This document shows, piece by piece, positions 1 through 64,000 of a stretch of 64,000 bases of DNA. Position 1 is the first letter of the stretch; every line of letters begins with the position of its first letter. The DNA comes from Mesorhabditis belari (lineage: Eukaryota; Nematoda; Chromadorea; Rhabditida; Rhabditidae): NCBI GenBank assembly GCA_958450365.1, contig CAUEEP010000759.1, positions 2,028,501 to 2,092,500 on the forward strand, given 5' to 3'. The notes beneath the pieces were generated by a model. It did no database searches and had not been told where the DNA came from. It saw only the letters and a list, made by a program, of their open reading frames with translations. The position numbers and the translations under genes were made by a program.

Positions 1-3000
1 CTCCGAAGGTCATGCTCTGAAATATGTCGCTTTTGAGCTCTTCAATCGATACGGTTTCATGGATAGATTCAAGGTTTCACTCGAAATCATTTCAAATTCA
101 CATTTTGAATGTTTATTTTATGGATTTTATGCATTTATTACTTTAGATTCCCCTTCCACAACTCGAGTGTTATCTATCAGCGTTGGAGGTGAGTTTCTGA
201 GGGAAATCTAAAGCCAATCTAGCCAATCTAGCCAATCTAGATTCAATCTAGCCAATCTAGAGCCAATCTAGAGCCAATCTAGAGCCGACCTAGCCAATCT
301 AGATCCAATCTAGCCAATCTTGCCAATCTAGTCAATCTAGAGCCAATCTAGAACCAATCTAGCCAATCTAGCCAATCTAGCCAATCTAGAGCCAATCTAG
401 CCAATCTAGAGCCACTCTAGCCAATCTAGAGCCAATCTAGAGCCAATCTAGCCAATCTAGCCAATCTAGCCAATCTAGAGCCAATCTAGCCAATCTAAAG
501 CTAATCGCTTAGAAATCTTGTTTAGAACATTAAATTGAATCCATTTTCAGATTGGCTACTCAAAACACAACAATCCATACCATAACGTGGTTCACGCTGC
601 TGATGTAGCTCAAAGCTCGCACTTCATGCTCTCGCAAACTGGATTAGCGGTTAGTTTTTGAAGAAAGAACTATACTTTAAAAGCTTATAACTTCAAAAAG
701 AGAGTTAGAAAGCTGTTGAAAAAGCTAAAAAGCTAAAAAGCCTAAATTCGACTAAATTCGATCATTTAAACCATCATTTGATTCAAATTCAATTCAAATT
801 CAATCATTTTAGAGTAGCCTTGGTGATCTGGAACTTCTAGCAGTCCTTTTCGGCGCTCTCATTCACGATTATGAGCACACCGGTCACACCAACAGTTTCC
901 ATATCCAATCTGGGTGAGTTTAAAGCAAAGATTTCTTTAATATCAAATTATCACTACAGAAAAAGACGCTTTATAGCTTTATTGATCAATTTGAACAATT
1001 TAATCAATTTTGATTAATCATTTCATCAATTTAATCAATTTAATCAATTTTGATTAATCAATTAATCAATTTGACAGTTCTCAATTCGCTCTCCTTTACA
1101 ACGATCGATCGGTTCTTGAGAATCACCACGCTTCTGCTTGTTTCCGTTTAATGAAAGAAGAGGATAAAAATATTTTTGGCAATCTCAGCAGGGATGAGTT
1201 TCGGTGAGTGGAAGAAGGAAAGTTTGAGTTTTTGTAGCGCTGAAGAACGGTTGGGTTCAGATTAAGGTTCAGTACAATGGCTGGCTTCTACAAGGCTTAA
1301 TACAAGGCTACAAGGCAGATCCAGTATTGGGTTTAGTTCTAGTACTGGGTCTAGATCCAGCTCCAGTACTGGGTCTAGATCCAGCTTTCGCCTAGACTTG
1401 ATACATTAATAAAAAAGTGAAGGAATTGACAAGAAAGAAGGAAAGACAAGGGAAGAAGAAAGAAAGAAGGCAAGATAAGGGGAAGAACAAAGGAAAGACA
1501 GGGGGAAGAAGAAAGGAAGAAGAAAGGAAGAAAGAAAGAAAGACGGAAATCTCTGGGCCATAGTACTGGATCTATCAGGTCTTGTCCAGTCTTGTCCAGT
1601 CTTGTCCAGCCTTGTCCAGCCTTGTCCAGCCTTGTCCAGTCTTGTCCAGTCTTGTCCAGTATCAAACCTGTAACAATGGATCATTGTATTTGATCATATC
1701 ATTGTTAGACTTGACTGATCTGGCCCTAGATCCAATACTGCAAGCTAGATCAGAATTGCAAAGCAGAGCTGCAAGGAAGGCTCAAAACTCTACTAGATCT
1801 ATTTCTAAATCTGAGTATTGGGCTAAACCCGATTCTTGTACTGAGCCTAGCAAGAATAGGATTAGATCAGCTATAGATTAGCTATAGATTAGCTATAGAT
1901 TAGCTATAGATTAGCTATAGATTAGCATTAGATTCGCCATCAGTACATCCCTACAATAGCCAATCCAGTACTCTGAGTCAGCAGAAAGATTGAAAGCTTC
2001 GAGAGCTTCTAGCTTCCAGCTTCTAGCTTCCAGCTTCTAGCTTCTAACTTTCAGCTTCCAGAAAGATTGCTTTTCCAGAGAACTCCGCAATATGGTGATC
2101 GAGATCGTCTTGGCCACCGATATGAGCACTCACTTTGTGCAAATAAAAACGATGAAGAATATGCTTTCATTGCCGGAGGGGTCAGGAAATTTGATCAATT
2201 TTAATTCAATCAATTTTAGTTCAATTTTAGTTCAATTTTCTATAGCTATTGACAAGAAAACAAGGCTCTGTTCTAGAATTGACAAGAACAAGGCTCTGTG
2301 TTTGATCGTGCACGCGTGTGACATCTCACATCCATCAAAGCCTTGGGGTTTACATGAGCGATGGACTGATGGCGTGCTCGAGGAGTTCTTTAGACAGGTA
2401 GACGTGCACAGAGAGCAATTGAATTTTCTAAATTTTCTTGAAAAATCGTTAAATGCTTTTGAAAAACTAAAGTTGTCGTTAGATGAAAGGAATCAGCGGT
2501 TAGATGAAAGGAATCAGCAACTAGATCAAAGGAATTGGCGGCTAGATCAAAGTCATTGTCCCAAATCGGCCAGCACTTCCTATAGATCTGATATCAACGC
2601 CAAAATATCTTTTATATCTATTTTTTAACCTCCAGGGTGATCTGGAATCATCGATGGGCTTACCCTACTCACCGCTCTGCGATCGACACACCGTACACGT
2701 GGCTGAGAGTCAAGTGAGTGCCAAAAACAGTTTAGATCTCATAACTGGATACAGTTATGAATCCCATTGGGCTCTAGCTCTAGCTCTAGATCTCTAGCTA
2801 GCTCTCTAGCTAGCTCTCTAGCTCTCTAGCCAGCTCTAGCTCTCCAGCTAGCTCTAACTCTCTAGGTAGCTCTAGCTCTAGCTCTCTAGCTAGCTCTCTA
2901 GTCAGCTCTAGCTCTCTAGGTAGCTCTAGCTCTCTAGGTAGTTCTAGCTCTAGCTCTCTAGTCAGCTCTAGCTCTCTAGCTAGCTCTCTAGCTCTCTAGC

Positions 3001-6000
3001 CAGCTCTAGCTCTAGCTCTCCAGCTAGCTCTCTAGTCAGCTCTAGCTCTCTAGTCAGCTCTAGCTAGCTCTCTAGCTCTCCAGCTAGCTCTAACTCTCTA
3101 GGTAGCTCTAGCTCTAGCTCTCTAGCTAGCTCTCTAGTCAGCTCTAGCTCTCTAGTCAGCTCTAGCTCTCTAGCTAGATCTCTAGCTAGCTCTCTAGCTC
3201 TCTAGCCAGCTCTAGCTCTAGCTCTCCAGCTAGCTCTCTAGCTAGATGACTTTCCATTATACTTTCCATTATCCTTCAAATATCTAATAAAGAACCGTTG
3301 GCTGACAAAGAACCTCTAGATTGGTTTCATCGATTTCATCGTCGAGCCGACAATGGTCGTTTGCGGGGAATTGCTGGTGAAAATGGTGGAACCGCTTGTC
3401 TCGTTACCGCCAACGGACAGGTTTTCTTTAAGAATATTATCTTCAATACCGTTCTCATCATTCTTTAACATCTAGTGCACTGCCGTTTCTTTTATTTCAG
3501 CTAACTCTTTTATTTCATCTAATTCTTTTATTTCAGTCTTTTCCCTCCGCAAGCCGACGGTCAGGATAGCACATCGCCAAGCCAAGCTCTTTCACCGTTA
3601 CCTGAAAAGTTTGTTTTACTATAAGATTACTATATAGATATATTGGGTTGGGGAGAAGCTGATCTTGATGAGAAGCTGATCTTGATGAGGTTAAGCTGAT
3701 CTTGATGAGAAGCTGATCTTGATGAGAAGCTGATCTTGATGAGAAGCTGATCTTGACGAGAAGCTGATCTTGATGAGGTTAAGCTGATCTTGATGAGAAG
3801 CTGATCTTGATGAGAAGCTGATCTTGACGAGAAGCTGATCTTGATGAGGCTAAGCGGATCTTAATGAGGATAAGCTGATCTTGACCAGGTTCTAAGCTTT
3901 GATCAAGCTAGATTTATTGGGTTGGGGAGAATGAGTCGGCGGCGAAAATGAAAAAAATGTCTAAAACTTCAATTCGACTTCGTCAAATAATATGCGGTTG
4001 ATCTGAGTAGAATGGTTAACTAATTCTCTACAAAATCACATTTAAAAGAAAATTCAAACAGCGCCTCCGCTCAAGAAAAAGCCATTTTTTCACAAAAACT
4101 ACAAACTGTGATCTAGAAAAAAGCATTGGTGGGATCTTCCTGCAAATTTGGCAACTTAAGTAATTGAATGTGCTCGATCTTTTTTATATAAACACCAAAG
4201 AAGGTTTATGTGAAAGAAACTGTTCAAATGATGAGTCGGACTCTTTGCCATTTTAACCAGCTGCGTTTCGAAGTTCATAAACTCCACGAAAGAAAAGCTT
4301 TGTGGAATCTCTCAAAAGTGATTTTGTAGAGAAATAGTGGATCCTTTTGATCAAACCAAACGTATGTTTAAAGAAGGCTTTATGTGTGCAAAAAGTCCCA
4401 TTAAAGTTTGGCGCCGACTCATTCTCCCCAACCCAATAGATTACTATAAAAGTTTAAATCCGAATTTTTAGCGCCAGATTGCTCAGGTATAAAGCTTGTA
4501 AAAGATTGACAAGATTTGCTTTTGTTTTTATAATGTCTATTCAATTAAAAGGTTTTAAAGGTTTTAAGAGGCTTTGGAAGGCTTTAAAAGGCTTTAGAAG
4601 GCTTAGGCTTAGGCTTAGGCTTAGGGCTCAGGCTTAGGCTTAGGGCTCAGGCTTAGGCTTAGGGCTCAGGCTTAGGCTCAGGTCTAAGCCTAAGCCTGAG
4701 CCTAAGCCTTCTAAAGCCTTTTAAAGCCTTCCAAAGACTTTAGAAGGCTTTAGAAGACTTTAGAAGGCTTTAGAAGGCTTTAGAAGACTTTAGAAGGCTT
4801 TAGAAGACTTTAGAAGGCTTTAGAAGGCTTTAGAAGACTTTAAAAGGCTTTAAAAGGCTTTAGAAGACTTTAGAAGGCTTTAGAAGACTTTAAAAGGCTT
4901 TAGAAGGCTTTAGAAGACTTTAAAAGGCTTTAAAAGGCTTTAGAAGACTTTAGAAGGCTTTAGAAGACTTTAAAAGGCTTTAGAAGGCTTTAGAAGACTT
5001 TAAAAGGCTTTAAAAGGCTTTAGAAGACTTTAGAAGACTTTAAAAGGCTTTAGAAGACTTTAGAAGGCTTTAGAAGGCTTTAGAAGACTTTAAAAGGCTT
5101 TAGAAGGCTTTAGAAGACTTTAGAAGACTTTAGAAGGCTTTAGAAGGCTTTAGAAGGCTTTAGAAGGCTTTAGAAGACTTTAGAAGGCTTTAGAAGGCTT
5201 TAGAAGGCTTTAGAAGACTTTAGAAGGCTTTAGAAGGCTTTAGAAGGCTTTAGAAGACTTTAAAAAGCTTCAGAAGACTTTAAAATTCATCTAAAGCTGT
5301 TCTTTAGATAAATTTCCTTTTAGTCGAAGCAACTCAACAAACAATGCGAACTCGGTGCGTCGAATCCCGTTGTCTTATTGTGGAAAGTTGGACATTCCGA
5401 ATCCGTGGACGAAATATCTTCACGAGAATAAGCAATGCTGGAAGGAAAGAGCGGCGAAAGGTTTAGAGCTTTTAAAGTGTTTCTAACAACATCTTTTAAA
5501 GCTTTCAAAGTCTAACAACATCTAAAAAATAATCCAATTATACTGCAAGCTGCCCGCGAGTCAAATAAACTAAAGTTCAATAAACTAATGCTTAAACGAA
5601 TGCTTATTGGACTCGCGGACTCGATGCGGACTAGAGCTCTGGTCCGCAGCTCAGGCTTAGGCTTAGGCTTAGGCTTAGAGCTCCGGACTAGAGCTCTAGT
5701 CCGCAGCTCTCTCTAGAGCTGGGAAAATAATTGAAATTGATATTTTCAATAATGGAATCAGATTGATTTGATGATTAATCGTGAATCAAAGGATTTATTA
5801 AACATTTAGCTTTTCAAAACATTTAGCTATTTCATTTGCATCAACCCAATAACAATTTAGCATTTACTAATCGATTTAACAACTTTGCTGCTATCAATTT
5901 AGCAATTTAGCATTTAGAAACTTGTCTAAATGCTTTCTAGATCCTTCTAGATCCTTCTAAGTCCTTCTAGTTCCTTCTAAATGCTTCTAAATGCTTTCTA

Positions 6001-6732
6001 AATGGTTCTAAATCCTTCTAAATGCTTCTAAATGCTTTCTAAAGCCTTCTAAGTGCTTTCTAAATCCTTCTAGATCCTTCTAAGTCCTTCTAAATGCTTT
6101 CTAGATGCTTCTAAATGCTTTCTAAATGGTTCTAAATGGTTCTAGATCCTTCTAAATGCTTTCTAGATGCTTCTAAATGCTTCTAAATGGTTCTAAAGCC
6201 TTCTAAATCCTTCTAAATGCTTCTAAATGCTTTCTAGACCCTTCTAAATCCTTCTAAATGCTTTCTAAATGCTTTCTAAATGGTTCCCAATGGTTCTAAA
6301 TCCTTCTAAATGCTTTCTAAGTGGTTCTAAATGCTTTCTAAGTTCTTCTAAATCCTTCTAAATGTTTCTAAATCCTTCTAAATCCTTCTAAATGCTTTCT
6401 AAATGGTCTCATGGTTGTTTTCAATGGTTCTTTCTAGATGCTTCTAAATGCTTCTACATGCTTTCTAAATCCTTCTAAATCCTTCTAAATGCTTTCTAAA
6501 GGCTTCTAAGTCCTTCTAAGGCCTTCTAAATGCTTTCTAAATGCTTTCTAAATCCTTCTAAACCCTTCTAAATCATTCTAAATCCTTCTAAATCCTTTCT
6601 AAATACTAATCCAATTGCAATTACACGAGTTCCTATAAAACTTTCTTATTTTTAGAAGAAGAAGAGCGAAAACGAGCTGCTGCCGACGAGAAGCCAAAAG
6701 AAAATGGAGTCACCGAGAATGGGAAATCTTAA
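1..6732 (+). CDS. pde-1: PDE1-type 3',5'-cyclic nucleotide phosphodiesterase, 5' end outside window
   Basis: Hydrolyses cAMP/cGMP; the PDE1 family is activated by Ca2+/calmodulin, but the calmodulin-binding N-terminus lies upstream of the window. Exons: 2-73, 147-188, 551-649, 813-913, 1078-1203, 2079-2180, 2277-2397, 2636-2713, 3320-3420, 3537-3608, 5324-5460, 6656-6732 (TAA). All phases close, giving 375 residues here. Visible catalytic features: HNVVHAADV (exon 3), the class I PDE metal signature HDYEHTGHTN (exon 4), LENHHASA (exon 5), ATDMSTHF (exon 6), HACDISHPSKPW (exon 7), and SQ/IGFIDFIVEP with the invariant Gln (exons 8-9). The C-terminus is charged (EEEERKRAAADEKPKENG). The catalytic core is intact. 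Long introns hold private tandem repeats and one MITE. The last three exon junctions rest on splice phase and plausible sequence rather than strong family conservation. Confidence 0.93.
207..497. repeat. Tandem array of AGCCAATCTAG-type units in a pde-1 intron
   Basis: About 25 imperfect 8-13 bp units (AGCCAATCTAG, GCCAATCTAG) fill most of the intron between exons 147-188 and 551-649. Each unit carries a CTAG. Confidence 0.9.
1325..1925. repeat. Mixed short tandem repeats in a pde-1 intron
   Basis: The intron 1204-2078 holds several blocks. There is a GATCCAGCTCCAGTACTGG-type block (about 1325-1385), a purine-rich GAAGAAAG tract (about 1428-1550), a 10-bp CTTGTCCAGC/T array (1578-1660) and an 11-bp ATTAGCTATAG array (1860-1925). 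No exon was found in it. Confidence 0.8.
2771..3245. repeat. AGCTCTCTAG/AGCTAGCTCT tandem array in a pde-1 intron
   Basis: Roughly 470 bp of 6-10 bp permutations of AGCTCTAG, CTCTCTAG and AGCTAG between exons 2636-2713 and 3320-3420. It is extremely rich in CTAG and AGCT, both self-complementary. Confidence 0.9.
3652..3895. repeat. 17-bp AGCTGATCTTGATGAGA array in a pde-1 intron
   Basis: About 13 units, preceded by a partial MITE terminus (ATTGGGTTGGGGAGA at about 3640) and followed by GATCTTGACCAGGTT and TAAGCTTTGATC. The same unit with the same right flank recurs at 55268-55400 in the PSKH1-like gene. Confidence 0.88.
3915..4438. mobile_element. 524-bp Tc1/mariner-type MITE, copy 1
   Basis: Flanked by TA on both sides. 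The terminal inverted repeats start ATTGGGTTGGGGAGAATG and are about 26-30 bp long. No transposase frame. It sits in the pde-1 intron between exons 3537-3608 and 5324-5460. A second copy of exactly the same length, in the opposite orientation, is at 32833-33356. Confidence 0.9.
4540..5285. repeat. TTTAGAAGGC/TTTAGAAGAC array with telomere-like core in a pde-1 intron
   Basis: A 10-bp unit alternating GGCTTTAGAA and GACTTTAGAA runs for about 550 bp. At 4600-4715 it passes through (TTAGGC)n variants that switch orientation to (GCCTAA)n near 4682. More TTAGGC units occur at about 5650-5680, in the next intron. Confidence 0.88.
5930..6605. repeat. AAATCCTTCTAAATGCTTTCT-type array in the last pde-1 intron
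   Basis: A degenerate 10-11 bp unit (CTTCTAAATG / CTTTCTAAAT) repeated for nearly 700 bp directly before the terminal exon. Confidence 0.88.
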
Positions 6733-7320
6733 TTTATTTGAAAATATAAAAATATATTAATATTATATTAGATAAGGGTTACGGTAACTGAATTTAGCAA
6801 AAAAGAAAAAACTTTCGGCACAAGCCGGGATCGAACCCGTGACCCCCTCGACCCTCGACGCCCCCCGACTGACATCTTTTTCCCCACTGCGCCAACCGGC
6901 TCCATCTCAAATATTATCAATTTTGAATTTTTTTTCAATCCTATTGTAAGCATGACTTCCAAAACTTATATTAAACTTTTAAAATTCGAATTTTTCCCCA
7001 AAAAAGAGACGAAAACCCTGCGGGTAGCGCTAATTTTGAAAATTTCTATGAAATTTCGATGAAATTGCCGCAATTTCTATGAAAAATCATCGAAAAACCC
7101 TATAGATTTCACTCGTTTTCACATTCCTTTTCGTTTGATTCATTTGATGGTGCAATTTTCGGTGTTTTTTTTTTGTGTTTTTTGTGTTTTGATTGAAATT
7201 TGATGAGAATTTCTGTATATTCTTAAAATTTTATTAGTAAATGAGTGCTCAAATATTGTTTTTTTCTCGAAAATACACAAAAATCGGCTAAAAACTGAAA
7301 TTGCTTATTGACTGAAACAG
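6733..7320. other. pde-1 3' flank, no gene seen
   Basis: AT-rich 3' flank. No canonical AATAAA was seen close to the stop. It holds one tRNA-like element (listed separately) and nothing else I can support. Confidence 0.6.
6822..6906 (-). mobile_element. tRNA-derived (SINE-like) element
   Basis: On the minus strand, an A-box-like TGGCGCAGTGG and a B box GGTTCGATCCC are spaced as in a class II tRNA. The T-stem does not pair fully and no clean acceptor stem or anticodon arm can be drawn. I call it a tRNA-derived repeat or tRNA pseudogene rather than a working tRNA. Confidence 0.65.
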
Positions 7321-7329
7321 CTAGAATCC

Positions 7330-8480
7330 CTAGAACACAAACTCTGGCAGCTGCACTTCTGAAAGCTCAAAGCTATGGTACGGCTCAAAAAAGATGCTAG
7401 GGTACCGTAAATTGAGCCTTATCGTACTCTGTGACATCCAGATCGTGCATTGCTTTGTGCCAGAAGGCGATTGTTTATGTGAAAGTACAAAGTACACCTC
7501 TGGCAGCTGACAGCTATGGGACAGTATCTGACAAACGATGCTAGGGTACCGTAAATTGATGCTTATCGTATTGTGTGACATCCAGATCGGGTAACGCTTT
7601 GTGCCAGAAGGCGAGCGCTCATGCGGAAGCACAAAGAACACCTCTGGCAGCTGACAGCTATGGGACAGTATCTGAAAAATAAGCTAAAGTACCGTAAATT
7701 GATGCTTATTGTACTGTGTGACATCCAGATCGTGCATTGCTTTGTGCCAGAAGGCGATTGTTTATGTGAAAGTACAAAGTACACCTCTGGCAGCTGACAG
7801 CTATGGGACAGTATCTGACAAACGATGCTAGGGTACCGTAAATTGATGCTTATCGTATTGTGTGACATCCAGATCGGGTAACGCTTTGTGCCAGAAGGCG
7901 AGCGCTCATGCGGAAGCACAAAGAACACCTCTGGCAGCTGACAGCTATGGGACAGTATCTGAAAAATAAGCTAAAGTACCGTAAATTGATGCTTATTGTA
8001 CTGTGTGACATCCAGATCGTGCATTGCTTTGTGCCAGAAGGCGATTGTTTATGTGAAAGTACAAAGTACACCTCTGGCAGCTGACAGCTATGGGACAGTA
8101 TCTGACAAACGATGCTAGGGTACCGTAAATTGATGCTTATCGTATTGTGTGACATCCAGATCGGGTAACGCTTTGTGCCAGAAGGCGAGCGCTCATGCGG
8201 AAGCACAAAGAACACCTCTGGCAGCTGACAGCTATGGGACAGTATCTGAAAAATAAGCTAAAGTACCGTAAATTGATGCTTATTGTACTGCGTGACATCC
8301 AGATCGTGCATTGCTTTGTGCCACAAGGCGATTGTTTATGTGAAAGTACAAAGTACACCTCTGGCGGCTTAAAGCTATGGTACGGTGTCCGACAAAAGAT
8401 ACTAGGGTACCGTAAATTGGTGTTTATCGTACTCTGTGACATCCAGATCGTGCATTGCTTTCAAAAACTTTCACAAAATC
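7330..8480. repeat. 287-bp higher-order tandem array made of ~144-bp monomers
   Basis: Three nearly identical 287-bp units plus diverged flanking units. Each 287-bp unit is a dimer of two diverged monomers. GTGACATCCAG starts at 7431, 7575, 7718, 7862, 8005, 8149, 8292 and 8436, i.e. spacing alternates 144/143. Each monomer also has a hairpin-forming segment beginning TTTGTGCCAGAAGG 22-26 bp after the box. The open frames inside it are products of the repetition, not genes. Confidence 0.93.
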
Positions 8481-8800
8481 CTTTATGATTACAAGTTTTC
8501 TGAAGGGGTAACGAACTGACAGAAAAACGACTGACTAAATTGACGCTAGGCTAGCGTAAATTGGTGCTTATCGTACTCTGTGACATCCAGATCGTGCATT
8601 GCTTTCAAAAACTTTCACAAAATCCTTTATGATTACAAGTTTTCTGAAGGGGTAACGAACTGACAGAAAAACGACTGACTAAATTGACGCTAGGCTAGCG
8701 TAAATTGGTGCTTATCGTACTCTGTGACATCCAGATCGTGCATTGCTTTCAAAAACTTTCACAAAATCCTTTATGATTACAAGTTTTCTGGAGGGTTGAC
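8481..8800. repeat. 144-bp tandem repeat continuing the phased box
   Basis: Two to three copies of a monomer different from the 287-bp array (it contains AAAACGACTGACTAAATTG). It has the same box at 8580 and 8724, exactly 144 bp apart and in phase with the array before it. Confidence 0.9.
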
Positions 8801-9240
8801 GAACGAGTGCCCAGAAAACTGTTTTGTGCTTTGTTGTAAACATTCCTCATCTGGTGTAAATCATTTCGTGTAAATCTTCTCAAAAATGATTTCAAAAGGG
8901 TAAAGAGGACAAAGTGTTGGCGGAATTTTCAATGCCAAAATCGGGGAACTTCTGAAAACCATAGAATAAGCAGTTTTTCAAAATAAAACCCGAAAATTTA
9001 GGTAAAACTCTTGAAATTCAGTGCGCCAGATGCGTGCGTTTACAATTTTTTCTCGAAATATTCATGTTTTATTCAAGTTAAAGTTATGATTTCAGAATTT
9101 TTCGATCATTTTTTTTTGAGATTCACGTTTTCGTCTTTTCGAAAATTCAAAATTCATTGAATTTTTCATTTTCAAATTTTGACGAGAGTTTTATCAACTG
9201 CAATAAAATAGAGCTTTAAAATTTTGATGTTTTCTAGGAG
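8800..9240. other. Unannotated AT-rich stretch
   Basis: No coding frame, repeat or RNA signature that I can support. Confidence 0.5.
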
Positions 9241-9242
9241 TC

Positions 9243-9512
9243 ATTGAGCTTGCTTGCTTGCTTCCTTCCTTGCTTCCTTGCTTGCTTGCTTCCTTGCTCG
9301 CTTGCTTCCTTGCTTCCTGCTTGCTTCCCTCCTTGCTTCCTTGCTTGCTTCCTTGCTTGTTTCCTTCCTTGCTCGCTTCCTTACTTGCTTCCTTGCTTGC
9401 TTCCTTGCTCGCTTCCTTTCTTGCCTTCTTGCTCACTTCCTTGCTCGCTTCCTTCCTTGCTTTCTGCTTGCTTCCTCGCTACCTTGCTACCTTGCTTCTT
9501 TGTTTGCTTTTT
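9243..9512. repeat. CTTGCTTGCTTCC low-complexity array
   Basis: Pyrimidine-biased CTTGC/TTCC tetranucleotide-type repeat. All frames are open on both strands because the repeat lacks stop codons, so no gene is inferred. Confidence 0.9.
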
Positions 9513-9902
9513 GGATAATATTTAAATCTATCGGTGTGCCAGAAGGCTTGTGTTTATGAACAGAAAAAAAAGCAGACCCAGTTTCCCCGTTTCTCTTTTT
9601 TTTCGATGATTTCACTTCTTTTCTAACAATCAAAGCTCATTTTTTTGATTTACATATGCAATTTTTTCCCGATTTTTTTCGAATCGAGGGTAATTGGATT
9701 CTGATGGGAAAGGGAAACGAAGGGGGAATAAAAGCATTTTTCAGTCGATCATCAAAAAGAATCCCAAAAATTCCCAGGATTTTCCCGAATTTTCCCGAAT
9801 TCTAGATTTTCTAGTACATTTCCTGGCCATTTTACTGAATTTTCTAAACTTTCGTTAACCTTTAATCGTTCTAATCATTCGTTTAGGGTTGTTGATTTGG
9901 TT

Positions 9903-10150
9903 GATTTGCGAAGGTTTTTACAGTGAGCGGATTCGAACCAGCACCCTCAGATTCACAGCCAAGCCCACTAACCACTAGGCCACAAAAAGTTTTGCTTATT
10001 TTAGAGAACTAAAAATCTAGATAGATTTTGTGATATCCAGCTTCAACGAAAACCGCTTTTGTTTCACTCAATTTCCTTTCTTTTCTCTTAAAATTGCGCG
10101 AACTGAGATCACGTAAAAATAAGCCGAAACAGCCTTTCGCAGGCCTTAAT
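9903..10150. mobile_element. SINE-like repeat copy 1 with tRNA-like head on the minus strand
   Basis: The minus strand carries TGGCCTAGTGGTTAG (A-box-like) and GGTTCGAATCC (B box) at about 9922-9984. Rightward follows a conserved body with GATAGATTTTGTGATATCC and a TTTCACTCAATTTCC block. The body recurs at 11421 and 11737. Confidence 0.75.
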
Positions 10151-10479
10151 TTTAAGATTAAGGTTCAAATTGGATGTCACCAATGAAAAAAGGATAGTTG
10201 AAAACCCGAAATCGAGCGGATAATTCAGACGAAAAATGGGCAAGAAATTCACTTTCCCCAACTTCATGTGCGTTCTTTGAGCTCTCCCGTAAACTTCTGG
10301 CTTCTGGCACAGTGGTTTGATTGTCATGTCCGTTTTAGTTACTCAATTCTCTGACTTTGGCGTTCTTTGTGCGTTCTTTGTGCTTCCTCGTAAACGCAAA
10401 CCATCTGGCACACTGGACTTCAAAAGATTGTAGCCTAGCCCATCTTCTTTCCTTTAATGGGTAGACGAATTGCCTGAAT

Positions 10480-10890
10480 CGGTGAGAATCATTGTGCCAG
10501 AAGTCGAGCGTTTACCTGGGAGCACAAAGAACGCAGAAACGCACGGGCCGGTGATAATCGGTGTGCCAGAAGTTGAGCGTTTACGTGAGAGCACAAAGAA
10601 CGCACAAATGCCCTAAACCGGTGATAATCAGTGTGCCAGAAGTCGAAGTTTATCTGGAAGCACAAAGAACGCACAAAACTACTAACCGGTAATGATCAGT
10701 TTGCCAGAAGTCGAGGGTTTACCTGGGAGCACAAAGAACGCACCAAACCACTAACCGGTGATAATTAGTGCGCCAGAAGTTGATCGTTTACTTGAGAGCA
10801 CAAAGAACGCACAAATGCGTTAACCGGTGATAATCAGTGTGCCAGAAGTCGAGCGTTTACTGGGAGCACAAAGAACGCACAAACAGACTA
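10480..10890. repeat. ~69-bp tandem array of GTGCCAGAAG...GCACAAAGAAC motif
   Basis: Six units start with a GTGCCAGAAG-type motif at about 10494, 10563, 10633, 10701, 10770 and 10839. Each contains GCGTTTAC-type sequence and ends GAGCACAAAGAACGCAC, followed by an ACCGGTGATAATCA spacer. It is the second motif of the phased-box family, found here without the box. Confidence 0.88.
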
Positions 10891-11337
10891 TTTACTTGTT
10901 TCCAAAAATTGCTCATCTTGAGCTAAAGATTTTCTCATGAGATTCCAGAATCCATTTCCCCGTCTCTTTCCATTTTTCCCGATCTCTTCGATTTCCCATT
11001 TAACCCTTTTTCCCCTGAGTACTTACCCCAGCTGATGAGTAAATGAAAAAGAAATGAAACTTCCGCTTTCATTTCCTTTTTGAGATTGATTTTGCATGGA
11101 AAAAACTTGTTTTCAAGATTTCCCGCTACGCCAGACAGCCAGTGTTTTTGTTTACAATTGGTTTAAATAAAAAAGTTTTTTTGGAATCTCCCTGAAAATT
11201 CAGTTCAACACTTTTCTGAGCGTTCTTCATTTTTCCATACAAACGTGCGCACTCTGGTGCACCGGAAAACTCTAGCTTTGCTAGCTTTGCTCAGCTCTAA
11301 CTCGACCGGAGTTGATTTTAGCCAAAGCAAAAATATT

Positions 11338-11640
11338 TTGACAGTGAGCGGCCTCGAACCAGCACCCTCAGATTCACAGCCAAGCCCACTAACCACTAGG
11401 CCATAAAAATTTTTGCTTATTTTAGAGAACTAAGAGTTTAGATAGATTCTGTGACATCCAGCTTGAATGAAAAACGCTTTAGTTTCACTCAATTCTTTTT
11501 CGTTTCTCTTAAAACCGCATGAACTGAGATCACGAGAAAATAAGCTGAAACAGGCAAAATTAAAGCTAAAGAAAATGCTATACATAAATCCTGGAACGCA
11601 CTGAATCTTTAGCAATTATTAGTAGCTGAAAATGAGCAAT
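11338..11640. mobile_element. SINE-like repeat copy 2 with tRNA-like head on the minus strand
   Basis: The tRNA-like head (about 11341-11403, minus strand) closely matches the one at 9922. It is followed by the same body, with CTGTGACATCCAGC at about 11450, down to GTAGCTGAAAATGAGC. Confidence 0.75.
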
Positions 11641-11945
11641 ATTTTCGATGGCGCAGTGGGTCAAGCAAAGATTTTCCAGGCGGAGGGTCGCTGGTTCGAG
11701 TCCGGTCACCGCCAGAAGTTTGCTTTTTTTTAGAAAAAACGGTTTAGATAGATTCTGTGACATCCAGCTTGAATGAAAAACGTTTTTGTTTCACTCAATT
11801 TCCTTTCATTTCTCTTAAAATTGCGCGAAATGAGATCACGGGAAAATAAGCCGAAACAGGCAAAATTAAAGCTAAAGAAAATGCTATTCATAAATCCTGG
11901 AACGCACTGAATCTTTAGCAATTATTGGTAGCTGAAAATCAATTG
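11641..11945. mobile_element. SINE-like repeat copy 3 with a different, plus-strand tRNA-like head
   Basis: The plus strand has ATGGCGCAGTGGGTCAAG (A box) and GGTTCGAGTCC (B box) at about 11647-11714. The body that follows (11737-11940) is the same as in copies 1 and 2. Head identity and orientation therefore differ between copies while the body is constant. Confidence 0.75.
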
Positions 11946-12340
11946 GACTCCAACGTACGCTGTGACATCCAGAATGAGCAATACTTTTAGAATTTTGATC
12001 CTTTTTACTTGTAAAAGATCAACTAAAGCCCAGGTCCAAGCTACTTCGAATCAAAAGAGCACAGCTCCTCAATTTTTGCATTTTCTGAAGAGTTTTTTTC
12101 TGAAGAAATCCTAATTGACAAATATTTCGTCATTTTTGAAAAAAACCCCACTCATGCAGAGATTCTAAACGTTTTGGGCACTCTGCTCAAGCCTATTCTC
12201 TAGATCTTTTTTTCTATTCCTATTTCTATTTCTATTTCTATTCCCCAAATCTATTTTTACTACTTTTTCCTATATAAACTTTACTATTTTTTTGCTCATT
12301 TTCTGTAAAATCCCTTTTTTTACTCATTTTTTATTTATTT

Positions 12341-12354
12341 CTTTACAATTTCAG
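12341..12354 (+). promoter_or_regulatory. Splice acceptor upstream of the neuropeptide ATG (possible trans-splice site)
   Basis: A pyrimidine-rich TTTACAATTTCAG lies 16 bp before the start codon with no obvious upstream exon. In nematodes such a site often receives a spliced leader; that use here is inference. Confidence 0.5.
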
Positions 12355-12370
12355 GGTTTCCACATCAGAA

Positions 12371-13791
12371 ATGTTTGCATTAAGATCGTTCTGCAGAGAT
12401 CTTTTCTTTCTCGTCGCCCTCGTGAGTTTCTTTGAGTTTGAATTGGGGAATTGAGTTGGAGAGTTGGAATGGAGAATTGAATTGGAGAATTGAATTGGGG
12501 AATTGAATTGGGGAATTGAATTGGAGAATTTGAATTGGAGAATTGAATTGAAGAATTTGAATTGAAGAATTGAATTGGAGAATTGGAATCAATCGTTTAT
12601 GAATTCAAAATCCTTTTTTTAGATCTCTATCTGCAGTAAATGTGATGCAAAGAGGACAGGTTTTTTTTGGCAATTATTTTGTTTTTTAACTGAAACTTTT
12701 TAGTTAGTCGCTCACGTCGATCGGTGCCCAGTGACGAGTGGACGAAATCTTTTCAGGATTATGGTAAGGTTGCTCTTGATGATAGGTAGCTGTTGGCGAT
12801 AGATAGCTGTTGATGATAGGGAGCTGTTGGCGATAGGGAGCTGTTGATGATATGTAGCTGTTGATGATAGGTAGCTGTTGATGATAGGTAGCTGTTGATG
12901 ATAGGGAGCTGTTGATGATAGGGAGCTGTTGATGATAGACAGCTTTTGAAGATAGATAGCTGTTGATAATAGATAGCTGTTGATGATAGGTAACTGTTGG
13001 CGATAGCTACCTATCGTCACCAACAGCTGCCTATCGTCAAGAGCTACAGTACTGGACAATGAAATATGATATTTGAAAAACGTTCGTCACTTTCGCGCGC
13101 CTGTAACTCCCTTGTCTTTAAGTTTAAACTATTAGTGTTATACATTTTCTGAAAGCTCTTTTCAAGGGCTACACAATGATAATATTAATATTTAGAAATA
13201 CGGTAAAGACAATGGAGTTACAGACGCGCGAAAGTGACGATCTCTTTTCAAATATGATATTTCATTGTCCAGTGGTGTAGCTCTTGATGATAGGTAGCTG
13301 TTGATGATAGACAGCTGCTGATGATATGTAGCTGTTGATGATAGATAGCTGTTGATGATAGCTACCTATCGTCATCAACAGCTACCTATCGTCATCAACA
13401 GCTACCTCAACAGCTACCTATCATCAACAGCTATCTATCAGCTGTGGGCGTGTAAAAATAAAGTAAATAGCCAAGAGTACAAATAAAAAACAAATAAACT
13501 TTCCAGATTAAAAAATAGAACATTTTATATCGACCGAAATTTTATTTGCATCAACCTATTAGTTGAACAGTTTAACAGTAAGCTCACCTGAAATCAGTTT
13601 GAAGCGGTGGGTAAGCTAGAGTTGGATAAACCAGTTGAAGTTGGAATGACTGTTCGTCTCTCAATCGATGTTGTTGATCGATCTGAAATCGGTGACTTGT
13701 TTTTTGTCTTTCGAAAAGGTTTATCAGATTAGCTGGAGTTTTACATTAAAAGTTCGCTATTGATCTTAGATTTTATATTAATCTTTGTTTA

Positions 13792-13824
<33 letters not shown>

Positions 13825-14643
13825 TCCTTTCTTTCCTTTCTTTCTTTCCTTTCTTTCTTTCATTAGAATGATTCGTACAGCTGGCCAATCATAAATGTAC
13901 AGCTAGCCAATCACAAATGTCTAGCTAGCCAATCACAAACGATTCGTCCAGCTAGCCGTCCAGCTAACCAATAATCATTTTTACAATAATTTCCAGGCGG
14001 TGTGCCAAGTGATCGCTTTTATCGAGTCAATTTCTACGATGCTCCTTTTGAGAAACGATCTGAACAGGTGGTTACTGTAGATTGTTCATAGATCATAGAC
14101 GTTCATTTGTACTGTAGGTTTGGGTACTGTAACGGCTTAGGCTTAGGCTTAGGCTGGCTTAGGCTTAGGCTCAGGCTTAGGCTTAGGCTTAGGCTTAGGC
14201 TTTGGCTTAGGCTTAGACTTAGGCTTAGGCTTAGGCTTAGGGCTAAAGGTTTATATAATCTAGAAAATTACTGTAAAAGTAAAGAGATTAGAGAATCGAG
14301 ATAATTCAATTTTGATTCAATTTTCGATGATTTCCTGTTTAATTTGTTTAATTTGTTTAATTTATTCAACTTTTTCAGGCTCTCCGTTTTCTTGAACGTC
14401 CCACTCGACGCGATTACAATATTTGGCTAAAACGATTGGGGAAAAGAGCGGTTTGAGTTTGAAATCGAAATCTGAATCATATTTAGAAAAGATTCTAAAA
14501 GCTAAGAGTCTAAAAGCTAAGATTCTAAAAAACTCAAATTACATTACAATTTGATCTCTTAATCTTTCCAGGATCGAAATGCCCGTTCAAAAGATTTTGG
14601 AAGAGTTTGGCTGAAGAAACTTGGAAAAAGAATGCTTATGTAA
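12371..14643 (+). CDS. Secreted neuropeptide precursor with two predicted amidated peptides
   Basis: Exons: 12371-12421, 12623-12659, 12704-12763, 13997-14067, 14379-14450, 14572-14643 (TAA), giving 120 residues. The start MFALRSFCRDLFFLVAL resembles a signal peptide. Dibasic processing sites follow: RSRR, EKR, TRR, GKR and GKR. The two GKR sites predict C-terminal amides on DYNIWLKRL and on a peptide ending RVWLKKL, so the mature peptides share a W-L-K-[RK]-L-amide end. A longer spacer peptide starts SVPSDEW and contains FYRVNFYDAPFE. AATAAA is at 14652. The fourth intron is filled with TTAGGC-type repeats and the third holds two CTATC-type arrays and a MITE. I do not recognise it as a named flp or nlp family, and no receptor is implied. 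Confidence 0.85.
12430..12590. repeat. GAATTGAATTGGAGAATTG array, first intron of the neuropeptide gene
   Basis: A GAATTG-based unit repeated about 14 times between the first two coding exons. Confidence 0.85.
12772..13440. repeat. 17-bp GATGATAGGTAGCTGTT array with head-to-head inversions, split by a MITE
   Basis: Forward units run 12772-13005, inverted units 13006-13044. A MITE follows (13045-13279), then forward units 13280-13355 and inverted units 13356-13440. The array is thus palindromic at two points, and the MITE sits at one of the inversions. Confidence 0.85.
13045..13279. mobile_element. 235-bp MITE of the long-TIR Tc1-like family
   Basis: Ends in TA on each side, with inverted ends CAGTACTGGACAATG...CATTGTCCAGTGGTG. 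The ends and interior match both ends of the larger element at 26377-27643, of which this is an internal-deletion derivative. Confidence 0.85.
13795..13865. repeat. CTTT microsatellite
   Basis: A run of TTTC units in the third intron of the neuropeptide gene. Confidence 0.9.
14128..14245 (+). repeat. Interstitial TTAGGC (nematode telomere-type) array
   Basis: GGCTTA units with few variants fill most of the intron between exons 13997-14067 and 14379-14450. TTAGGC is the usual nematode telomere repeat. Confidence 0.85.
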
Positions 14644-14761
14644 AAGGTTGAAATAAAGAGTTTTTTGTGTACTTGTACTTTTGTACTTTTTGCGTACAAA
14701 TAAAGGTATGCCTTTTGGGAGATTTCTAGCAATTCTAATGATGGTTTTGTGGACTTCAAAG

Positions 14762-15010
14762 GCTTCAGCTAGGCAGATGAGCTAAGCTAAGCTAGGCAGA
14801 TGAGCTAAGCTAAGCTAGGCAGATGAGCTAAGCTAAGCTAGGCAGCTGAGCTAAGCTAAGCTAGGCAGCTGAGCTAGGCAGTTGGGCTAGGCAGCTGAGC
14901 TAGGCTGTTGGGCTAGGCAGTTGGGCTAGGCAGCCAGGAAGACAGGAAGACAGGAAGATAGGAAGAGAGGAGGAGAGGAAGATAGGAAGATAGGAAGACA
15001 GGAAGAGAGG
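14762..15010. repeat. GAGCTAAGCTAAGCTAGGCA array followed by GGAAGACA purine array
   Basis: Lies just 3' of the neuropeptide gene. The purine tract and the following GATAAAAAGCGATAAATG sequence recur at 39180-39300. Confidence 0.85.
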
Positions 15011-15069
15011 GATAAAAAGCGATAAATGAAAAGAGAATGGGGACATTTGTCGCCCATTTTCTTGTAAAA

Positions 15070-16400
15070 CTAGACATTCGTTCACTTTTCCATGTCATCC
15101 TTCTTCTTTTCCCTTTTTCTTTAGCTCTCCGGAGACCCGGGGAAGTAAGTGTGAGCAATAAGAATACTGTAGTTCAGTGATCTCAGTGGATACGAGACGT
15201 TTTCATTGAGTACTTTGTAGCGCATCCTCGAACTAAGACTAAAAGTTGACGTAGAGATCGATGAAACGAGCATTTCCAAAAGAAAGCATAACCGTGATCG
15301 TTTGTCTGGTCATCAGAGGCATCAGAGGCAATGGATGTTTGGTGGTATAAAGCGTGCGTCCGAATGAGAATGCTTGAGATGATCCTATCCACAGATCATC
15401 AGATTGCCAGATCATCAGATTAACATCTTTGGAGATGTGAAAAAGGTTTGAAAATCGATTATCCAACGTATCGAATGCCAAATTTCGAAATTCAACAATC
15501 AAAGTTGTTGGAAAAGCACTCTAAAACACGTGTTAAATCAAAAAGATAGATCAAAAATCCCCGGCGAATTAAAGATATTTCCTTTCTGATCATTTTAAGA
15601 CCAAAAAATGTCAAAATCCGTTCATTTTAAGGTCAGAAGAATCGTTTTTAAGATGGCAATGGATAACCTACCGTAACCCGCGCACAATAGCTTAAGGGTC
15701 GAATTCTAAAATGCAACCAATTCAAAAATTGTGTTTTCTGTTGTTCAAAAAAGTGTTTTGTAAAGGAAATTTTGTTCTTTTCTTTAAAGCATTCTTTTCG
15801 TGTCACTCGTCGGAAAAAAAACGGCTTCTGTGACACTGCTATGGGGTCAGGACTTGGGTAATTAAACTGATTTGAAAAAAATTAATTGAATTGAAAAAAA
15901 AATTGCGTTTTTCTAAGGTAACGAATCATTTTTGAAAGCTCAAAACAATTCTGAAGGAAATTCTGACTGAAAATAAACTCTCTGAAGTTTGTTGAGCTAA
16001 AATTCAAGGCCGGATTCAGATTCTAGAGTCTTTCAAGGCCTCATGTTAAGGCCAAGGCAAATTTCCTGGGATTCACTTATTCATTTTAATCCCTCGATTC
16101 AAATCAGGCCGTTTCGCAAAAGATTCGCGATCGTCAATGCGTTAAAAACAGTGAATACTTTCGTAGTTTCTTTTTTTTTTCATTACAATCCTTTTGTATT
16201 CGATTGAGTCAAATATTTTTTATCAAATCAAATATTTTATAAATCAAATATTTTATAAATCAAATATTTTATCAAATCAAATATTTTATAAATCAAATAT
16301 TTTATAAATCAAATTAATGAATGAATCACGTTGAAAAGAGGTTTTACGATATGCTTTATTCAGTTGAATAGCGACAAAACAAAATGACAATAATTACCCA
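15070..16400. other. Intergenic stretch without a supportable gene
   Basis: AT-rich. A minus-strand open frame at 15239-15502 of about 87 codons has non-repetitive composition but no recognisable domain. A GGGTAATTAAAC motif at about 15856 is shared with the composite repeats elsewhere. At 16205-16310 an ATATTTTATAAATCAA microsatellite is seen. Confidence 0.45.
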
Positions 16401-16405
16401 GGACA

Positions 16406-16660
16406 TCACTCAAAACACACCCAAAAAATAAATAGATACCTCGAGAAAGAATCACAGAAAGAATCACCAATCAATGCAGAAAATGCAGAAATTGCGGCTT
16501 TAAATCTAGCCAAGGTGGGAATATCACGAACATGAGGGGATAAAACGTTCCAGAATTTAATAACTCGATTAAAAAAGAAACTGTGGGGGCTTTTAGAGGA
16601 AACGCATGGTTGGCGTATGAGAAAAGGTCCCCTTCTGGAGAGGAGTTTTATTCCGTCAAA
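16406..16660 (-). mobile_element. 3' fragment of a LINE reverse transcriptase
   Basis: The minus strand encodes NRVIKFWNVLSPHV and RDIPTLARFKAAI, the usual C-terminal motif of non-LTR reverse transcriptases (N-R-V-x-x-x-W-N-x-L then F-K). A TGA closes the frame at 16406-16408. No catalytic domain is present. The fragment directly abuts the stop codon of the kinase gene at 16661. Confidence 0.75.
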
Positions 16661-19600
16661 TCAATCAAAAGGATTGCCTTTTGATTGATTAAAAGATACT
16701 CCAAAAGCCGCAAGGTTCAAATCGTCAATTTTAACCGCAATCCATTCTTTTGTCCCATCAAAACCAATTGGTCGAATCAATTCCATTTGGGTTTTTGAGA
16801 TTACCGGTTGAAAATCTCCATCTGTTGCTAGCTAGAAGATATATCATACTATTAGATATATCATACTATCATACTATCATGCTATTGAAAAGAAAGTTCT
16901 CGGAAAAAGTTTGGAATGTTATTTTTTTTTGAAAAACTAGAAAACGTTCAAGATTCAAGGTATACCCCATTATTAAGTATAACTTGTTGCCATTTATTTG
17001 GTTGAGCACGGATTCCCTTCTCTTAGAAATTCTTTGACTGGCTGTCAAAAAAAGTCGCGTAGCCAGGTGGAGACCTCAGCTCCATCTCCGAAGTGCTCTC
17101 CATCGAGTTCTGCAGCCAGCTTCCGGAATAGATGAAAATCAAAGGGATCAAGACCTTGCCCCCTTTGATTGTACGGTGGATGGGCTGTACAGTGGATGAG
17201 GCAGAACTTCCCAGCCAAACTCCTTTGTTTCTCTTCTGTCAGCTTCGCAAAATGAGCTCTGCGTCGTGTTGAAGGAGGACTTTTCCCTTATTTGGTCTTG
17301 TTTTTTTGATTCCTTTGGCGAGTCGGTCTAGTTGATTTGTATAAAGTAAAGCTGTAACTGTTGTCTTTCCAGGCAGCAACTCCCAGTATATAAGTCCTTC
17401 GAGATCCCACCAAATACTCAACATAATCTTCTTCTGTTGGAGTTTAGATTTGGGTTCAGGTTTTGGCTTTTCTCTAGGCCCTACCCATTGCTTGTATCTC
17501 CGATAGTTGACATACAGCACCCACTTTTCATCCTCAATCACCACATGTGACAAAAAAGAATATCGGTTGTATCTTGAGAGAAGGGCAGACGAGATTGAAA
17601 GGCGCCTCCATCTCATCACGTCAGTCAGAGTGTGGAGAACCCAGGAGCCAAATTTGAGTGAAGATGAGTGAAGATGCGTTTGAATTGTTGCTCTCCTAGC
17701 TGCTGCTCTGTTGCTCTCCTAGCTGCTGCTCTGTTGCTCACTGCTGCGCACAGCTGCTCTCCCAATTCCCGGGTAGACAGTTTGTTATCGTTTTGTAAGA
17801 GCAAGAGCTGTTTCATCGAAGTCAATCGGGCGAGTCAGTCAGTCGGCTGACCGCGGTGCATCTTCCATGGAAAAGTCTCCTCTTTGGAAACGATCGTACC
17901 ATTTATAAACTGTCGAAGTTTATTGAAGCTTAAACTTATTGAAGCTCGCCCTTATTGAAGCTTGAATAGTATTGATTTCCTCAAGAACTTTAGCTGAAAC
18001 CTTGGCAAAGAACGAAATGACATGCCAAAGCTGACCCTCGGGAAGCCATTGAGCATCTCCCAAAGAAAATAGCAGTATTTCATTTGGGTGTAGTCAATGA
18101 ATGAGGCTTTATGTAAAAAAGATGACTTATCAGCGGCTGCATCGCGTGTTCGAGGAATTTAATAAACCAAAAGTAGAAAAAAAAATTCTGAGGACTTTCT
18201 TTTCAAACTGATAGTTTTATCAAACACTCGAAAACGCCAACCTCATTTAGAGCTTGGATTTTTCGATACGTTTCCTCGATGTTTGGCCGTTTTTCTATAC
18301 GAGAATGAGTACATCTAAATTTTTATAAAAAGAAATTAAAAAAGTTGAAAAGTTGAAAAAATTAAAAAATTGAAAAATTTGAAAACTAAAGCATTTCAAA
18401 AAGTAGATCTTTTCTTTTCAACTAAAACTTTTCAACTTTTCAACTCACTCAGCAACTAACAACTCACTCGGCAACTAACAACTTTAGCTCTTTCGAACAA
18501 TGAATAATCTCCTCTAATGTGTAGAGATCATTCCAAAAATCGTGAAAAAATTTGGGAGCTACAAAATATCTTTCCTCGATATATATTGAATGAACAAATC
18601 TAAAAAGATTTCATTTTCGATTCTTCGATTCGCGATTTTAAATTCTTCGATACTTTTTCGCTCTTTTCCGTTATACATCCACAAAAATCAATCACCCGAT
18701 CAGAACGAGATTGCATCGGCCTCGGTAGTCGGTAAGCGAAAGTCCACGCCGAGTCGACCACGCCGAGTCGACCACGCCGAGTCGACCACGCCGAGTCGAC
18801 CACGCCGAGTCGACCACGCCGAGTCGACCACGCCGAGTCGACCACGCCGAGTCGACCACGCCGAGTCGACCACGCCGAGTCGACCACGCCGAGTCGACCA
18901 CGCCGAGTCGACCACGCCGAGTCGACCACGCCGTTCGCAAAACAATGAATTTCCGTTATGCATCCGCAAAATTAGCATTTCGGCCAAATTTGCACTCTTC
19001 CATGAAAATAAACAAGGAAAACCACAGAAAATTCATTTTTTTGCTATTTCCTGACGGCGCGATGGATTATGTTTCGCTTACCGACCACCGAGGCCGATAC
19101 AATCTCGTTCTTTCAACAACCGCGCATCTTGCTTGCTACTCGCATTACTACTTACTACTATTTCCTCGCTCGGTGGATTATGTTTCGCTTACCGACCACC
19201 GAGGCCGATACAATCTCGTTCTTTCAACAACCGCGCATCTTCCTTACTACTCGCACATGCGCTAACCATCACCTTATGAAGCTGACAATCTAATATTTCT
19301 CAATCAGAATCCCCGATGGAGATGTGACAAAACGTCGTGTCAGACGGCGATCGGTCTGGGTGTTGGCTCATGGATGCAGGGCACCAAAATTCCCTTTCTC
19401 ACAATCCTACGATTCATGGATGGACTATGGATCTATGGATGGACTCAACAGTGGATCTCGATCGACTATTGTGCGAAAGAATTTGGAGATGAATCACAAC
19501 ACCGCGCTCGACTTTAACAACTACATGCGGGATCTTTACGTGGAATATCTGGTGAAGAAGCCGAGTGGAAAAATTCGAGGATCCAATCGAATCGTCGAGG

Positions 19601-22600
19601 TGGAGGAGTCTCGCTTCTCAAAGCGAAAGGCGAATCTTGCCGCAAGTGTGGATATTTGGAGAGATTTGTCGAGAAACCAAGGAATGTTTTCTGGTCGAGG
19701 TGGTCGACCGCTTGGCTAAGATCCTATTGGAAGCGATGATTGAACACATCGAGCCGGGAACCCAAATTTAATCCGATTGTTGGCGCGGATTAGACATGGG
19801 AAATCGGGGCGGTCCGAGGCGACGATATTTTGGCCAAAAGTTTTTATCAAAATAAGTTATTTGTTTTAATTATTTTTGCATTAAATAGAGCGTCTTCTGG
19901 GCTACATTTTGACCTATAATACTTCTCAATGTCTTTTTGAATTGAACGAGAAAAATCTGTTTGACCAGTCGTCTCGAACCGAAAGCCTGACCCGAAGAGG
20001 CTTTCGGTTCGGGACGACGGGCCAAACGTATTTATTTCGTTCATCCACAGGAGGTTTTGTTATTTCTTAAATGTCAAAATGTAGCCCATACGATGATTTA
20101 TATAATGCAAAAAGAAATAGATCAATAACTTTTTTTCGGTAAAAACTATTGACCAAAATATCGTCGCCTTGAACCGCCGCGATTTCCCATGTCTACAACT
20201 CAACCATGTCTACGAGGATACAACTCAACAGATGGAGGAAGCCAGCTTTACTCAAGCTCAAGTCAACCACAAGTACAACTTTCTGAATCAGGATAACCCT
20301 GCCATTCACATGCAGATGATCGAGCGTCTATGGGGATCTGCTAAATGGAGAAACAAGAAGCATCGCGATACAGCACGTCATTTCCTATCGAGCTACATCG
20401 CTGAATCCTATCGAGCTACATCGCTGAATTCTTCAAAAGAAGTGGGAAAGGACAATTTCTACGATTAAATTCATGGATTTCTTATTATTAAATGATCAAG
20501 AGTTATTTTTGTGGATATACAACGGAAAAGTATCAATTTTTCTAACAAAAATTCAAAGTACTAAAAAGAAAACCTTCGTTCAACGATTTCCCACACAACC
20601 AAACCCATCGAGTATAAATCATTGAGTGGAGATGGGTTCTTAAAACAAATGATTTACTCGAACAAACAAAATTACTACTAATCGAACAAGGCAAGGCAAG
20701 GAGAGTACTTGCTTTGCATTTACTCTCTTGCTTCTTTTTGTTTAGCCTGCGTTAGGGATCATCCCATTTATGATAGCATCATAAATTTTAAGTGATACCT
20801 CGTTTTTAACTATGGTGTTTTTAACTTAGGGTGGTGCAAAAGAAACTGCCGATGGGTATCAGCTCTCATTTATCAGAAACGAGCGATGCTAACGGCATTA
20901 TTTTTTTCATGTTTTGTTCGCATATTTGTTTGCTATTTATTTCGACATTTGAATTTTTTGGTTATTGTTTATTTTATTTATTGTTTGGTTGTTGTTTGTT
21001 TTATTTAAAAATGCTTATATTTTTTATTTAGATCATGGTCGAGCAAAAGTTTGTGCTACGAGCAGCATCACTGTTTAACTTCAAAATTGGAAAGTCTGCT
21101 GCCGAATCGCCTCGTTCTCTCTGTGCTGCTTTCGGAGATGGCTGTTTGTCTCTCAGGCAGTGTCAGACTTGGTTTCAACGACTCCGAGAGGGAGACGAGA
21201 CTTTGGAAGATTACGAGCACGGTTCGAGGCCAGAAGTCGTGAGCAAAGCCAAGCTGAGGGACGTTATTCAGGCCGATCCATGCCAATCTGCTCGAGATCT
21301 TGCGAAAATATTTCATTGTGATCATGTCACCATCGAACGCCATCTTTTTTTTTGAATTTACCGTTAAATCGGCAGTTTCTTTTGCACCACCCTAATATTA
21401 TTATTAAAGTTCAGACCTTTCGAGGTTTGTCCAAAGGGTAGCCGTAAACTTCTGGACTCATGAATCGCTGTGTGCCGATGCAGGTGGGAATCGTGGAAGC
21501 GTCCAATTCACGTACACAGCCAAAATCAGCCAACTTTAAGACAAAATCTTGTTTCACCAAAATACTAAAAGAATTCACGATTATTTGTTTAGTCTGTTTC
21601 TTTTTCAAAGATTTGAAACATTTTCTTTCGGCCGATTCGAGAACAATTCGGGATTTTTAAACGGTTCGTCTCTTTTCTATGAGATTTTTCATTTGATCAT
21701 TTGATCCTAAATCATTTGATTGTTTAGTAAATCATTTGATTGTTTAGTATATCAATAATGTAGTCTGAAATATATTAGATTGACCCCATAAGTCTTGGTA
21801 ACACTTTGTTCTTTTGAAAAAATTCTTTATGCAATGAATTTGTTGACTGCGAATGACTGCGAATTGTTTATGAATTGTTGCGAATTGTTTTTTCCCGTTC
21901 TGTTTGCATCCAAAAAATCGACTTATCAGCCCTCTTTCAAAACATTTCATTCGCAGACTCCAATGCTGCTCCAATGCTCCAATCCAATGCTTCTTCTATT
22001 TTTTATTTAAAAGCTACCCCAGATCTTTCACCAAGAAATCTAAGACACGAGAAGTTCAAAAAAAAAGATCTTCTTTGTCCAAAATAATATTGAAAAGGGT
22101 GACCAAGAATTACCGCAACAACGTCGTATTATGTTATGAGCCCCATTTCACTTTTTGCTTACCTTTTTTTATGGTTTTTGTCTATTTTTCTTATTTTATG
22201 GTATGATTACTAACTTTCAATACATTAGTATGGTTGTTTTCAGGAATGGTGAAAGCGTCTCCACATCAACAATCGATCCTTGAGCTCAAGCGGCAGCGTG
22301 TTCAGGCGAGCGAGATCTGAAACGTTTGAGAGATCTCAAAACGCCTGAATGGCCCCAGAAGCCTCGTTTCTCGAGCCATTCAACGTTATGAAATTCTGGG
22401 CACAGTTTCTGATCGATCCAGGGATCTGATCGCCCTGGAAGAGGTGCAAAACGAACAGCGGTTACGCCGGCTAATGTCAAGAAAGTGCGCGATCGTCTAA
22501 GATTAAACCCTAACCAATCGGCTTGAGGAATGGCACAGAAAATGGGTCTGAAGAGCTGAAAAAGCTGAGAATGAAGCCGTACAAGAAAACAAATTTCAAT

Positions 22601-25600
22601 TACTATTAGCTGCTGCGAAGGGCAAGCGAAAAGACCGATGATGCCTATTTGCTCGTCACGGTCAACGCGTTTCCCAAACGTTTGCAGGTCTGTCTGAATG
22701 CGGATGGAGGCAAATTTGAATTTAATTGTTAATTTGTTACTGTTATATGTTAAATCAAGATATTTAAGTTAACTTTTCGAGATGGGTTGCATATTTGGTT
22801 AAAAGCCAGGCCTTTTGTGTGTTGCGGTAATTCTTGGTCACCCTGGGACTCCTTCTCCAAACACAATTCAATGTTGATTTGTCAAGTTCAAAAGTGGTTA
22901 GAATTCTATTGAAGACGAAGACGAAGACGAATGGGTTAGAATTCTATTGAAGACGAAGAACGCGCGGGAAGACCTTCTCAATTGAAAAATGAAGAGATTC
23001 TTCAAAAAAATCCACAGCTGAGAAGTCTTACCTCACCCTCCTTATTCTCCAGATCTTGCCCCATTGGATTATCATCAATTATCATCATCAATTTCCGATC
23101 AATGCAACATTCCCTGGAGGGAAAGCATTTTCAAAACAAATATAACCTCAAAAAGTGGCTCCAAAACTATTTCGAAATTTTCTATGAGAGATTTGAAAAC
23201 AAAAACTTTCTATGAGAGAGGAATTCGCCAACTTCCAACAACGCCAACAACGCCAACACCAACAGCAAAGGTTCTCTAAAATAACGGAAACTATTTGGAG
23301 TCAACTGCTTGTTTGATTGTGAATACATTTTAAAACAAAACTTTTACCAAGACTTATAGGCCAACCTAATATAAAAGCGTTACGAAAAGGACTATACTGT
23401 TGAATTTGAGCTTTTTTTTGAAGACCTGGAACATTTTGATGAAATGAAAACTTGAAAACTAATGAAATGAATGACGATAAATGAAATTTTGTGACCGCAT
23501 GCAAAGTAAAAAGATGATAGTGGCTATACAGGGTGCGGCAAAAGTTCTGACACTTTTTCTAAGAGAAATAAAAGTTGCAAACTTTGGCAATATTAATCAA
23601 AAAACGATAACAAATTGTTTATTGAAGACAAAACTAACAAAAAAATCATAAAAAATGTTCAAAATTTCCACCCTTGGCCTCGATGCACTTCTTCAATTGC
23701 TTGCGGAAGTTGCCGACGATGGTCGCGCATTGCTGAACAGTGATTTCGGCCCAGGCCCTCTTCAAAGCGGCTTTCAAAGGATCCACGGTGTGAAATCTCT
23801 TGCCAGAGATCTTGTCTTCCAAGGTCTACCAAACAGAGAAGTCCAGGGGGTTCAAATCGGGGCTATTCGACGGCCAAATGTCCTTACCCCAGTAGCCCGG
23901 AAACAGCTGATTGCAGAGAGCGAGAGTCGAGCGAGCTCCATGGGCCTGCGCCCAGTCCTGCTGAAGGGTAAATCCAGTTTGCCCGAAATGATTCGCTGCC
24001 CAGGGCTCTAAGACATCCTTTAACACCTTTTGCTGGTAGACCGTAGCGTTGATTTTCACATTTCGATCGATGAACACAGGAGGCGTCTTTCCTGTGGCAC
24101 AGATGCTGGCCAACACCATAACGGACTTCGGAAAATGTTGGCGGACAATCAATTTGGCTGCAAAAGTGTCTTTCAGACCTCGCTTGAGAAGTTGGCGATG
24201 GTTTTGACGATTGTGGATAGCTTGAACGGTGAAGATCTTCTCATCTGTGAACACAACCTTGTCCAAACGACCAGCAGCGACCAGGTGCAACATCTTCTTC
24301 GCTTCAGCCATCCTCTTTTGCTTCATGGCGTCGTTCAGGAAATGAGCCCGAGCAAATTTGTAGCTGAACATTCCAAGTTTCTTATGAACAATCCTTCAAA
24401 CGCTTCTTTCGCTGATTCCGAGACTTATGGCCATCTTTCTCATTGAACGAGTGGGATTTCGACGGATTCGGCATCTGACTTTGTTTGTGTTCTCTGGAGG
24501 TGACTGTGGTTGGTCGGCCGCTTCTTGGACGGTCCTGATCATTGTCCCGCTTCTTGAATCGTTCAATGGCTCGATAGACAGACTTTTTTTTTGGATATCC
24601 GGTGACTCAAACAATCTCCATCGGTATCTTTCCGGCTTTGTGCAACTCAAGTATCACAGTGCGCCTCTTTTTAGCATCCATATTGAAAGCGAACCTAAAC
24701 AAAAACGTTGTTTCTTGTTAAAAATCAGGAAAAACAGGTTAACAAATGCAAAAAAACAAAAAGTGAGCCAAATACTGTTTTTTGAAATTTTATACAGCCG
24801 TTTGAAAAAAAAGTGTCAGAACTTTTGCTGCACCCTGTAGCAGAAAAGTCTCATACAAACTTTGCTGGTTTGATATCTCGATGAATGATTGAGATTGTTT
24901 GAAGAATGAGAAGTGCATCAAACAATTGCTCAGCCCAACAAAAGACTGTTTTTATCGAATAGACAATCGTTGGATCATAGATAACTAAAAAAAAGATGGA
25001 ATAGAAATGAATCGAAATCATTTCTATTAGGTTGTCCAGTTATAAATGCGCGTTTTTGAGGGCTTATTCCAAATATTTCTGCAAGTTCACGTGTAGTTTG
25101 TCGAGGATCAATTTTGATCGCCTGTTTAAGTATTGCATTATCGATCGTAGGAGGCCGGTGGTCCTCATCTCCCAAAAATTCATTTCCTTCTCGAAATCGT
25201 TGAAACCATCGCCGACACTGGCTTTCTGAAATAGTATCTTCCAAAATACTTTCCAAAGGCCTCGATGAGATTCAGCGATACTTTTGCCCAATTTGAAGTC
25301 ATACCAAAGACTGGCACAGAGACGAAGCTTCGTGTCGTTCACAGAAATTAAATCAAAACACAGAAATTAAATCAAAAATTGGTTTGACGTCAAAAACACG
25401 AAAAATTGTAATAAAATAAAAAATCCTGAACAGCATATAGAAAATTGGGTTTGGTAAAATTGTATAGCTCTGAGGAATGCTGTTCAAGTTGTTCAAGAGC
25501 AGGCGTGCATTCATAACTGGACAACCTAATATTACAATAGAAATAAAATGTTCACCATCTTCAAGAGATCCTCGTTCGCAGTACTCCATTTTAATCACAT

Positions 25601-27931
25601 CAAATTCTTTATATTCATTGAATCCAAAATATTGAACAATATTCGGATGACGAAGTTTTTGCAGAGTTGCACACTCTTTGACAAAAGCTTGATCTTTTTG
25701 TGTTTTCCCTGCTTTGAGAAAACGAGTAGTTTTCAGGAAAAATTTCACTGCAACTTTCCTGAAAGTGATGATGAGAAATGATGAGAAAAGATTGGTAAGA
25801 TGATAAAAAAGTGATTTTTGATGATGATGAACATGATTTTTGTTACATATCATTGAGAGTATATGTCGTAGCCGATTATGAATGAAATTTTTTGGCAAAT
25901 CTTTCTAGTAGAGCAACCCTTTAATGTATGAGGACAATATTATATCATTTTGTAGCGAATTAAATTCTGCGTCGATTGGTATCAAATTTGTGAGTTTAGC
26001 TTAAAAATTGTCGGCGCTACAACGTTTCATTCAAAATCGGCGGGACCCCCGTAGCCGATTATGAATGAGTGGGTCTAGGAAGCGTCCAACCATCAAGTAT
26101 TTAGTATCATTCAACGCAGAATCATTGATAATTATGTTAAATTTTTTAAATTAGCAAGATTTAATAAAAAGAAAAAAAATTAGAGCACAAAAACTGTTTG
26201 TTCAAGAGAAAACTTTGAAGCCCCATAATTTTTTTCTTTTTATTCAATCTTTCTAATTTAAAAAATTTAACATAATTATGAATGATTCTGCGTTGAATGA
26301 TACCAAATACTTGATGGTTGGACGCTCCTAGACCTACTCATTCATAATCGGCTGAAATTCATAATCGGCTACGACATACAGTACTGGACAATGAAATATC
26401 ATATTTGAAAAACGATCGTCACTTTCGCACGTCTGTAACTCCCTTGTCTTTGACTTTAAACTATTAGTGTTATACATTTTCTGAAAGCTCTTTTTAAGGG
26501 CTACACAATGGTAATATTAATATTTAGAAATACGGTATTTTTTGACGCATTTCAGTGCGCACAAGATGGGATACTCAAATTTTTTGATTTTCAAAGCTGT
26601 TTTTCTTTATGATAGAGTGCTGGAATCGCTCTGAAGCTACGATTTTCGAAATCTACGCAAAAATTTACGTTAGAATAATCAATATTTGTAAAATTGTATC
26701 AAAGTTTCATAGCGAAAAAAAGCATTTGCGAAATTCTCACTTCTTGGGCGGTCAAGCGAGGAAGAAGCTGGAAAACAAACATTTAACAAAAATGTAGTGA
26801 AATGAAAAAGTAACAAAAAAGGTAACAATAATGAGAAAACTCCAGAGTACACAATGGAAATTTCAGTATTTAGTAGCAAATCCTTTAGCGTCGATTACAG
26901 CTTGACATCGCCGAGGCATTGAATCAAGAAGATTAATGATGAAACTGACGGGGATTGAATTCCAAGCCTGCTCCAATTGTGCAAACTTCTCATCGGCATT
27001 GCCGGCTTTGAGATTCTTAGTTCGTCGCTCAAGTTCACTCCACAAATTCTCAATAATGTTAAGATCTGGCGATTGACTTGGCCATTCTAAAAAACTTCCC
27101 GAAGGATGTCAGCGGCTGTTAAGCGAGGATTATTTCGAGATGTCATCAAGATTTTGCGATCGACAGCTCGGCTAGTTTTCTTTTTGCTTTTTTTACCTTT
27201 TTTGTTACTTTTTCATTTCACTACATTTTTGTTAAATGTTTGTTTTCCAGCTTCTTCCTCGCTTGACCGCCCAAGAAGTGAGAATTTCGCAAATGCTGTT
27301 TTTTTCGCTATGAAACTTTGATACAATTTTATAAATATTGATTATTCTAACGTAAATTTTTGCGTAGATTTCGAAAATCGTAGCTTCAGAGCGATTCCAG
27401 CACTCTATCATAAAGAAAAACAGCTTTGAAAATCAAAAAATTTGAGTATCCCATCTTGTGCGCACTGAAATGCGTCAAAAAATACCGTATTTCTAAATAT
27501 TAATATTACCATTGTGTAGCCCTTAAAAAGAGCTTTCAGCAAATGTATAACACTAATAGTTTAAAGTCAAAGACAAGGGAGTTACAGACGTGCGAAAGTG
27601 ACGATTGTTTTTCAAATATGATATTTCATTGTCCAGTACTGTATATATCAATGGGAAAATCACATACGTGTGTGATCCAATGACATGCACATGTCCTTGG
27701 CTACCTATTCCAAGTAAAGTTGAAGGGTCGCACTTGATTTTGTAGAGAGAGTCAACTAGAGTTATGATTAATATTTTGTTATCTTTCCAAAAAAAATTGT
27801 CTACCATCTGAGATTTGAGCAAAAATTTTTTCTTCCTCAGTTGTCAACAATTTCTCATCAAGAAGATTGTTATCAGCTATTGTTATTTCGTCAAAATCAT
27901 CAAGATCCAAACTGTCTTCAATGATCGGGAT
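16661..27931 (-). CDS. TKL/TAK1-like protein kinase, active-site residues intact (5' end not found)
   Basis: Exons in transcript order: 27805-27931, 27668-27755, 25556-25758, 24861-24984, 21417-21564, 20574-20638, 18468-18569, 18242-18314, 16661-16831 (TGA). All phases close over 366 codons. An acidic N-terminus (EDSLDLDDFDE) precedes a glycine loop GIGSQG, VAVK (beta-3 Lys), FVKEC (alpha-C Glu), HRDIKPANILV, LADFGCVRE, MSPE, DLYSMGLVVWEIVERR and KRPNIEE (subdomain XI Arg). So it should be able to bind ATP and transfer phosphate. The C-terminal extension contains RPIGFDGTKEW, shared with the paralogue at 29100-35321. Assignment to a TAK1-like group comes from general motif resemblance and is tentative. 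The first exon starts at an acceptor, so the initiator lies upstream and was not identified. Six of eight introns carry DNA transposons. Confidence 0.85.
16955..18135 (-). mobile_element. Mariner-family element, decayed, in the last intron of the active kinase
   Basis: The minus strand shows TVYKWYDRFQRGDFSMEDAP, STRELGEQL (helix-turn-helix region), DEKWVLYVNY (first catalytic Asp), MLSIWWDLEGLIYWELLP, LQHDAE (second Asp) and FDFHLFRKLAAELDGEHF (third Asp region). Frameshifts, stops and a CTGCTGCTCTGTTGCT expansion near 17690-17770 break it. Inverted termini were not resolved, so the ends are approximate. Confidence 0.85.
18740..18932. repeat. 14-bp CCACGCCGAGTCGA array inside the Merlin element
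   Basis: About 13 perfect units. The unit contains GTCGAC once joined and carries no stop in any frame, so spurious open frames appear on both strands. Confidence 0.95.
19044..19265. repeat. 111-bp direct duplication inside the Merlin element
   Basis: Two copies starting CTATTTCCT and carrying GATTATGTTTCGCTTACC. A 40-bp segment of each is the inverted complement of 18702-18741, giving a long stem in the 5' subterminal region. Confidence 0.85.
19791..20195. mobile_element. Palindromic MITE nested in the Merlin transposase, TA target site
   Basis: About 50-bp inverted ends begin GACATGGGAAATCG and are flanked by TA. A central hairpin (CCGAAAGCCT / AGGCTTTCGG, about 19979-20012) makes the whole element fold back. 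Removing the element plus one TA rejoins the transposase frame exactly (codons for DCWRG to LQLNHVYED), which proves insertion into a once-continuous gene. Confidence 0.92.
20827..21394 (+). mobile_element. Internally deleted mariner-type element in a kinase intron
   Basis: TA-flanked, with perfect 26-bp inverted ends starting GGGTGGTGCAAAAGAAACTG. One open frame (21035-21355) encodes a mariner N-terminus with LRQCQTWFQRLREGDETLED and ARDLAKIFHCDHVTI, i.e. the DNA-binding half only. The catalytic half is absent. It occupies intron 20639-21416. Confidence 0.9.
21776..23368 (+). mobile_element. Mariner-family element, decayed and interrupted
   Basis: TA-flanked inverted ends match (left TTAGATTGACCCCATAAGTC, right complement TTAGGTTGGCCTATAAGTC). 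The right half shows FVKFKSG, IEDED, GRPSQLKNEEI and then FRSMQHSLEGKHFQN with NYFEIF, in several frames. A second element (22097-22843) lies inside it. Confidence 0.8.
22097..22843 (+). mobile_element. maT-like mariner remnant nested in another mariner
   Basis: 24-bp inverted ends GGGTGACCAAGAATTACCGC. Plus-strand remnants include RAIQRYEILGTVSDRS and RLEEWHRKW, the helix-turn-helix region of maT-like transposases, broken by stops. No intact TA duplication was seen. Confidence 0.75.
23527..24839 (-). mobile_element. Near-full-length DD37D (maT-like) mariner element, inactive
   Basis: TA-flanked, with ends CAGGGTGCGGCAAAAGTTCT and its near-complement. The minus strand encodes MDAKKRRTVILELHKAGKI, RAIERFKKR, RIRRNPTRSMRKMA, FTDEKIF (first Asp), LQQDWAQAHGA (second Asp) and NSPDLNPLDFSVW (third Asp). 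I count 37 residues between the second and third Asp. An in-frame TGA after PMEIV, a frame change near 24396 and a stop after DFSVW inactivate it. Only 21 bp separate it from the kinase exon at 24861. Confidence 0.9.
25028..25528 (-). mobile_element. Internally deleted mariner in a kinase intron
   Basis: TA-flanked inverted ends AGGTTGTCCAGTTATAAATG. The minus strand encodes a mariner N-terminus (SLWYDFKLGKSIAESHRGL, SQCRRWFQRFREGNEF, DPRQTTRELAEIF) and then runs into the other terminus, so the catalytic domain is deleted. It makes up 501 of the 571 bp of intron 24985-25555. Confidence 0.9.
25862..26378. mobile_element. Palindromic MITE abutting a Tc1-like element
   Basis: TATGTCGTAGCCGATTATG ends in inverted orientation. 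The two halves (around 26070-26160 and 26250-26330) are inverted copies through GCGTCCAACCATCAAGTATT. Its right TA is the left TA of the next element. Confidence 0.85.
26377..27643 (-). mobile_element. Tc1-like element with ~450-bp terminal inverted repeats
   Basis: TA-flanked, with ends CAGTACTGGACAATGAAATA. The left arm (26377-about 26830) and right arm (about 27185-27643) are nearly exact inverted copies. The centre encodes on the minus strand a Tc1 C-terminus: LWSELERRTKNLKAGN, AWNSIPVSFIINLLDSMPRR and AVIDAKGFATKY. Catalytic parts are missing. It fills most of the kinase intron 25759-27667. Confidence 0.9.
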
Positions 27932-28079
27932 CTAAAGGTTTAAAGCGTTTTGATGGTTTTGTTATTTTATTCTTAGTTAATGTCTACTTTTAATTCAATA
28001 ACATTGAGCTAAATTGAACTTTAGGTTCTAGAGCCAAAATACATTCAAAACCAGTTTTTATACTTTACTATCTCTAGTT

Positions 28080-28280
28080 ATGCTGTCATCTGCTGTCATC
28101 TGCTGTCATCTGCTGTCATCTGCTGTCATCTTCTGTCATCTGCTGTCATCTTCTGTCATCTGCTGTCATCTTCTGTCATCTGCTGTCATCTTCTGTCATC
28201 TGCTGTCATCTTCTGTCATCTGCTGTCATCTTCTGTCATCTTCTGTCATCTTCTGTCATCTTCTGTCATCTTCTGTCATC
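28080..28280. repeat. 10-bp TGCTGTCATC / TTCTGTCATC array
   Basis: Twenty units, upstream of the first recognised exon of the active kinase. Its open frame is repeat-driven. Confidence 0.95.
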
Positions 28281-28421
28281 TGCCCAAAGCCGAAGTTCAT
28301 TCCGCGAACAAAATGTCGAATTTTGAGCAATATCCATGGAAAGTCAATCAACGAAGTCAAAGATGAACTGCAAATCGAACTTCCAAGACGACTATTTGGC
28401 GAACAGTCAAAGAAAATCCGG

Positions 28422-29061
28422 TTCTTTTCCGTTATTCATCCGCAAAAAATAAAACCCCCGATCATTTCCGTTATACATCCGCAAAATTTAATCATTTAAT
28501 AATCAAAAATCGATGAACTTAATTAAAATCAAAAATAAATAATCAAAAAATAAACATCAAAATAGGATGAATGAGGAATCGATGTCGTAGCAATTTGTTG
28601 CAACATCCATTCGTAGAAATTGTCCTTTTCCATGCAGCAAGTATGGGTAAGGACAATTTCTTGTCGGACCATGAATTCAGCGAGGTAGCTGTATCGCGAT
28701 GCTTCTTATTTCTCCATTTGGCAGATCCCCATAGACGCTCGATCATCTGGATGTGAGAATGGCACCGGTAGCCGAAAATGTTCATTTTTGAAATTGCTTC
28801 CAGATTGGAAAAGTTAAAACGATATTTGCCAATACTGACCATTTTTTTTACGAGTAATTTTTTTTGGCGTCGATTTGTAAATAGATAGAACAAAATGTTC
28901 TATGAATTGATGGATTCGTTTTTTAAGAAATTTCAGTGAAACTTTTTTTTCCGAGAACTTTCTTTCCAACCTAATCTATGTATAAATGATTAAATTTTGC
29001 GGATTTTTAACGGAAATGATCGAGGGTTTTTTTTATTTTGTGGATTTATGACGGAAAAGAA
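28422..29061 (-). mobile_element. Merlin-type element remnant between the two kinases
   Basis: About 75-bp inverted ends (TTCTTTTCCGTTATTCATCC...; the complement ends at 29061). The minus strand retains HIQMIERLWGSAKWRNKKH, nearly identical to the Merlin at 18662-20530, and little else. It lies 39 bp beyond the stop codon of the pseudokinase gene. Confidence 0.85.
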
Positions 29062-29099
29062 CTAAAACAGGATAAAAGAATGGAAATTAAAAGACAAGA

Positions 29100-32000
29100 C
29101 TAACAGACCCAATTGTTTGTTCCATCAAAGCCAATTGGTCGCACTACTTTTTGTTGTTTATCGATGATCAATGGTTGAAAAGAATCCTCCATTGTCAACT
29201 AAACAAGATAAAACTCAAGTTTATTGCTTGCTTGCTTGCTGCATTGCATTGCATTGCTTGCTTGCTTGCTGCATTGCATTGCTTGCTTGCTGCATTGCAT
29301 TGCTTGCTTACTTCATTTAAATCATCTATGATTCGTGAGCATTCCTCAAGATTTGGTCGTTGAACTGGCAAACGATTTGTACATCTGATAGTATTTTGTA
29401 AATACAATTTTCACATTTCTAACCGTTCAATTAATTTCTTCAATTGTTCATAGACACAATTAATTTCTTCTAATTTATATCGGCCCATCCATAGATCATG
29501 AAATAATGCAAAGTGATTTAATTGTGAATTTGGCGAAGTGAATTTTGAAAACACCAATCTAAACTAAAATGATAAACTAAAATGATACACTAAATTGAAA
29601 ATAGCTCTTGAAAATTCTATAAAATTCTATAAAATCCTATAAAATATTCATGAAATACTTTCTTTCGATCATCTCCCATAGCACTAGTCCCATTGAGTAT
29701 AAATCACTTAAATGCGTTACCTGAATTTGTTTTTCTTTTTTTTTCATACAAGAAACTATAAAAACCGAACGAGATTCCGGGGGTAAACCATACGCCTCAG
29801 GGCTCATATAAAGAACAGTTCCAATAAAAGTCGCTTCTGAAGTATCATCTGCATCGCGAACACAAGAAAAACTGATCAATTTCAAGGAAAAATCACGCTT
29901 CACCATCACGCTAAACTAGTTACCATTTCCTGGGCCTCATTTCACCACCATGAACTAGAGATGCACACAGACTGACCACCGCCTTCAACCTCCACCCAAA
30001 CGACAACACTCATTTTATTGGAAAACAATTTCCGGAATCCGAAAAACTAGGTTTCCGATGCAACAGATAAAAAAAATTTTTGAAAAAAGTCGCCTCAAAG
30101 TTAAGGATTTTTGAAAGGTTTTCGAATTCGTCGCAAACCATTTGTGTCCAGTTTCTAATGAATAGTTACCGCCTCTAGAGAAATGCCTTATGGCCTAGTG
30201 GTTAGGCTACAGGGGTTGAAACAGATCCGAGTAGACCAGATCCGAATTGAATCGAATCTAGTGGTCTAGCATTTTTGCTCCCTAATTCGATACCGCTAAT
30301 TTGTTGTGAAAAACTTTTTGTTATTTTATAAAATGATTAAAAAGCATTTTCAAGATCAGCGGGGCTTCGTTTGCAACAGCTAAAAGTATACACTGGTGGC
30401 CATATGTATTAGTACCCTCTTGCAAAAAATTTTCTCTCAACGATTGCCCCCCTTAACAGGCAGCCAAATTCAAAGTGCTAAAAAGCATTTTTTTGCTAAC
30501 AAGCTCTAGTCTCTAAAACCACAAAAAAATTGATTCGAAATGTTTATTATCTTTTGAAAAAATAGCAAGGACGCAAAAGACACCTCAAAAATCGTGGACA
30601 AAAGTATTGACACCTTAGCTTTTTCTTTATTTTTTTCTTGTTTACATACATGTTTTGATGACTTTTTAAAATATTTAATTTTAGATGCCGTATCTACCGA
30701 CTCCAATCAAAGAAAAGATCGTTGAAGGTCGGAAAAATGGAATGAAAACAACAGATTTGGCTGAACAATTTGGATGCAGCGAGAGCACTGTGAAACGACT
30801 TTTTAAACAATCAAAGATTATCGGTTCTCTACACAGAGCTGCAAAATCTGGTCGACATCCATCAACAACAACTGCCGAGGATCGATCGATCATAGGGGAA
30901 TTCAAAAAGAACCTAAGTCTCACCTCGACCGACGGAAGCCGCCTGTATAAATCACAATTCAGCAAATATATCTCAGCAAGGACCGTGAGGAGGCGACTCA
31001 TCAAAGCAAAGTTGTACGCTAGATAAAGAAGCCACGTATGACTCCTCGGATTAGGAAACTTCGTTTAGCCTTTGCTCGGAGGTACCAAAGTTGGACGAGT
31101 GACGATTGGAGTCGAGTAATTTTCTCTGATGACACAAAAGTTAATCTCTATCAGTCGGATGGACCTCCATTGATCAGGCGACCGATTGGAAAGCGGCTAT
31201 TACTCAAGTACATCAAACCCACGGTTCGATTTGGGGGGTGGAAATATTATGTGCTGGGATATGAATTTCTATAGTTTTCTTTGTATAACTGTCAACTTGC
31301 AGGAGCGATGACAAGAAATGTGGTCGGTCCACTTGAGATGATCAATTCAACTATGAAGCCTCAGCGATACATGGGAGTACTTGAGCAACGTTTACTTCCA
31401 TTTGCGAGCAAAAGATTAACTCAAGGATGGTTGTACTACCAGAACAACTCACCAGTTCACACAAGCAAACTTATGATGGGATCTGTCGGAAGACTCTCGA
31501 ATGGAGGACGGGTACGATTTCCGGGCTGGCTTGCGATTAATGGTGTTTCTTTGATTAAAGCACCTCCATTTTCCCCATATTTGAACGTTATCGAGAATCT
31601 ATGGTCAATTGTGAAAGCGAAATTGACGGAGAAACACTTCTCGTCCAAAGTCGAGCTCTATGACAAAAAAGTGAATGATTAAAAACGACAAAACGTACCA
31701 TCTAGGTTTTGTCTACCGTCTAGTTTAGCGAAATTTATTAAACACCAAATGTGAACACTTTACGATGATACCTAGATCAAACATAAAATGACTAGTGTGC
31801 TTCACAACAATGGAAAAGCCATTGGTTTCATTTGGTTGAGTGATCAGACTGAAGGATTTCTCTCCTTTTCTCAAATACCATTCTTGTATAGTTTTCTTTT
31901 CTCTATCCTGTGTGACAGTCGTCGGAAGACTCTCGAATGGAGGTACGATTTCCGGGCTGGTTTGCGATTAATGGTGTTTCTTTGATTAAAGCACCTCCCT

Positions 32001-35000
32001 TTTCACCAGATTTGAACGTGATCGAGAATCTATGGTCAATTGCGAAAACGAAATTGACGGAGAAACACTTCTCGTCCAAAGTCGAGCTTTGGTCCTATCT
32101 ACGTCTTGTATGGAATCAAATTGGATCATCAGTTTTGCACAATTTGGTCGACTCGATGCCCAGATGGATAGAAAAAGTCATTCAAGCCAAAGGAGGGCCA
32201 ATAGACTATTAAATTTACTGTTGTTTTTGCAAGGTGTCAATACTTTTGTCCACGATTTTTGAGGTGTCTTTTCCGTCCTTGCTATTTTTTAAAAAGATAA
32301 TAAACATTTCGAATCAATTTTTTTTGTGGTTTTCTCCTTCATCGTCATCTTCCCTTCACCACCAAAAAAGCTATTTAGTTCCCCATTGAGCTTAGGGTTA
32401 GGGAGCCGTCTGTCATGACGTGGGTTAAGTTAAGATATAGCCTAGTATTGTGTGTGTCGTTGTATTGTGATTGATATATTTCGTGTATGCGATAAATTCA
32501 CCACTGGTAGCCCCAGTCGGTATTTTTTTTTTAGAGATTAGAGCTTGTTAGCAAAAAAAAAAAATGCTTTTTAGCACTTTGAATTTTGCTGCCTTTTAAG
32601 GGGGGCAATCGTTGAGAGAAATTTTTTTGCAAGAGGGTACTAATACATATGACCACCAGTGTATTTGCTCAGAGAAATCATAACTTATTTTAAAATCAAA
32701 TTTTTTGAAAAATTAACTCAGGCACTTTTGCATTTCGTGTTAAAAAAAGGCAGAAAAAAACGGCTCAAAATTTATTAAAATTTCATCTCTTACGATCATT
32801 TTGAATTTAAAAACATCCAAATTGGTGCATTCTATTGGGTTGGGGAGAATGCGTCGGCGCCAAACTTTAAAGGGACTTTTTGCACACATAAAGCCTTCTT
32901 TAAACATACGTTTGGTTTGATCAAAAGGATCCACTATTTCTCTACAAAATGACTTTTGAGAGATTCCACAAAGCTTTTCTTTCGTGGAGTTTATGAACTT
33001 CGAAACGCAGCTGGTTAAAATGGCAAAGAGTCCGACTCATCATTTGAACAGTTTCTTTCACATAAACCTCCTTTGGTGTTTATATAAAAAAGATAGAGCA
33101 CATTCAATTACTTAAGTTGCCAAATTTGCAGGAAGATCCCATCAATGCTTTTTTCTAGATCACAGTTTGTAGTTTTTGTGAAAAAATGGCTTTTTCTTGA
33201 GCGGAGGCGCTGTTTGAATTTTCTTTTAAATGTGATTTTGTAGAGAATTAGTTAACCATTCTACTCATATCAAACGCATATTATTTGACCAAGTCGAATA
33301 GAAGTTTTAGACATTTTTTTGATTTTCGGCGCTGACTCATTCTCCCCAACCCAATATCAACAAGTTATTAGTGTTTTCCGAAATCATCTTTTGAGGTTCT
33401 AAAACCTGGATAAATACCGTAACCCAGACGAGGAACGATTTGAACTCGATTGAAATTTTGAGATTTTTAGTTCATTTTCTCATTTTTTCTTTTTTTATCT
33501 TTTTCTTTTCGTCGTTTCTTTACTAATTCGTCAACAATGTCAAAGTCAATTTTTTTTAGATTGGATTGCTTTGTTAAAAGGAATTCTTTATGTTATCAAC
33601 TGAATTTCTTGGACGCAAGATGATTGGGCGAATGTGCTTTTCACCGATGAGACAAAAATTGATTTATTTCACGCAGACAGCAATCACCAGAAGGTCCGTT
33701 AATCCGTTAATGCAGTGGGTCCGTTAATCCGCGTAGATGCAACGATGGATGCCAACGCTTACAAGACGATTATGGAGCTCATATGCTTTCTTTTGGCACA
33801 CAAACGATTTCTCCCGGATGGATGCTCTACGAGGACAATGACGGAGGCTTCGACTCAATCAAGTACATTCGTCCAACAGTGAAATTCAACGGAGGAAACA
33901 TCATGTGTTGAGGTAGGAGATTTTCTAATTTCGCTCGCATTATTACATATAATTTTGATGTTTTCAGTCTTTCAGTTTTAGTGTTTTGATGTTTTGATGT
34001 TTTTTTTTGCCTTTTTTCTTTTTTCTGTCTTTTTTCTGCCTTAACACGAAATGTAAAAGTGCCTGTATTAATTTTTTTGCGAAAACCTTGATTTAAAAAA
34101 CTTGTCGATACGATTTAAAAAAAACCTGTTGATAGGATTTTAAAATAAATTTCATATTCGTGATCAGCGCAATTTTTTGAGTTGAATGACGTATTAAACG
34201 TCAAAAATTCACCAGAAAACGTATTTTCGCGCGAATGTGCGCCACGTTCGCCTTTGTCGCAAAACTGTTTTACGTCCATAACTTTTTCCAAACACTTTCG
34301 ATCAACGCATTCTTTCAGTTTCATCAACCGTTCGATCGGTTCGATCGGAAGAAAATTCACTTTGTATCAAATGAAACTAAAATCGACAAGATCGGGCACG
34401 ACAAAGTCGACAAAGTAACTTGACAAAGTTATGGCCGTAAAGCATTTTGATGACGTTTAACATTTAAAGTCGCTTGCCTTTCTGGCTTGAGATTTCGATG
34501 AATGATCCCAACTTTTTGAAGACATATGAGAGCATCAAATAACTCTTCAGCCCAGCAAAAAACAGTTTTCATCGAATAAACGATGCTTGGATCTCTTAGA
34601 ACTAAATTTTCTTGAAAAGAGTCATTTGCTTTCTTGAAAAGAGTCATATTTGGGTAAAACCTGATCGAAGAGATCCTCGTTCACAATATTCCATTTCAAT
34701 AACATTATAGTTTCCGATTTCTTTGAATTCATAATATTGAACGATATTTGGATGACGAAGTCTTTCAAGGGCGTGACATTCTCTGATAAAAGCCCGCCCA
34801 GCATAGTTAGTGTTTTTCCGACTATACTTGGCGACTCTTTTCCTTAAAAAAAATAAGTTCTCGTTTTGTTTAATCACTTTTAAAATGTCTTTAATGTCTT
34901 TAAAAAGCGATTCTTTTTCTAGCTATTAAAAAGGTATTAGAAAGGTATTAAAAAGGTATTAAAATTAAAATATTTAACAAAACATACGGATGTTTAAGCA

Positions 35001-35321
35001 ATACAATCATTCCAAAAGCTCCATGACCGAGATATTCAGAATTTGGATCAATGTCCATTAAATTATCCATTAAATTAAATTCAGGAAAATTATCGAAATA
35101 ATCGATTTCAAAAGGCAAAAAAAAACTGTGAGTGTGGGCTTATCAAAAAAAAAACCCTGTCTCAGTGAGAGAGAATGAGAGAGAGTGAATGAGAGAGAGA
35201 GAGAGAGTAAGAGAGAAAGTGAGTGGAGTATCTCTAGCACAAGAGCTTTATAAAGATGTAGCGGCTTGAAAAGAAAAAAAGGTAACTCACGATTCTCCTG
35301 CATCAGTCGGAGCATCGGTAA
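29100..35321 (-). CDS. Kinase-like paralogue with degenerate active site (probable pseudokinase; 5' end not found)
   Basis: Exons in transcript order: 35291-35321, 34988-35125, 34661-34842, 34478-34601, 29766-29910, 29659-29720, 29424-29558, 29312-29384, 29100-29198 (TAG). Phases close throughout, and two exons (124 and 73 bp) have exactly the length of those in the neighbouring active kinase, showing tandem duplication. The glycine loop GHGAFG, a beta-3 Lys (RVAK), FIREC and QRPNLEE are kept, but HRD is HRN (IIHRNLKPE) and DFG is SFS (LISFSCVRD). Loss of both the catalytic Asp and the metal-binding Asp argues against phosphotransfer. There are no stops or frameshifts, which favours a retained scaffold or regulatory role over decay (inference). 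One intron (34477 to 29911) starts with GC. The tail RPIGFDGTNNW is shared with the paralogue but ends earlier. Confidence 0.83.
29215..29311. repeat. GCTTGCTGCATTGCATT array in the last pseudokinase intron
   Basis: Short unit repeat of TGCTTGC and GCATTGCATT between exons 29312-29384 and 29100-29198. Confidence 0.85.
30389..32663 (+). mobile_element. Tc1-like transposon with ~230-bp inverted repeats, in the pseudokinase gene
   Basis: TA-flanked, with ends CACTGGTGGCCATATGTATT. The plus strand encodes MPYLPTPIKEKIVEGRKNG, the helix-turn-helix QFGCSESTVKRLFKQS, then FSDDTKVNLYQSDGP (first Asp), YYQNNSPVHTS (the second Asp replaced by Asn) and LNVIENLWSIVKAKLTEKHF. Stops and frameshifts are present. 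A 3' segment is duplicated (about 31485-31670 and 31918-32080) around about 250 bp of foreign sequence, and only the second copy runs to the Tc1 C-terminus VIQAKGGPIDY. About 200 bp is also inserted into the right terminal repeat (about 32330-32535). Confidence 0.9.
32833..33356. mobile_element. 524-bp Tc1/mariner-type MITE, copy 2
   Basis: Same length, TA target and termini as 3915-4438, in opposite orientation, with only scattered mismatches visible. It lies in the 4.6-kb pseudokinase intron. Confidence 0.9.
33580..33915 (+). mobile_element. Tc1-like transposase fragment
   Basis: Plus-strand remnants TWTQDDWANVLFTDETKIDLF-like and IKYIRPTVKFNGGNIMC, the segment around the first catalytic Asp. 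It is broken by stops and insertions. Confidence 0.7.
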
Positions 35322-35439
35322 CTAAAAAAGGTAAGGTAAGTTTTTGATTTATTGCTTAACTTTTTTCAGAAGTTTTTCCCTAAAACCGAAATAAACCATT
35401 TTAATTTCAAGCTGATTGTGCTTTTGTTCAAACTTTGAA

Positions 35440-35893
35440 TACCGTAATAATTCTAATAGAAGACCATGGTCTTCTAATTTTCAACCCCCCAAAATTGGTG
35501 AGTCAAAAAAGTAGGTAAAGGTCCCCCACATGAATCAAAAAATTAAAAATAGTTAAAAACTATTTCAAACGATAGCCCTTGCCCCAGAACATGCCAAAAA
35601 CATGTCTAAAAGTGAAATTATTTTCTTGCCCGGACTCCATAGAAAATCTTTCAAAAAAATCCATGTAGGGGACCACATGAAAATTTTTCCAAAAAGTTAA
35701 TTTTTAATTTTTTCAAAAACTACGTCTCCAATTTTACTGCCGAGGCTAAAATATTACTATCTGGACCCAAATCTTTCATTCTACTTGAACAGAAGTTTTA
35801 AAAAGTCCCGATTTCAAGGGGTCAAGGGGGTGGTCTTCTATTGGAGACTGGTCTTCTATTAGAGACTGGTCTACTATTAGAATTATTACGGTA
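35440..35893. mobile_element. 454-bp MITE upstream of the pseudokinase gene
   Basis: TA-flanked inverted ends CCGTAATAATTCTAATAG, with a further GAAGACC / GGTCTTC pair inside. No coding frame. Confidence 0.8.
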
Positions 35894-35939
35894 AGTTTCA
35901 TTGGAATTTTGCAGAATGGGAGAAAAACTTTTATACAAA

Positions 35940-37020
35940 GTGCCCAATAATTACGGCAACACGTACCAACTGTATTAATCAGCGTCTAGTTTTTTCGTTA
36001 ATTAAATGTTTCGTTAATTTTTAATGTTTTCTATTAGTTATGATGTTTTCCAATATAATTTTATAGTATTTTTGGCATATTTTAGGAATGGCGAAAAAGT
36101 GACCACATCGAGATTCGATCATTCATCTTCATCGCGAAGGAGTCCGGCAGGTCGAAATTTCTCGTCGATTAGATTAGATCGAAATTTCTCGTCATTGATA
36201 GAAGTTTGGTTTCGAAAACGATTGACCGATATAAATCTTTGGGATCAAATTCGGTTCGTCCGGAGCGTGGCAAAAAAACAACGGTGATTACAAAAGTCAA
36301 CATCAAGAGGGTCCGCGAACGAGTGCGACATAACAACAAGAAGCAAAAAGCGACGTCCCAGCGAAAAATGACAAATTCGATGGGGATTTCAAAGAGATCG
36401 ATGGGGACAATTGTTAAGAAACATCTTGTTTACAACATAAGAACATGAAAGCTTAGAAGTACTCAAAATGTCAGTCTCTTTCCGCTGTGGGAAAAAAGAA
36501 GCGAGAAGGTCGCTCAAACCAGCTTCTTCTTCGATTCAATGGGATCGATCACCGAAACATCTTGTTTACCGATAAAAAAGTGCTTACGATTGAGCAGTTT
36601 GTATAATACAGTTTGTATAGAACAAACAGAACGATAGGATTTATGCCAAGTCCCAGCCAAATCCTCCTGTTACGCGAACTGAATATCCAAAGTCGGTCAT
36701 GGTGTTTGCGGGCATTACCTCTGATGGAAAGACGCCGCTTATCTTCGTGAATCAATGCATCAAGATCAACGCCAACAATTATCTCGATATTTTGAAGAAA
36801 GAGGTTATCCCGTGGGCTTTTTGGCAATCGGCTTAATCATTTTGGCAATCGTATTTGGTGCTTCCAACTGGATGGCGCGCCAGCACATAAAGCTCGAGTT
36901 GTTCAGGATTGGTGTCAGCAGAATTTCCCCGATTTCATCACTTTCAACCAATGACCTCCATCAAGTTTCTTTGTTATTTTTTAGTAGTTTTGTCATTTAC
37001 TTTTTTGTTTTACGCTGAAC
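35940..37020 (+). mobile_element. maT-like mariner transposase remnant
   Basis: Plus-strand remnants in several frames: IIHLHREGVRQVEISRRL, VSKTIDRYKSLGSNSVRPER, RKMTNSMGISKRSMGTIVKK, LFTDKK (first Asp) and QLDGAPAHKARVVQDW (second Asp). The order matches a maT-type transposase, but stops and shifts abound. Termini are not resolved. Confidence 0.75.
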
Positions 37021-37279
37021 TTCAAATTTGTTTTTGTAAATAAAGTGTACATGTATTATTCTAATTAAAAACAAAAAAGCTTTACGAACGGGTGGCATTT
37101 TCTATAAAAAAATTTCATCGATTTTTTTGAAAAAGTGATGTTGCAAGACTTTGCTCGGTACTGTATCAATGCGACAGATTTGAAGCCAGTTAGAAGTTTT
37201 TGTAGTGTGACAGTTCGTCATTTTTGTAGTTTATAGTGCCCATGTTCATCGCAGTTTAGAAAAGATAGTTGGCATTAGT

Positions 37280-37755
37280 CCAACAAAGCCGGGTCGCGGG
37301 TCGGGTCAGCGGGTCATCCGGGAAAAAAGCCGGGTCGCGGGTCGGGTCAGCGGGTCATCCGGGAAAAAAGCCGGGTCACGGGTCGGGTCAGCGGGTCATC
37401 CGGGAAAAAAGCCGGGTCACGGGTCGGGTCAGCGGGTCATCCGGGAAAAAAGCCGGGTCACGGGTCGGGTCAGCGGGTCATCCGGGAAAAAAGCCGGGTC
37501 ACGGGTCGGGTCAGCGGGTCATCCGGGAAAAAGCCGGGTCACGGGTCGGGTCAGCGGGTCATCCGGGAAAAAAGCCGGGTCACGGGTCGGGTCAGCGGGT
37601 CATCCGGGAAAAAAGCCGGGTCACGGGTCGGGTCAGCGGGTCACTTTTGACAGCCGGGACCCGGGTACCCGACCCGACCCGACCCGACTCGACCCCACCC
37701 GACCCGACCCGACCCGACCCGACCCGACCCGACCCGACCCGACCCGACGCCCATG
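37280..37755. repeat. ~41-bp G-rich array switching to (CCCGA)n
   Basis: About nine units of GGGTCAGCGGGTCATCCGGG with AAAAAAGCC spacers. At about 37660 it switches strand composition to GACCCG/CCCGA units. The two halves are partly inverted, and GGGTCGGG runs could form G-quadruplexes. Confidence 0.9.
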
Positions 37756-37764
37756 TCTAGAGTA

Positions 37765-38105
37765 GCTTTATTGGCATTGCTGAGAAGATGAGGAACCCAT
37801 TTCCTTTGTCGGCTTGTTTTCCCCAATTGATGTAAATGCTCGAAAATTGTTTGAGGGCTTACTCTAAATATTTCTGTAAATTCACGTGTAGTTTGTCGAG
37901 GATCCATTTCTATTGCCTGCTTCAGTACTGCATTATCGATCGCAGGAGGCCTTCCAAAGGAGGCCCGTTGGTGGTTTTCGTCTTCCAAATATTGATTTCC
38001 TTCTCGAAATTGTTGAAACCATCGGCGACATTGGCTTTCCGAAATAGCATCTTCGCCAAATACTTCGCAGAGATCTCGATGAGTTGCTCTCAATCAAAGC
38101 TTTGA
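37765..38105 (-). mobile_element. Mariner N-terminal fragment
   Basis: The minus strand encodes SQCRRWFQQFREGNQY, DENHQRASFGRPPAI, DPRQTTREFTEIF and LGKTSRQRKWVPHLLS, in the order expected of a mariner transposase DNA-binding domain. The frame then runs into the neighbouring C-rich repeat. Confidence 0.85.
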
Positions 38106-38149
38106 CCAAAATTAAGCGGTGAAAGCAGCGCCTCAAGTTTTAATGGCCT

Positions 38150-38640
38150 TGCTTAAGTTGGACTCAAGATGATTGGGTGAACGCGTTCGCCGTTCGTTTG
38201 CGTGCTTTTCACCGATGAGTCACAAATTGATTTATTTCAGCAATCTGTTCTGATAAGGTTATCCGTTGATCGATTAAAAAACGATATTCAATCAAGTACA
38301 TTCGTTCAACAGTGAAATTGAAGTCAAGGCTCATGATGGGAACGGTGGTCACTCTTCCAGACGGTGCTCGTGCCCATCTAGCCGGCTGATTTGTGGAAAA
38401 TCAAGTCAAATTGATCAATCCACTTCAGATCTCATCTCTATGGAGGATTTGTGGTCTTTTGTGAAGTCTCGGCTCAAGGAAAAGAAGTTCAACTAAAAAG
38501 CGGCCCTTTGAATGCACATTCAAAATCTCTGGTCGACTATTCCGCAAGATCTCTTTTGTTGAAACTCGTTGATTCAATGCCGGATAGACTTTGTGAAGTG
38601 ATTAAAGTAAAAGGCGGATCCACAAAATTTCATATAATTA
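38150..38640 (+). mobile_element. Tc1-like transposase fragment
   Basis: Contains FTDESQIDLF-like sequence near 38205, then IKYIRSTVKL, SLWRICGLL-type shifted ENLWS sequence and the Tc1 terminal motif LVDSMPDRLCEVIKVKGGST at about 38555-38625. Strongly internally deleted. Confidence 0.75.
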
Positions 38641-38700
38641 CTTTCTTTAGCATAAGATATCTTATTAATATCTAGATGTTTTTACAGTATCCATTTCCAG

Positions 38701-38776
38701 GCGGTGTCCCGAGTGATCGTTTGTTTCGAGTTCGTTTCTACGATGCTCCTTTTTTTTTGAGAAACGAACTAAACAG
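38701..38776 (+). pseudogene. Broken copy of neuropeptide exon 4
   Basis: Reads GVPSDRLFRVRFYDAPF against GVPSDRFYRVNFYDAPF in the parent. A T-run is lengthened by five bases, which shifts the frame before the EKR cleavage site. Splice signals are still recognisable. Confidence 0.88.
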
Positions 38777-38929
38777 GTGAACAGAATTACTGTAGATCGT
38801 CCATAAGATCATAGGATCGTCCATAAGTGTGTACTGTACATTTGATTATTGTAAACCAGTGACCATATCTAGACAATCGAGATAATTCAATTTTCGATGA
38901 TTTTCTGTTTTGTAGACTTCGAAGGCTTC

Positions 38930-39170
38930 AGCTAGTCAGCTTCAGCTAGTCAGCTTCAGCTAGTCAGCTTCAGCTAGTCAGCTTCAGCTAGTCAGCTTCA
39001 GCTAGTCAGCTTCAGCTAGTCAGCTTCAGCTAGTCAGCTTCAGCTAGTCAGCTTCAGCTAGTCAGCTTCAGCTAGTCAGCTTCAGCTAGTCAGCTTCAGC
39101 TAGTCAGCTTCAGCTAGTCAGCTTCAGCTTCAGCTAGTCAGCTTCAGCTAGTCAGCTTCAGCTTGTACCT
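38930..39170. repeat. 14-bp AGCTAGTCAGCTTC array
   Basis: Sixteen nearly perfect units inside the duplicated segment, in the place of the AGCTAAGCTAGGCAG array of the parent locus. Confidence 0.95.
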
Positions 39171-39435
39171 CAACTCTCAAAACTTGACAGGAAGAGCGGA
39201 AGACAGGAAGACAGGAAGAAGGAAGAGAGGAAGACAGGAAGCCAGGAAGAGAGGAAGAGGAGGGTAAAAAGCGATAAATGAAAAGAGGATGGGGACATTT
39301 GTCGCCCAGTGGGTGGTGGTTGGAAAGGAGGCTGTCTCTTTGATTGAGGACCCGATAGGGGATCCAGAGTCCCCCATGTGTTCCCAAACCCATCCTTCCC
39401 ATCCCCATTCCGTTATACTATTTCATTCTTTCACT

Positions 39436-39690
39436 TTTGTTCACTTCTTCTTCTTCTTCTTCTTCTTCTTCTCCTTCTTCTTTCTTTCCGTCTTCTTTCC
39501 TTCTTCTCCTTCTTCTTTCCCTTCTTTCCCTTCTTCTTTCCTTCTTTCCCTTCTTCTTTCCCGTCTTCTTTCCTTCTTCTTCTCCTTCGTCTCCTTCTTC
39601 CCCTTCTTCCCCTTCTTTCTTCAGCTCATTCTTCTTCTTCTTCTTTCCTTTTCTTTCTCTTCTCTCTTTCTCTTCTTCTTTTTGTCTTGT
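39436..39690. repeat. CTT/CCTTTCTT polypyrimidine tract
   Basis: About 250 bp of pure pyrimidine repeat. Long open frames here encode only Ser, Phe, Leu and Pro and are not genes. Confidence 0.93.
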
Positions 39691-39699
39691 TTATCTGAC

Positions 39700-40280
39700 T
39701 CTGACCATGTGTACTACACAAAAGATTTTCTATTTTATCTTTTATACTATTAGCTAAATTACAAGACTGTAAAAAGGACTAGTTGTTTGGTTGTAAGTGT
39801 TCTCGTCAATTGTTCAATTCAATCTTCTTATTCAATTTCAGAATGTAGTCAACAGAGAATGTTGTCAAATTTATTTAAAAGCTTCTGAAATGTTGAAGCT
39901 CTCAAGAAAAGGATATTACTAGAAATGGATATTACTAGAAAAGAATATTACTTTAAAAATGACTCATACCATCAACAAAACGATCAAGTCCATAACCAAA
40001 TAGTTCAAATCATTTCTCACTCTTTAACTAGCTTTATTTTAATAACCCAGTTATATTTAGGCTATTCAATGTACTTTTCCAGCTATTCAACTACTTTTTC
40101 AGCTATTCAATGTTTTATTTACTCAAATTTATGAATGTTTACATAAAATGAATGCAATAAGTGGAATTGTACTCAAAAATTTCATTGAATCATTGAAAGG
40201 GAGGATTGAATCGTTGTTGACAAGTGGGAAGGGTTGGATAAGTGGACCTAGAGGGTTCAGAGCTACAGGGTCAGCTGTAC
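39700..40280. other. Unannotated stretch
   Basis: AT-rich intergenic sequence; nothing supportable found. Confidence 0.5.
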
Positions 40281-40282
40281 AG

Positions 40283-40555
40283 AGTCTGGAGACAGGCCAG
40301 GATCAGTCTAGGATCTGTACAGAGTCTGGAGACAGGCCAGGATCAGTCTAGGATCTGTACAGAGTCTGGAGACAGGCCAGGATCAGTCTAGGATCTGTAC
40401 AGAGTCTGGAGACAGGCCAGGGTCAGTCTAGGATCTGTACAGAGTCTGGAGAGGCCAGGATAAGTCTAGGATCTGTACAGAGTCTGTAGAGAGGCCAGGG
40501 TCAGTCTTGGATCTGTACAGAGTCTGGAGACAGGCCAGGATCAACTCTGGATCAA
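40283..40555. repeat. 40-bp tandem repeat (GATCTGTACAGAGTCTGG)
   Basis: Six to seven copies containing GACAGGCCAGGATCAGTC. Confidence 0.93.
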
Positions 40556-40559
40556 ATTC

Positions 40560-41095
40560 TCGAGCCAAAGTCGAGCCAAACTTTTAACCCGATTCCCTCC
40601 AAGACCTTGAACCGTTGCCACTCCCTTTTTCTCTAACACTTTTGCAACATTCGCTCTTCTTTCCTTTATCGAATCCTTTGTCGAATCCTCTCAGAAATAG
40701 AGCCAATAAATCACCCACAAATCACAAGGACAAAAAGAAAGACGTGAGAAAAAGAGGAATGGGAAATACAGAATTTAATCTATTTGCTTTTCATTAAATG
40801 GGTTTAGAATCGGACTTATTTGGCGTTGATTTTCTCATAAAATTGATTTACTGACGATGATTTACGTTTGATTCACTGACTTACTGATTCACTTACTGAT
40901 TCACTGACTTTTTGCCATCTTTGATCTCTGCTTCGAGTTTCTAAGATTTTTAACTTCTTTTTGCTTCATTTTCATTCATTCAAGTACTACGATACTGTAC
41001 TTTATACAATAAGTTTACGAGAGAACGGATCTCTCGAGAGAACTCGAGAATGAGAGAACCTTTAGATACACTTTGAGCTCACTTCTAGCCTAGAG
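40560..41095. other. Unannotated stretch
   Basis: No gene or notable element seen apart from a short TTACTGATTCACTGAC repeat near 40865-40910. Confidence 0.5.
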
Positions 41096-41475
41096 CTCGA
41101 GCTTCTGGCCTTCTGGACTAGACTTCTGGCCTAGTCTTCTAGCCTAGACTTCTGGACTAGACTTCTAACCTAGACTTCTGGCCTAGACGTACGGCCTAGA
41201 CTCTTAAAGTACCTCTTGCAATACTCCACAATGCTAACAGTTTCTAGATCTAGCTCAGGCTCCATTAATCTAGAGCTAGATGTAGATCTAGACGTAGAGC
41301 TAGATGTAGATCTAGACGTAGAGCTAGATGTAGAGCTAGATGTAGAGCTAGATGTAGAGCTAGATGTAGAGCTAGATGTAGAGCTAGATGTAGAGCTAGA
41401 TCTATTTCTAGATGTAGCTCTAGATCTATTCCTAGATCTATTTCTAGATCTATTTCTAGATGTGGATCCAGATCT
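41096..41475. repeat. CTAG-rich arrays (CTTCTGGCCTAGA; GAGCTAGATGTA)
   Basis: First a CTTCTNGCCTAGA unit (41096-41205), then a 12-bp AGCTAGATGTAG unit (41266-41470). Every unit contains a CTAG. Confidence 0.9.
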
Positions 41476-41929
41476 ATTAACCTAGAAACCCTAAACCCCA
41501 AGCCCAATTCCAAAGCTTGTTTACTCATTTCGATTCTTGGCTTATCTCAAGGTTCGAAGTGCATTGAAATCGTGAAAAGTACTTTGCAACCTTTAAAGCC
41601 ACCATTTCCGCACACAATTTCTATTTTCTATTTTCTCATTTCTCTTTTCTCTTTTCTTTAAAAATCACTTGTCAATGGAGAAGACTCAAAAATTTTTCCA
41701 AGCAAATATTTGCATAGATCTCGTCCTGAAAAAGCAAAGAAAAGGAAAGAAAAGACAAAATTCTCTTCAGAAAATGATCACTTTCTTTTCCTTCCGGGCT
41801 CTAGATCTAGCTCTAGAGGCTTTCTTTTCCTTGAGAATTCATTTTTAAACTTTCTTAGTAAAGAGTTAGATGCTAAAAGGCAATTCTTTAGCCTTTCAGT
41901 TCTTTAGCCAATCTTTCAGTTTGAAATCC

Positions 41930-42600
41930 GTTCTTCTTGAATGGAAATTGATAAATCCAATATTCCCATTGAATTCTCCATCCCGAAAAACCCAAATTCC
42001 CAAATTTTCAGCAAAATTCCTTCAATTTTGACGATTTTTTGACGTTTTCCGTTTTTTGGGTAATTAAACCGGACAGCAAGGGGAAGGGGTTGATGAGCCA
42101 TGTGCCAGAAGGCCCGCGTTTACGGGAACGCTCAAAGTACACAGCCAAAGACTAGCTAGTACAGTACTAAAAAAACTACAATACTAAAAACTACGTCAAG
42201 GTACGTAATTTGGACTGCAATGTACGCTGTGACATCCAGAAAGCTCAATACCGTTGAAATTTTAGTACTTTTGACGGGAGAGGACAAAGAACACCTCCGG
42301 ACAGCCAACGACTAGCTAGTACAGTACTAAAATCAGTCAAGTGCCGTAAATTGGATTCCAATGTACACTGTGACATCCAGATAGCTCAATAGCGTTAAAA
42401 TTTTGGTCTTTTTTAAGAGAGAGTACAAAGTACAGCTCTGAACGGCTAACGACCAACTAGTACAGTACTAAAACCAAAGTCAAGTTACGTAAATTGAACT
42501 CCAACATACGCTGTGACATCCAGAATGAGCACCCCCACTTGGCGGCAAGCGGTGAGCTAAAAGGGATGCGTTTACAAGCGAGCACAAAGAACGCGGGTTG
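41930..42600 (+). repeat. Dispersed composite repeat, copy 1, with phased boxes
   Basis: Starts with an ATTCTCCATCCCGA / ATTTTCAGC block, then GGGTAATTAAACCGGACA, then GTGCCAGAAGGCCCGCG. Three GTGACATCCAG boxes follow at 42229, 42370 and 42513. The same order recurs at 50005-50545 and, reversed, at 59105-59600. Confidence 0.85.
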
Positions 42601-43160
42601 AATTGGGTGATTTTAAATGAAAATTGCTTCTAAAAAGGGATTCTGGCTAGATATTGAAGAAGTTTTTTCGATACCATTGTGCCAGAAGGGTTGCGTTTAC
42701 GAGCACATCGCTAAATGTGATTCCAATTCGATCTCTGGCTAGAGTTTCGATTCGAAATCCCCTTTTCCATTTCCTCAAAAGATTCCCCTGCATTGGATGA
42801 TCCTTTTGTGAATCGAAAATCCAATTTTTTACCCATTTCTATCCCTCTTTTCCTTCTTTTTCTTCTTTTCTTTCTTTTCCTTCTTTCCCTTCCTTTCCAT
42901 CATCCTTTTTCTGGCATTCACCCTCAAAGCCACGTTTGCGCGCGAAATCGTTTCCAATCAACCCCCTTCTAAGCATCAATTTCATTCCTAACCAAGAGAT
43001 TTCTTTTTAAAACTCTCCTTTATAACATTTGTCTTAAGAATTTTTATGTAAACCCGCCTTTTGCCATAGAAATATATCAAAAAAGTCTTTCGATCCACCC
43101 CTTTCGTCACCCCTCCAGAAAACTCGTAATAATAAAGGCTTTTGTGAAAATTTTTAAAAG
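42600..43160. other. Intergenic stretch with one isolated GTGCCAGAAG motif
   Basis: GTGCCAGAAGGGTTGCG near 42680, then a TTCTTTTCC polypyrimidine tract at 42845-42900. No gene seen. Confidence 0.5.
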
Positions 43161-43161
43161 C

Positions 43162-43490
43162 AATGCACGATCTGGATGTCACACAGTACGATAAGCATCA
43201 AATTACGGTACCCTAGCATCTTTTGTCAATTATCGTACCATGGCTTAAAGCCGCCAGAGGTGTTCTTTGTACTTTCCCGTAAACGTTCACCTTCTGGCAC
43301 AAAGCAATGCACGATCTGGATATCACAGAGTACGATAAGCATCAATTTACAGTACCCTAGCATCTTTTGTCAGATACTGTTCTCTAGCTGTCAGCTGCCA
43401 GAGGTGTACTTTGTACTTTCGCGTAAACAATCGCCTTCTAGCACAAAGCATTGCACGATCTGGATGTCACAGAGTACGATCAGCATCAAA
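43162..43490 (-). repeat. 144-bp phased-box array, minus orientation
   Basis: Related to the 7330-8480 array but inverted. CTGGATGTCAC-type boxes start at 43172, 43316 and 43460, exactly 144 bp apart. GCACAAAG and CTTTGTAC hairpin halves lie between them. Confidence 0.9.
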
Positions 43491-43564
43491 TTACGGACGA
43501 TAAGAATAAATTTGGTCAGTCGATATTAGAAGTTCTTGGATTGGTTTAAAACTCTAACTTTGAC

Positions 43565-43670
43565 GTAAAGAATGCTAGAAAGCCTGCACCAGAAAGCCTT
43601 CGTTTGCAAGCCTGCGCTAGAAAGCCTTCGTTTGCAAGCCTGCGCCAGAAAGCCTTCGTTTGCAAGCCCA
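43565..43670. repeat. ~33-bp repeat with CCAGAAAGCCTTCGTTTGC
   Basis: Three copies of a shortened GTGCCAGAAG-type motif (GCGCCAGAAAGCC). Confidence 0.8.
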
Positions 43671-43974
43671 AAGGTATTTTAATTTAAACTTGTTTATTTA
43701 AATCAAAAACTTTGCAAAACCTTTCCCTCAGTTTATCATTTTTCACTGAGACAACTGTCCGTTTTTGTCCTCTTTGTCGAAGAAGAGTTACCCCGTTTCC
43801 TGTGTGAAATTTGAGCCAAGTTAAAGCAAATACAGAGAAATGGCAACTCAGTTTTTCAAAGTTTTTCAGTTTTTCAGTTTTTCAATCTTTGAAAAAAGAT
43901 TTTTAAAGCTTTTGCGAAATTTTTGGGCTTTGATTTTCAATTTTAGCCTTTCAAATGTCCCTTGGAGATCGTGA

Positions 43975-44460
43975 ATGCACTTTTTTAGGACAAATTAACT
44001 TGTGGCCAAAGCCAAGCCTTAAGCCAAGCCTTAAGCCAAGCCAAGCCAGGATATGGCCAGACAACATTTTTCTGTATTTCTATGACATTTAATACTAGAT
44101 TCAGCACTGGGTTTGGCCAAGCAACAGCCTAGAACGACTTAAATGCCATTGTGGTCCCATTTGTGGTCCCATTGCAAAATGTGGTCCCATTTGTGGTCCC
44201 ATTCCAAAATGTGGTCCCATTTTTGACTCAGCCCTAGTTCAACTTTTTAAGCGATAGATAACAGTAGGTATTAACAGTAGGCACAGTAGGCAAACAATAC
44301 GGTGACATCCAGGATTTAGAGAAATGAAAAATAATTTGGACTAGAGCGGCTTTAAATGCAGATTTCGAAGTAGTCCTGGTTCCAGCTCTAAATCCAACTT
44401 TTTAAACGATAGATAAGTATTATCAATCCCGAATTATCTGGTGACATCCACGAGTTCGAG
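43975..44460. repeat. Minor repeats and two diverged phased boxes
   Basis: AAGCCAAGCCTT units (43998-44045), a GTGGTCCCATTT unit (44150-44225), and two GTGACATCCA boxes at 44302 and 44441 inside diverged ~140-bp monomers that share AGATAA/AACGATAGATAA sequence. Confidence 0.75.
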
Positions 44461-44684
44461 AAATATCAATGAAAATAATATGGCTTGCTTTTAAATGCAA
44501 ATTTCGTGCTTCATCTCGATCGAGTCTGAATCCAATGATCTGTTGGACCCTGGCTTAGCCTGTAGCTAACCAGCTAGGCTTATTGTTTGTTTATCAATGT
44601 TTGTACTAGCTATTCTGTCTGCCTGTCCCTAGCCTATTAGCCTAGGTAACTAGCATTCCTGATGATCCCTGGTACTAGGCAGAG

Positions 44685-44812
44685 CAGCAAGGCAGAGCAG
44701 CAAGGCAGAGCAGCAAGGCAGAACAGCAAGGCAGAGCAGCAAGGCAGAGCAGCAAGGCAGAGCAGCAAGGCAGAACAGCAAGGCAGAGCAGCAAGGCAGA
44801 ACAGCTCAAGGC
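44685..44812. repeat. 13-bp GCAGAGCAGCAAG array
   Basis: About ten units. Confidence 0.92.
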
Positions 44813-45044
44813 AGTTTACTTGGATCCGGCATATTGTTTGGGAATTACAGTGCACCAAAAGCAAAAGCACAGCTTGGATTCTCTAGTTTTTGTAATGGAA
44901 TGGAATGTGAATTGGAATCAAATGTCTGCCCGTTTTTCACGATTCACATATGTTTCCACTTAACAGAATCTGTGCCTAGTTTCTCGTTTTTTTAAACGAC
45001 TTAGTTATTGGATTAAAAATCGTATCTAGATACTAGTACAGCAA

Positions 45045-45385
45045 GTCTGCAGTTACTGTACTCTAGCTAGTACAGTACCGTACTCTAGCTAGTACAGTAC
45101 TGTACTCTAGTTAGTACAGTACTGTACTCTAGTTAGTACAGTACTGTACTCTAGTTAGTACAGTACCGTACTCTAACCTAAACCCATCGTTTGATCTCTT
45201 TTGATCAGCTGATTGATGCTCTTCTGGATTTATTGGTTTCTGCGACTTTTTGATGTGCTTTGTGTCCTTGTAAACGCAGTCTTTCAACGCAAAAACCCAT
45301 CCAGACTCATCCAGACTCATCCAGACCCATCCAGACCCATCCAGACCCATCCAGACTCATCCAGACCCATCCAGACCCAGAGTTG
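45045..45385. repeat. AGTACAGTACTGTACTCTAGTT array and CATCCAGACC array
   Basis: A self-complementary TAGTACAGTACTGTACT unit (45045-45175) and, after a spacer with a GTGTCCTTGTAAACGC motif, a 10-bp CATCCAGACC array (45297-45380). Confidence 0.88.
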
Positions 45386-45439
45386 TTTATGGTTTTATCA
45401 CTCTGATACAGAGACAGTTAGTCAATTAATAGCTTTTTA

Positions 45440-46240
45440 AAGCTTTGAAGCTTTTAGCTTTCGGAAAGCATTTGATATGGGATACATTATCGACTAAGAA
45501 AAGTGAGACAACGCGACAATGAGACAGAAGAAACTCAAGGAGCTTTAGATCTTTCTGTTTCTTAGATCTTTCTTTAGAAGATCTAAAGAAAGATCTGATC
45601 ATTCAATTCTTGTGAATGAACGAAATTCAAGCTCTCGATGTTTTTTGGATTTTGGCTAAGGTTTAAGGCCAATTTAAGGCCAATTTAAGGCCAATTTAAG
45701 GCCAATTTGTTGATTGTACGAGGATTGGAAGGTGAAATGACTCGCGAACAAAACCAGCGAACAAAACTAGTGACTCAAAGATGGAAACCCGGCTCTTTAG
45801 GCTCTCCGATCTCTCGATCTTGTTCTCTAAAAAGTTAACGAAATTCAATCCTTCCTCCTTCGCACTTAATTTCCAAATGAAATTGAGTGAAAGGGATTTC
45901 ATAGCTTTCATTCAGCCATTTGGGAGTGATTGGGCAGTCAGGTGGTCGATGATCGATCACAGGGGAGAGGTTGAGCCTCTCCCTCTTCCCCTCTTCCCCT
46001 CTTCCCCCTCTTCCCCTCTTCCGCCACTTACACAACATATCATCTATCTCCTCTTTTCTATATCTATTTCTATGTTTTCCCTATCTTTACTTATTCTTTA
46101 TCTCTTTTATTTTAATAATTTACTGCTTAAAAGATAGAAATTGCTTTTCCGGCAGAGTTTTGGCTTAGATTTGATACTGGGATTCTTTTTGGATACTTTA
46201 GATGGATGAGATTTACTTTAGAGATTAGATTTAAGCTTTC
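45440..46240. other. Unannotated stretch
   Basis: No supportable gene. Open frames around 45781-46137 run into a CTTCCCCTC tract. Four TTTAAGGCCAA units lie at 45660-45710. Confidence 0.5.
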
Positions 46241-46244
46241 TGAG

Positions 46245-47060
46245 GCATTAGACATTAGACTAAAGCTTTTGACAGTAGAATAAAGCTCTAGACATTAGAA
46301 TAAAGCTTTTGACAGTAGACTAAAGCTCTAGACATTAGAATAAAGCTTTTGACAGTAGACTAAAGCTCTAGACATTAGAATAAAGCTTTTGACATTAGAT
46401 TAAAGCTTTTGACATTAGACTAAAGCTTTCTAAGGCATTAGATTTGTCTACTAATGACAAATCCAACATCTTCGACATCTTCGACAACCAACAATCGAAT
46501 GAGAATCAAATGACAGCTTAGAAAAGCCATTGGATCAAGTTACAGCTTTTAGAAATAGCTTGTTTCATTAGCGGCTTGCAATCTAATGAATCAGCCCTCT
46601 AGAATCAAGCCTCTAGAATCAAGCCTCTAGAATCAGCCTCTAGAACCAGCCTCTAGAATCAGCCCTCTAGAATCAAGCCTCTAGAATCAGCCCTCTAGAA
46701 TCAACCTCTGAATCAGCCCTCTAGAATCAAGCCTCTAGACAGCCCCAGATCAACCTCAGAATCAGCCCTCTAGAATCAAGCCTCTAGAATCAGCCCTCTA
46801 GAATCAACCTCTAGAATCAACCTCTAGAATCAAGCCTCTAGAATCAAGCCTCTAGAATCAGCCCTCTAGAATCAAGCCTCTAGAATCAACCTCTAGAATC
46901 AAGCCTCTAGAATCAACCTCTAGAATCAAGCCTCTAGAATCAACCTCTAGAATCAGCCCTCTAGAATCAAGCCTCTAGAATCAGCCCTCTAGAATCAACC
47001 TCTAGAATCAACCTCTAGAATCAAGCCTCTAGAATCAAGCCTGAGCCTCTAGAATCCCAG
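46245..47060. repeat. TAAAGCTTTTGACATTAGA array, then CTCTAGAATCAAGC array
   Basis: The first block (46250-46440) alternates GACATTAGA and GACAGTAGA. The second (46590-47055) is a 13-15 bp unit, CTCTAGAATCA with AGC or CCC spacers, about 33 copies, again CTAG-centred. Confidence 0.92.
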
Positions 47061-47510
47061 TATTGCTTTATGGCTAAGCTTAAAGAAAACTGTCCGAGTT
47101 AAACCTTTACTCGAATCCCATCATCTTCAATTTTCCCTAAACCCTCAAAATCCTCAAAAACCAAGAAAACCCCGTGGAATATCTATTTGCTTCGTTCAAA
47201 GAAATGAAAGAGAAAAGGATTTGGATTTACAGCTTTCACAGAGCTTTCACAGAGCTCTTTCAAAGAGCTCCGATTTTTGTCTCTCTTCAAGAGAATCGAG
47301 GTAACTTGAGGAGGGAAAGGTGAGAGGGTGTGGAGGGGGAAAGGTCGATTCGAGAGAATTCTTTGGTACCGGGATAGTCGGGTAAAATCCACTTTTTTTC
47401 TTTGAAGTATTTACACTAATTTTGTTCTATTAGCTGGGTTCTTCGCTGGGTTCAAAGCGATCCGAATAAGCCATCAGAAGGGCACAAGGCCAGGATCGTT
47501 TGACCTAACA
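47060..47510. other. Unannotated stretch
   Basis: No gene or repeat that I can support. Confidence 0.5.
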
Positions 47511-47512
47511 AG

Positions 47513-47675
47513 GTTGGCTTGCTTGGCTTGGCTTGGATTGCTTGGCTTGGCTTGGATTGCTTGGCTTGGCTTGCTTTGCTTGGCTTGCTTGCTTGCTTGG
47601 CTTGGCTTGCCTTGCTTGGCTTGGCTTCCTTGGCTTCCTTGGCTTGGCTTGCTTGGCTCTTGCGTTGCCTAGCCT
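47513..47675. repeat. GCTTGGCTTGGATTGCTTG array
   Basis: GCTTG-based low-complexity array. Confidence 0.9.
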
Positions 47676-48284
47676 GCCTTGGCTCTTGTTTTGTTTGACC
47701 TGACTCTATCCTACTATGATCTACTATGACTTGGCTTACTTTTTTGTCACTTAGACTATTCTGATCTTGACCACAAGCTCCCAAAGCCTATCTAGAAGTT
47801 AGGACAGAACCTTGGGCTAATCCTGATCTAATCCTGATCTAATCCTGATCATGTCCAGCCTGAGCCTGAGCCTGAGCCTTGTCTAGATCTGGGTCTAGCT
47901 TTAGATGACTGGCCGGGAATTCGACAACTGAAGGCTTAGACTGAAGTTGAGGAATCTAATTCAGATTCAGATTCTGAATTAGATTCAGATCTAATTCCTA
48001 TTTAACCTGATCGAATTAAATGAATTAAAAAGTGATTTTTGATTCGCAGATCTTCAGGGTGAAAGGCTGAAAGAGAATGAAAGTAAAAAGAAAAGAAAAA
48101 AAGGCATTGAAGCTCTCTGTTTACTGCCTTAGCACATTGAGTGCCTTCCATTTCCCTCTAAAAATATCTGATCTTTCAGAAAGAAAGCTTCGATTTTCAG
48201 GAAAAGCCTAGACGATCAAAAACTCGATTTTTGTCTAGAAAAATAGGGTTTATGCTTTGAAATTTGGTATTTAAAATAAAGCTT

Positions 48285-48785
48285 TGCCTAGCTAGCTTTC
48301 CCTAGCTTTCCCTAGCTTTCCTTAGCTACTTTCCCTAGCTTTCCCTAGCTACTTTCCCTAGCTTTCCCTAGCTACTTCCCTAGCTTTCCCTAGCTACTTT
48401 CCCTAGCTTTCCCTAGCTACTTTCCCTAGCTTTCCCTAGCTTTCCCTAGCTTTCCCTAGCTTCCCTAGCCTAGCCCCTAGCCTCCCAGCTTCCCTAGCTT
48501 CCTAGCCCGCTCCCTAGCCCCAGCGGCCAGCAGCCCGGCAGCCTGCCCAGCCTGGCCTGAGCCCAGCCAGCCGAGCCTGCCTAGGCCCCCAGGGCCCAGC
48601 CCGCTAGCGCCTGGCTCCTAGCCCCAGCTTCCTAGCTCCAGCTTCCCTAGCTCCCTAGCTACTTCCCTAGCTTCCCTAGCTTTCCCTAGTCCCTAGCTTT
48701 CCCTAGCTTTCCCTAGCTACTTTCCCTAGCTTTCCCTAGCTACTTTCCCTAGCTTTCCCTAGCTACTTTCCCTACTTCCCTGCTC
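48285..48785. repeat. CTTTCCCTAGCTA array with GC-rich centre
   Basis: Clean CTTTCCCTAGCTAC units at both ends. Between about 48465 and 48655 the array becomes GC-rich and irregular (CCTAGCCCC, CAGCCCGGCAG) before returning to the same unit. Confidence 0.9.
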
Positions 48786-48789
48786 ATTT

Positions 48790-49000
48790 TTTCATTAAAT
48801 CTTTTAAAATCTAAAGTTTCTTTTACAAAGACGACGTCCTTTTACAAAAACTACGTTCTTTTACTACAAACGTTTTTTTTTGTCTTAAAAACTGTCTTTT
48901 ATATAGTCTTTTCTTTATAAAAACGATTTCTTCCCTTTTCTAAACCAATCATTTTCAATAATTTTTTTTTGATCTGTCTTCGCACTCAGATGTTCCTATT
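48790..49000. other. Short AT-rich spacer
   Basis: An ACGACGTCCTTTTACAAA-like three-fold repeat (48815-48870) and nothing else. Confidence 0.5.
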
Positions 49001-49008
49001 TGCGCAGA

Positions 49009-49500
49009 TCAGAACCTGCTTCCACATTTCTCTATCCCTATTGTCATCCAATGTTTCCTAGCTTGATTGTTCCTGGTTCGAAGTCTTCGACTTGCTGATG
49101 CTGGTGGTGGTTGCACTCTAGCCATCCTTTCTCTGACCGTCTCTGCCACTCTTGTGCTCCAGCTCGTTGCTGGTCTTCCGATGGGCCTCTTCTGGTCTCG
49201 TGGTAGCCACTCTGTGATCGTCCATCGTCCATCCGTATCGTCCATCTGTCGTCTGTTCTTCTGGCTACGTGGTCCTTCTTCTAATTCTTTTGGCATCTGA
49301 GTCTTTTTCTCTCAATCACTTCCACTGGATCTCTGAGTCCCGAGAGCTGGCGCATATCCGTACTTCTTAGGTCTTGATCGAGCTGCGTTTTCCTATTGTA
49401 CCCGAGGAGGTTCCTTTCAAGGGCTCGATGCGTCGTTCTCAGGACTCGTTCAGCGGTCTGTGTCGTGGCCCAGGTCTCAGCCATTTTTTCAACCATTTCC
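49009..49500 (-). mobile_element. RTE-like LINE, C-terminal fragment of the reverse transcriptase
   Basis: Two overlapping minus-strand frames: TTHRALERNLLGYNRKTQ with DMRQLSGLRDPVEVIERKRL, then RWTITEWLPRDQKRPIGRPA and TSWSTRVAE. The order (R-A-L-E-R-x-L-L-G, then R-W-T..W-x-P-R-D...G-R-P) is the standard C-terminal tail of endonuclease-reverse transcriptases. One frameshift is present and the catalytic domain is absent. Confidence 0.82.
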
Positions 49501-49784
49501 TTTCTTAAACATCATTTTTTTCCATTTTTTCCTCTTTTTTCCATTTTTTTCCATTTTTTTCATTTCTTACCATTTCTACTTAAATTTTACGATTCATTAA
49601 ACGAAAAGCGACAAAAATGGTGCTGCTTTTCCCTTTTTCTCTCAATTTTTTATATAATTTTATCTGATTTCTCTTCTTTTCTCAATTTTTCTCTTATTTT
49701 CTCTTCTTTTCTCAATTTCTTTCCCAAATTTCCACTCATTTGTCGATTTTTTGAGAAGAATCATTTGATTTTGAGTTGAATTTT

Positions 49785-49925
49785 AATCATTTAAACTCAT
49801 TTAAAAGCATTTAAAAGAATTTAAAGGCATTTAAAAGCATTTAAAGGCATTTAAAAGGCATTTAAAAGCATTTAAAAGCATTTAAAAGCATTTAATAGAA
49901 TCTAAAATCATTTAAAATCATTTCA
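49785..49925. repeat. 10-bp CATTTAAAAG array
   Basis: About 14 units of GCATTTAAAA. Confidence 0.92.
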
Positions 49926-50004
49926 ATCATTTTCCATAAAATTCTGGCTTAAATACATGTCATTTTACTTCCTTTTTTGGTCTACTTTGTAAACTCAGCG
50001 GGAA

Positions 50005-50545
50005 AATTGCGCAAATCTAGCATTGCCATTGAATTCTCCATCCCGAGAAACCCAAATTCCCAAATTTTCAGCCAAATTCCTTCAATTTTGACGATTCTAG
50101 AGAGTTTTCCGTTTTTTTTTTGGGTAATTAAACCGGACACCAAGGGAAAGGGGTTGATGAGCCGTGTGCCAGAAGGCCCGCGTTTACGGGGACGCATAAA
50201 GTACATCTCTGAACAGTCAAAGACTAGCTAGTACAGTCAAAGTACAGTACTAAAGGATTAAGGCAGGGCACGTAAGCTGGACTCTAACGTACGCTGTGAC
50301 ATCCAGAACGCGCAATGCCTTCGAAATTTTGGTCTTTTTAAAGAGAGAGTACAAAGTACAGCTCTGAACGGCAAACGACCAACTAGTACAGTACTAAAAA
50401 CTAAGTAAAGGTGCGTAAATTGGACTCCAATGTACGCTGTGACATCCAGAATGCTCAATCCCGCGCGGTGGAGAGCCATGTGCCAAAAGGCGTGCGTTTA
50501 CAGGCGAGCACAAAGAACGCGGGGTGACTTGGGTGATTTTGGATG
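50005..50545 (+). repeat. Dispersed composite repeat, copy 2
   Basis: Same block order as 41930-42600, including GGGTAATTAAACCGGACA and GTGCCAGAAGGCCCGCG. Boxes lie at 50296 and 50439 (143 bp). It ends in a GCACAAAGAACGCGGGG motif. Confidence 0.87.
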
Positions 50546-51090
50546 AAAATTGCTTCTAAAAAGGCTAGAAATTCGATAAATTAGATAAATCGGAGCTTCG
50601 GAAGGCGTGAGCACAAAGTAAATGATGCCTAGGAACAGGTGTCCCTTTTCTTTTTTCATTTTCTAAAAGCTCTCCACAAAGCGGCCGTTTTCCACAAAAA
50701 AACTTTCGTTTACGAAAACTTTCAAAAGTTCTTTTGAGGCAAAGATCTTTTCCATTTATCCGGCTTATTATCTAGAGCTCATGCTCACGCTCGTGCTCGC
50801 CAGCTTGCTTGTAAAATAATCCTTTATGTTCTCTGAATTTGTGAGCTTCAAAATTCAAACTTCAAATTTTTTCTTCACAAGATTTCCATGCTTCATTGAA
50901 TTTCCCTAAAATAGCCAAAAAAATCATGAAAAAGCTGAAATAGCCAAAAGAAATCAAAAGAAATCTAGCTGTTTTTAACGGAAATGACCGAATTCTCCGC
51001 ATTTTCACAAATATTTTGATTCATTTTTGCAAAAACATCAAACCCAAGCCGCTTTGAGAGGTTTTCCAGTATAAAATCATCCGGTCCAGT
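50545..51090. other. Unannotated stretch
   Basis: AT-rich. A GCCGTTTTCC segment and AAAGAAATC repeats; no gene seen. Confidence 0.5.
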
Positions 51091-51905
51091 TTGTTTAAGA
51101 GGAAATTGGCCAATATGGATGTCACACTAGATTTTCAAAATTAGAAAATCGGTATTTATGCAACTTAGGCACTTGGGTAATTAAGCCGGACGGTAGCTGG
51201 GTATCCTTTGCTATATTTTGAACGTCAATCCGGTTGTTTAAAGGCAAAAATAGCCAATCTGGATGTCACACTAGATTTTCGAAATCATAGAATCGCTATT
51301 TAAGCAGCTTAGGCACTTGGGTAATTGAGCCGGACGGTAGCTGGGTATTCTTTGCTATATTTTGAAAGAAAATCCGGTTATTTAAAGACCAAAATGGCCA
51401 ATCTGGATGTCACACTAAATTTTCGAAATCATAGAATTGCTATTTAAGCAACTTAGGCACTTGGGTAATTGAGCCGGTCGGTAGCTGGGTATTCTCTGGC
51501 ATTCTTCGTACAACAATCCGGTTATTTAAAGACCAAAATGGCCAATCTGGATGTCAAACTAGATTTTCGAAAACATAAAATCAACATTTATGCAACTTAG
51601 ACACTTGGGTAATTAGTGTACAGAGGGGTTCCCCGTATTTCTTATATAATTTGTACGACAATCTGGTTGTTTAAAGACCAAAATGGCGAATCTGGATATC
51701 ACACTAGTTTTTTAAAAATAGACAATCGGTATTTATGCAACTTAGACACTTGGGTAATTAAACCATATTCTTTCTCTGGGATTCCCTGGTACTTTGTACG
51801 TCAATCCGGTTGTTTAAAGACCAAAACGGCTAATCTGGATGTCACAATAGATTTTCGAAATCATAGAATTGCTATTTAAGCAACTTAGGCACTTGGGTAA
51901 TTGGA
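51090..51905. repeat. Six-copy 144-bp satellite with phased box
   Basis: The monomer contains AATCTGGATGTCACACTAG, a CATAGAATCGCTATTTA stretch, GCACTTGGGTAATTGAGCC and AATCCGGTTGTTTAAAGACC. Box starts are 51115, 51259, 51403, 51547, 51692 and 51835 (spacing 144, 144, 144, 145, 143). Apart from the box and GGGTAATT, the monomer is unlike the 7330-8800 monomers. Confidence 0.93.
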
Positions 51906-52278
51906 CAATGGACACTAATGTAGCCAAGCATTTACCCAACTACGCAAAAGATCATTTTTTCATAATATCTTTCCAAATATCTTTCCAAATCAAATCTTTC
52001 CAAATCTTTCCAAATTTTCTTTTAACTTATGGATTTCTTAGCTAATTGAGCGAATTTTCTCATTAAATTCTGTGTTTTTCAAAAGTTTTTTATCATTTTT
52101 TTCAATTTTCTTCAAATTTCAGGTGATCGTTCAAATTTGAAGAAAAAAAAAGTGAAAATTGGCGAAATTTGCAACTCTCCAGGGCTTTGAAGCTCAAGAT
52201 TTCTAACAAATTTCTGAGAAATTCTCTGAAGCTTTCGACTTCTGAAACATTCTGAAACATTTCTGAATGGGAAATTGT

Positions 52279-55200
52279 ATGGGCAGCTCACAAAGTCACC
52301 CACAATCCTCGGCAAGGGTGAATCAAGCTAGAGCTAGAGCTAGAGCTAGAGCTAGAGCTAGAGCTAGAGCTAGAGCTAGAGTTTATAAAACAATACAAAA
52401 GAATATCTAAAAGTGCTTGTATAGTTAAATCTAGCTAATATAGAGCTAAAGAAAAGCTTTAAACGATTCTGGAGTGTTTAAAAGTAACCTTTCTACAGGA
52501 TTTATTGAGGAATTATCTTAAGAACTGATTTACCCCATTTAGCCAATCTAACTAAGGGTTTCTTAAACGCCAGTAACTCTAGGAACTCTAGGAACTCTAG
52601 GAACTCTAGGAACTCCAGTCTCAGGAACTCTAGTAACTCTAGTAACTCCAGGAACTCCAGGAACTCTAGTAACTCTAGGAACTCCAGGAACTCCAGGAAC
52701 TCTAGTAACTCTAGGAACTCCAGGAACTCCAGGAACTCTAGTAACTCTAGGAACTCTAGGAACTCCAGTCTCAGGAACCCTAGTAACTCTAGTAACTCCA
52801 GGAACTCTAGAACTCCAGGAACTCCAGTAACTCTAGTAACTCTAGGAACTCTTGGAGCTCCAGTAACTCTATTAACTCCAGTAATAGCTTATCGCCTTCT
52901 AATGTACCTTACAGTTAAGCTAAAGATACTACTTTTACCTAAAGATACCAGTTTTACCTAAATACTACTTTTTAAATCTCTTTTCTAAACAATACTTTTC
53001 CAGAATCGCCAAAAGAAGAGCTTTTTCCGGAAACTTTTCGCAAAAACCCATCTCGATGCAGCTGCTTTAGCTCAAACGTGTCCACCACCGGTGAGTCAAT
53101 CAAAAATTAAACAAATCAAAAGCTAAGCAAACCTAAGCCTAAGCAAATCAACCTCTTTCCCTGAATCCTGGTCTTTCCCTTCGAATCCCTTCGAAGCGAC
53201 CACAACATAAATGAAAGGCTTTCTCTGTTACCGTAAGCCAAGTCCCGCATCTTTAGCTCGATGTTTGATCTTCCTTAGTACCTCTTCAACTTAACCTCGA
53301 GCCTCGAGCCTAGAGCCTAGAGCTCATAGCCTCGAGCCTAGAGCTCATAGCCTCGAGCCTAGAGCTCATAGCCTCGAGCCTCAAGCCTCGAACAACATCG
53401 TTATCAGCTTCAGCCTCTATTTCGTCATCGTTGCATTATTGCCAGATTCTTTTTTGGTGGTGACCGCGATTGGGGCCTTTCGCCAATCGACAGCTAGCTG
53501 TCCGTCTCGGCTCAGCAAGGCATAAATCATCATAGGCTTCTGCGGCCTTCTGCCATTCTGCGGCCTTCTGCGGCCAACATTTCATTCGGACCAGCAGCGT
53601 CGCCTTCTTCTTGACTGTTGATCGTCTAGCTTTCGAGTCTCATCACGGTTTGTGGCGCATCTGTTTCCACCCTGTTTGCCAATCGACAGCTAGCTGGTCG
53701 GCTTAGCTAGCCAGCATCCAGGCTGAGCTAGCTAGCATCCAGGCTTAGCTAGCCAGCATCCAGGCTGAGCTAGCCAGCATCCAGGCTGAGCTAGCCAGCA
53801 TCCAGGCTGAGCTAGCTAGCATCCAGGCTGAGCTAGCTAGCATCCAGGCTTAGCTAGCCAGCATCCAGGCTGAGCTAGCTAGCATCCAGGCTGAGCTAGC
53901 CAGCATCCAGGCTGAGCTAGCTAGCATCCCGGCTCAGGCTTAGGCTTAGGCTTAGGACTTAAAGATTTGAAACTTTTAAAAGACCAAGATTCAGGGAAAG
54001 AGCCCAAATATCTACTCAAATATCTGCTCAAATATTCTCTTTAATTCCATAAGATAAAGGTATAGAGGTTTCAAAGTCTATAGCTTTTAAAACTCTGTCA
54101 AATCTCTGTCAAATCAAATCAAACTTAAATCAAACTCAAATCCTTACTTTTCCTCAAATATTTGTGTTTCTTAGTCATAGAATTCTCGATTTTATCCATT
54201 TTGTGTATCTTTCTTTATTTCAGAACAGGTTTTTCAATTCTTCACCGATTTCCTTTCCCATTCCCATTTTAGAGTATTTACCTTCCCCTCCAACAAATAT
54301 AAATCCAGATTTCTTTTTCTTTTTCGATTCTTTAACAATTTTAAGTTGATCAATAAAGCTCTGTAAGGCTATAAAGCTATGAAGCTCTAAGCTATAAAGC
54401 TCTAAAGCTCTAAAGCTATTGAGCTATGAAGCTATAAAGCTCTAAAGCTAAAGCTCTAAGCTATAAAGCTATGAAGCTAGAAAGCTAGAAAGCTATTGAG
54501 CTATAAAGCTAGAAAGCTATTGAGCTATAAAGCTATAAAGCTCTAAAGCTCTAAAGCTATAAAGTATGTCTTTCTTTAATCATTAAGGAAAAGTAACTTA
54601 TCGGCTTATCTGGCTTTTCTGATAGATCGGCTTATCTGTTAGAGTTTTAGTTAGAGTCTTATTTGATTAACTTATTTGATAACTTATCCGACTGACTTTG
54701 ACTGGCTTTGTCTGACTTTGACTGACATTGACTGAAGAATTCAGTGCACCGGGGTGCGTTTCCTTTCCCAGGTTCCTGGCTCTACCATTGTATTGATCTT
54801 TTTATGGCTAACAGTAGCACTGTAGCTTTGTTTTAGAGCCTTAGAATTCAAGCCTTACAAGCCTAAAGCCTTAGAATTAGAACTATAGCTTTGTTTTTCA
54901 AGCACTAAAGCCTTAGAGCTCAAGTTTAACCCAAGATCCATCTCTAATCTCCTTAGAATTCAAGTTTAACTCAAAAGCCATCTCAAATAATGTGCCAATT
55001 ATCGTAAAGTGGCTCATTGCGTAAAGTGCTTAAAATTTCTTCCTTCAATTTCCCCTTCCCCCATTTCCCCATTTCCCCTCAATTTCCCCCAAAGCGTTTC
55101 ATTGATTGATCGACAGAGTTCCTGAACACTTTCCCTTTGATCTTTTCATTGCTACAAAGATCAAAAATCTCAAAAAAATCTCAACTCTATGCTTTTCAGC

Positions 55201-58200
55201 TTCCATCAAAATCTAAGGAAAAGCTTTTGAAAGGAAAAGCTTTTGAAAACAAAATCTTGACCAGGTTTTGACCAGGTTAGGCTGATCTTGACGAGAAGCT
55301 GATCTTGATGAGAAGCTGATCTTGATGAGAAGCTGATCTTGACGAGAAGCTGATCTTGACCAGGTTTTAAGCTTTGAGGATCAAGCTAGATTTAAATTCT
55401 AGCTAGATCATTGAAAACATGGAAAATTGACTTAAACAACTGTTTCTTTTTCTGCATTCTTTTCATTTGCCGTCATTCTTTTGAACAATTTTAGCGGTAA
55501 TTTAAAAAGTTTTAGAAAATTTAGAAAATTTAGACAATCTAAAAGATTTCCTTTTTAAGATTTCCTTTTTAAGATTTCCTTTTTAAGATTTTCTTTCTCT
55601 TTTAAAATTTCTCTGAAAAAATGGGTGCGGCTTTCTTTGATTGATCACTCGATGGGGAACTCTTTGATAACCTTTTTAGATATTTATTGTTAATCCAAAG
55701 TTATCCAAATTTATCCAATGATATCCAAAGCTGTTTTTTAGCTTTAAAATTCATTTCAATGTCTTTATAGTGTACTTTGTGTGCTCCATAAACGCACAAA
55801 GTACACCATAAAGATCTTAATGCTTCATTCAATAAGAGATTGAACAAATTAACGCTTGGACAGCTTGAAAAAGCACTTGTTTTTGCAAAAGCTTTCTTAA
55901 ATTGATTGAAACTCTTTTTGTGCGCTCTTTTTATGAATTTTGAGAGGAATTGAAAGGGATTCTTTGAGAAAAGACAAAAACCGGGTTAACGATCTTGAGG
56001 AATTGAGGGGAGAGTCGTATTGCCATATTTACATAAATTGCCATATTTACAAAAAGACTTACCAGTAATTTTTTCTTATAAGCTCTGTCTGAATTTCTCG
56101 ATTCCTTCAGCTGATTCTTCTTCTTCTCATCATCATCACCATCATCTTCTCCTTCTTCTTCTTCTTCTCCTCCTTCCTCTTCTCCTTCTCCTTCTTCTTC
56201 TTCTTCTTCTTCTTCTCCTTCTTCTTCTCCTTCTTCTCCTCCTTCTTCTTCTCCTTCTTCTTCTCCTTCTTCTTCTCCTCCTTCTTCTTCTTCTTCTCCT
56301 CCTTCCTCTTCTCCTTCTTCTTCTCCTTCTCCTTCTTCTTCTCCTTCTCCTTCTCCTCCTTCCTCTCCTCCTTCTTCTCATCATCATCATCTTCCTCTTC
56401 TTCTTTCTTTAACCCCTTAATCCATTCAATTCACATACAGATCCATTCACATACCCGAATTTCTCCTAGCAAAATGGTGTCGTAAAATCGAGAAAGAAAG
56501 GGTATCTTTTCAATGGAATGGCCTTGTATTCTTTCTCTTTTCTTTCGATAGACAGGGTTGTATCATCGACTATTTCCTTTCCCTTTTCAAGGCAATACGC
56601 ACTCATAACAGCATAGTAAGATTAGATTGAAATAGAAACAGAGAATCCTCTCCTTCTTCTTCTTCTTCTCCTTCTTCCTCTTCTTCTTCCTCTCCTTCTT
56701 CTTCTTCCTCTTCTCCTTCTCCTTCTCTTTTCCTTCTATTCTTTTCCATTTCTGGTTTGAAGTTGATTAAAATTCTTGCTGTTTTTCATTTTCCCAATTG
56801 TTAATCTCTTGAACTGAAGCTCAAAAACTGTCTTCTTAATTGCTCATGTTGTTTGAACCAATTGTTGCTTAGGTTGTTGCTTGGCATTGAAACCAAGCAA
56901 CAATCTTAGTCTTGGTTTCAAAAATCTTGGTCTTGGTTTGAAGCCAAGATCAAGTACAGGCTTTAGCCAAATTCTAGAGAGCTCTTTATCAAGCTTTTCA
57001 TTGAAATCCATCAATCAGTCTCACCCATTAATCTTCAGCTATTGTCTCGCTTTTGTTTCGCTTTTGTTTCGCTTTTGTTTTTGCAAAATCTTAATAAACT
57101 TCTCTCTCAGCATGCCTGCGAGAGAACCGTTTTATTTCCCAAAAAAAGCATCACTTTTCCCAAAGTCTTCATCAAATTCATCAAATGATTCAAAAAGAGT
57201 CATCATCCGGATTATCCCGATCACAATGGTACTGTAGAAAAGATAAATCAATATATATTTGTTAACAAATCAATTCCCTTAGGTTGGCGGTGAGATGCCG
57301 ATCGGCGAGTGCACTGTGCTAAGAGATCGACCTGCAATGCGACTCGACTCGAGATTAGTTTGCAAGTATGAGATACTCTCCGTCATCGGGAAAGGATCAT
57401 TCTCACAGGTTTGCTTTAGATCTATAGGTTTGCTATAGGTCTATAGGTTTAGAGTCTAGAGCATGCTCAGGTCAGAGTTCGGAGTCGTTCTAGACCTTGG
57501 GTCGTTCTAGACCTTGGGTCGTTCTAGACCTTGGGTCGTTCTAGACCTTGGGTCGTTCTAGACCTTGGGTCGTTCTAGACCTTGGGTCGTTCTAGACCTT
57601 GGGTCGTTCTAGACCTTGGGTCGTTCTAGACCTTGGGTCGTTCTAGACCTTGGGTCTTGGGTCGTTCTAGACCTTCTCTAGACCAGAGCTTTGATCTGGG
57701 TTTAGATGCAACCGAATCTGACTTTGGATTCGGATCAAGGATCTAGAGAAGGTCTAGAGAAGGATTGGATCTAGCTCAGTCAGCTCTAGTCAAGCTCTAG
57801 TCTAGCTCCATTCCAGCTCTAGTCCAGCTCTAGTCCAGCTCCAGATCTGGTCATTGGTTGAGCAGGAGGGCTTTAGCTTGACTTGGTTTGACTGTTTTAT
57901 CTGCTTAGATATATCCAGGCCAAGTACGCCACAAAACTCCGTAAAACATCTTCATTCCAGGTGCTCCGGGTACAGCATCGAATCTCGAGGACGTATTTCG
58001 CGGTGAAACTTGTGGCGGCTGATTGCGGAGCTGTAAGTTTAGCTTATCGCTAAGAACTATATCCCATTTCCAGGTCAACAACGAATTGCACATTCTCAGC
58101 CGACTCCAGCATCCGTATGTGATTCGGCTAGAGGAGGTAGAAATCTTGCAGTCAGTTCTAGGCGCGGCTAGGAGCTCCTAGGCCCTCCTAGGCGCTCCTA

Positions 58201-61200
58201 GCCGGTCCTAAATGGTCCTAACCGGTCCTAATCGATTCTGGTCGATTCTAGTCGATCCTCATTGGTCCTAATCGATCCTAGTCGGTCCTAGACGGTCCTA
58301 GTCGGTCCTAATCGGTTCTAGTCGATCCTCATTGATCTTAGTCGGCCCTAGTCGGCTCTAGTCGGCCCTATTCGGTCCTAGTCAGCCCTAGTCGACCCTA
58401 GTCAGCCCTAGTCGACCCTAGTCTGTCCTAATCAATCCCAAAGCTCTCTTAAAGACAAATCTATTCTTTTAGGTCTTTAAATCGTCATCCCGTTTATTTA
58501 TTGTGATGGAGTTAGCATCGGGTGGTGAAATGTATGATCGAGTGGTGGCTAAAGGACGATACAGTGAACAAGAGGCGAGAGCGGCGCTGAAAGTCAGTGG
58601 AAATGGAAATATTGCTCAAAGCTAGTCAAGCTCTTGCTCTTGCAAAGCTCTTGCTCTTCCCAAGCTCTTGCCCAATTTCAATTCGGATATTCAGATGCTT
58701 CTCTCTGGCCTTGCCTACCTCCATTCAATTCGCGTCACTCATCGAGATCTCAAGCCAGAGAACCTCTTGTATGCGGATACTAGACCCGAGTCGAGGTGAG
58801 ACTTGTCTTACTGTAGCTAAGACTACTGTAGCTAGATTACTGTAGCTGTACTATGAGAATTTTCTTTCATTTTTAGATTACTCATCACCGATTTCGGCCT
58901 CGCTCACCAGGCGACCCGTTCCGGCGAAACGATGACGGAAACGTGCGGAACACCCGAGTATATCGCACCGGAATTGTTGCTCAGAGTACCGTACACCGAT
59001 AAGGTAGATAAATCTATAAAATTATCTAAAAATTCAAAAGTTACCGTAATCCAATCCACCCAACACCCTCCTCCCAGTTAACTGACCTTTTGCAAGGAAA
59101 AAATACCAAAATTTTAACTGCATTGCGCGTTCTGGATGTCACAGCGTACATTAGAGTCCAATTTACGTACCTTGACAGTTTTTAGAACTTTACTAGTTAG
59201 TCGTAGGCTGTCCAGAGGTGTTCTTTGTACTCTCTCATAAAAGAGAGCAAAATTTCGAAGGCATTGCTCATTCTGGATGTCACGGCGTACGTTAGAGTCC
59301 AATTTACGTGCCCTGCCTTAATCCTTTAGTACTGTACTCTGACTGTACTAGCTAGTCTTTAGCTGTTCATACGTGTACTTTGTGCGTTCTCGTAAACTTT
59401 CGCTTTTTGGTATACTGCTCACCGCTTTACACCGCGGTTTAATTACCCAAAAAAAAGCCAAAAAAACAGAAAAGCTCTCTAGAATCATTAAAATTAAAGG
59501 AATTTTGCTAAAAATTAGGGAACTGGGGGTTTTGGGATGGAGAATTGATGGGAATTGATGGGAATTGATGGGAGTTGATGGGAGTTGATGGGAGTTGATG
59601 GGAGTTGATGGGAATTTGATGGGGATTGATGGGAATTTAATGAGAATGTTACTATTGCTTAGTTATGTGAAAGAAATTGATTGGTTTAATTGCCTAATCT
59701 TTTCAGGTGGACACGTGGGCTGTTGGTGTGATTGCGTACATTTTAATGTCGGGAATCATGCCGTTTGATGACGATTGTCGGAGTCGGCTTTATACGCATA
59801 TTATTACAGCTAACTATGTCTACTATCCACAGGTGGGAGTGATGTGGTTGGATGGAGGGATGGATGGAGCTAGAGCTAGAGCTAGAGCTAGAGTCTAGAG
59901 TCTAGAGTCTAGAGTCTAGAGTCTAGAGCTAGAGCTAGAGCTAGAGTCTAGAGGCTAGAGTCTGGAGGCTAGAGCTAGAGTCTAGAGGCTAGAGTCTAGA
60001 GGCTAGAGCTAGAGTCTAGAGGCTAGAGTCTAGAGGCTAGAGCTAGAGTCTAGAGGCTAGGAGTCTAGAGGCTAGAGCTAGAGTCAGAGGCTAGAGTCTA
60101 GAGGCTAGAGCTAGAGTCTAGAGGCTAGAGCTAGAGTCTAGAGGCTAGAGCTAGAGTCTAGAGGCTAGAGCTAGAGTCTAGAGGCTAGAGCTAGAGTCTA
60201 GAGGCTAGAGCTAGAGTCTAGAGGCTAGAGCTAGAGTCTAGAGGCTAAGCCAGAGTCTAGAGGCTGAGTCTAGAGGCTAGAGCTAGGAGTCTAGAGGCTA
60301 GAGCTAGAGTCTAGAGGCTAGAGTCTAGAGGCTAGAGCTAGAGTCTAGGAGGCTGGAGTCTAGAGGCTAGGAGCTAGAGTCTAGGAGGCTAGAGCTAGAG
60401 TCCAGAGGCTAGAGTCTAGAGGCTAGAGCTAGAGTCTAGAGGCTAGAGTCTAGAGGCTAGAGCTAGAGTCTAGAGGCTAGAGCTAGAGTCTAGAGGCTAG
60501 AGTCTAGAGGCTAGAGCTAGAGTCTAGAGGCTAGAGTCTAGAGGCTAGAGCTAGAGTCCAGAGGCTAGGAGTCTAGAGGCTAGAGCTAGAGTCTAGAGGC
60601 TAGAGTCTAGAGGCTAGGAGCTAGAGTCCAGAGGCTAGGAGTCTAGAGGCTAGGAGCTAGAGTCTAGAGGCTAGAGTCTAGAGGCTAGGAGCTAGGAGTC
60701 TAGAGGCTAGAGTCTAGGAGGCTAGAGCTAGAGTCTAGAGGCTAGAGTCTAGGAGGCTAGAGCCAGAGTCTAGAGGCTAGGAGTCTAGAGGCTAGAGCTA
60801 GAGTCTGGGAGGCCAGAGTCTAGAGGCAGAGCAGAGTCTAGAGGCTAGAGTCTAGAGGCTAGAGCTAGAGTCTAGAGGCTAGAGCTAGAGTCTAGAGGCT
60901 AGAGCTAGAGTCTAGAGGCTAGAGCTAGAGTCTAGAGGCTAGAGCTAGAGTCTAGAGGCTAGAGTCTAGAGGCTAGAGCTAGAGTCTAGAGGCTAGAGCT
61001 AGAGTCTAGAGGCTAGAGCTAGAGTCTAGAGGCTAGGAGTCTAGAGGCTAGAGCTAGAGTCTAGAGGCTAGGAGCTAGAGTCTAGAGGCTAGAGCTAGAG
61101 TCTAGAGGCTAGAGTCTAGAGGCAGAGCTAGAGTCTAGAGGCTAGAGCCAGAGTCTAGAGGCTAGAGCTAGAGTCTAGAGGCTAGAGTCTAGAGGCTAGA

Positions 61201-62862
61201 GCTAGAGTCTAGAGGCTAGAGCTAGAGTCTAGAGGCTAGAGCTAGAGTCTAGAGGCTAGAGTCTAGAGGCTAGAGCTAGAGTCTAGAGGCTAGAGCTAGA
61301 GTCTAGAGGCTAGAGTCTAGAGGCTAGAGCTAGAGTCTAGAGGCTAGAGTCTAGAGGCTAGAGCTAGAGTCTAGAGGCTAGAGTCTAGAGGCTAGAGCTA
61401 GAGTCTAGAGGCTAGAGTCTAGAGGCTAGAGCCAGAGTCTAGAGGCTAGAGTCTAGAGGCTAGAGCTAGAGTCTAGAGGCTAGAGTCTAGAGGCTAGAGC
61501 TAGAGTCTAGAGGCTAGAGTCTAGAGGCTAGAGCTAGAGTCTAGAGGCTAGAGCTAGAGTCTAGAGGCTAGAGCTAGAGTCTAGAGGCTAGAGCTAGAGT
61601 CTAGAGGCTAGAGCTAGAGTCTAGAGGCTAGAGCTAGAGTCTAGAGGCTAGAGCTAGAGTCTAGAGGCTAGAGCTAGAGTCTAGAGGCTAGAGTCTAGAG
61701 GCTAGAGCTAGAGTCTAGAGGCTAGAGCTAGAGTCTAGAGCTAGAGCTAGAGTCTAGAGCTAGAGCTAGAGTCTCTTTCTTCATTCTCTTCTCTTTAGCT
61801 CTTCTTTAGGTCTTCTTCCTATCTTCTTCCTATCTTCTTTCTATCTTCTTCCTATCTTTAATATTTAGTTTTTTTATAGTTTTGGTCAGGATCAGAGTTG
61901 GCAAAGACGTTTGTTGACAGTTTATTGGAGACAAACGCTGGGGAGAGGCTGACTGCAACACAAGCATTGCAACATGATTGGATTGTTGGTGAGTGGCATT
62001 TACTCCCTTTACTTCCCTTTACTTCCCTTTGCTTCCCTTTACTTCCCTTTACTCCCTTTACTATCTAGTTCACTGAATTTGACTGAGTAGAAGGGAGTTT
62101 TAGATTCGGAGAAATCGATTCCTGTGCAGTAGAGGACTTGCGTTTACTCCCTGTTTGATATTACTCCCAAAGTACCCCCTGTTTCACAATTCCTGTGAAA
62201 CAGGGAATCCTTTGAAACAGGACTGGCCGATTTTCTCACTCAAATCTCATCCAATTCAATTCTCTAGGCTCTCACCGTAAACTATGGAAAGCACAGCGAT
62301 ATTTAAAGCTAATAAATCGAAGCCAGTACCATAAGACAAGTCCTAGGTCTAGAGCTCTTCTGAGTCTAGAGCTCTTCTGAATCCTGGAGCTGGTGCCTAA
62401 GCCAAAAGTGTCAGCCACTAGACTAAACTATAAGAAAATGTTTTCAGGAGAGACTCGCACAGCCTATCCAATCAAATCAAGACCGTCTAGCGAGTATAAC
62501 GCTATGCAAAGGGTATGTTTTTGTGTAGATAATGTAGTTAAAAGTCTAGTGAAAGTCTAGTGACAGTCTAGTAAAAGTCCTGCAATTTCCAGCTCTCAAA
62601 TTTACAGACAAAATCGACGAGATCGATCCGCTCAGTTACTCGATCCGATCACGGACACCGCGTTGATCCAAGGTATATTGTGACTCGGCTACCGTAACCC
62701 TAGTACTATTGTACTATTGTACTGTTGTACTGTTGTACTGTTGTACTGTTGTTTTGAAAGAGTACGGTAGAAGACTGAACATTTGTTTCCAGAGAAGTCG
62801 ACCAACTCGCGCAGGATCTTAAAAAAGCCGCTCAATCGACGAAACATTATGGAGTGTTTTGA
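52279..62862 (+). CDS. PSKH1: PSKH1-like serine/threonine protein kinase (CAMK group), complete
   Basis: Exons: 52279-52317, 53004-53090, 57283-57408, 57961-58032, 58074-58136, 58473-58592, 58695-58795, 58877-59003, 59707-59832, 61880-61988, 62448-62512, 62593-62672, 62793-62862 (TGA), giving 394 residues, close to the 424 of human PSKH1. The start MGSSQSHPQSS fits N-myristoylation (PSKH1 begins MGCG), so membrane or Golgi targeting is plausible. Kinase landmarks: RLVCKYEILSVIGKGSFSQ, YFAVKL (Lys), NNELHILSRL (Glu), HRDLKPENLL, ITDFGLAHQ, CGTPEYIAPELLLR, DTWAVGVIAYILMSG, MPFDDDCRSRLYTHI, GERLTATQAL. All catalytic residues are present; human PSKH1 has HRN where this has HRD. The Arg/Ser-rich tail resembles the PSKH1 tail. 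The 4.2-kb third-exon intron and the 2-kb intron inside the kinase C-lobe consist largely of tandem repeats. Confidence 0.92.
52325..52385. repeat. AGAGCT hexamer array, PSKH1-like intron 1
   Basis: Ten AGCTAG/AGAGCT units directly behind the first splice donor. Confidence 0.92.
52568..52885. repeat. 10-bp GGAACTCTA/GGAACTCCA array, PSKH1-like intron 1
   Basis: About 30 units of AACTCTAGG, AACTCCAGG and AACTCTAGT. Confidence 0.92.
53290..53945. repeat. GAGCCTCGAGCCTAGAGCTCATA array and 21-bp GCATCCAGGCTGAGCTAGCTA array
   Basis: The first lies at 53298-53395, the second (eleven units) at 53703-53930. Between them is a GC-richer, non-repetitive segment (about 53400-53695) without a recognised function. 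TTAGGC units close the block at 53936-53958. Confidence 0.88.
54355..54565. repeat. AAGCTCTAAAGCTAT array
   Basis: 7-8 bp AAAGCTAT/AAAGCTCT units, PSKH1-like intron 2. Confidence 0.9.
55262..55400. repeat. AGCTGATCTTGATGAGA array shared with pde-1 intron
   Basis: Five units plus the right flank GATCTTGACCAGGTTTTAAG and CAAGCTAGATTTA, matching 3652-3915. Confidence 0.88.
56112..56412. repeat. CTT/CTC polypyrimidine tract (triplex-prone)
   Basis: About 300 bp of CTTCTTCTC. Poly-Leu and poly-Arg open frames in it are artefacts. A shorter copy lies at 56650-56735. Confidence 0.95.
57478..57672. repeat. 18-bp GGGTCGTTCTAGACCTTG array
   Basis: Ten almost perfect units, PSKH1-like gene. The unit contains the palindrome TCTAGA. 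Confidence 0.95.
58165..58435. repeat. 10-bp GTCGGTCCTA array
   Basis: About 26 degenerate units between exons 58074-58136 and 58473-58592. Confidence 0.92.
59105..59640 (-). repeat. Dispersed composite repeat, copy 3 (reversed), inside the PSKH1-like gene
   Basis: Reverse complement of the blocks at 41930-42600 and 50005-50545. Boxes CTGGATGTCAC start at 59132 and 59273 (141 bp). It ends in the GGTTTAATTACCC motif and a TGATGGGAGT array (59545-59630). It lies in the intron 59004-59706. Confidence 0.87.
59860..61775. repeat. 1.9-kb CTAGAGGCTAGAGCTAGAGT array inside a kinase-domain intron
   Basis: An 18-30 bp higher-order unit of AGTCTAGAGGCTAG and AGCTAG permutations. The block from about 60240 to 60840 has many single-base insertions (GGAGCTAGG); its flanks are cleaner. 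Confidence 0.95.
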
Positions 62863-62984
62863 GGTGAAAAAGAAATTCTAGAAGCTTCTAGAAATTCTAG
62901 AAGCCTTCGCGTAATTGAAAGGCTTTCGCTGACCGTTTACAAGTTTAACTGACCGTTTACAAGTACAACTGATCAAAATTTAAA

Positions 62985-63170
62985 CGCTATTGCTCATTCT
63001 GGATGTCACAGCGTACATTGAAGTCCAATTTACGGCACTTGACGGTTTTTAGAACTTTACTAGCTAGTCGTTGGCTGTTCAGAGATGTACTTTTTACTCC
63101 CTCGTAAACGCGCGCCTTCTAGCACACCGCTTATCACACGTTCTGGATCTCACACAGTAGGATAAGCGTG
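62985..63170 (-). repeat. Phased-box pair 3' of the PSKH1-like gene
   Basis: CTGGATGTCAC at 62999 and CTGGATCTCAC at 63143, 144 bp apart, with the CTAGCTAGTCGTTGGCTG and GTAAACGCGCGCCTTCT motifs between them. Confidence 0.88.
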
Positions 63171-63502
63171 TGATTTTTGCTCGTTTAAATGTTTAAACTG
63201 TTTACTTTTCAGATGCTCACTCGTCTCACCGGAAAACAAAAAAAAACGAAGAGAGCTTAAAAATTTCTTTCAAAAATCGAAATTTCTTTTTTATTTCTTC
63301 ACATTTTCACGCAAAATTTCCACAAAAATCAGTTAATTTTCGAATTTTTACTCAAGAAAATCCCTTAAAGTCACCATTTTTGTCAAGAAAATCCTTTAAA
63401 TTCACAATTTTGTCCCTTCATTTCCCTCGTTTTATGCTCAAAATTTGCCTTAACACTTTTTTGAAGCCTATTTTTATTTAAAGCTTTTTTTAAAGCTTAT
63501 TT

Positions 63503-63753
63503 GGGGTAGGCTAGTTTCCGCAACTTTTTTTTGTGCAACTGGGTCATTTGTGCAACAGGGTCGTTTGCGCAACTCACCATAACTTTCTTCCAAGTGGGCT
63601 AATCTTTATGATTTTGATTTGATTTTGTTGCACTTATTGAGTTCTACAAAATGAGACCAAAATCATAAAGATTGGTTCAATTAGAAGAAAGTTATGCCGA
63701 GTTGCGCAAATGACCCTGTTGCGCAAAAAAAGTTGTGGAAACTAGCCTACCCC
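63503..63753. mobile_element. 251-bp fold-back MITE
   Basis: Ends GGGGTAGGCTAGTTTCC in inverted orientation. Homology extends inward over about 80 bp (GCAACAGGGTC, ATAACTTTCTTC) and further to AATCTTTATGATTTTG, so nearly the whole element is a palindrome. No coding capacity. Confidence 0.88.
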
Positions 63754-64000
63754 GCTTATTTTAAAGCTTTTTTTTGCTAAAATTCGAATATTTAATGTAC
63801 ATATGATACGTGTAGTTAATTTTAGAGAAAAATGAAAAATTTTAGTTTTATTAGAATGGAAATTTTGGAAATTTTGAAAATTTTGCTAATTTTTGTTTTT
63901 TTCTTTCTCTAGTCCAATAAAAATTTTGTTGAAATTAAAAGAGACCTTTGAAATGCAAGAGAAATGCAAGAGATTTTTAAAAAATGCTTTAAAATTGAAT

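What the first reader, a model, noticed from the sequence alone, without database searches (positions are those of the whole stretch)
7431..63154. A CTGTGACATCCAGA box recurs at 139-148 bp phase in unrelated satellite arrays
I count about 34 copies of a GTGACATCCAG-like box in either orientation. In arrays the spacing is almost fixed: 144,143,144,143,144,143,144,144,144 at 7431-8724; 141,143 at 42229-42513; 144,144 at 43172-43460; 143 at 50296-50439; 144,144,144,145,143 at 51115-51835; 141 at 59132-59273; 144 at 62999-63143. The intervening sequence differs strongly between, for example, 7331-8480, 8481-8800 and 51090-51905, yet box and period are kept. This is like the CENP-B box in alpha satellite: a short protein-binding site held constant at about nucleosome length while the monomer drifts. 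A sequence-specific protein, nucleosome phasing or a replication mechanism acting on the box would explain it. The function is inference.
Basis: partly seen in the sequence, partly recalled or inferred. Interest (0 to 1): 0.87.

Follow-up and report, generated by a model that had tools for sequence, protein, structure and literature searches.

The report
Nucleosome-sized DNA modules around a box
What looks like a nematode genome holds many copies of a short DNA word that sits at the centre of roughly nucleosome-sized modules, often about 142 letters apart even where the surrounding sequence is unrelated, which suggests that the word and its spacing are kept by selection, perhaps for packing chromosomes.

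Summary
In this genome (207.6 Mb) the 14-mer with up to one mismatch occurs 1454+1369 times against 12+7 for the reversed pattern. Exact 11-mer pairs 129-159 bp apart number 722+657, against 6+10 at 160-190 bp. In the sampled, box-rich DNA 62 of 64 tandem arrays of period 136-150 carry the box, and its core changes three times less than the rest of the monomer. Spacing of 139-145 bp persists between neighbours with unlike flanks, tandem or convergent, though not divergent. Two things are new. A+T content oscillates in fixed phase to each box, as expected for a nucleosome centred on it, over about 110 bp; this held in 55 of 56 boxes of held-out stretches and in 45 of 45 isolated boxes. And tRNA-like A/B-box elements lie only on the box's 5' side (53 of 267 array 5' ends, 0 of 267 3' ends). 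Best reading: a box-centred, nucleosome-phasing module in TFIIIC-marked chromatin. Whether it serves heterochromatin, holocentromere or meiotic pairing is undecided. Boxes are patchy: none in 30 kb of unselected DNA.

The parts
7389..8804 (+). Tandem array, 10 boxes (7429, 7573, 7716, 7860, 8003, 8147, 8290, 8434, 8578, 8722), spacing 143-144; the monomer body changes after about 8460 while box and period stay
9922..9989 (-). tRNA-like element (A box and B box on the - strand) on the 5' side of the box at 10028; ends approximate, read
10028..10041 (+). Box (24 bits), with a weak convergent box at 10169-10182 (-, 13 bits), centres 140 bp apart
11343..11410 (-). tRNA-like element on the 5' side of the box at 11449; ends approximate, read
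11449..11603 (.). Convergent pair of boxes, 11449 (+) and 11590 (-), centres 140 bp apart
11647..11714 (+). tRNA-like element between outward-pointing boxes 11590 (-) and 11755 (+); ends approximate, read
11755..11973 (.). Boxes 11755 (+), 11896 (-) and 11960 (+)
42177..42525 (+). Array of second family, boxes 42227, 42368, 42511 (141, 143 bp)
43157..43494 (-). Array of first family in reverse, boxes 43171, 43315, 43459 (144, 144 bp)
44300..44313 (+). Single box, 2 mismatches, 23 bits
48139..48152 (+). Weak single box, 12.5 bits; may be chance
50294..50450 (+). Pair of boxes 50294, 50437 (143 bp), second family
51091..51903 (-). Array of third family, 6 boxes 51114-51834 (144,144,144,145,143 bp); flanks unlike the other window arrays
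59131..59285 (-). Pair of boxes 59131, 59272 (141 bp), second family
62998..63155 (-). Pair of boxes 62998, 63142 (144 bp) with unlike flanks

Best explanation
Each box is the centre of a DNA module of about 110-120 bp shaped to wrap round a nucleosome or nucleosome-like particle, with the conserved core GTGAC(A/T)TCCAG at or near the dyad, where a sequence-specific protein probably reads it. Modules are set 139-145 bp apart, in tandem or face to face, which leaves little or no linker. tRNA-like elements carrying A and B boxes (likely TFIIIC sites) lie on the 5' side of modules and cap part of the arrays. Shown: box, its constraint within arrays, spacing, A+T phase, polarity of the tRNA-like elements. 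Inferred: that the particle is a nucleosome, that a protein reads the core, that TFIIIC binds the tRNA-like elements, and the purpose (phased, demarcated repressive chromatin, or a chromosome-segregation platform built from it).
For: Weight matrix: 525 sites at 11 bits or more against 3 for the reversed matrix in 265 kb, the DNA it was trained on; 57 against 0 in 16 kb of held-out stretches, also chosen at boxes. 62 of 64 arrays of period 136-150 carry a box of 8 bits or more, 0 of 128 in control scans. Mismatch to the array consensus: core 69 of 2650, rest 1851 of 24025; core lower in 55 of 62 arrays. Among neighbours with unlike flanks 90-199 bp apart, 31 of 50 tandem and 18 of 47 convergent pairs lie at 139-145 bp, expected 3.2 and 3.0. 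Genome-wide pair counts 722+657 at 129-159 bp and 6+10 at 160-190 bp. A+T wave phased on the box on both sides, 0 of 500 random rotations as strong; peaks at about -38, -29, -18, -7, 14, 22, 32, 43, 54, 64, roughly symmetric about position 8, the middle of the core, fading beyond about -45 and +66. Many of these positions favour A and T alike, as expected of bending rather than descent. Held-out stretches: 55 of 56 boxes, A+T 0.803 at predicted peaks against 0.565 at troughs; random positions 0.50. Isolated boxes: 45 of 45 (not independent of the sites that defined the peaks). tRNA-like elements: 38 of 47 have an upstream box within 140 bp, all 38 pointing outward; downstream 17, of which 15 out and 2 in. 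Words counted without assuming tRNA give the same asymmetry: TCGAACC in 35 of 170 5' sides and 1 of 167 3' sides.
Against: No chromatin data. DNA without boxes in this genome has a 10-12 bp A+T periodicity of its own, at least as strong in autocorrelation (0.064-0.084 at lags 10-11) as the module flanks (0.036-0.049); only the fixed phase to the box is special. The centre fits position 8 or, half a helical turn away, about 13; only the first has the canonical nucleosome phase. The wave reaches further downstream than upstream. A 147-bp nucleosome does not fit a 141-144 bp repeat without partial unwrapping. One array family (L014, also L036) carries a second, reversed box 37 bp from the first, which one particle per box does not explain. 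Divergent neighbours do not favour 139-145 (5 of 37, expected 2.4, p 0.08); 13 of 37 are at 149-153. Related arrays and haplotypes make the neighbour pairs less independent than the counts suggest. Helical quantisation of other spacings was not significant. Some outer positions prefer A over T or the reverse (for example -49, -48, -39, -36, -35, -18, 29, 32, 36), so part of the wave may be descent. The 46.5-bp offset to tRNA-like elements (28 of 47) comes from seven spacer groups, two of which make up 23 of the 28, with median spacer identity 0.40 against 0.31 for shuffles. 214 of 267 array 5' ends have no tRNA-like element detected.
Confidence: 0.55

Rival explanations
1. Holocentromere unit: the modules carry the centromeric histone and the box plays the role proposed for the conserved boxes of Meloidogyne satellites.
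For: Probably a nematode; a conserved short box in otherwise divergent satellites is the arrangement described for Meloidogyne (passages), and the title of a 2021 paper links tandem repeats with a 19-bp box to the centromere histone (seen in reference lists; the paper is not held). The A+T wave spans about 110 bp, near the length wrapped by CENP-A particles (recalled). CENP-B/Tc5-type DNA-binding domains are abundant: 150 matches, all that were scored of 497 candidates.
Against: Boxes are patchy: 0 in five unselected 6-kb stretches, and the first 100 exact-box hits, up to C491, fall on 26 contigs (capped list), whereas a diffuse centromere should have sites along every chromosome. [quoted passage not shown] The Tc5-type matches may be transposons, and none is tied to the box.
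Confidence: 0.2
2. Pairing-centre-like platform: clustered copies of a short motif read by HIM-8/ZIM-type zinc-finger proteins for meiotic pairing.
For: In C. [quoted passage not shown] Boxes here are regionally clustered.
Against: The passages read mention no ~143-bp period or motif-phased A+T wave in pairing centres. Chromosome positions are not known here, and HIM-8/ZIM homologues were not searched for.
Confidence: 0.12
3. Mobile-element debris: the box is an end or body motif of a short element family (tRNA-derived SINE or MITE) that has been amplified in tandem; spacing and box are inherited.
For: tRNA-like elements between outward inverted boxes look like an element with inverted ends; spacers fall into few groups; flank families recur on different loci.
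Against: A tRNA-derived SINE begins at its tRNA head, so it should not carry a motif at a fixed distance upstream. Convergent boxes at 139-145 bp with unlike flanks do not come from tandem duplication. A+T preference without base identity at many positions is not what descent leaves. 143 of 526 sites, taken greedily, have mutually unlike flanks.
Confidence: 0.13
4. Signal or hallmark of germline-limited DNA and programmed DNA elimination, with boxes marking satellite-rich eliminated regions.
For: The one protein match that hints at the genus is from Mesorhabditis belari. A Caenorhabditis preprint says that satellites make up much of the eliminated DNA in ascaridids and Mesorhabditis and reports short motifs at elimination sites in Oscheius and Caenorhabditis (passages).
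Against: The motifs described there mark break sites, not thousands of periodic copies. No germline/soma coverage data here. The genus assignment rests on one match covering 7% of the query; a second query gave none.
Confidence: 0.07

Closest known systems
Conserved Box 1 (CENP-B box-like) in divergent satellites of Meloidogyne (PMC3694981, PMC9673304; passages read)
   Same: Nematode; a short box kept in satellites that are otherwise 32-74% alike; box also at switches between monomer types
   Different: Here: many more unlike contexts, isolated boxes, both orientations, 139-145 bp spacing between unlike neighbours, a box-phased A+T wave and tRNA-like caps; none of these appears in the passages read. 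The box sequences were not compared directly; only the human CENP-B box was
19-bp box of CenH3-associated tandem repeats in Meloidogyne (Despot-Slade et al. 2021; only the title seen, in reference lists)
   Same: By its title: a short box shared by tandem repeats in a nematode
   Different: CenH3 link not testable here; sequences not compared because the paper is not held
CENP-B box of primate alpha satellite
   Same: Short site repeated at roughly nucleosome scale in a drifting monomer
   Different: Sequence match 10 of 17, reached by 14.6% of shuffles; 6 of 9 essential bases (essential pattern recalled); about 143 bp, not about 171 bp (recalled); box here also outside satellites
Extra-TFIIIC sites / CeRep3 tRNA pseudogenes of C. 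elegans (PMC6950938; abstract and sections 6 and 11 read)
   Same: Clustered elements with both A and B boxes, many of them putative tRNA pseudogenes
   Different: No box-centred modules are mentioned in what was read; TFIIIC binding is inferred here from sequence only
Periodic An/Tn Clusters of C. elegans (PMC9071541; passages read)
   Same: A/T periodicity of about 10 bp (the period is recalled) in a nematode genome
   Different: Here the wave is phased on a sequence box and ends after about 110 bp
Pairing-centre motifs (HIM-8/ZIM) of C. elegans (passages)
   Same: Copies of a short motif concentrated in some regions of a nematode genome
   Different: No ~143-bp period or phased wave mentioned in the passages read; motif sequences not compared

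Membership tests
Satellite with conserved box (Meloidogyne type) | Short box conserved among otherwise divergent satellite monomers | tested here: met
   62 of 64 arrays with box; core mismatch 0.026 against 0.077
Satellite with conserved box (Meloidogyne type) | Confined to satellite arrays (my reading of the type) | tested here: not met
   45 boxes have no other box within 260 bp and show the same A+T wave
CENP-B box | Sequence similarity to the 17-bp CENP-B box above chance | tested here: not met
   10 of 17; 14.6% of 2000 shuffles reach it
CENP-B box | Bound by a CENP-B-like protein | not testable with these tools
   150 Tc5/CENP-B-type domain matches exist in the genome, but binding cannot be tested
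Holocentromere repeat | Spread along all chromosomes | tested here: inconclusive
   0 matrix sites in five unselected 6-kb stretches; first 100 exact-box hits, up to C491, on 26 contigs (capped list); contigs not assigned to chromosomes
Holocentromere repeat | Carries CenH3 | not testable with these tools
   no ChIP data
Nucleosome-positioning module | A+T periodicity of about 10 bp in fixed phase to a centre | tested here: met
   the periodicity itself is also present in box-free DNA
Nucleosome-positioning module | Positioned particle in vivo | not testable with these tools
   no MNase data
Extra-TFIIIC site | A box and B box at tRNA-like distance without a tRNA gene | tested here: met
   47 elements, 0 in one mononucleotide shuffle of each sequence; ARAGORN finds one tRNA in the same DNA, not near a box
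Extra-TFIIIC site | TFIIIC bound without Pol III | not testable with these tools
   no ChIP data
Pairing centre | Motif enriched at one end of each chromosome | not testable with these tools
   no chromosome-scale assembly; contig positions only
tRNA-derived SINE | One consensus starting at the tRNA head, with the shared motif inside it | tested here: not met
   an outward box lies upstream of the tRNA-like head in 38 of 47; 24 groups of tRNA-like bodies

The most novel reading that the evidence does not exclude
A DNA-encoded chromatin fibre: thousands of autonomous, box-centred modules, each holding one nucleosome-like particle with a protein reading its dyad, laid at 141-144 bp and capped by TFIIIC-type tRNA-like elements in a fixed polarity, so that the genome writes out array start, direction and spacing while the rest of the sequence is free to drift.
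Probability: 0.3. Interest if true: 0.92.

Novelty: new variant of a known kind. Interest (0 to 1): 0.82.

Why it matters
Which sequence features constrain satellite DNA, and whether nucleosome-scale periods are functional, is an old question that is hard to test because monomers of one family are all related. Here many unlike sequences share a box, a spacing and an A+T phase, so descent and function can be told apart. Isolated modules give single sites on which nucleosome positioning and protein binding can be measured directly, and the tRNA-like caps suggest a link between TFIIIC sites and array polarity in nematode chromatin.

Tried and rejected
Chance: rejected. Only recent duplication: rejected by unlike tandem and convergent neighbours at 139-145 bp. 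Known RNA: no Rfam match in the window; in five box-rich loci one tRNA match just over its gathering score (L025 7662-7719) and five matches far below theirs. True tRNA genes: one ARAGORN call in 265 kb, over 1 kb from the nearest box. A coding reason for the period was not tested beyond noting that 143 is no multiple of three. Helical quantisation of the secondary spacings: not significant. Similarity to the human CENP-B box: within chance. Searching papers for the core: 107 papers hold one of four 11-mers; the 20 listed titles are unrelated to satellites, the other 87 were not seen. I found no description of this box in the paper searches, of which I saw listings; the library lacks most subscription papers, among them Despot-Slade et al. 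2021. Rey et al. 2023 on Mesorhabditis did not come up or 89 and was not looked up by id. Pfam on ten open frames from box-rich loci and the window: kinase and phosphodiesterase in the window, nothing over its cut-off in the others. Grouping of 5' spacers was confounded because the cut included part of the box; one search replaces it. Flank clusters depend on the threshold.

Bias to keep in mind: all 20 stretches, and L001, were taken at places where one search listed an exact box, and the matrix was trained on these and the window. Partial controls: arrays found by TRF without using the box, but in the same stretches; four stretches not used in training, also chosen at boxes; five unselected stretches on contigs C152, C159 and C569, no site. 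Of 526 matrix sites, 143 remained after dropping sites cut by a locus end and sites with flanks like one already kept. L002-L008 were dropped because they overlap L009-L010.

Full report
Setting. The window is C569:2028501-2092500 of a genome of 207.6 Mb in 714 contigs; C569 is 3.76 Mb long. It is probably a nematode: TTAGGC-type runs (that this is the nematode telomere repeat is recalled) and an open frame on contig C59 whose only match among 5.8 billion proteins is from Mesorhabditis belari, 85% identical over 7% of its length. A second query gave none. A Tc-like transposase in the window has several Caenorhabditis relatives, but its best named matches are from a spider and a bee, so it says little. 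I call the genome Mesorhabditis-like with low confidence. The assembly may hold both haplotypes in part, since C77 and C701 carry hits at similar distances.

Observation. Genome-wide the 14-mer with up to one mismatch has 1454+1369 places against 12+7 for the reversed pattern. Pairs of the exact core 129-159 bp apart number 722+657, reversed control 0+0; at 160-190 bp there are 6+10. Of the first 100 pairs listed, 94 are 139-145 bp apart.

Constraint. I fetched 20 stretches of 9.9 kb at places with an exact box. With the window and L001 this is 265 kb. A matrix over positions -8 to +23, trained on this DNA, finds 525 sites at 11 bits or more, the reversed matrix 3; the last round gave 526. Its consensus is roughly AAWNTCTNYTGTGAMHTCCAGRWTGNNCAAA, with TG and TCCA nearly invariant. 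Among tandem arrays of period 100 bp or more in this DNA, 52 of 75 have a period of 139-148 bp, 2 of 130-138 and 1 of 149-160; a further 356 arrays have shorter periods. Of 64 arrays of period 136-150 found by TRF, 62 carry a box at 8 bits or more, and 0 of 128 control scans do. Copies differ from their array consensus at 69 of 2650 core positions and at 1851 of 24025 others; the core is lower in 55 of 62 arrays. Between neighbouring monomers (203 pairs) the core differs at 0.071 and the flanks at about 0.20, though those sites were chosen by the matrix.

Spacing without similarity. I compared the flanks of neighbouring boxes with a null from boxes on different loci and kept neighbours at or below its 95th percentile. 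Among those 90-199 bp apart, 31 of 50 tandem and 18 of 47 convergent pairs lie at 139-145 bp, where 3.2 and 3.0 are expected. Divergent neighbours do not (5 of 37, expected 2.4); 13 of 37 lie at 149-153 bp. Related arrays recur, so these pairs are not all independent. Convergent pairs do not arise by tandem duplication, and duplicates old enough to have lost flank similarity should have gained indels (inference). This is the main reason to prefer constraint over shared ancestry.

A+T wave. In 143 sites with mutually unlike flanks the A+T content is phased on the box with a 10.0-bp period on both sides; none of 500 sets of random rotations came near it. Peaks lie at about -38, -29, -18, -7, 14, 22, 32, 43, 54 and 64 and fade beyond about -45 and +66; they are roughly symmetric about position 8, the centre of the core. 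Distances from that centre are about 6, 15, 25, 36, 46 and 56 bp, where the minor groove faces the histones in a nucleosome centred there (textbook knowledge). A centre near 13 fits the symmetry equally but not that phase. Many of the strongest positions use A and T about equally; some, such as -49, -48, -39, -36, -35, -18, 29, 32 and 36, do not. In four stretches not used in training the predicted peaks have A+T of 0.803 and the troughs 0.565, with 55 of 56 boxes in the expected direction and random positions at 0.50. All 45 boxes with no other box within 260 bp show it too, so it is a property of the single module. Against overreading: box-free DNA of this genome has a 10-12 bp periodicity of its own, with autocorrelation of 0.064-0.084 at lags 10-11 against 0.036-0.049 in module flanks. 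What is special is the fixed phase to the box.

tRNA-like elements. 47 elements have an A box and a B box at tRNA-like distance; shuffled sequences have none; ARAGORN calls one tRNA in the same DNA. 38 of the 47 have a box within 140 bp upstream, all pointing away from the element, 28 of them with the box centre 46.5 bp from its approximate end; 17 have one downstream, 15 pointing away. At array ends, with a looser tRNA-like pattern, 53 of 267 5' ends and 0 of 267 3' ends have such an element; the other 214 5' ends have none detected. Word counts made without assuming tRNA find the same: TCGAACC in 35 of 170 5' sides and 1 of 167 3' sides. The 46.5-bp offset rests on seven spacer groups, two of which make up 23 of 28. 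In the window this arrangement can be read at 9.9-12.0 kb.

Distribution. Boxes are clustered. Five 6-kb stretches taken without regard to boxes, on contigs that do carry boxes, had none. The first 100 exact-box hits, up to C491, fall on 26 contigs. An 18-mer occurs 23 times on 12 contigs. The 16 wide pairs fall on seven contigs, seven of them on C688. I could not place contigs on chromosomes.

Interpretation. The simplest account of box, spacing, phase and isolated modules is a DNA module that positions a nucleosome-like particle and is read by a protein at its centre. The tRNA-like elements resemble the C. elegans extra-TFIIIC sites, which carry both A and B boxes, often overlap putative tRNA pseudogenes (CeRep3) and cluster near H3K9me3 regions of autosome arms (PMC6950938, abstract and sections 6 and 11). 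That favours demarcated heterochromatin as the setting. Holocentromere and pairing centre remain open. Against the particle model stand the 37-bp reversed box pairs of one family, a repeat shorter than 147 bp, and the lack of any chromatin data.

Relation to known systems. Meloidogyne satellites with a conserved CENP-B-like Box 1 (PMC3694981, PMC9673304, passages) are the nearest in kind. The passages read mention no box-phased wave, no isolated modules and no tRNA-like caps. Membership as a CENP-B box is not supported.

Noticed in passing
window 10480-10884, also about 10280-10420 and inside the monomers at 7.4-8.3 kb and 43.2 kb: A second shared stretch, roughly GTGCCAGAAG..CGAGCG..TTA....GAGCACAAAGAACGCAC, forms its own 69-bp minisatellite, occurs singly, and also lies inside monomers of the first box family (by eye).
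   Followed up: no
window 14134-14241 (GGCTTA)n; 4599-4682; 4734-5282: Interstitial telomere-like TTAGGC-type run and related short minisatellites inside a 3.76-Mb contig.
   Followed up: no
L014 1900-3200 and 8060-9050; L036: Array monomers with a forward box and a reversed box 37 bp apart (105 + 37 = 142 bp), a palindromic variant of the module.
   Followed up: partly
G000, 150 scored places: Abundant CENP-B/Tc5-type DNA-binding domains (PF03221), some in long open frames; a pool of candidate box-binding or transposase proteins.
   Followed up: partly
C77:45698-52331 and C701:1645053-1651045: Hits at similar distances suggest that the assembly may hold both haplotypes for part of the genome.
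   Followed up: no
window 1-64000: Very dense short minisatellites: 224 rows (some overlapping) by Tandem Repeats Finder in 64 kb.
   Followed up: no
G000:C688: One 1.3-Mb contig holds 7 of the 16 genome-wide core pairs at 160-190 bp spacing, spread over 670 kb; it may be unusually rich in boxes.
   Followed up: no
L013 2033-3592 and 8764-9900: Two copies of an open frame; the one searched has a single database match, a Mesorhabditis belari protein with kinase domains.
   Followed up: partly
window, centred near 6859 (-): A tRNA-like A/B-box match with no box within 500 bp (nearest box centre 577 bp away).
   Followed up: no
L029-L033 and box-free parts of the window: General 10-12 bp A+T periodicity in box-free DNA, reminiscent of the Periodic An/Tn Clusters of C. 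elegans.
   Followed up: partly
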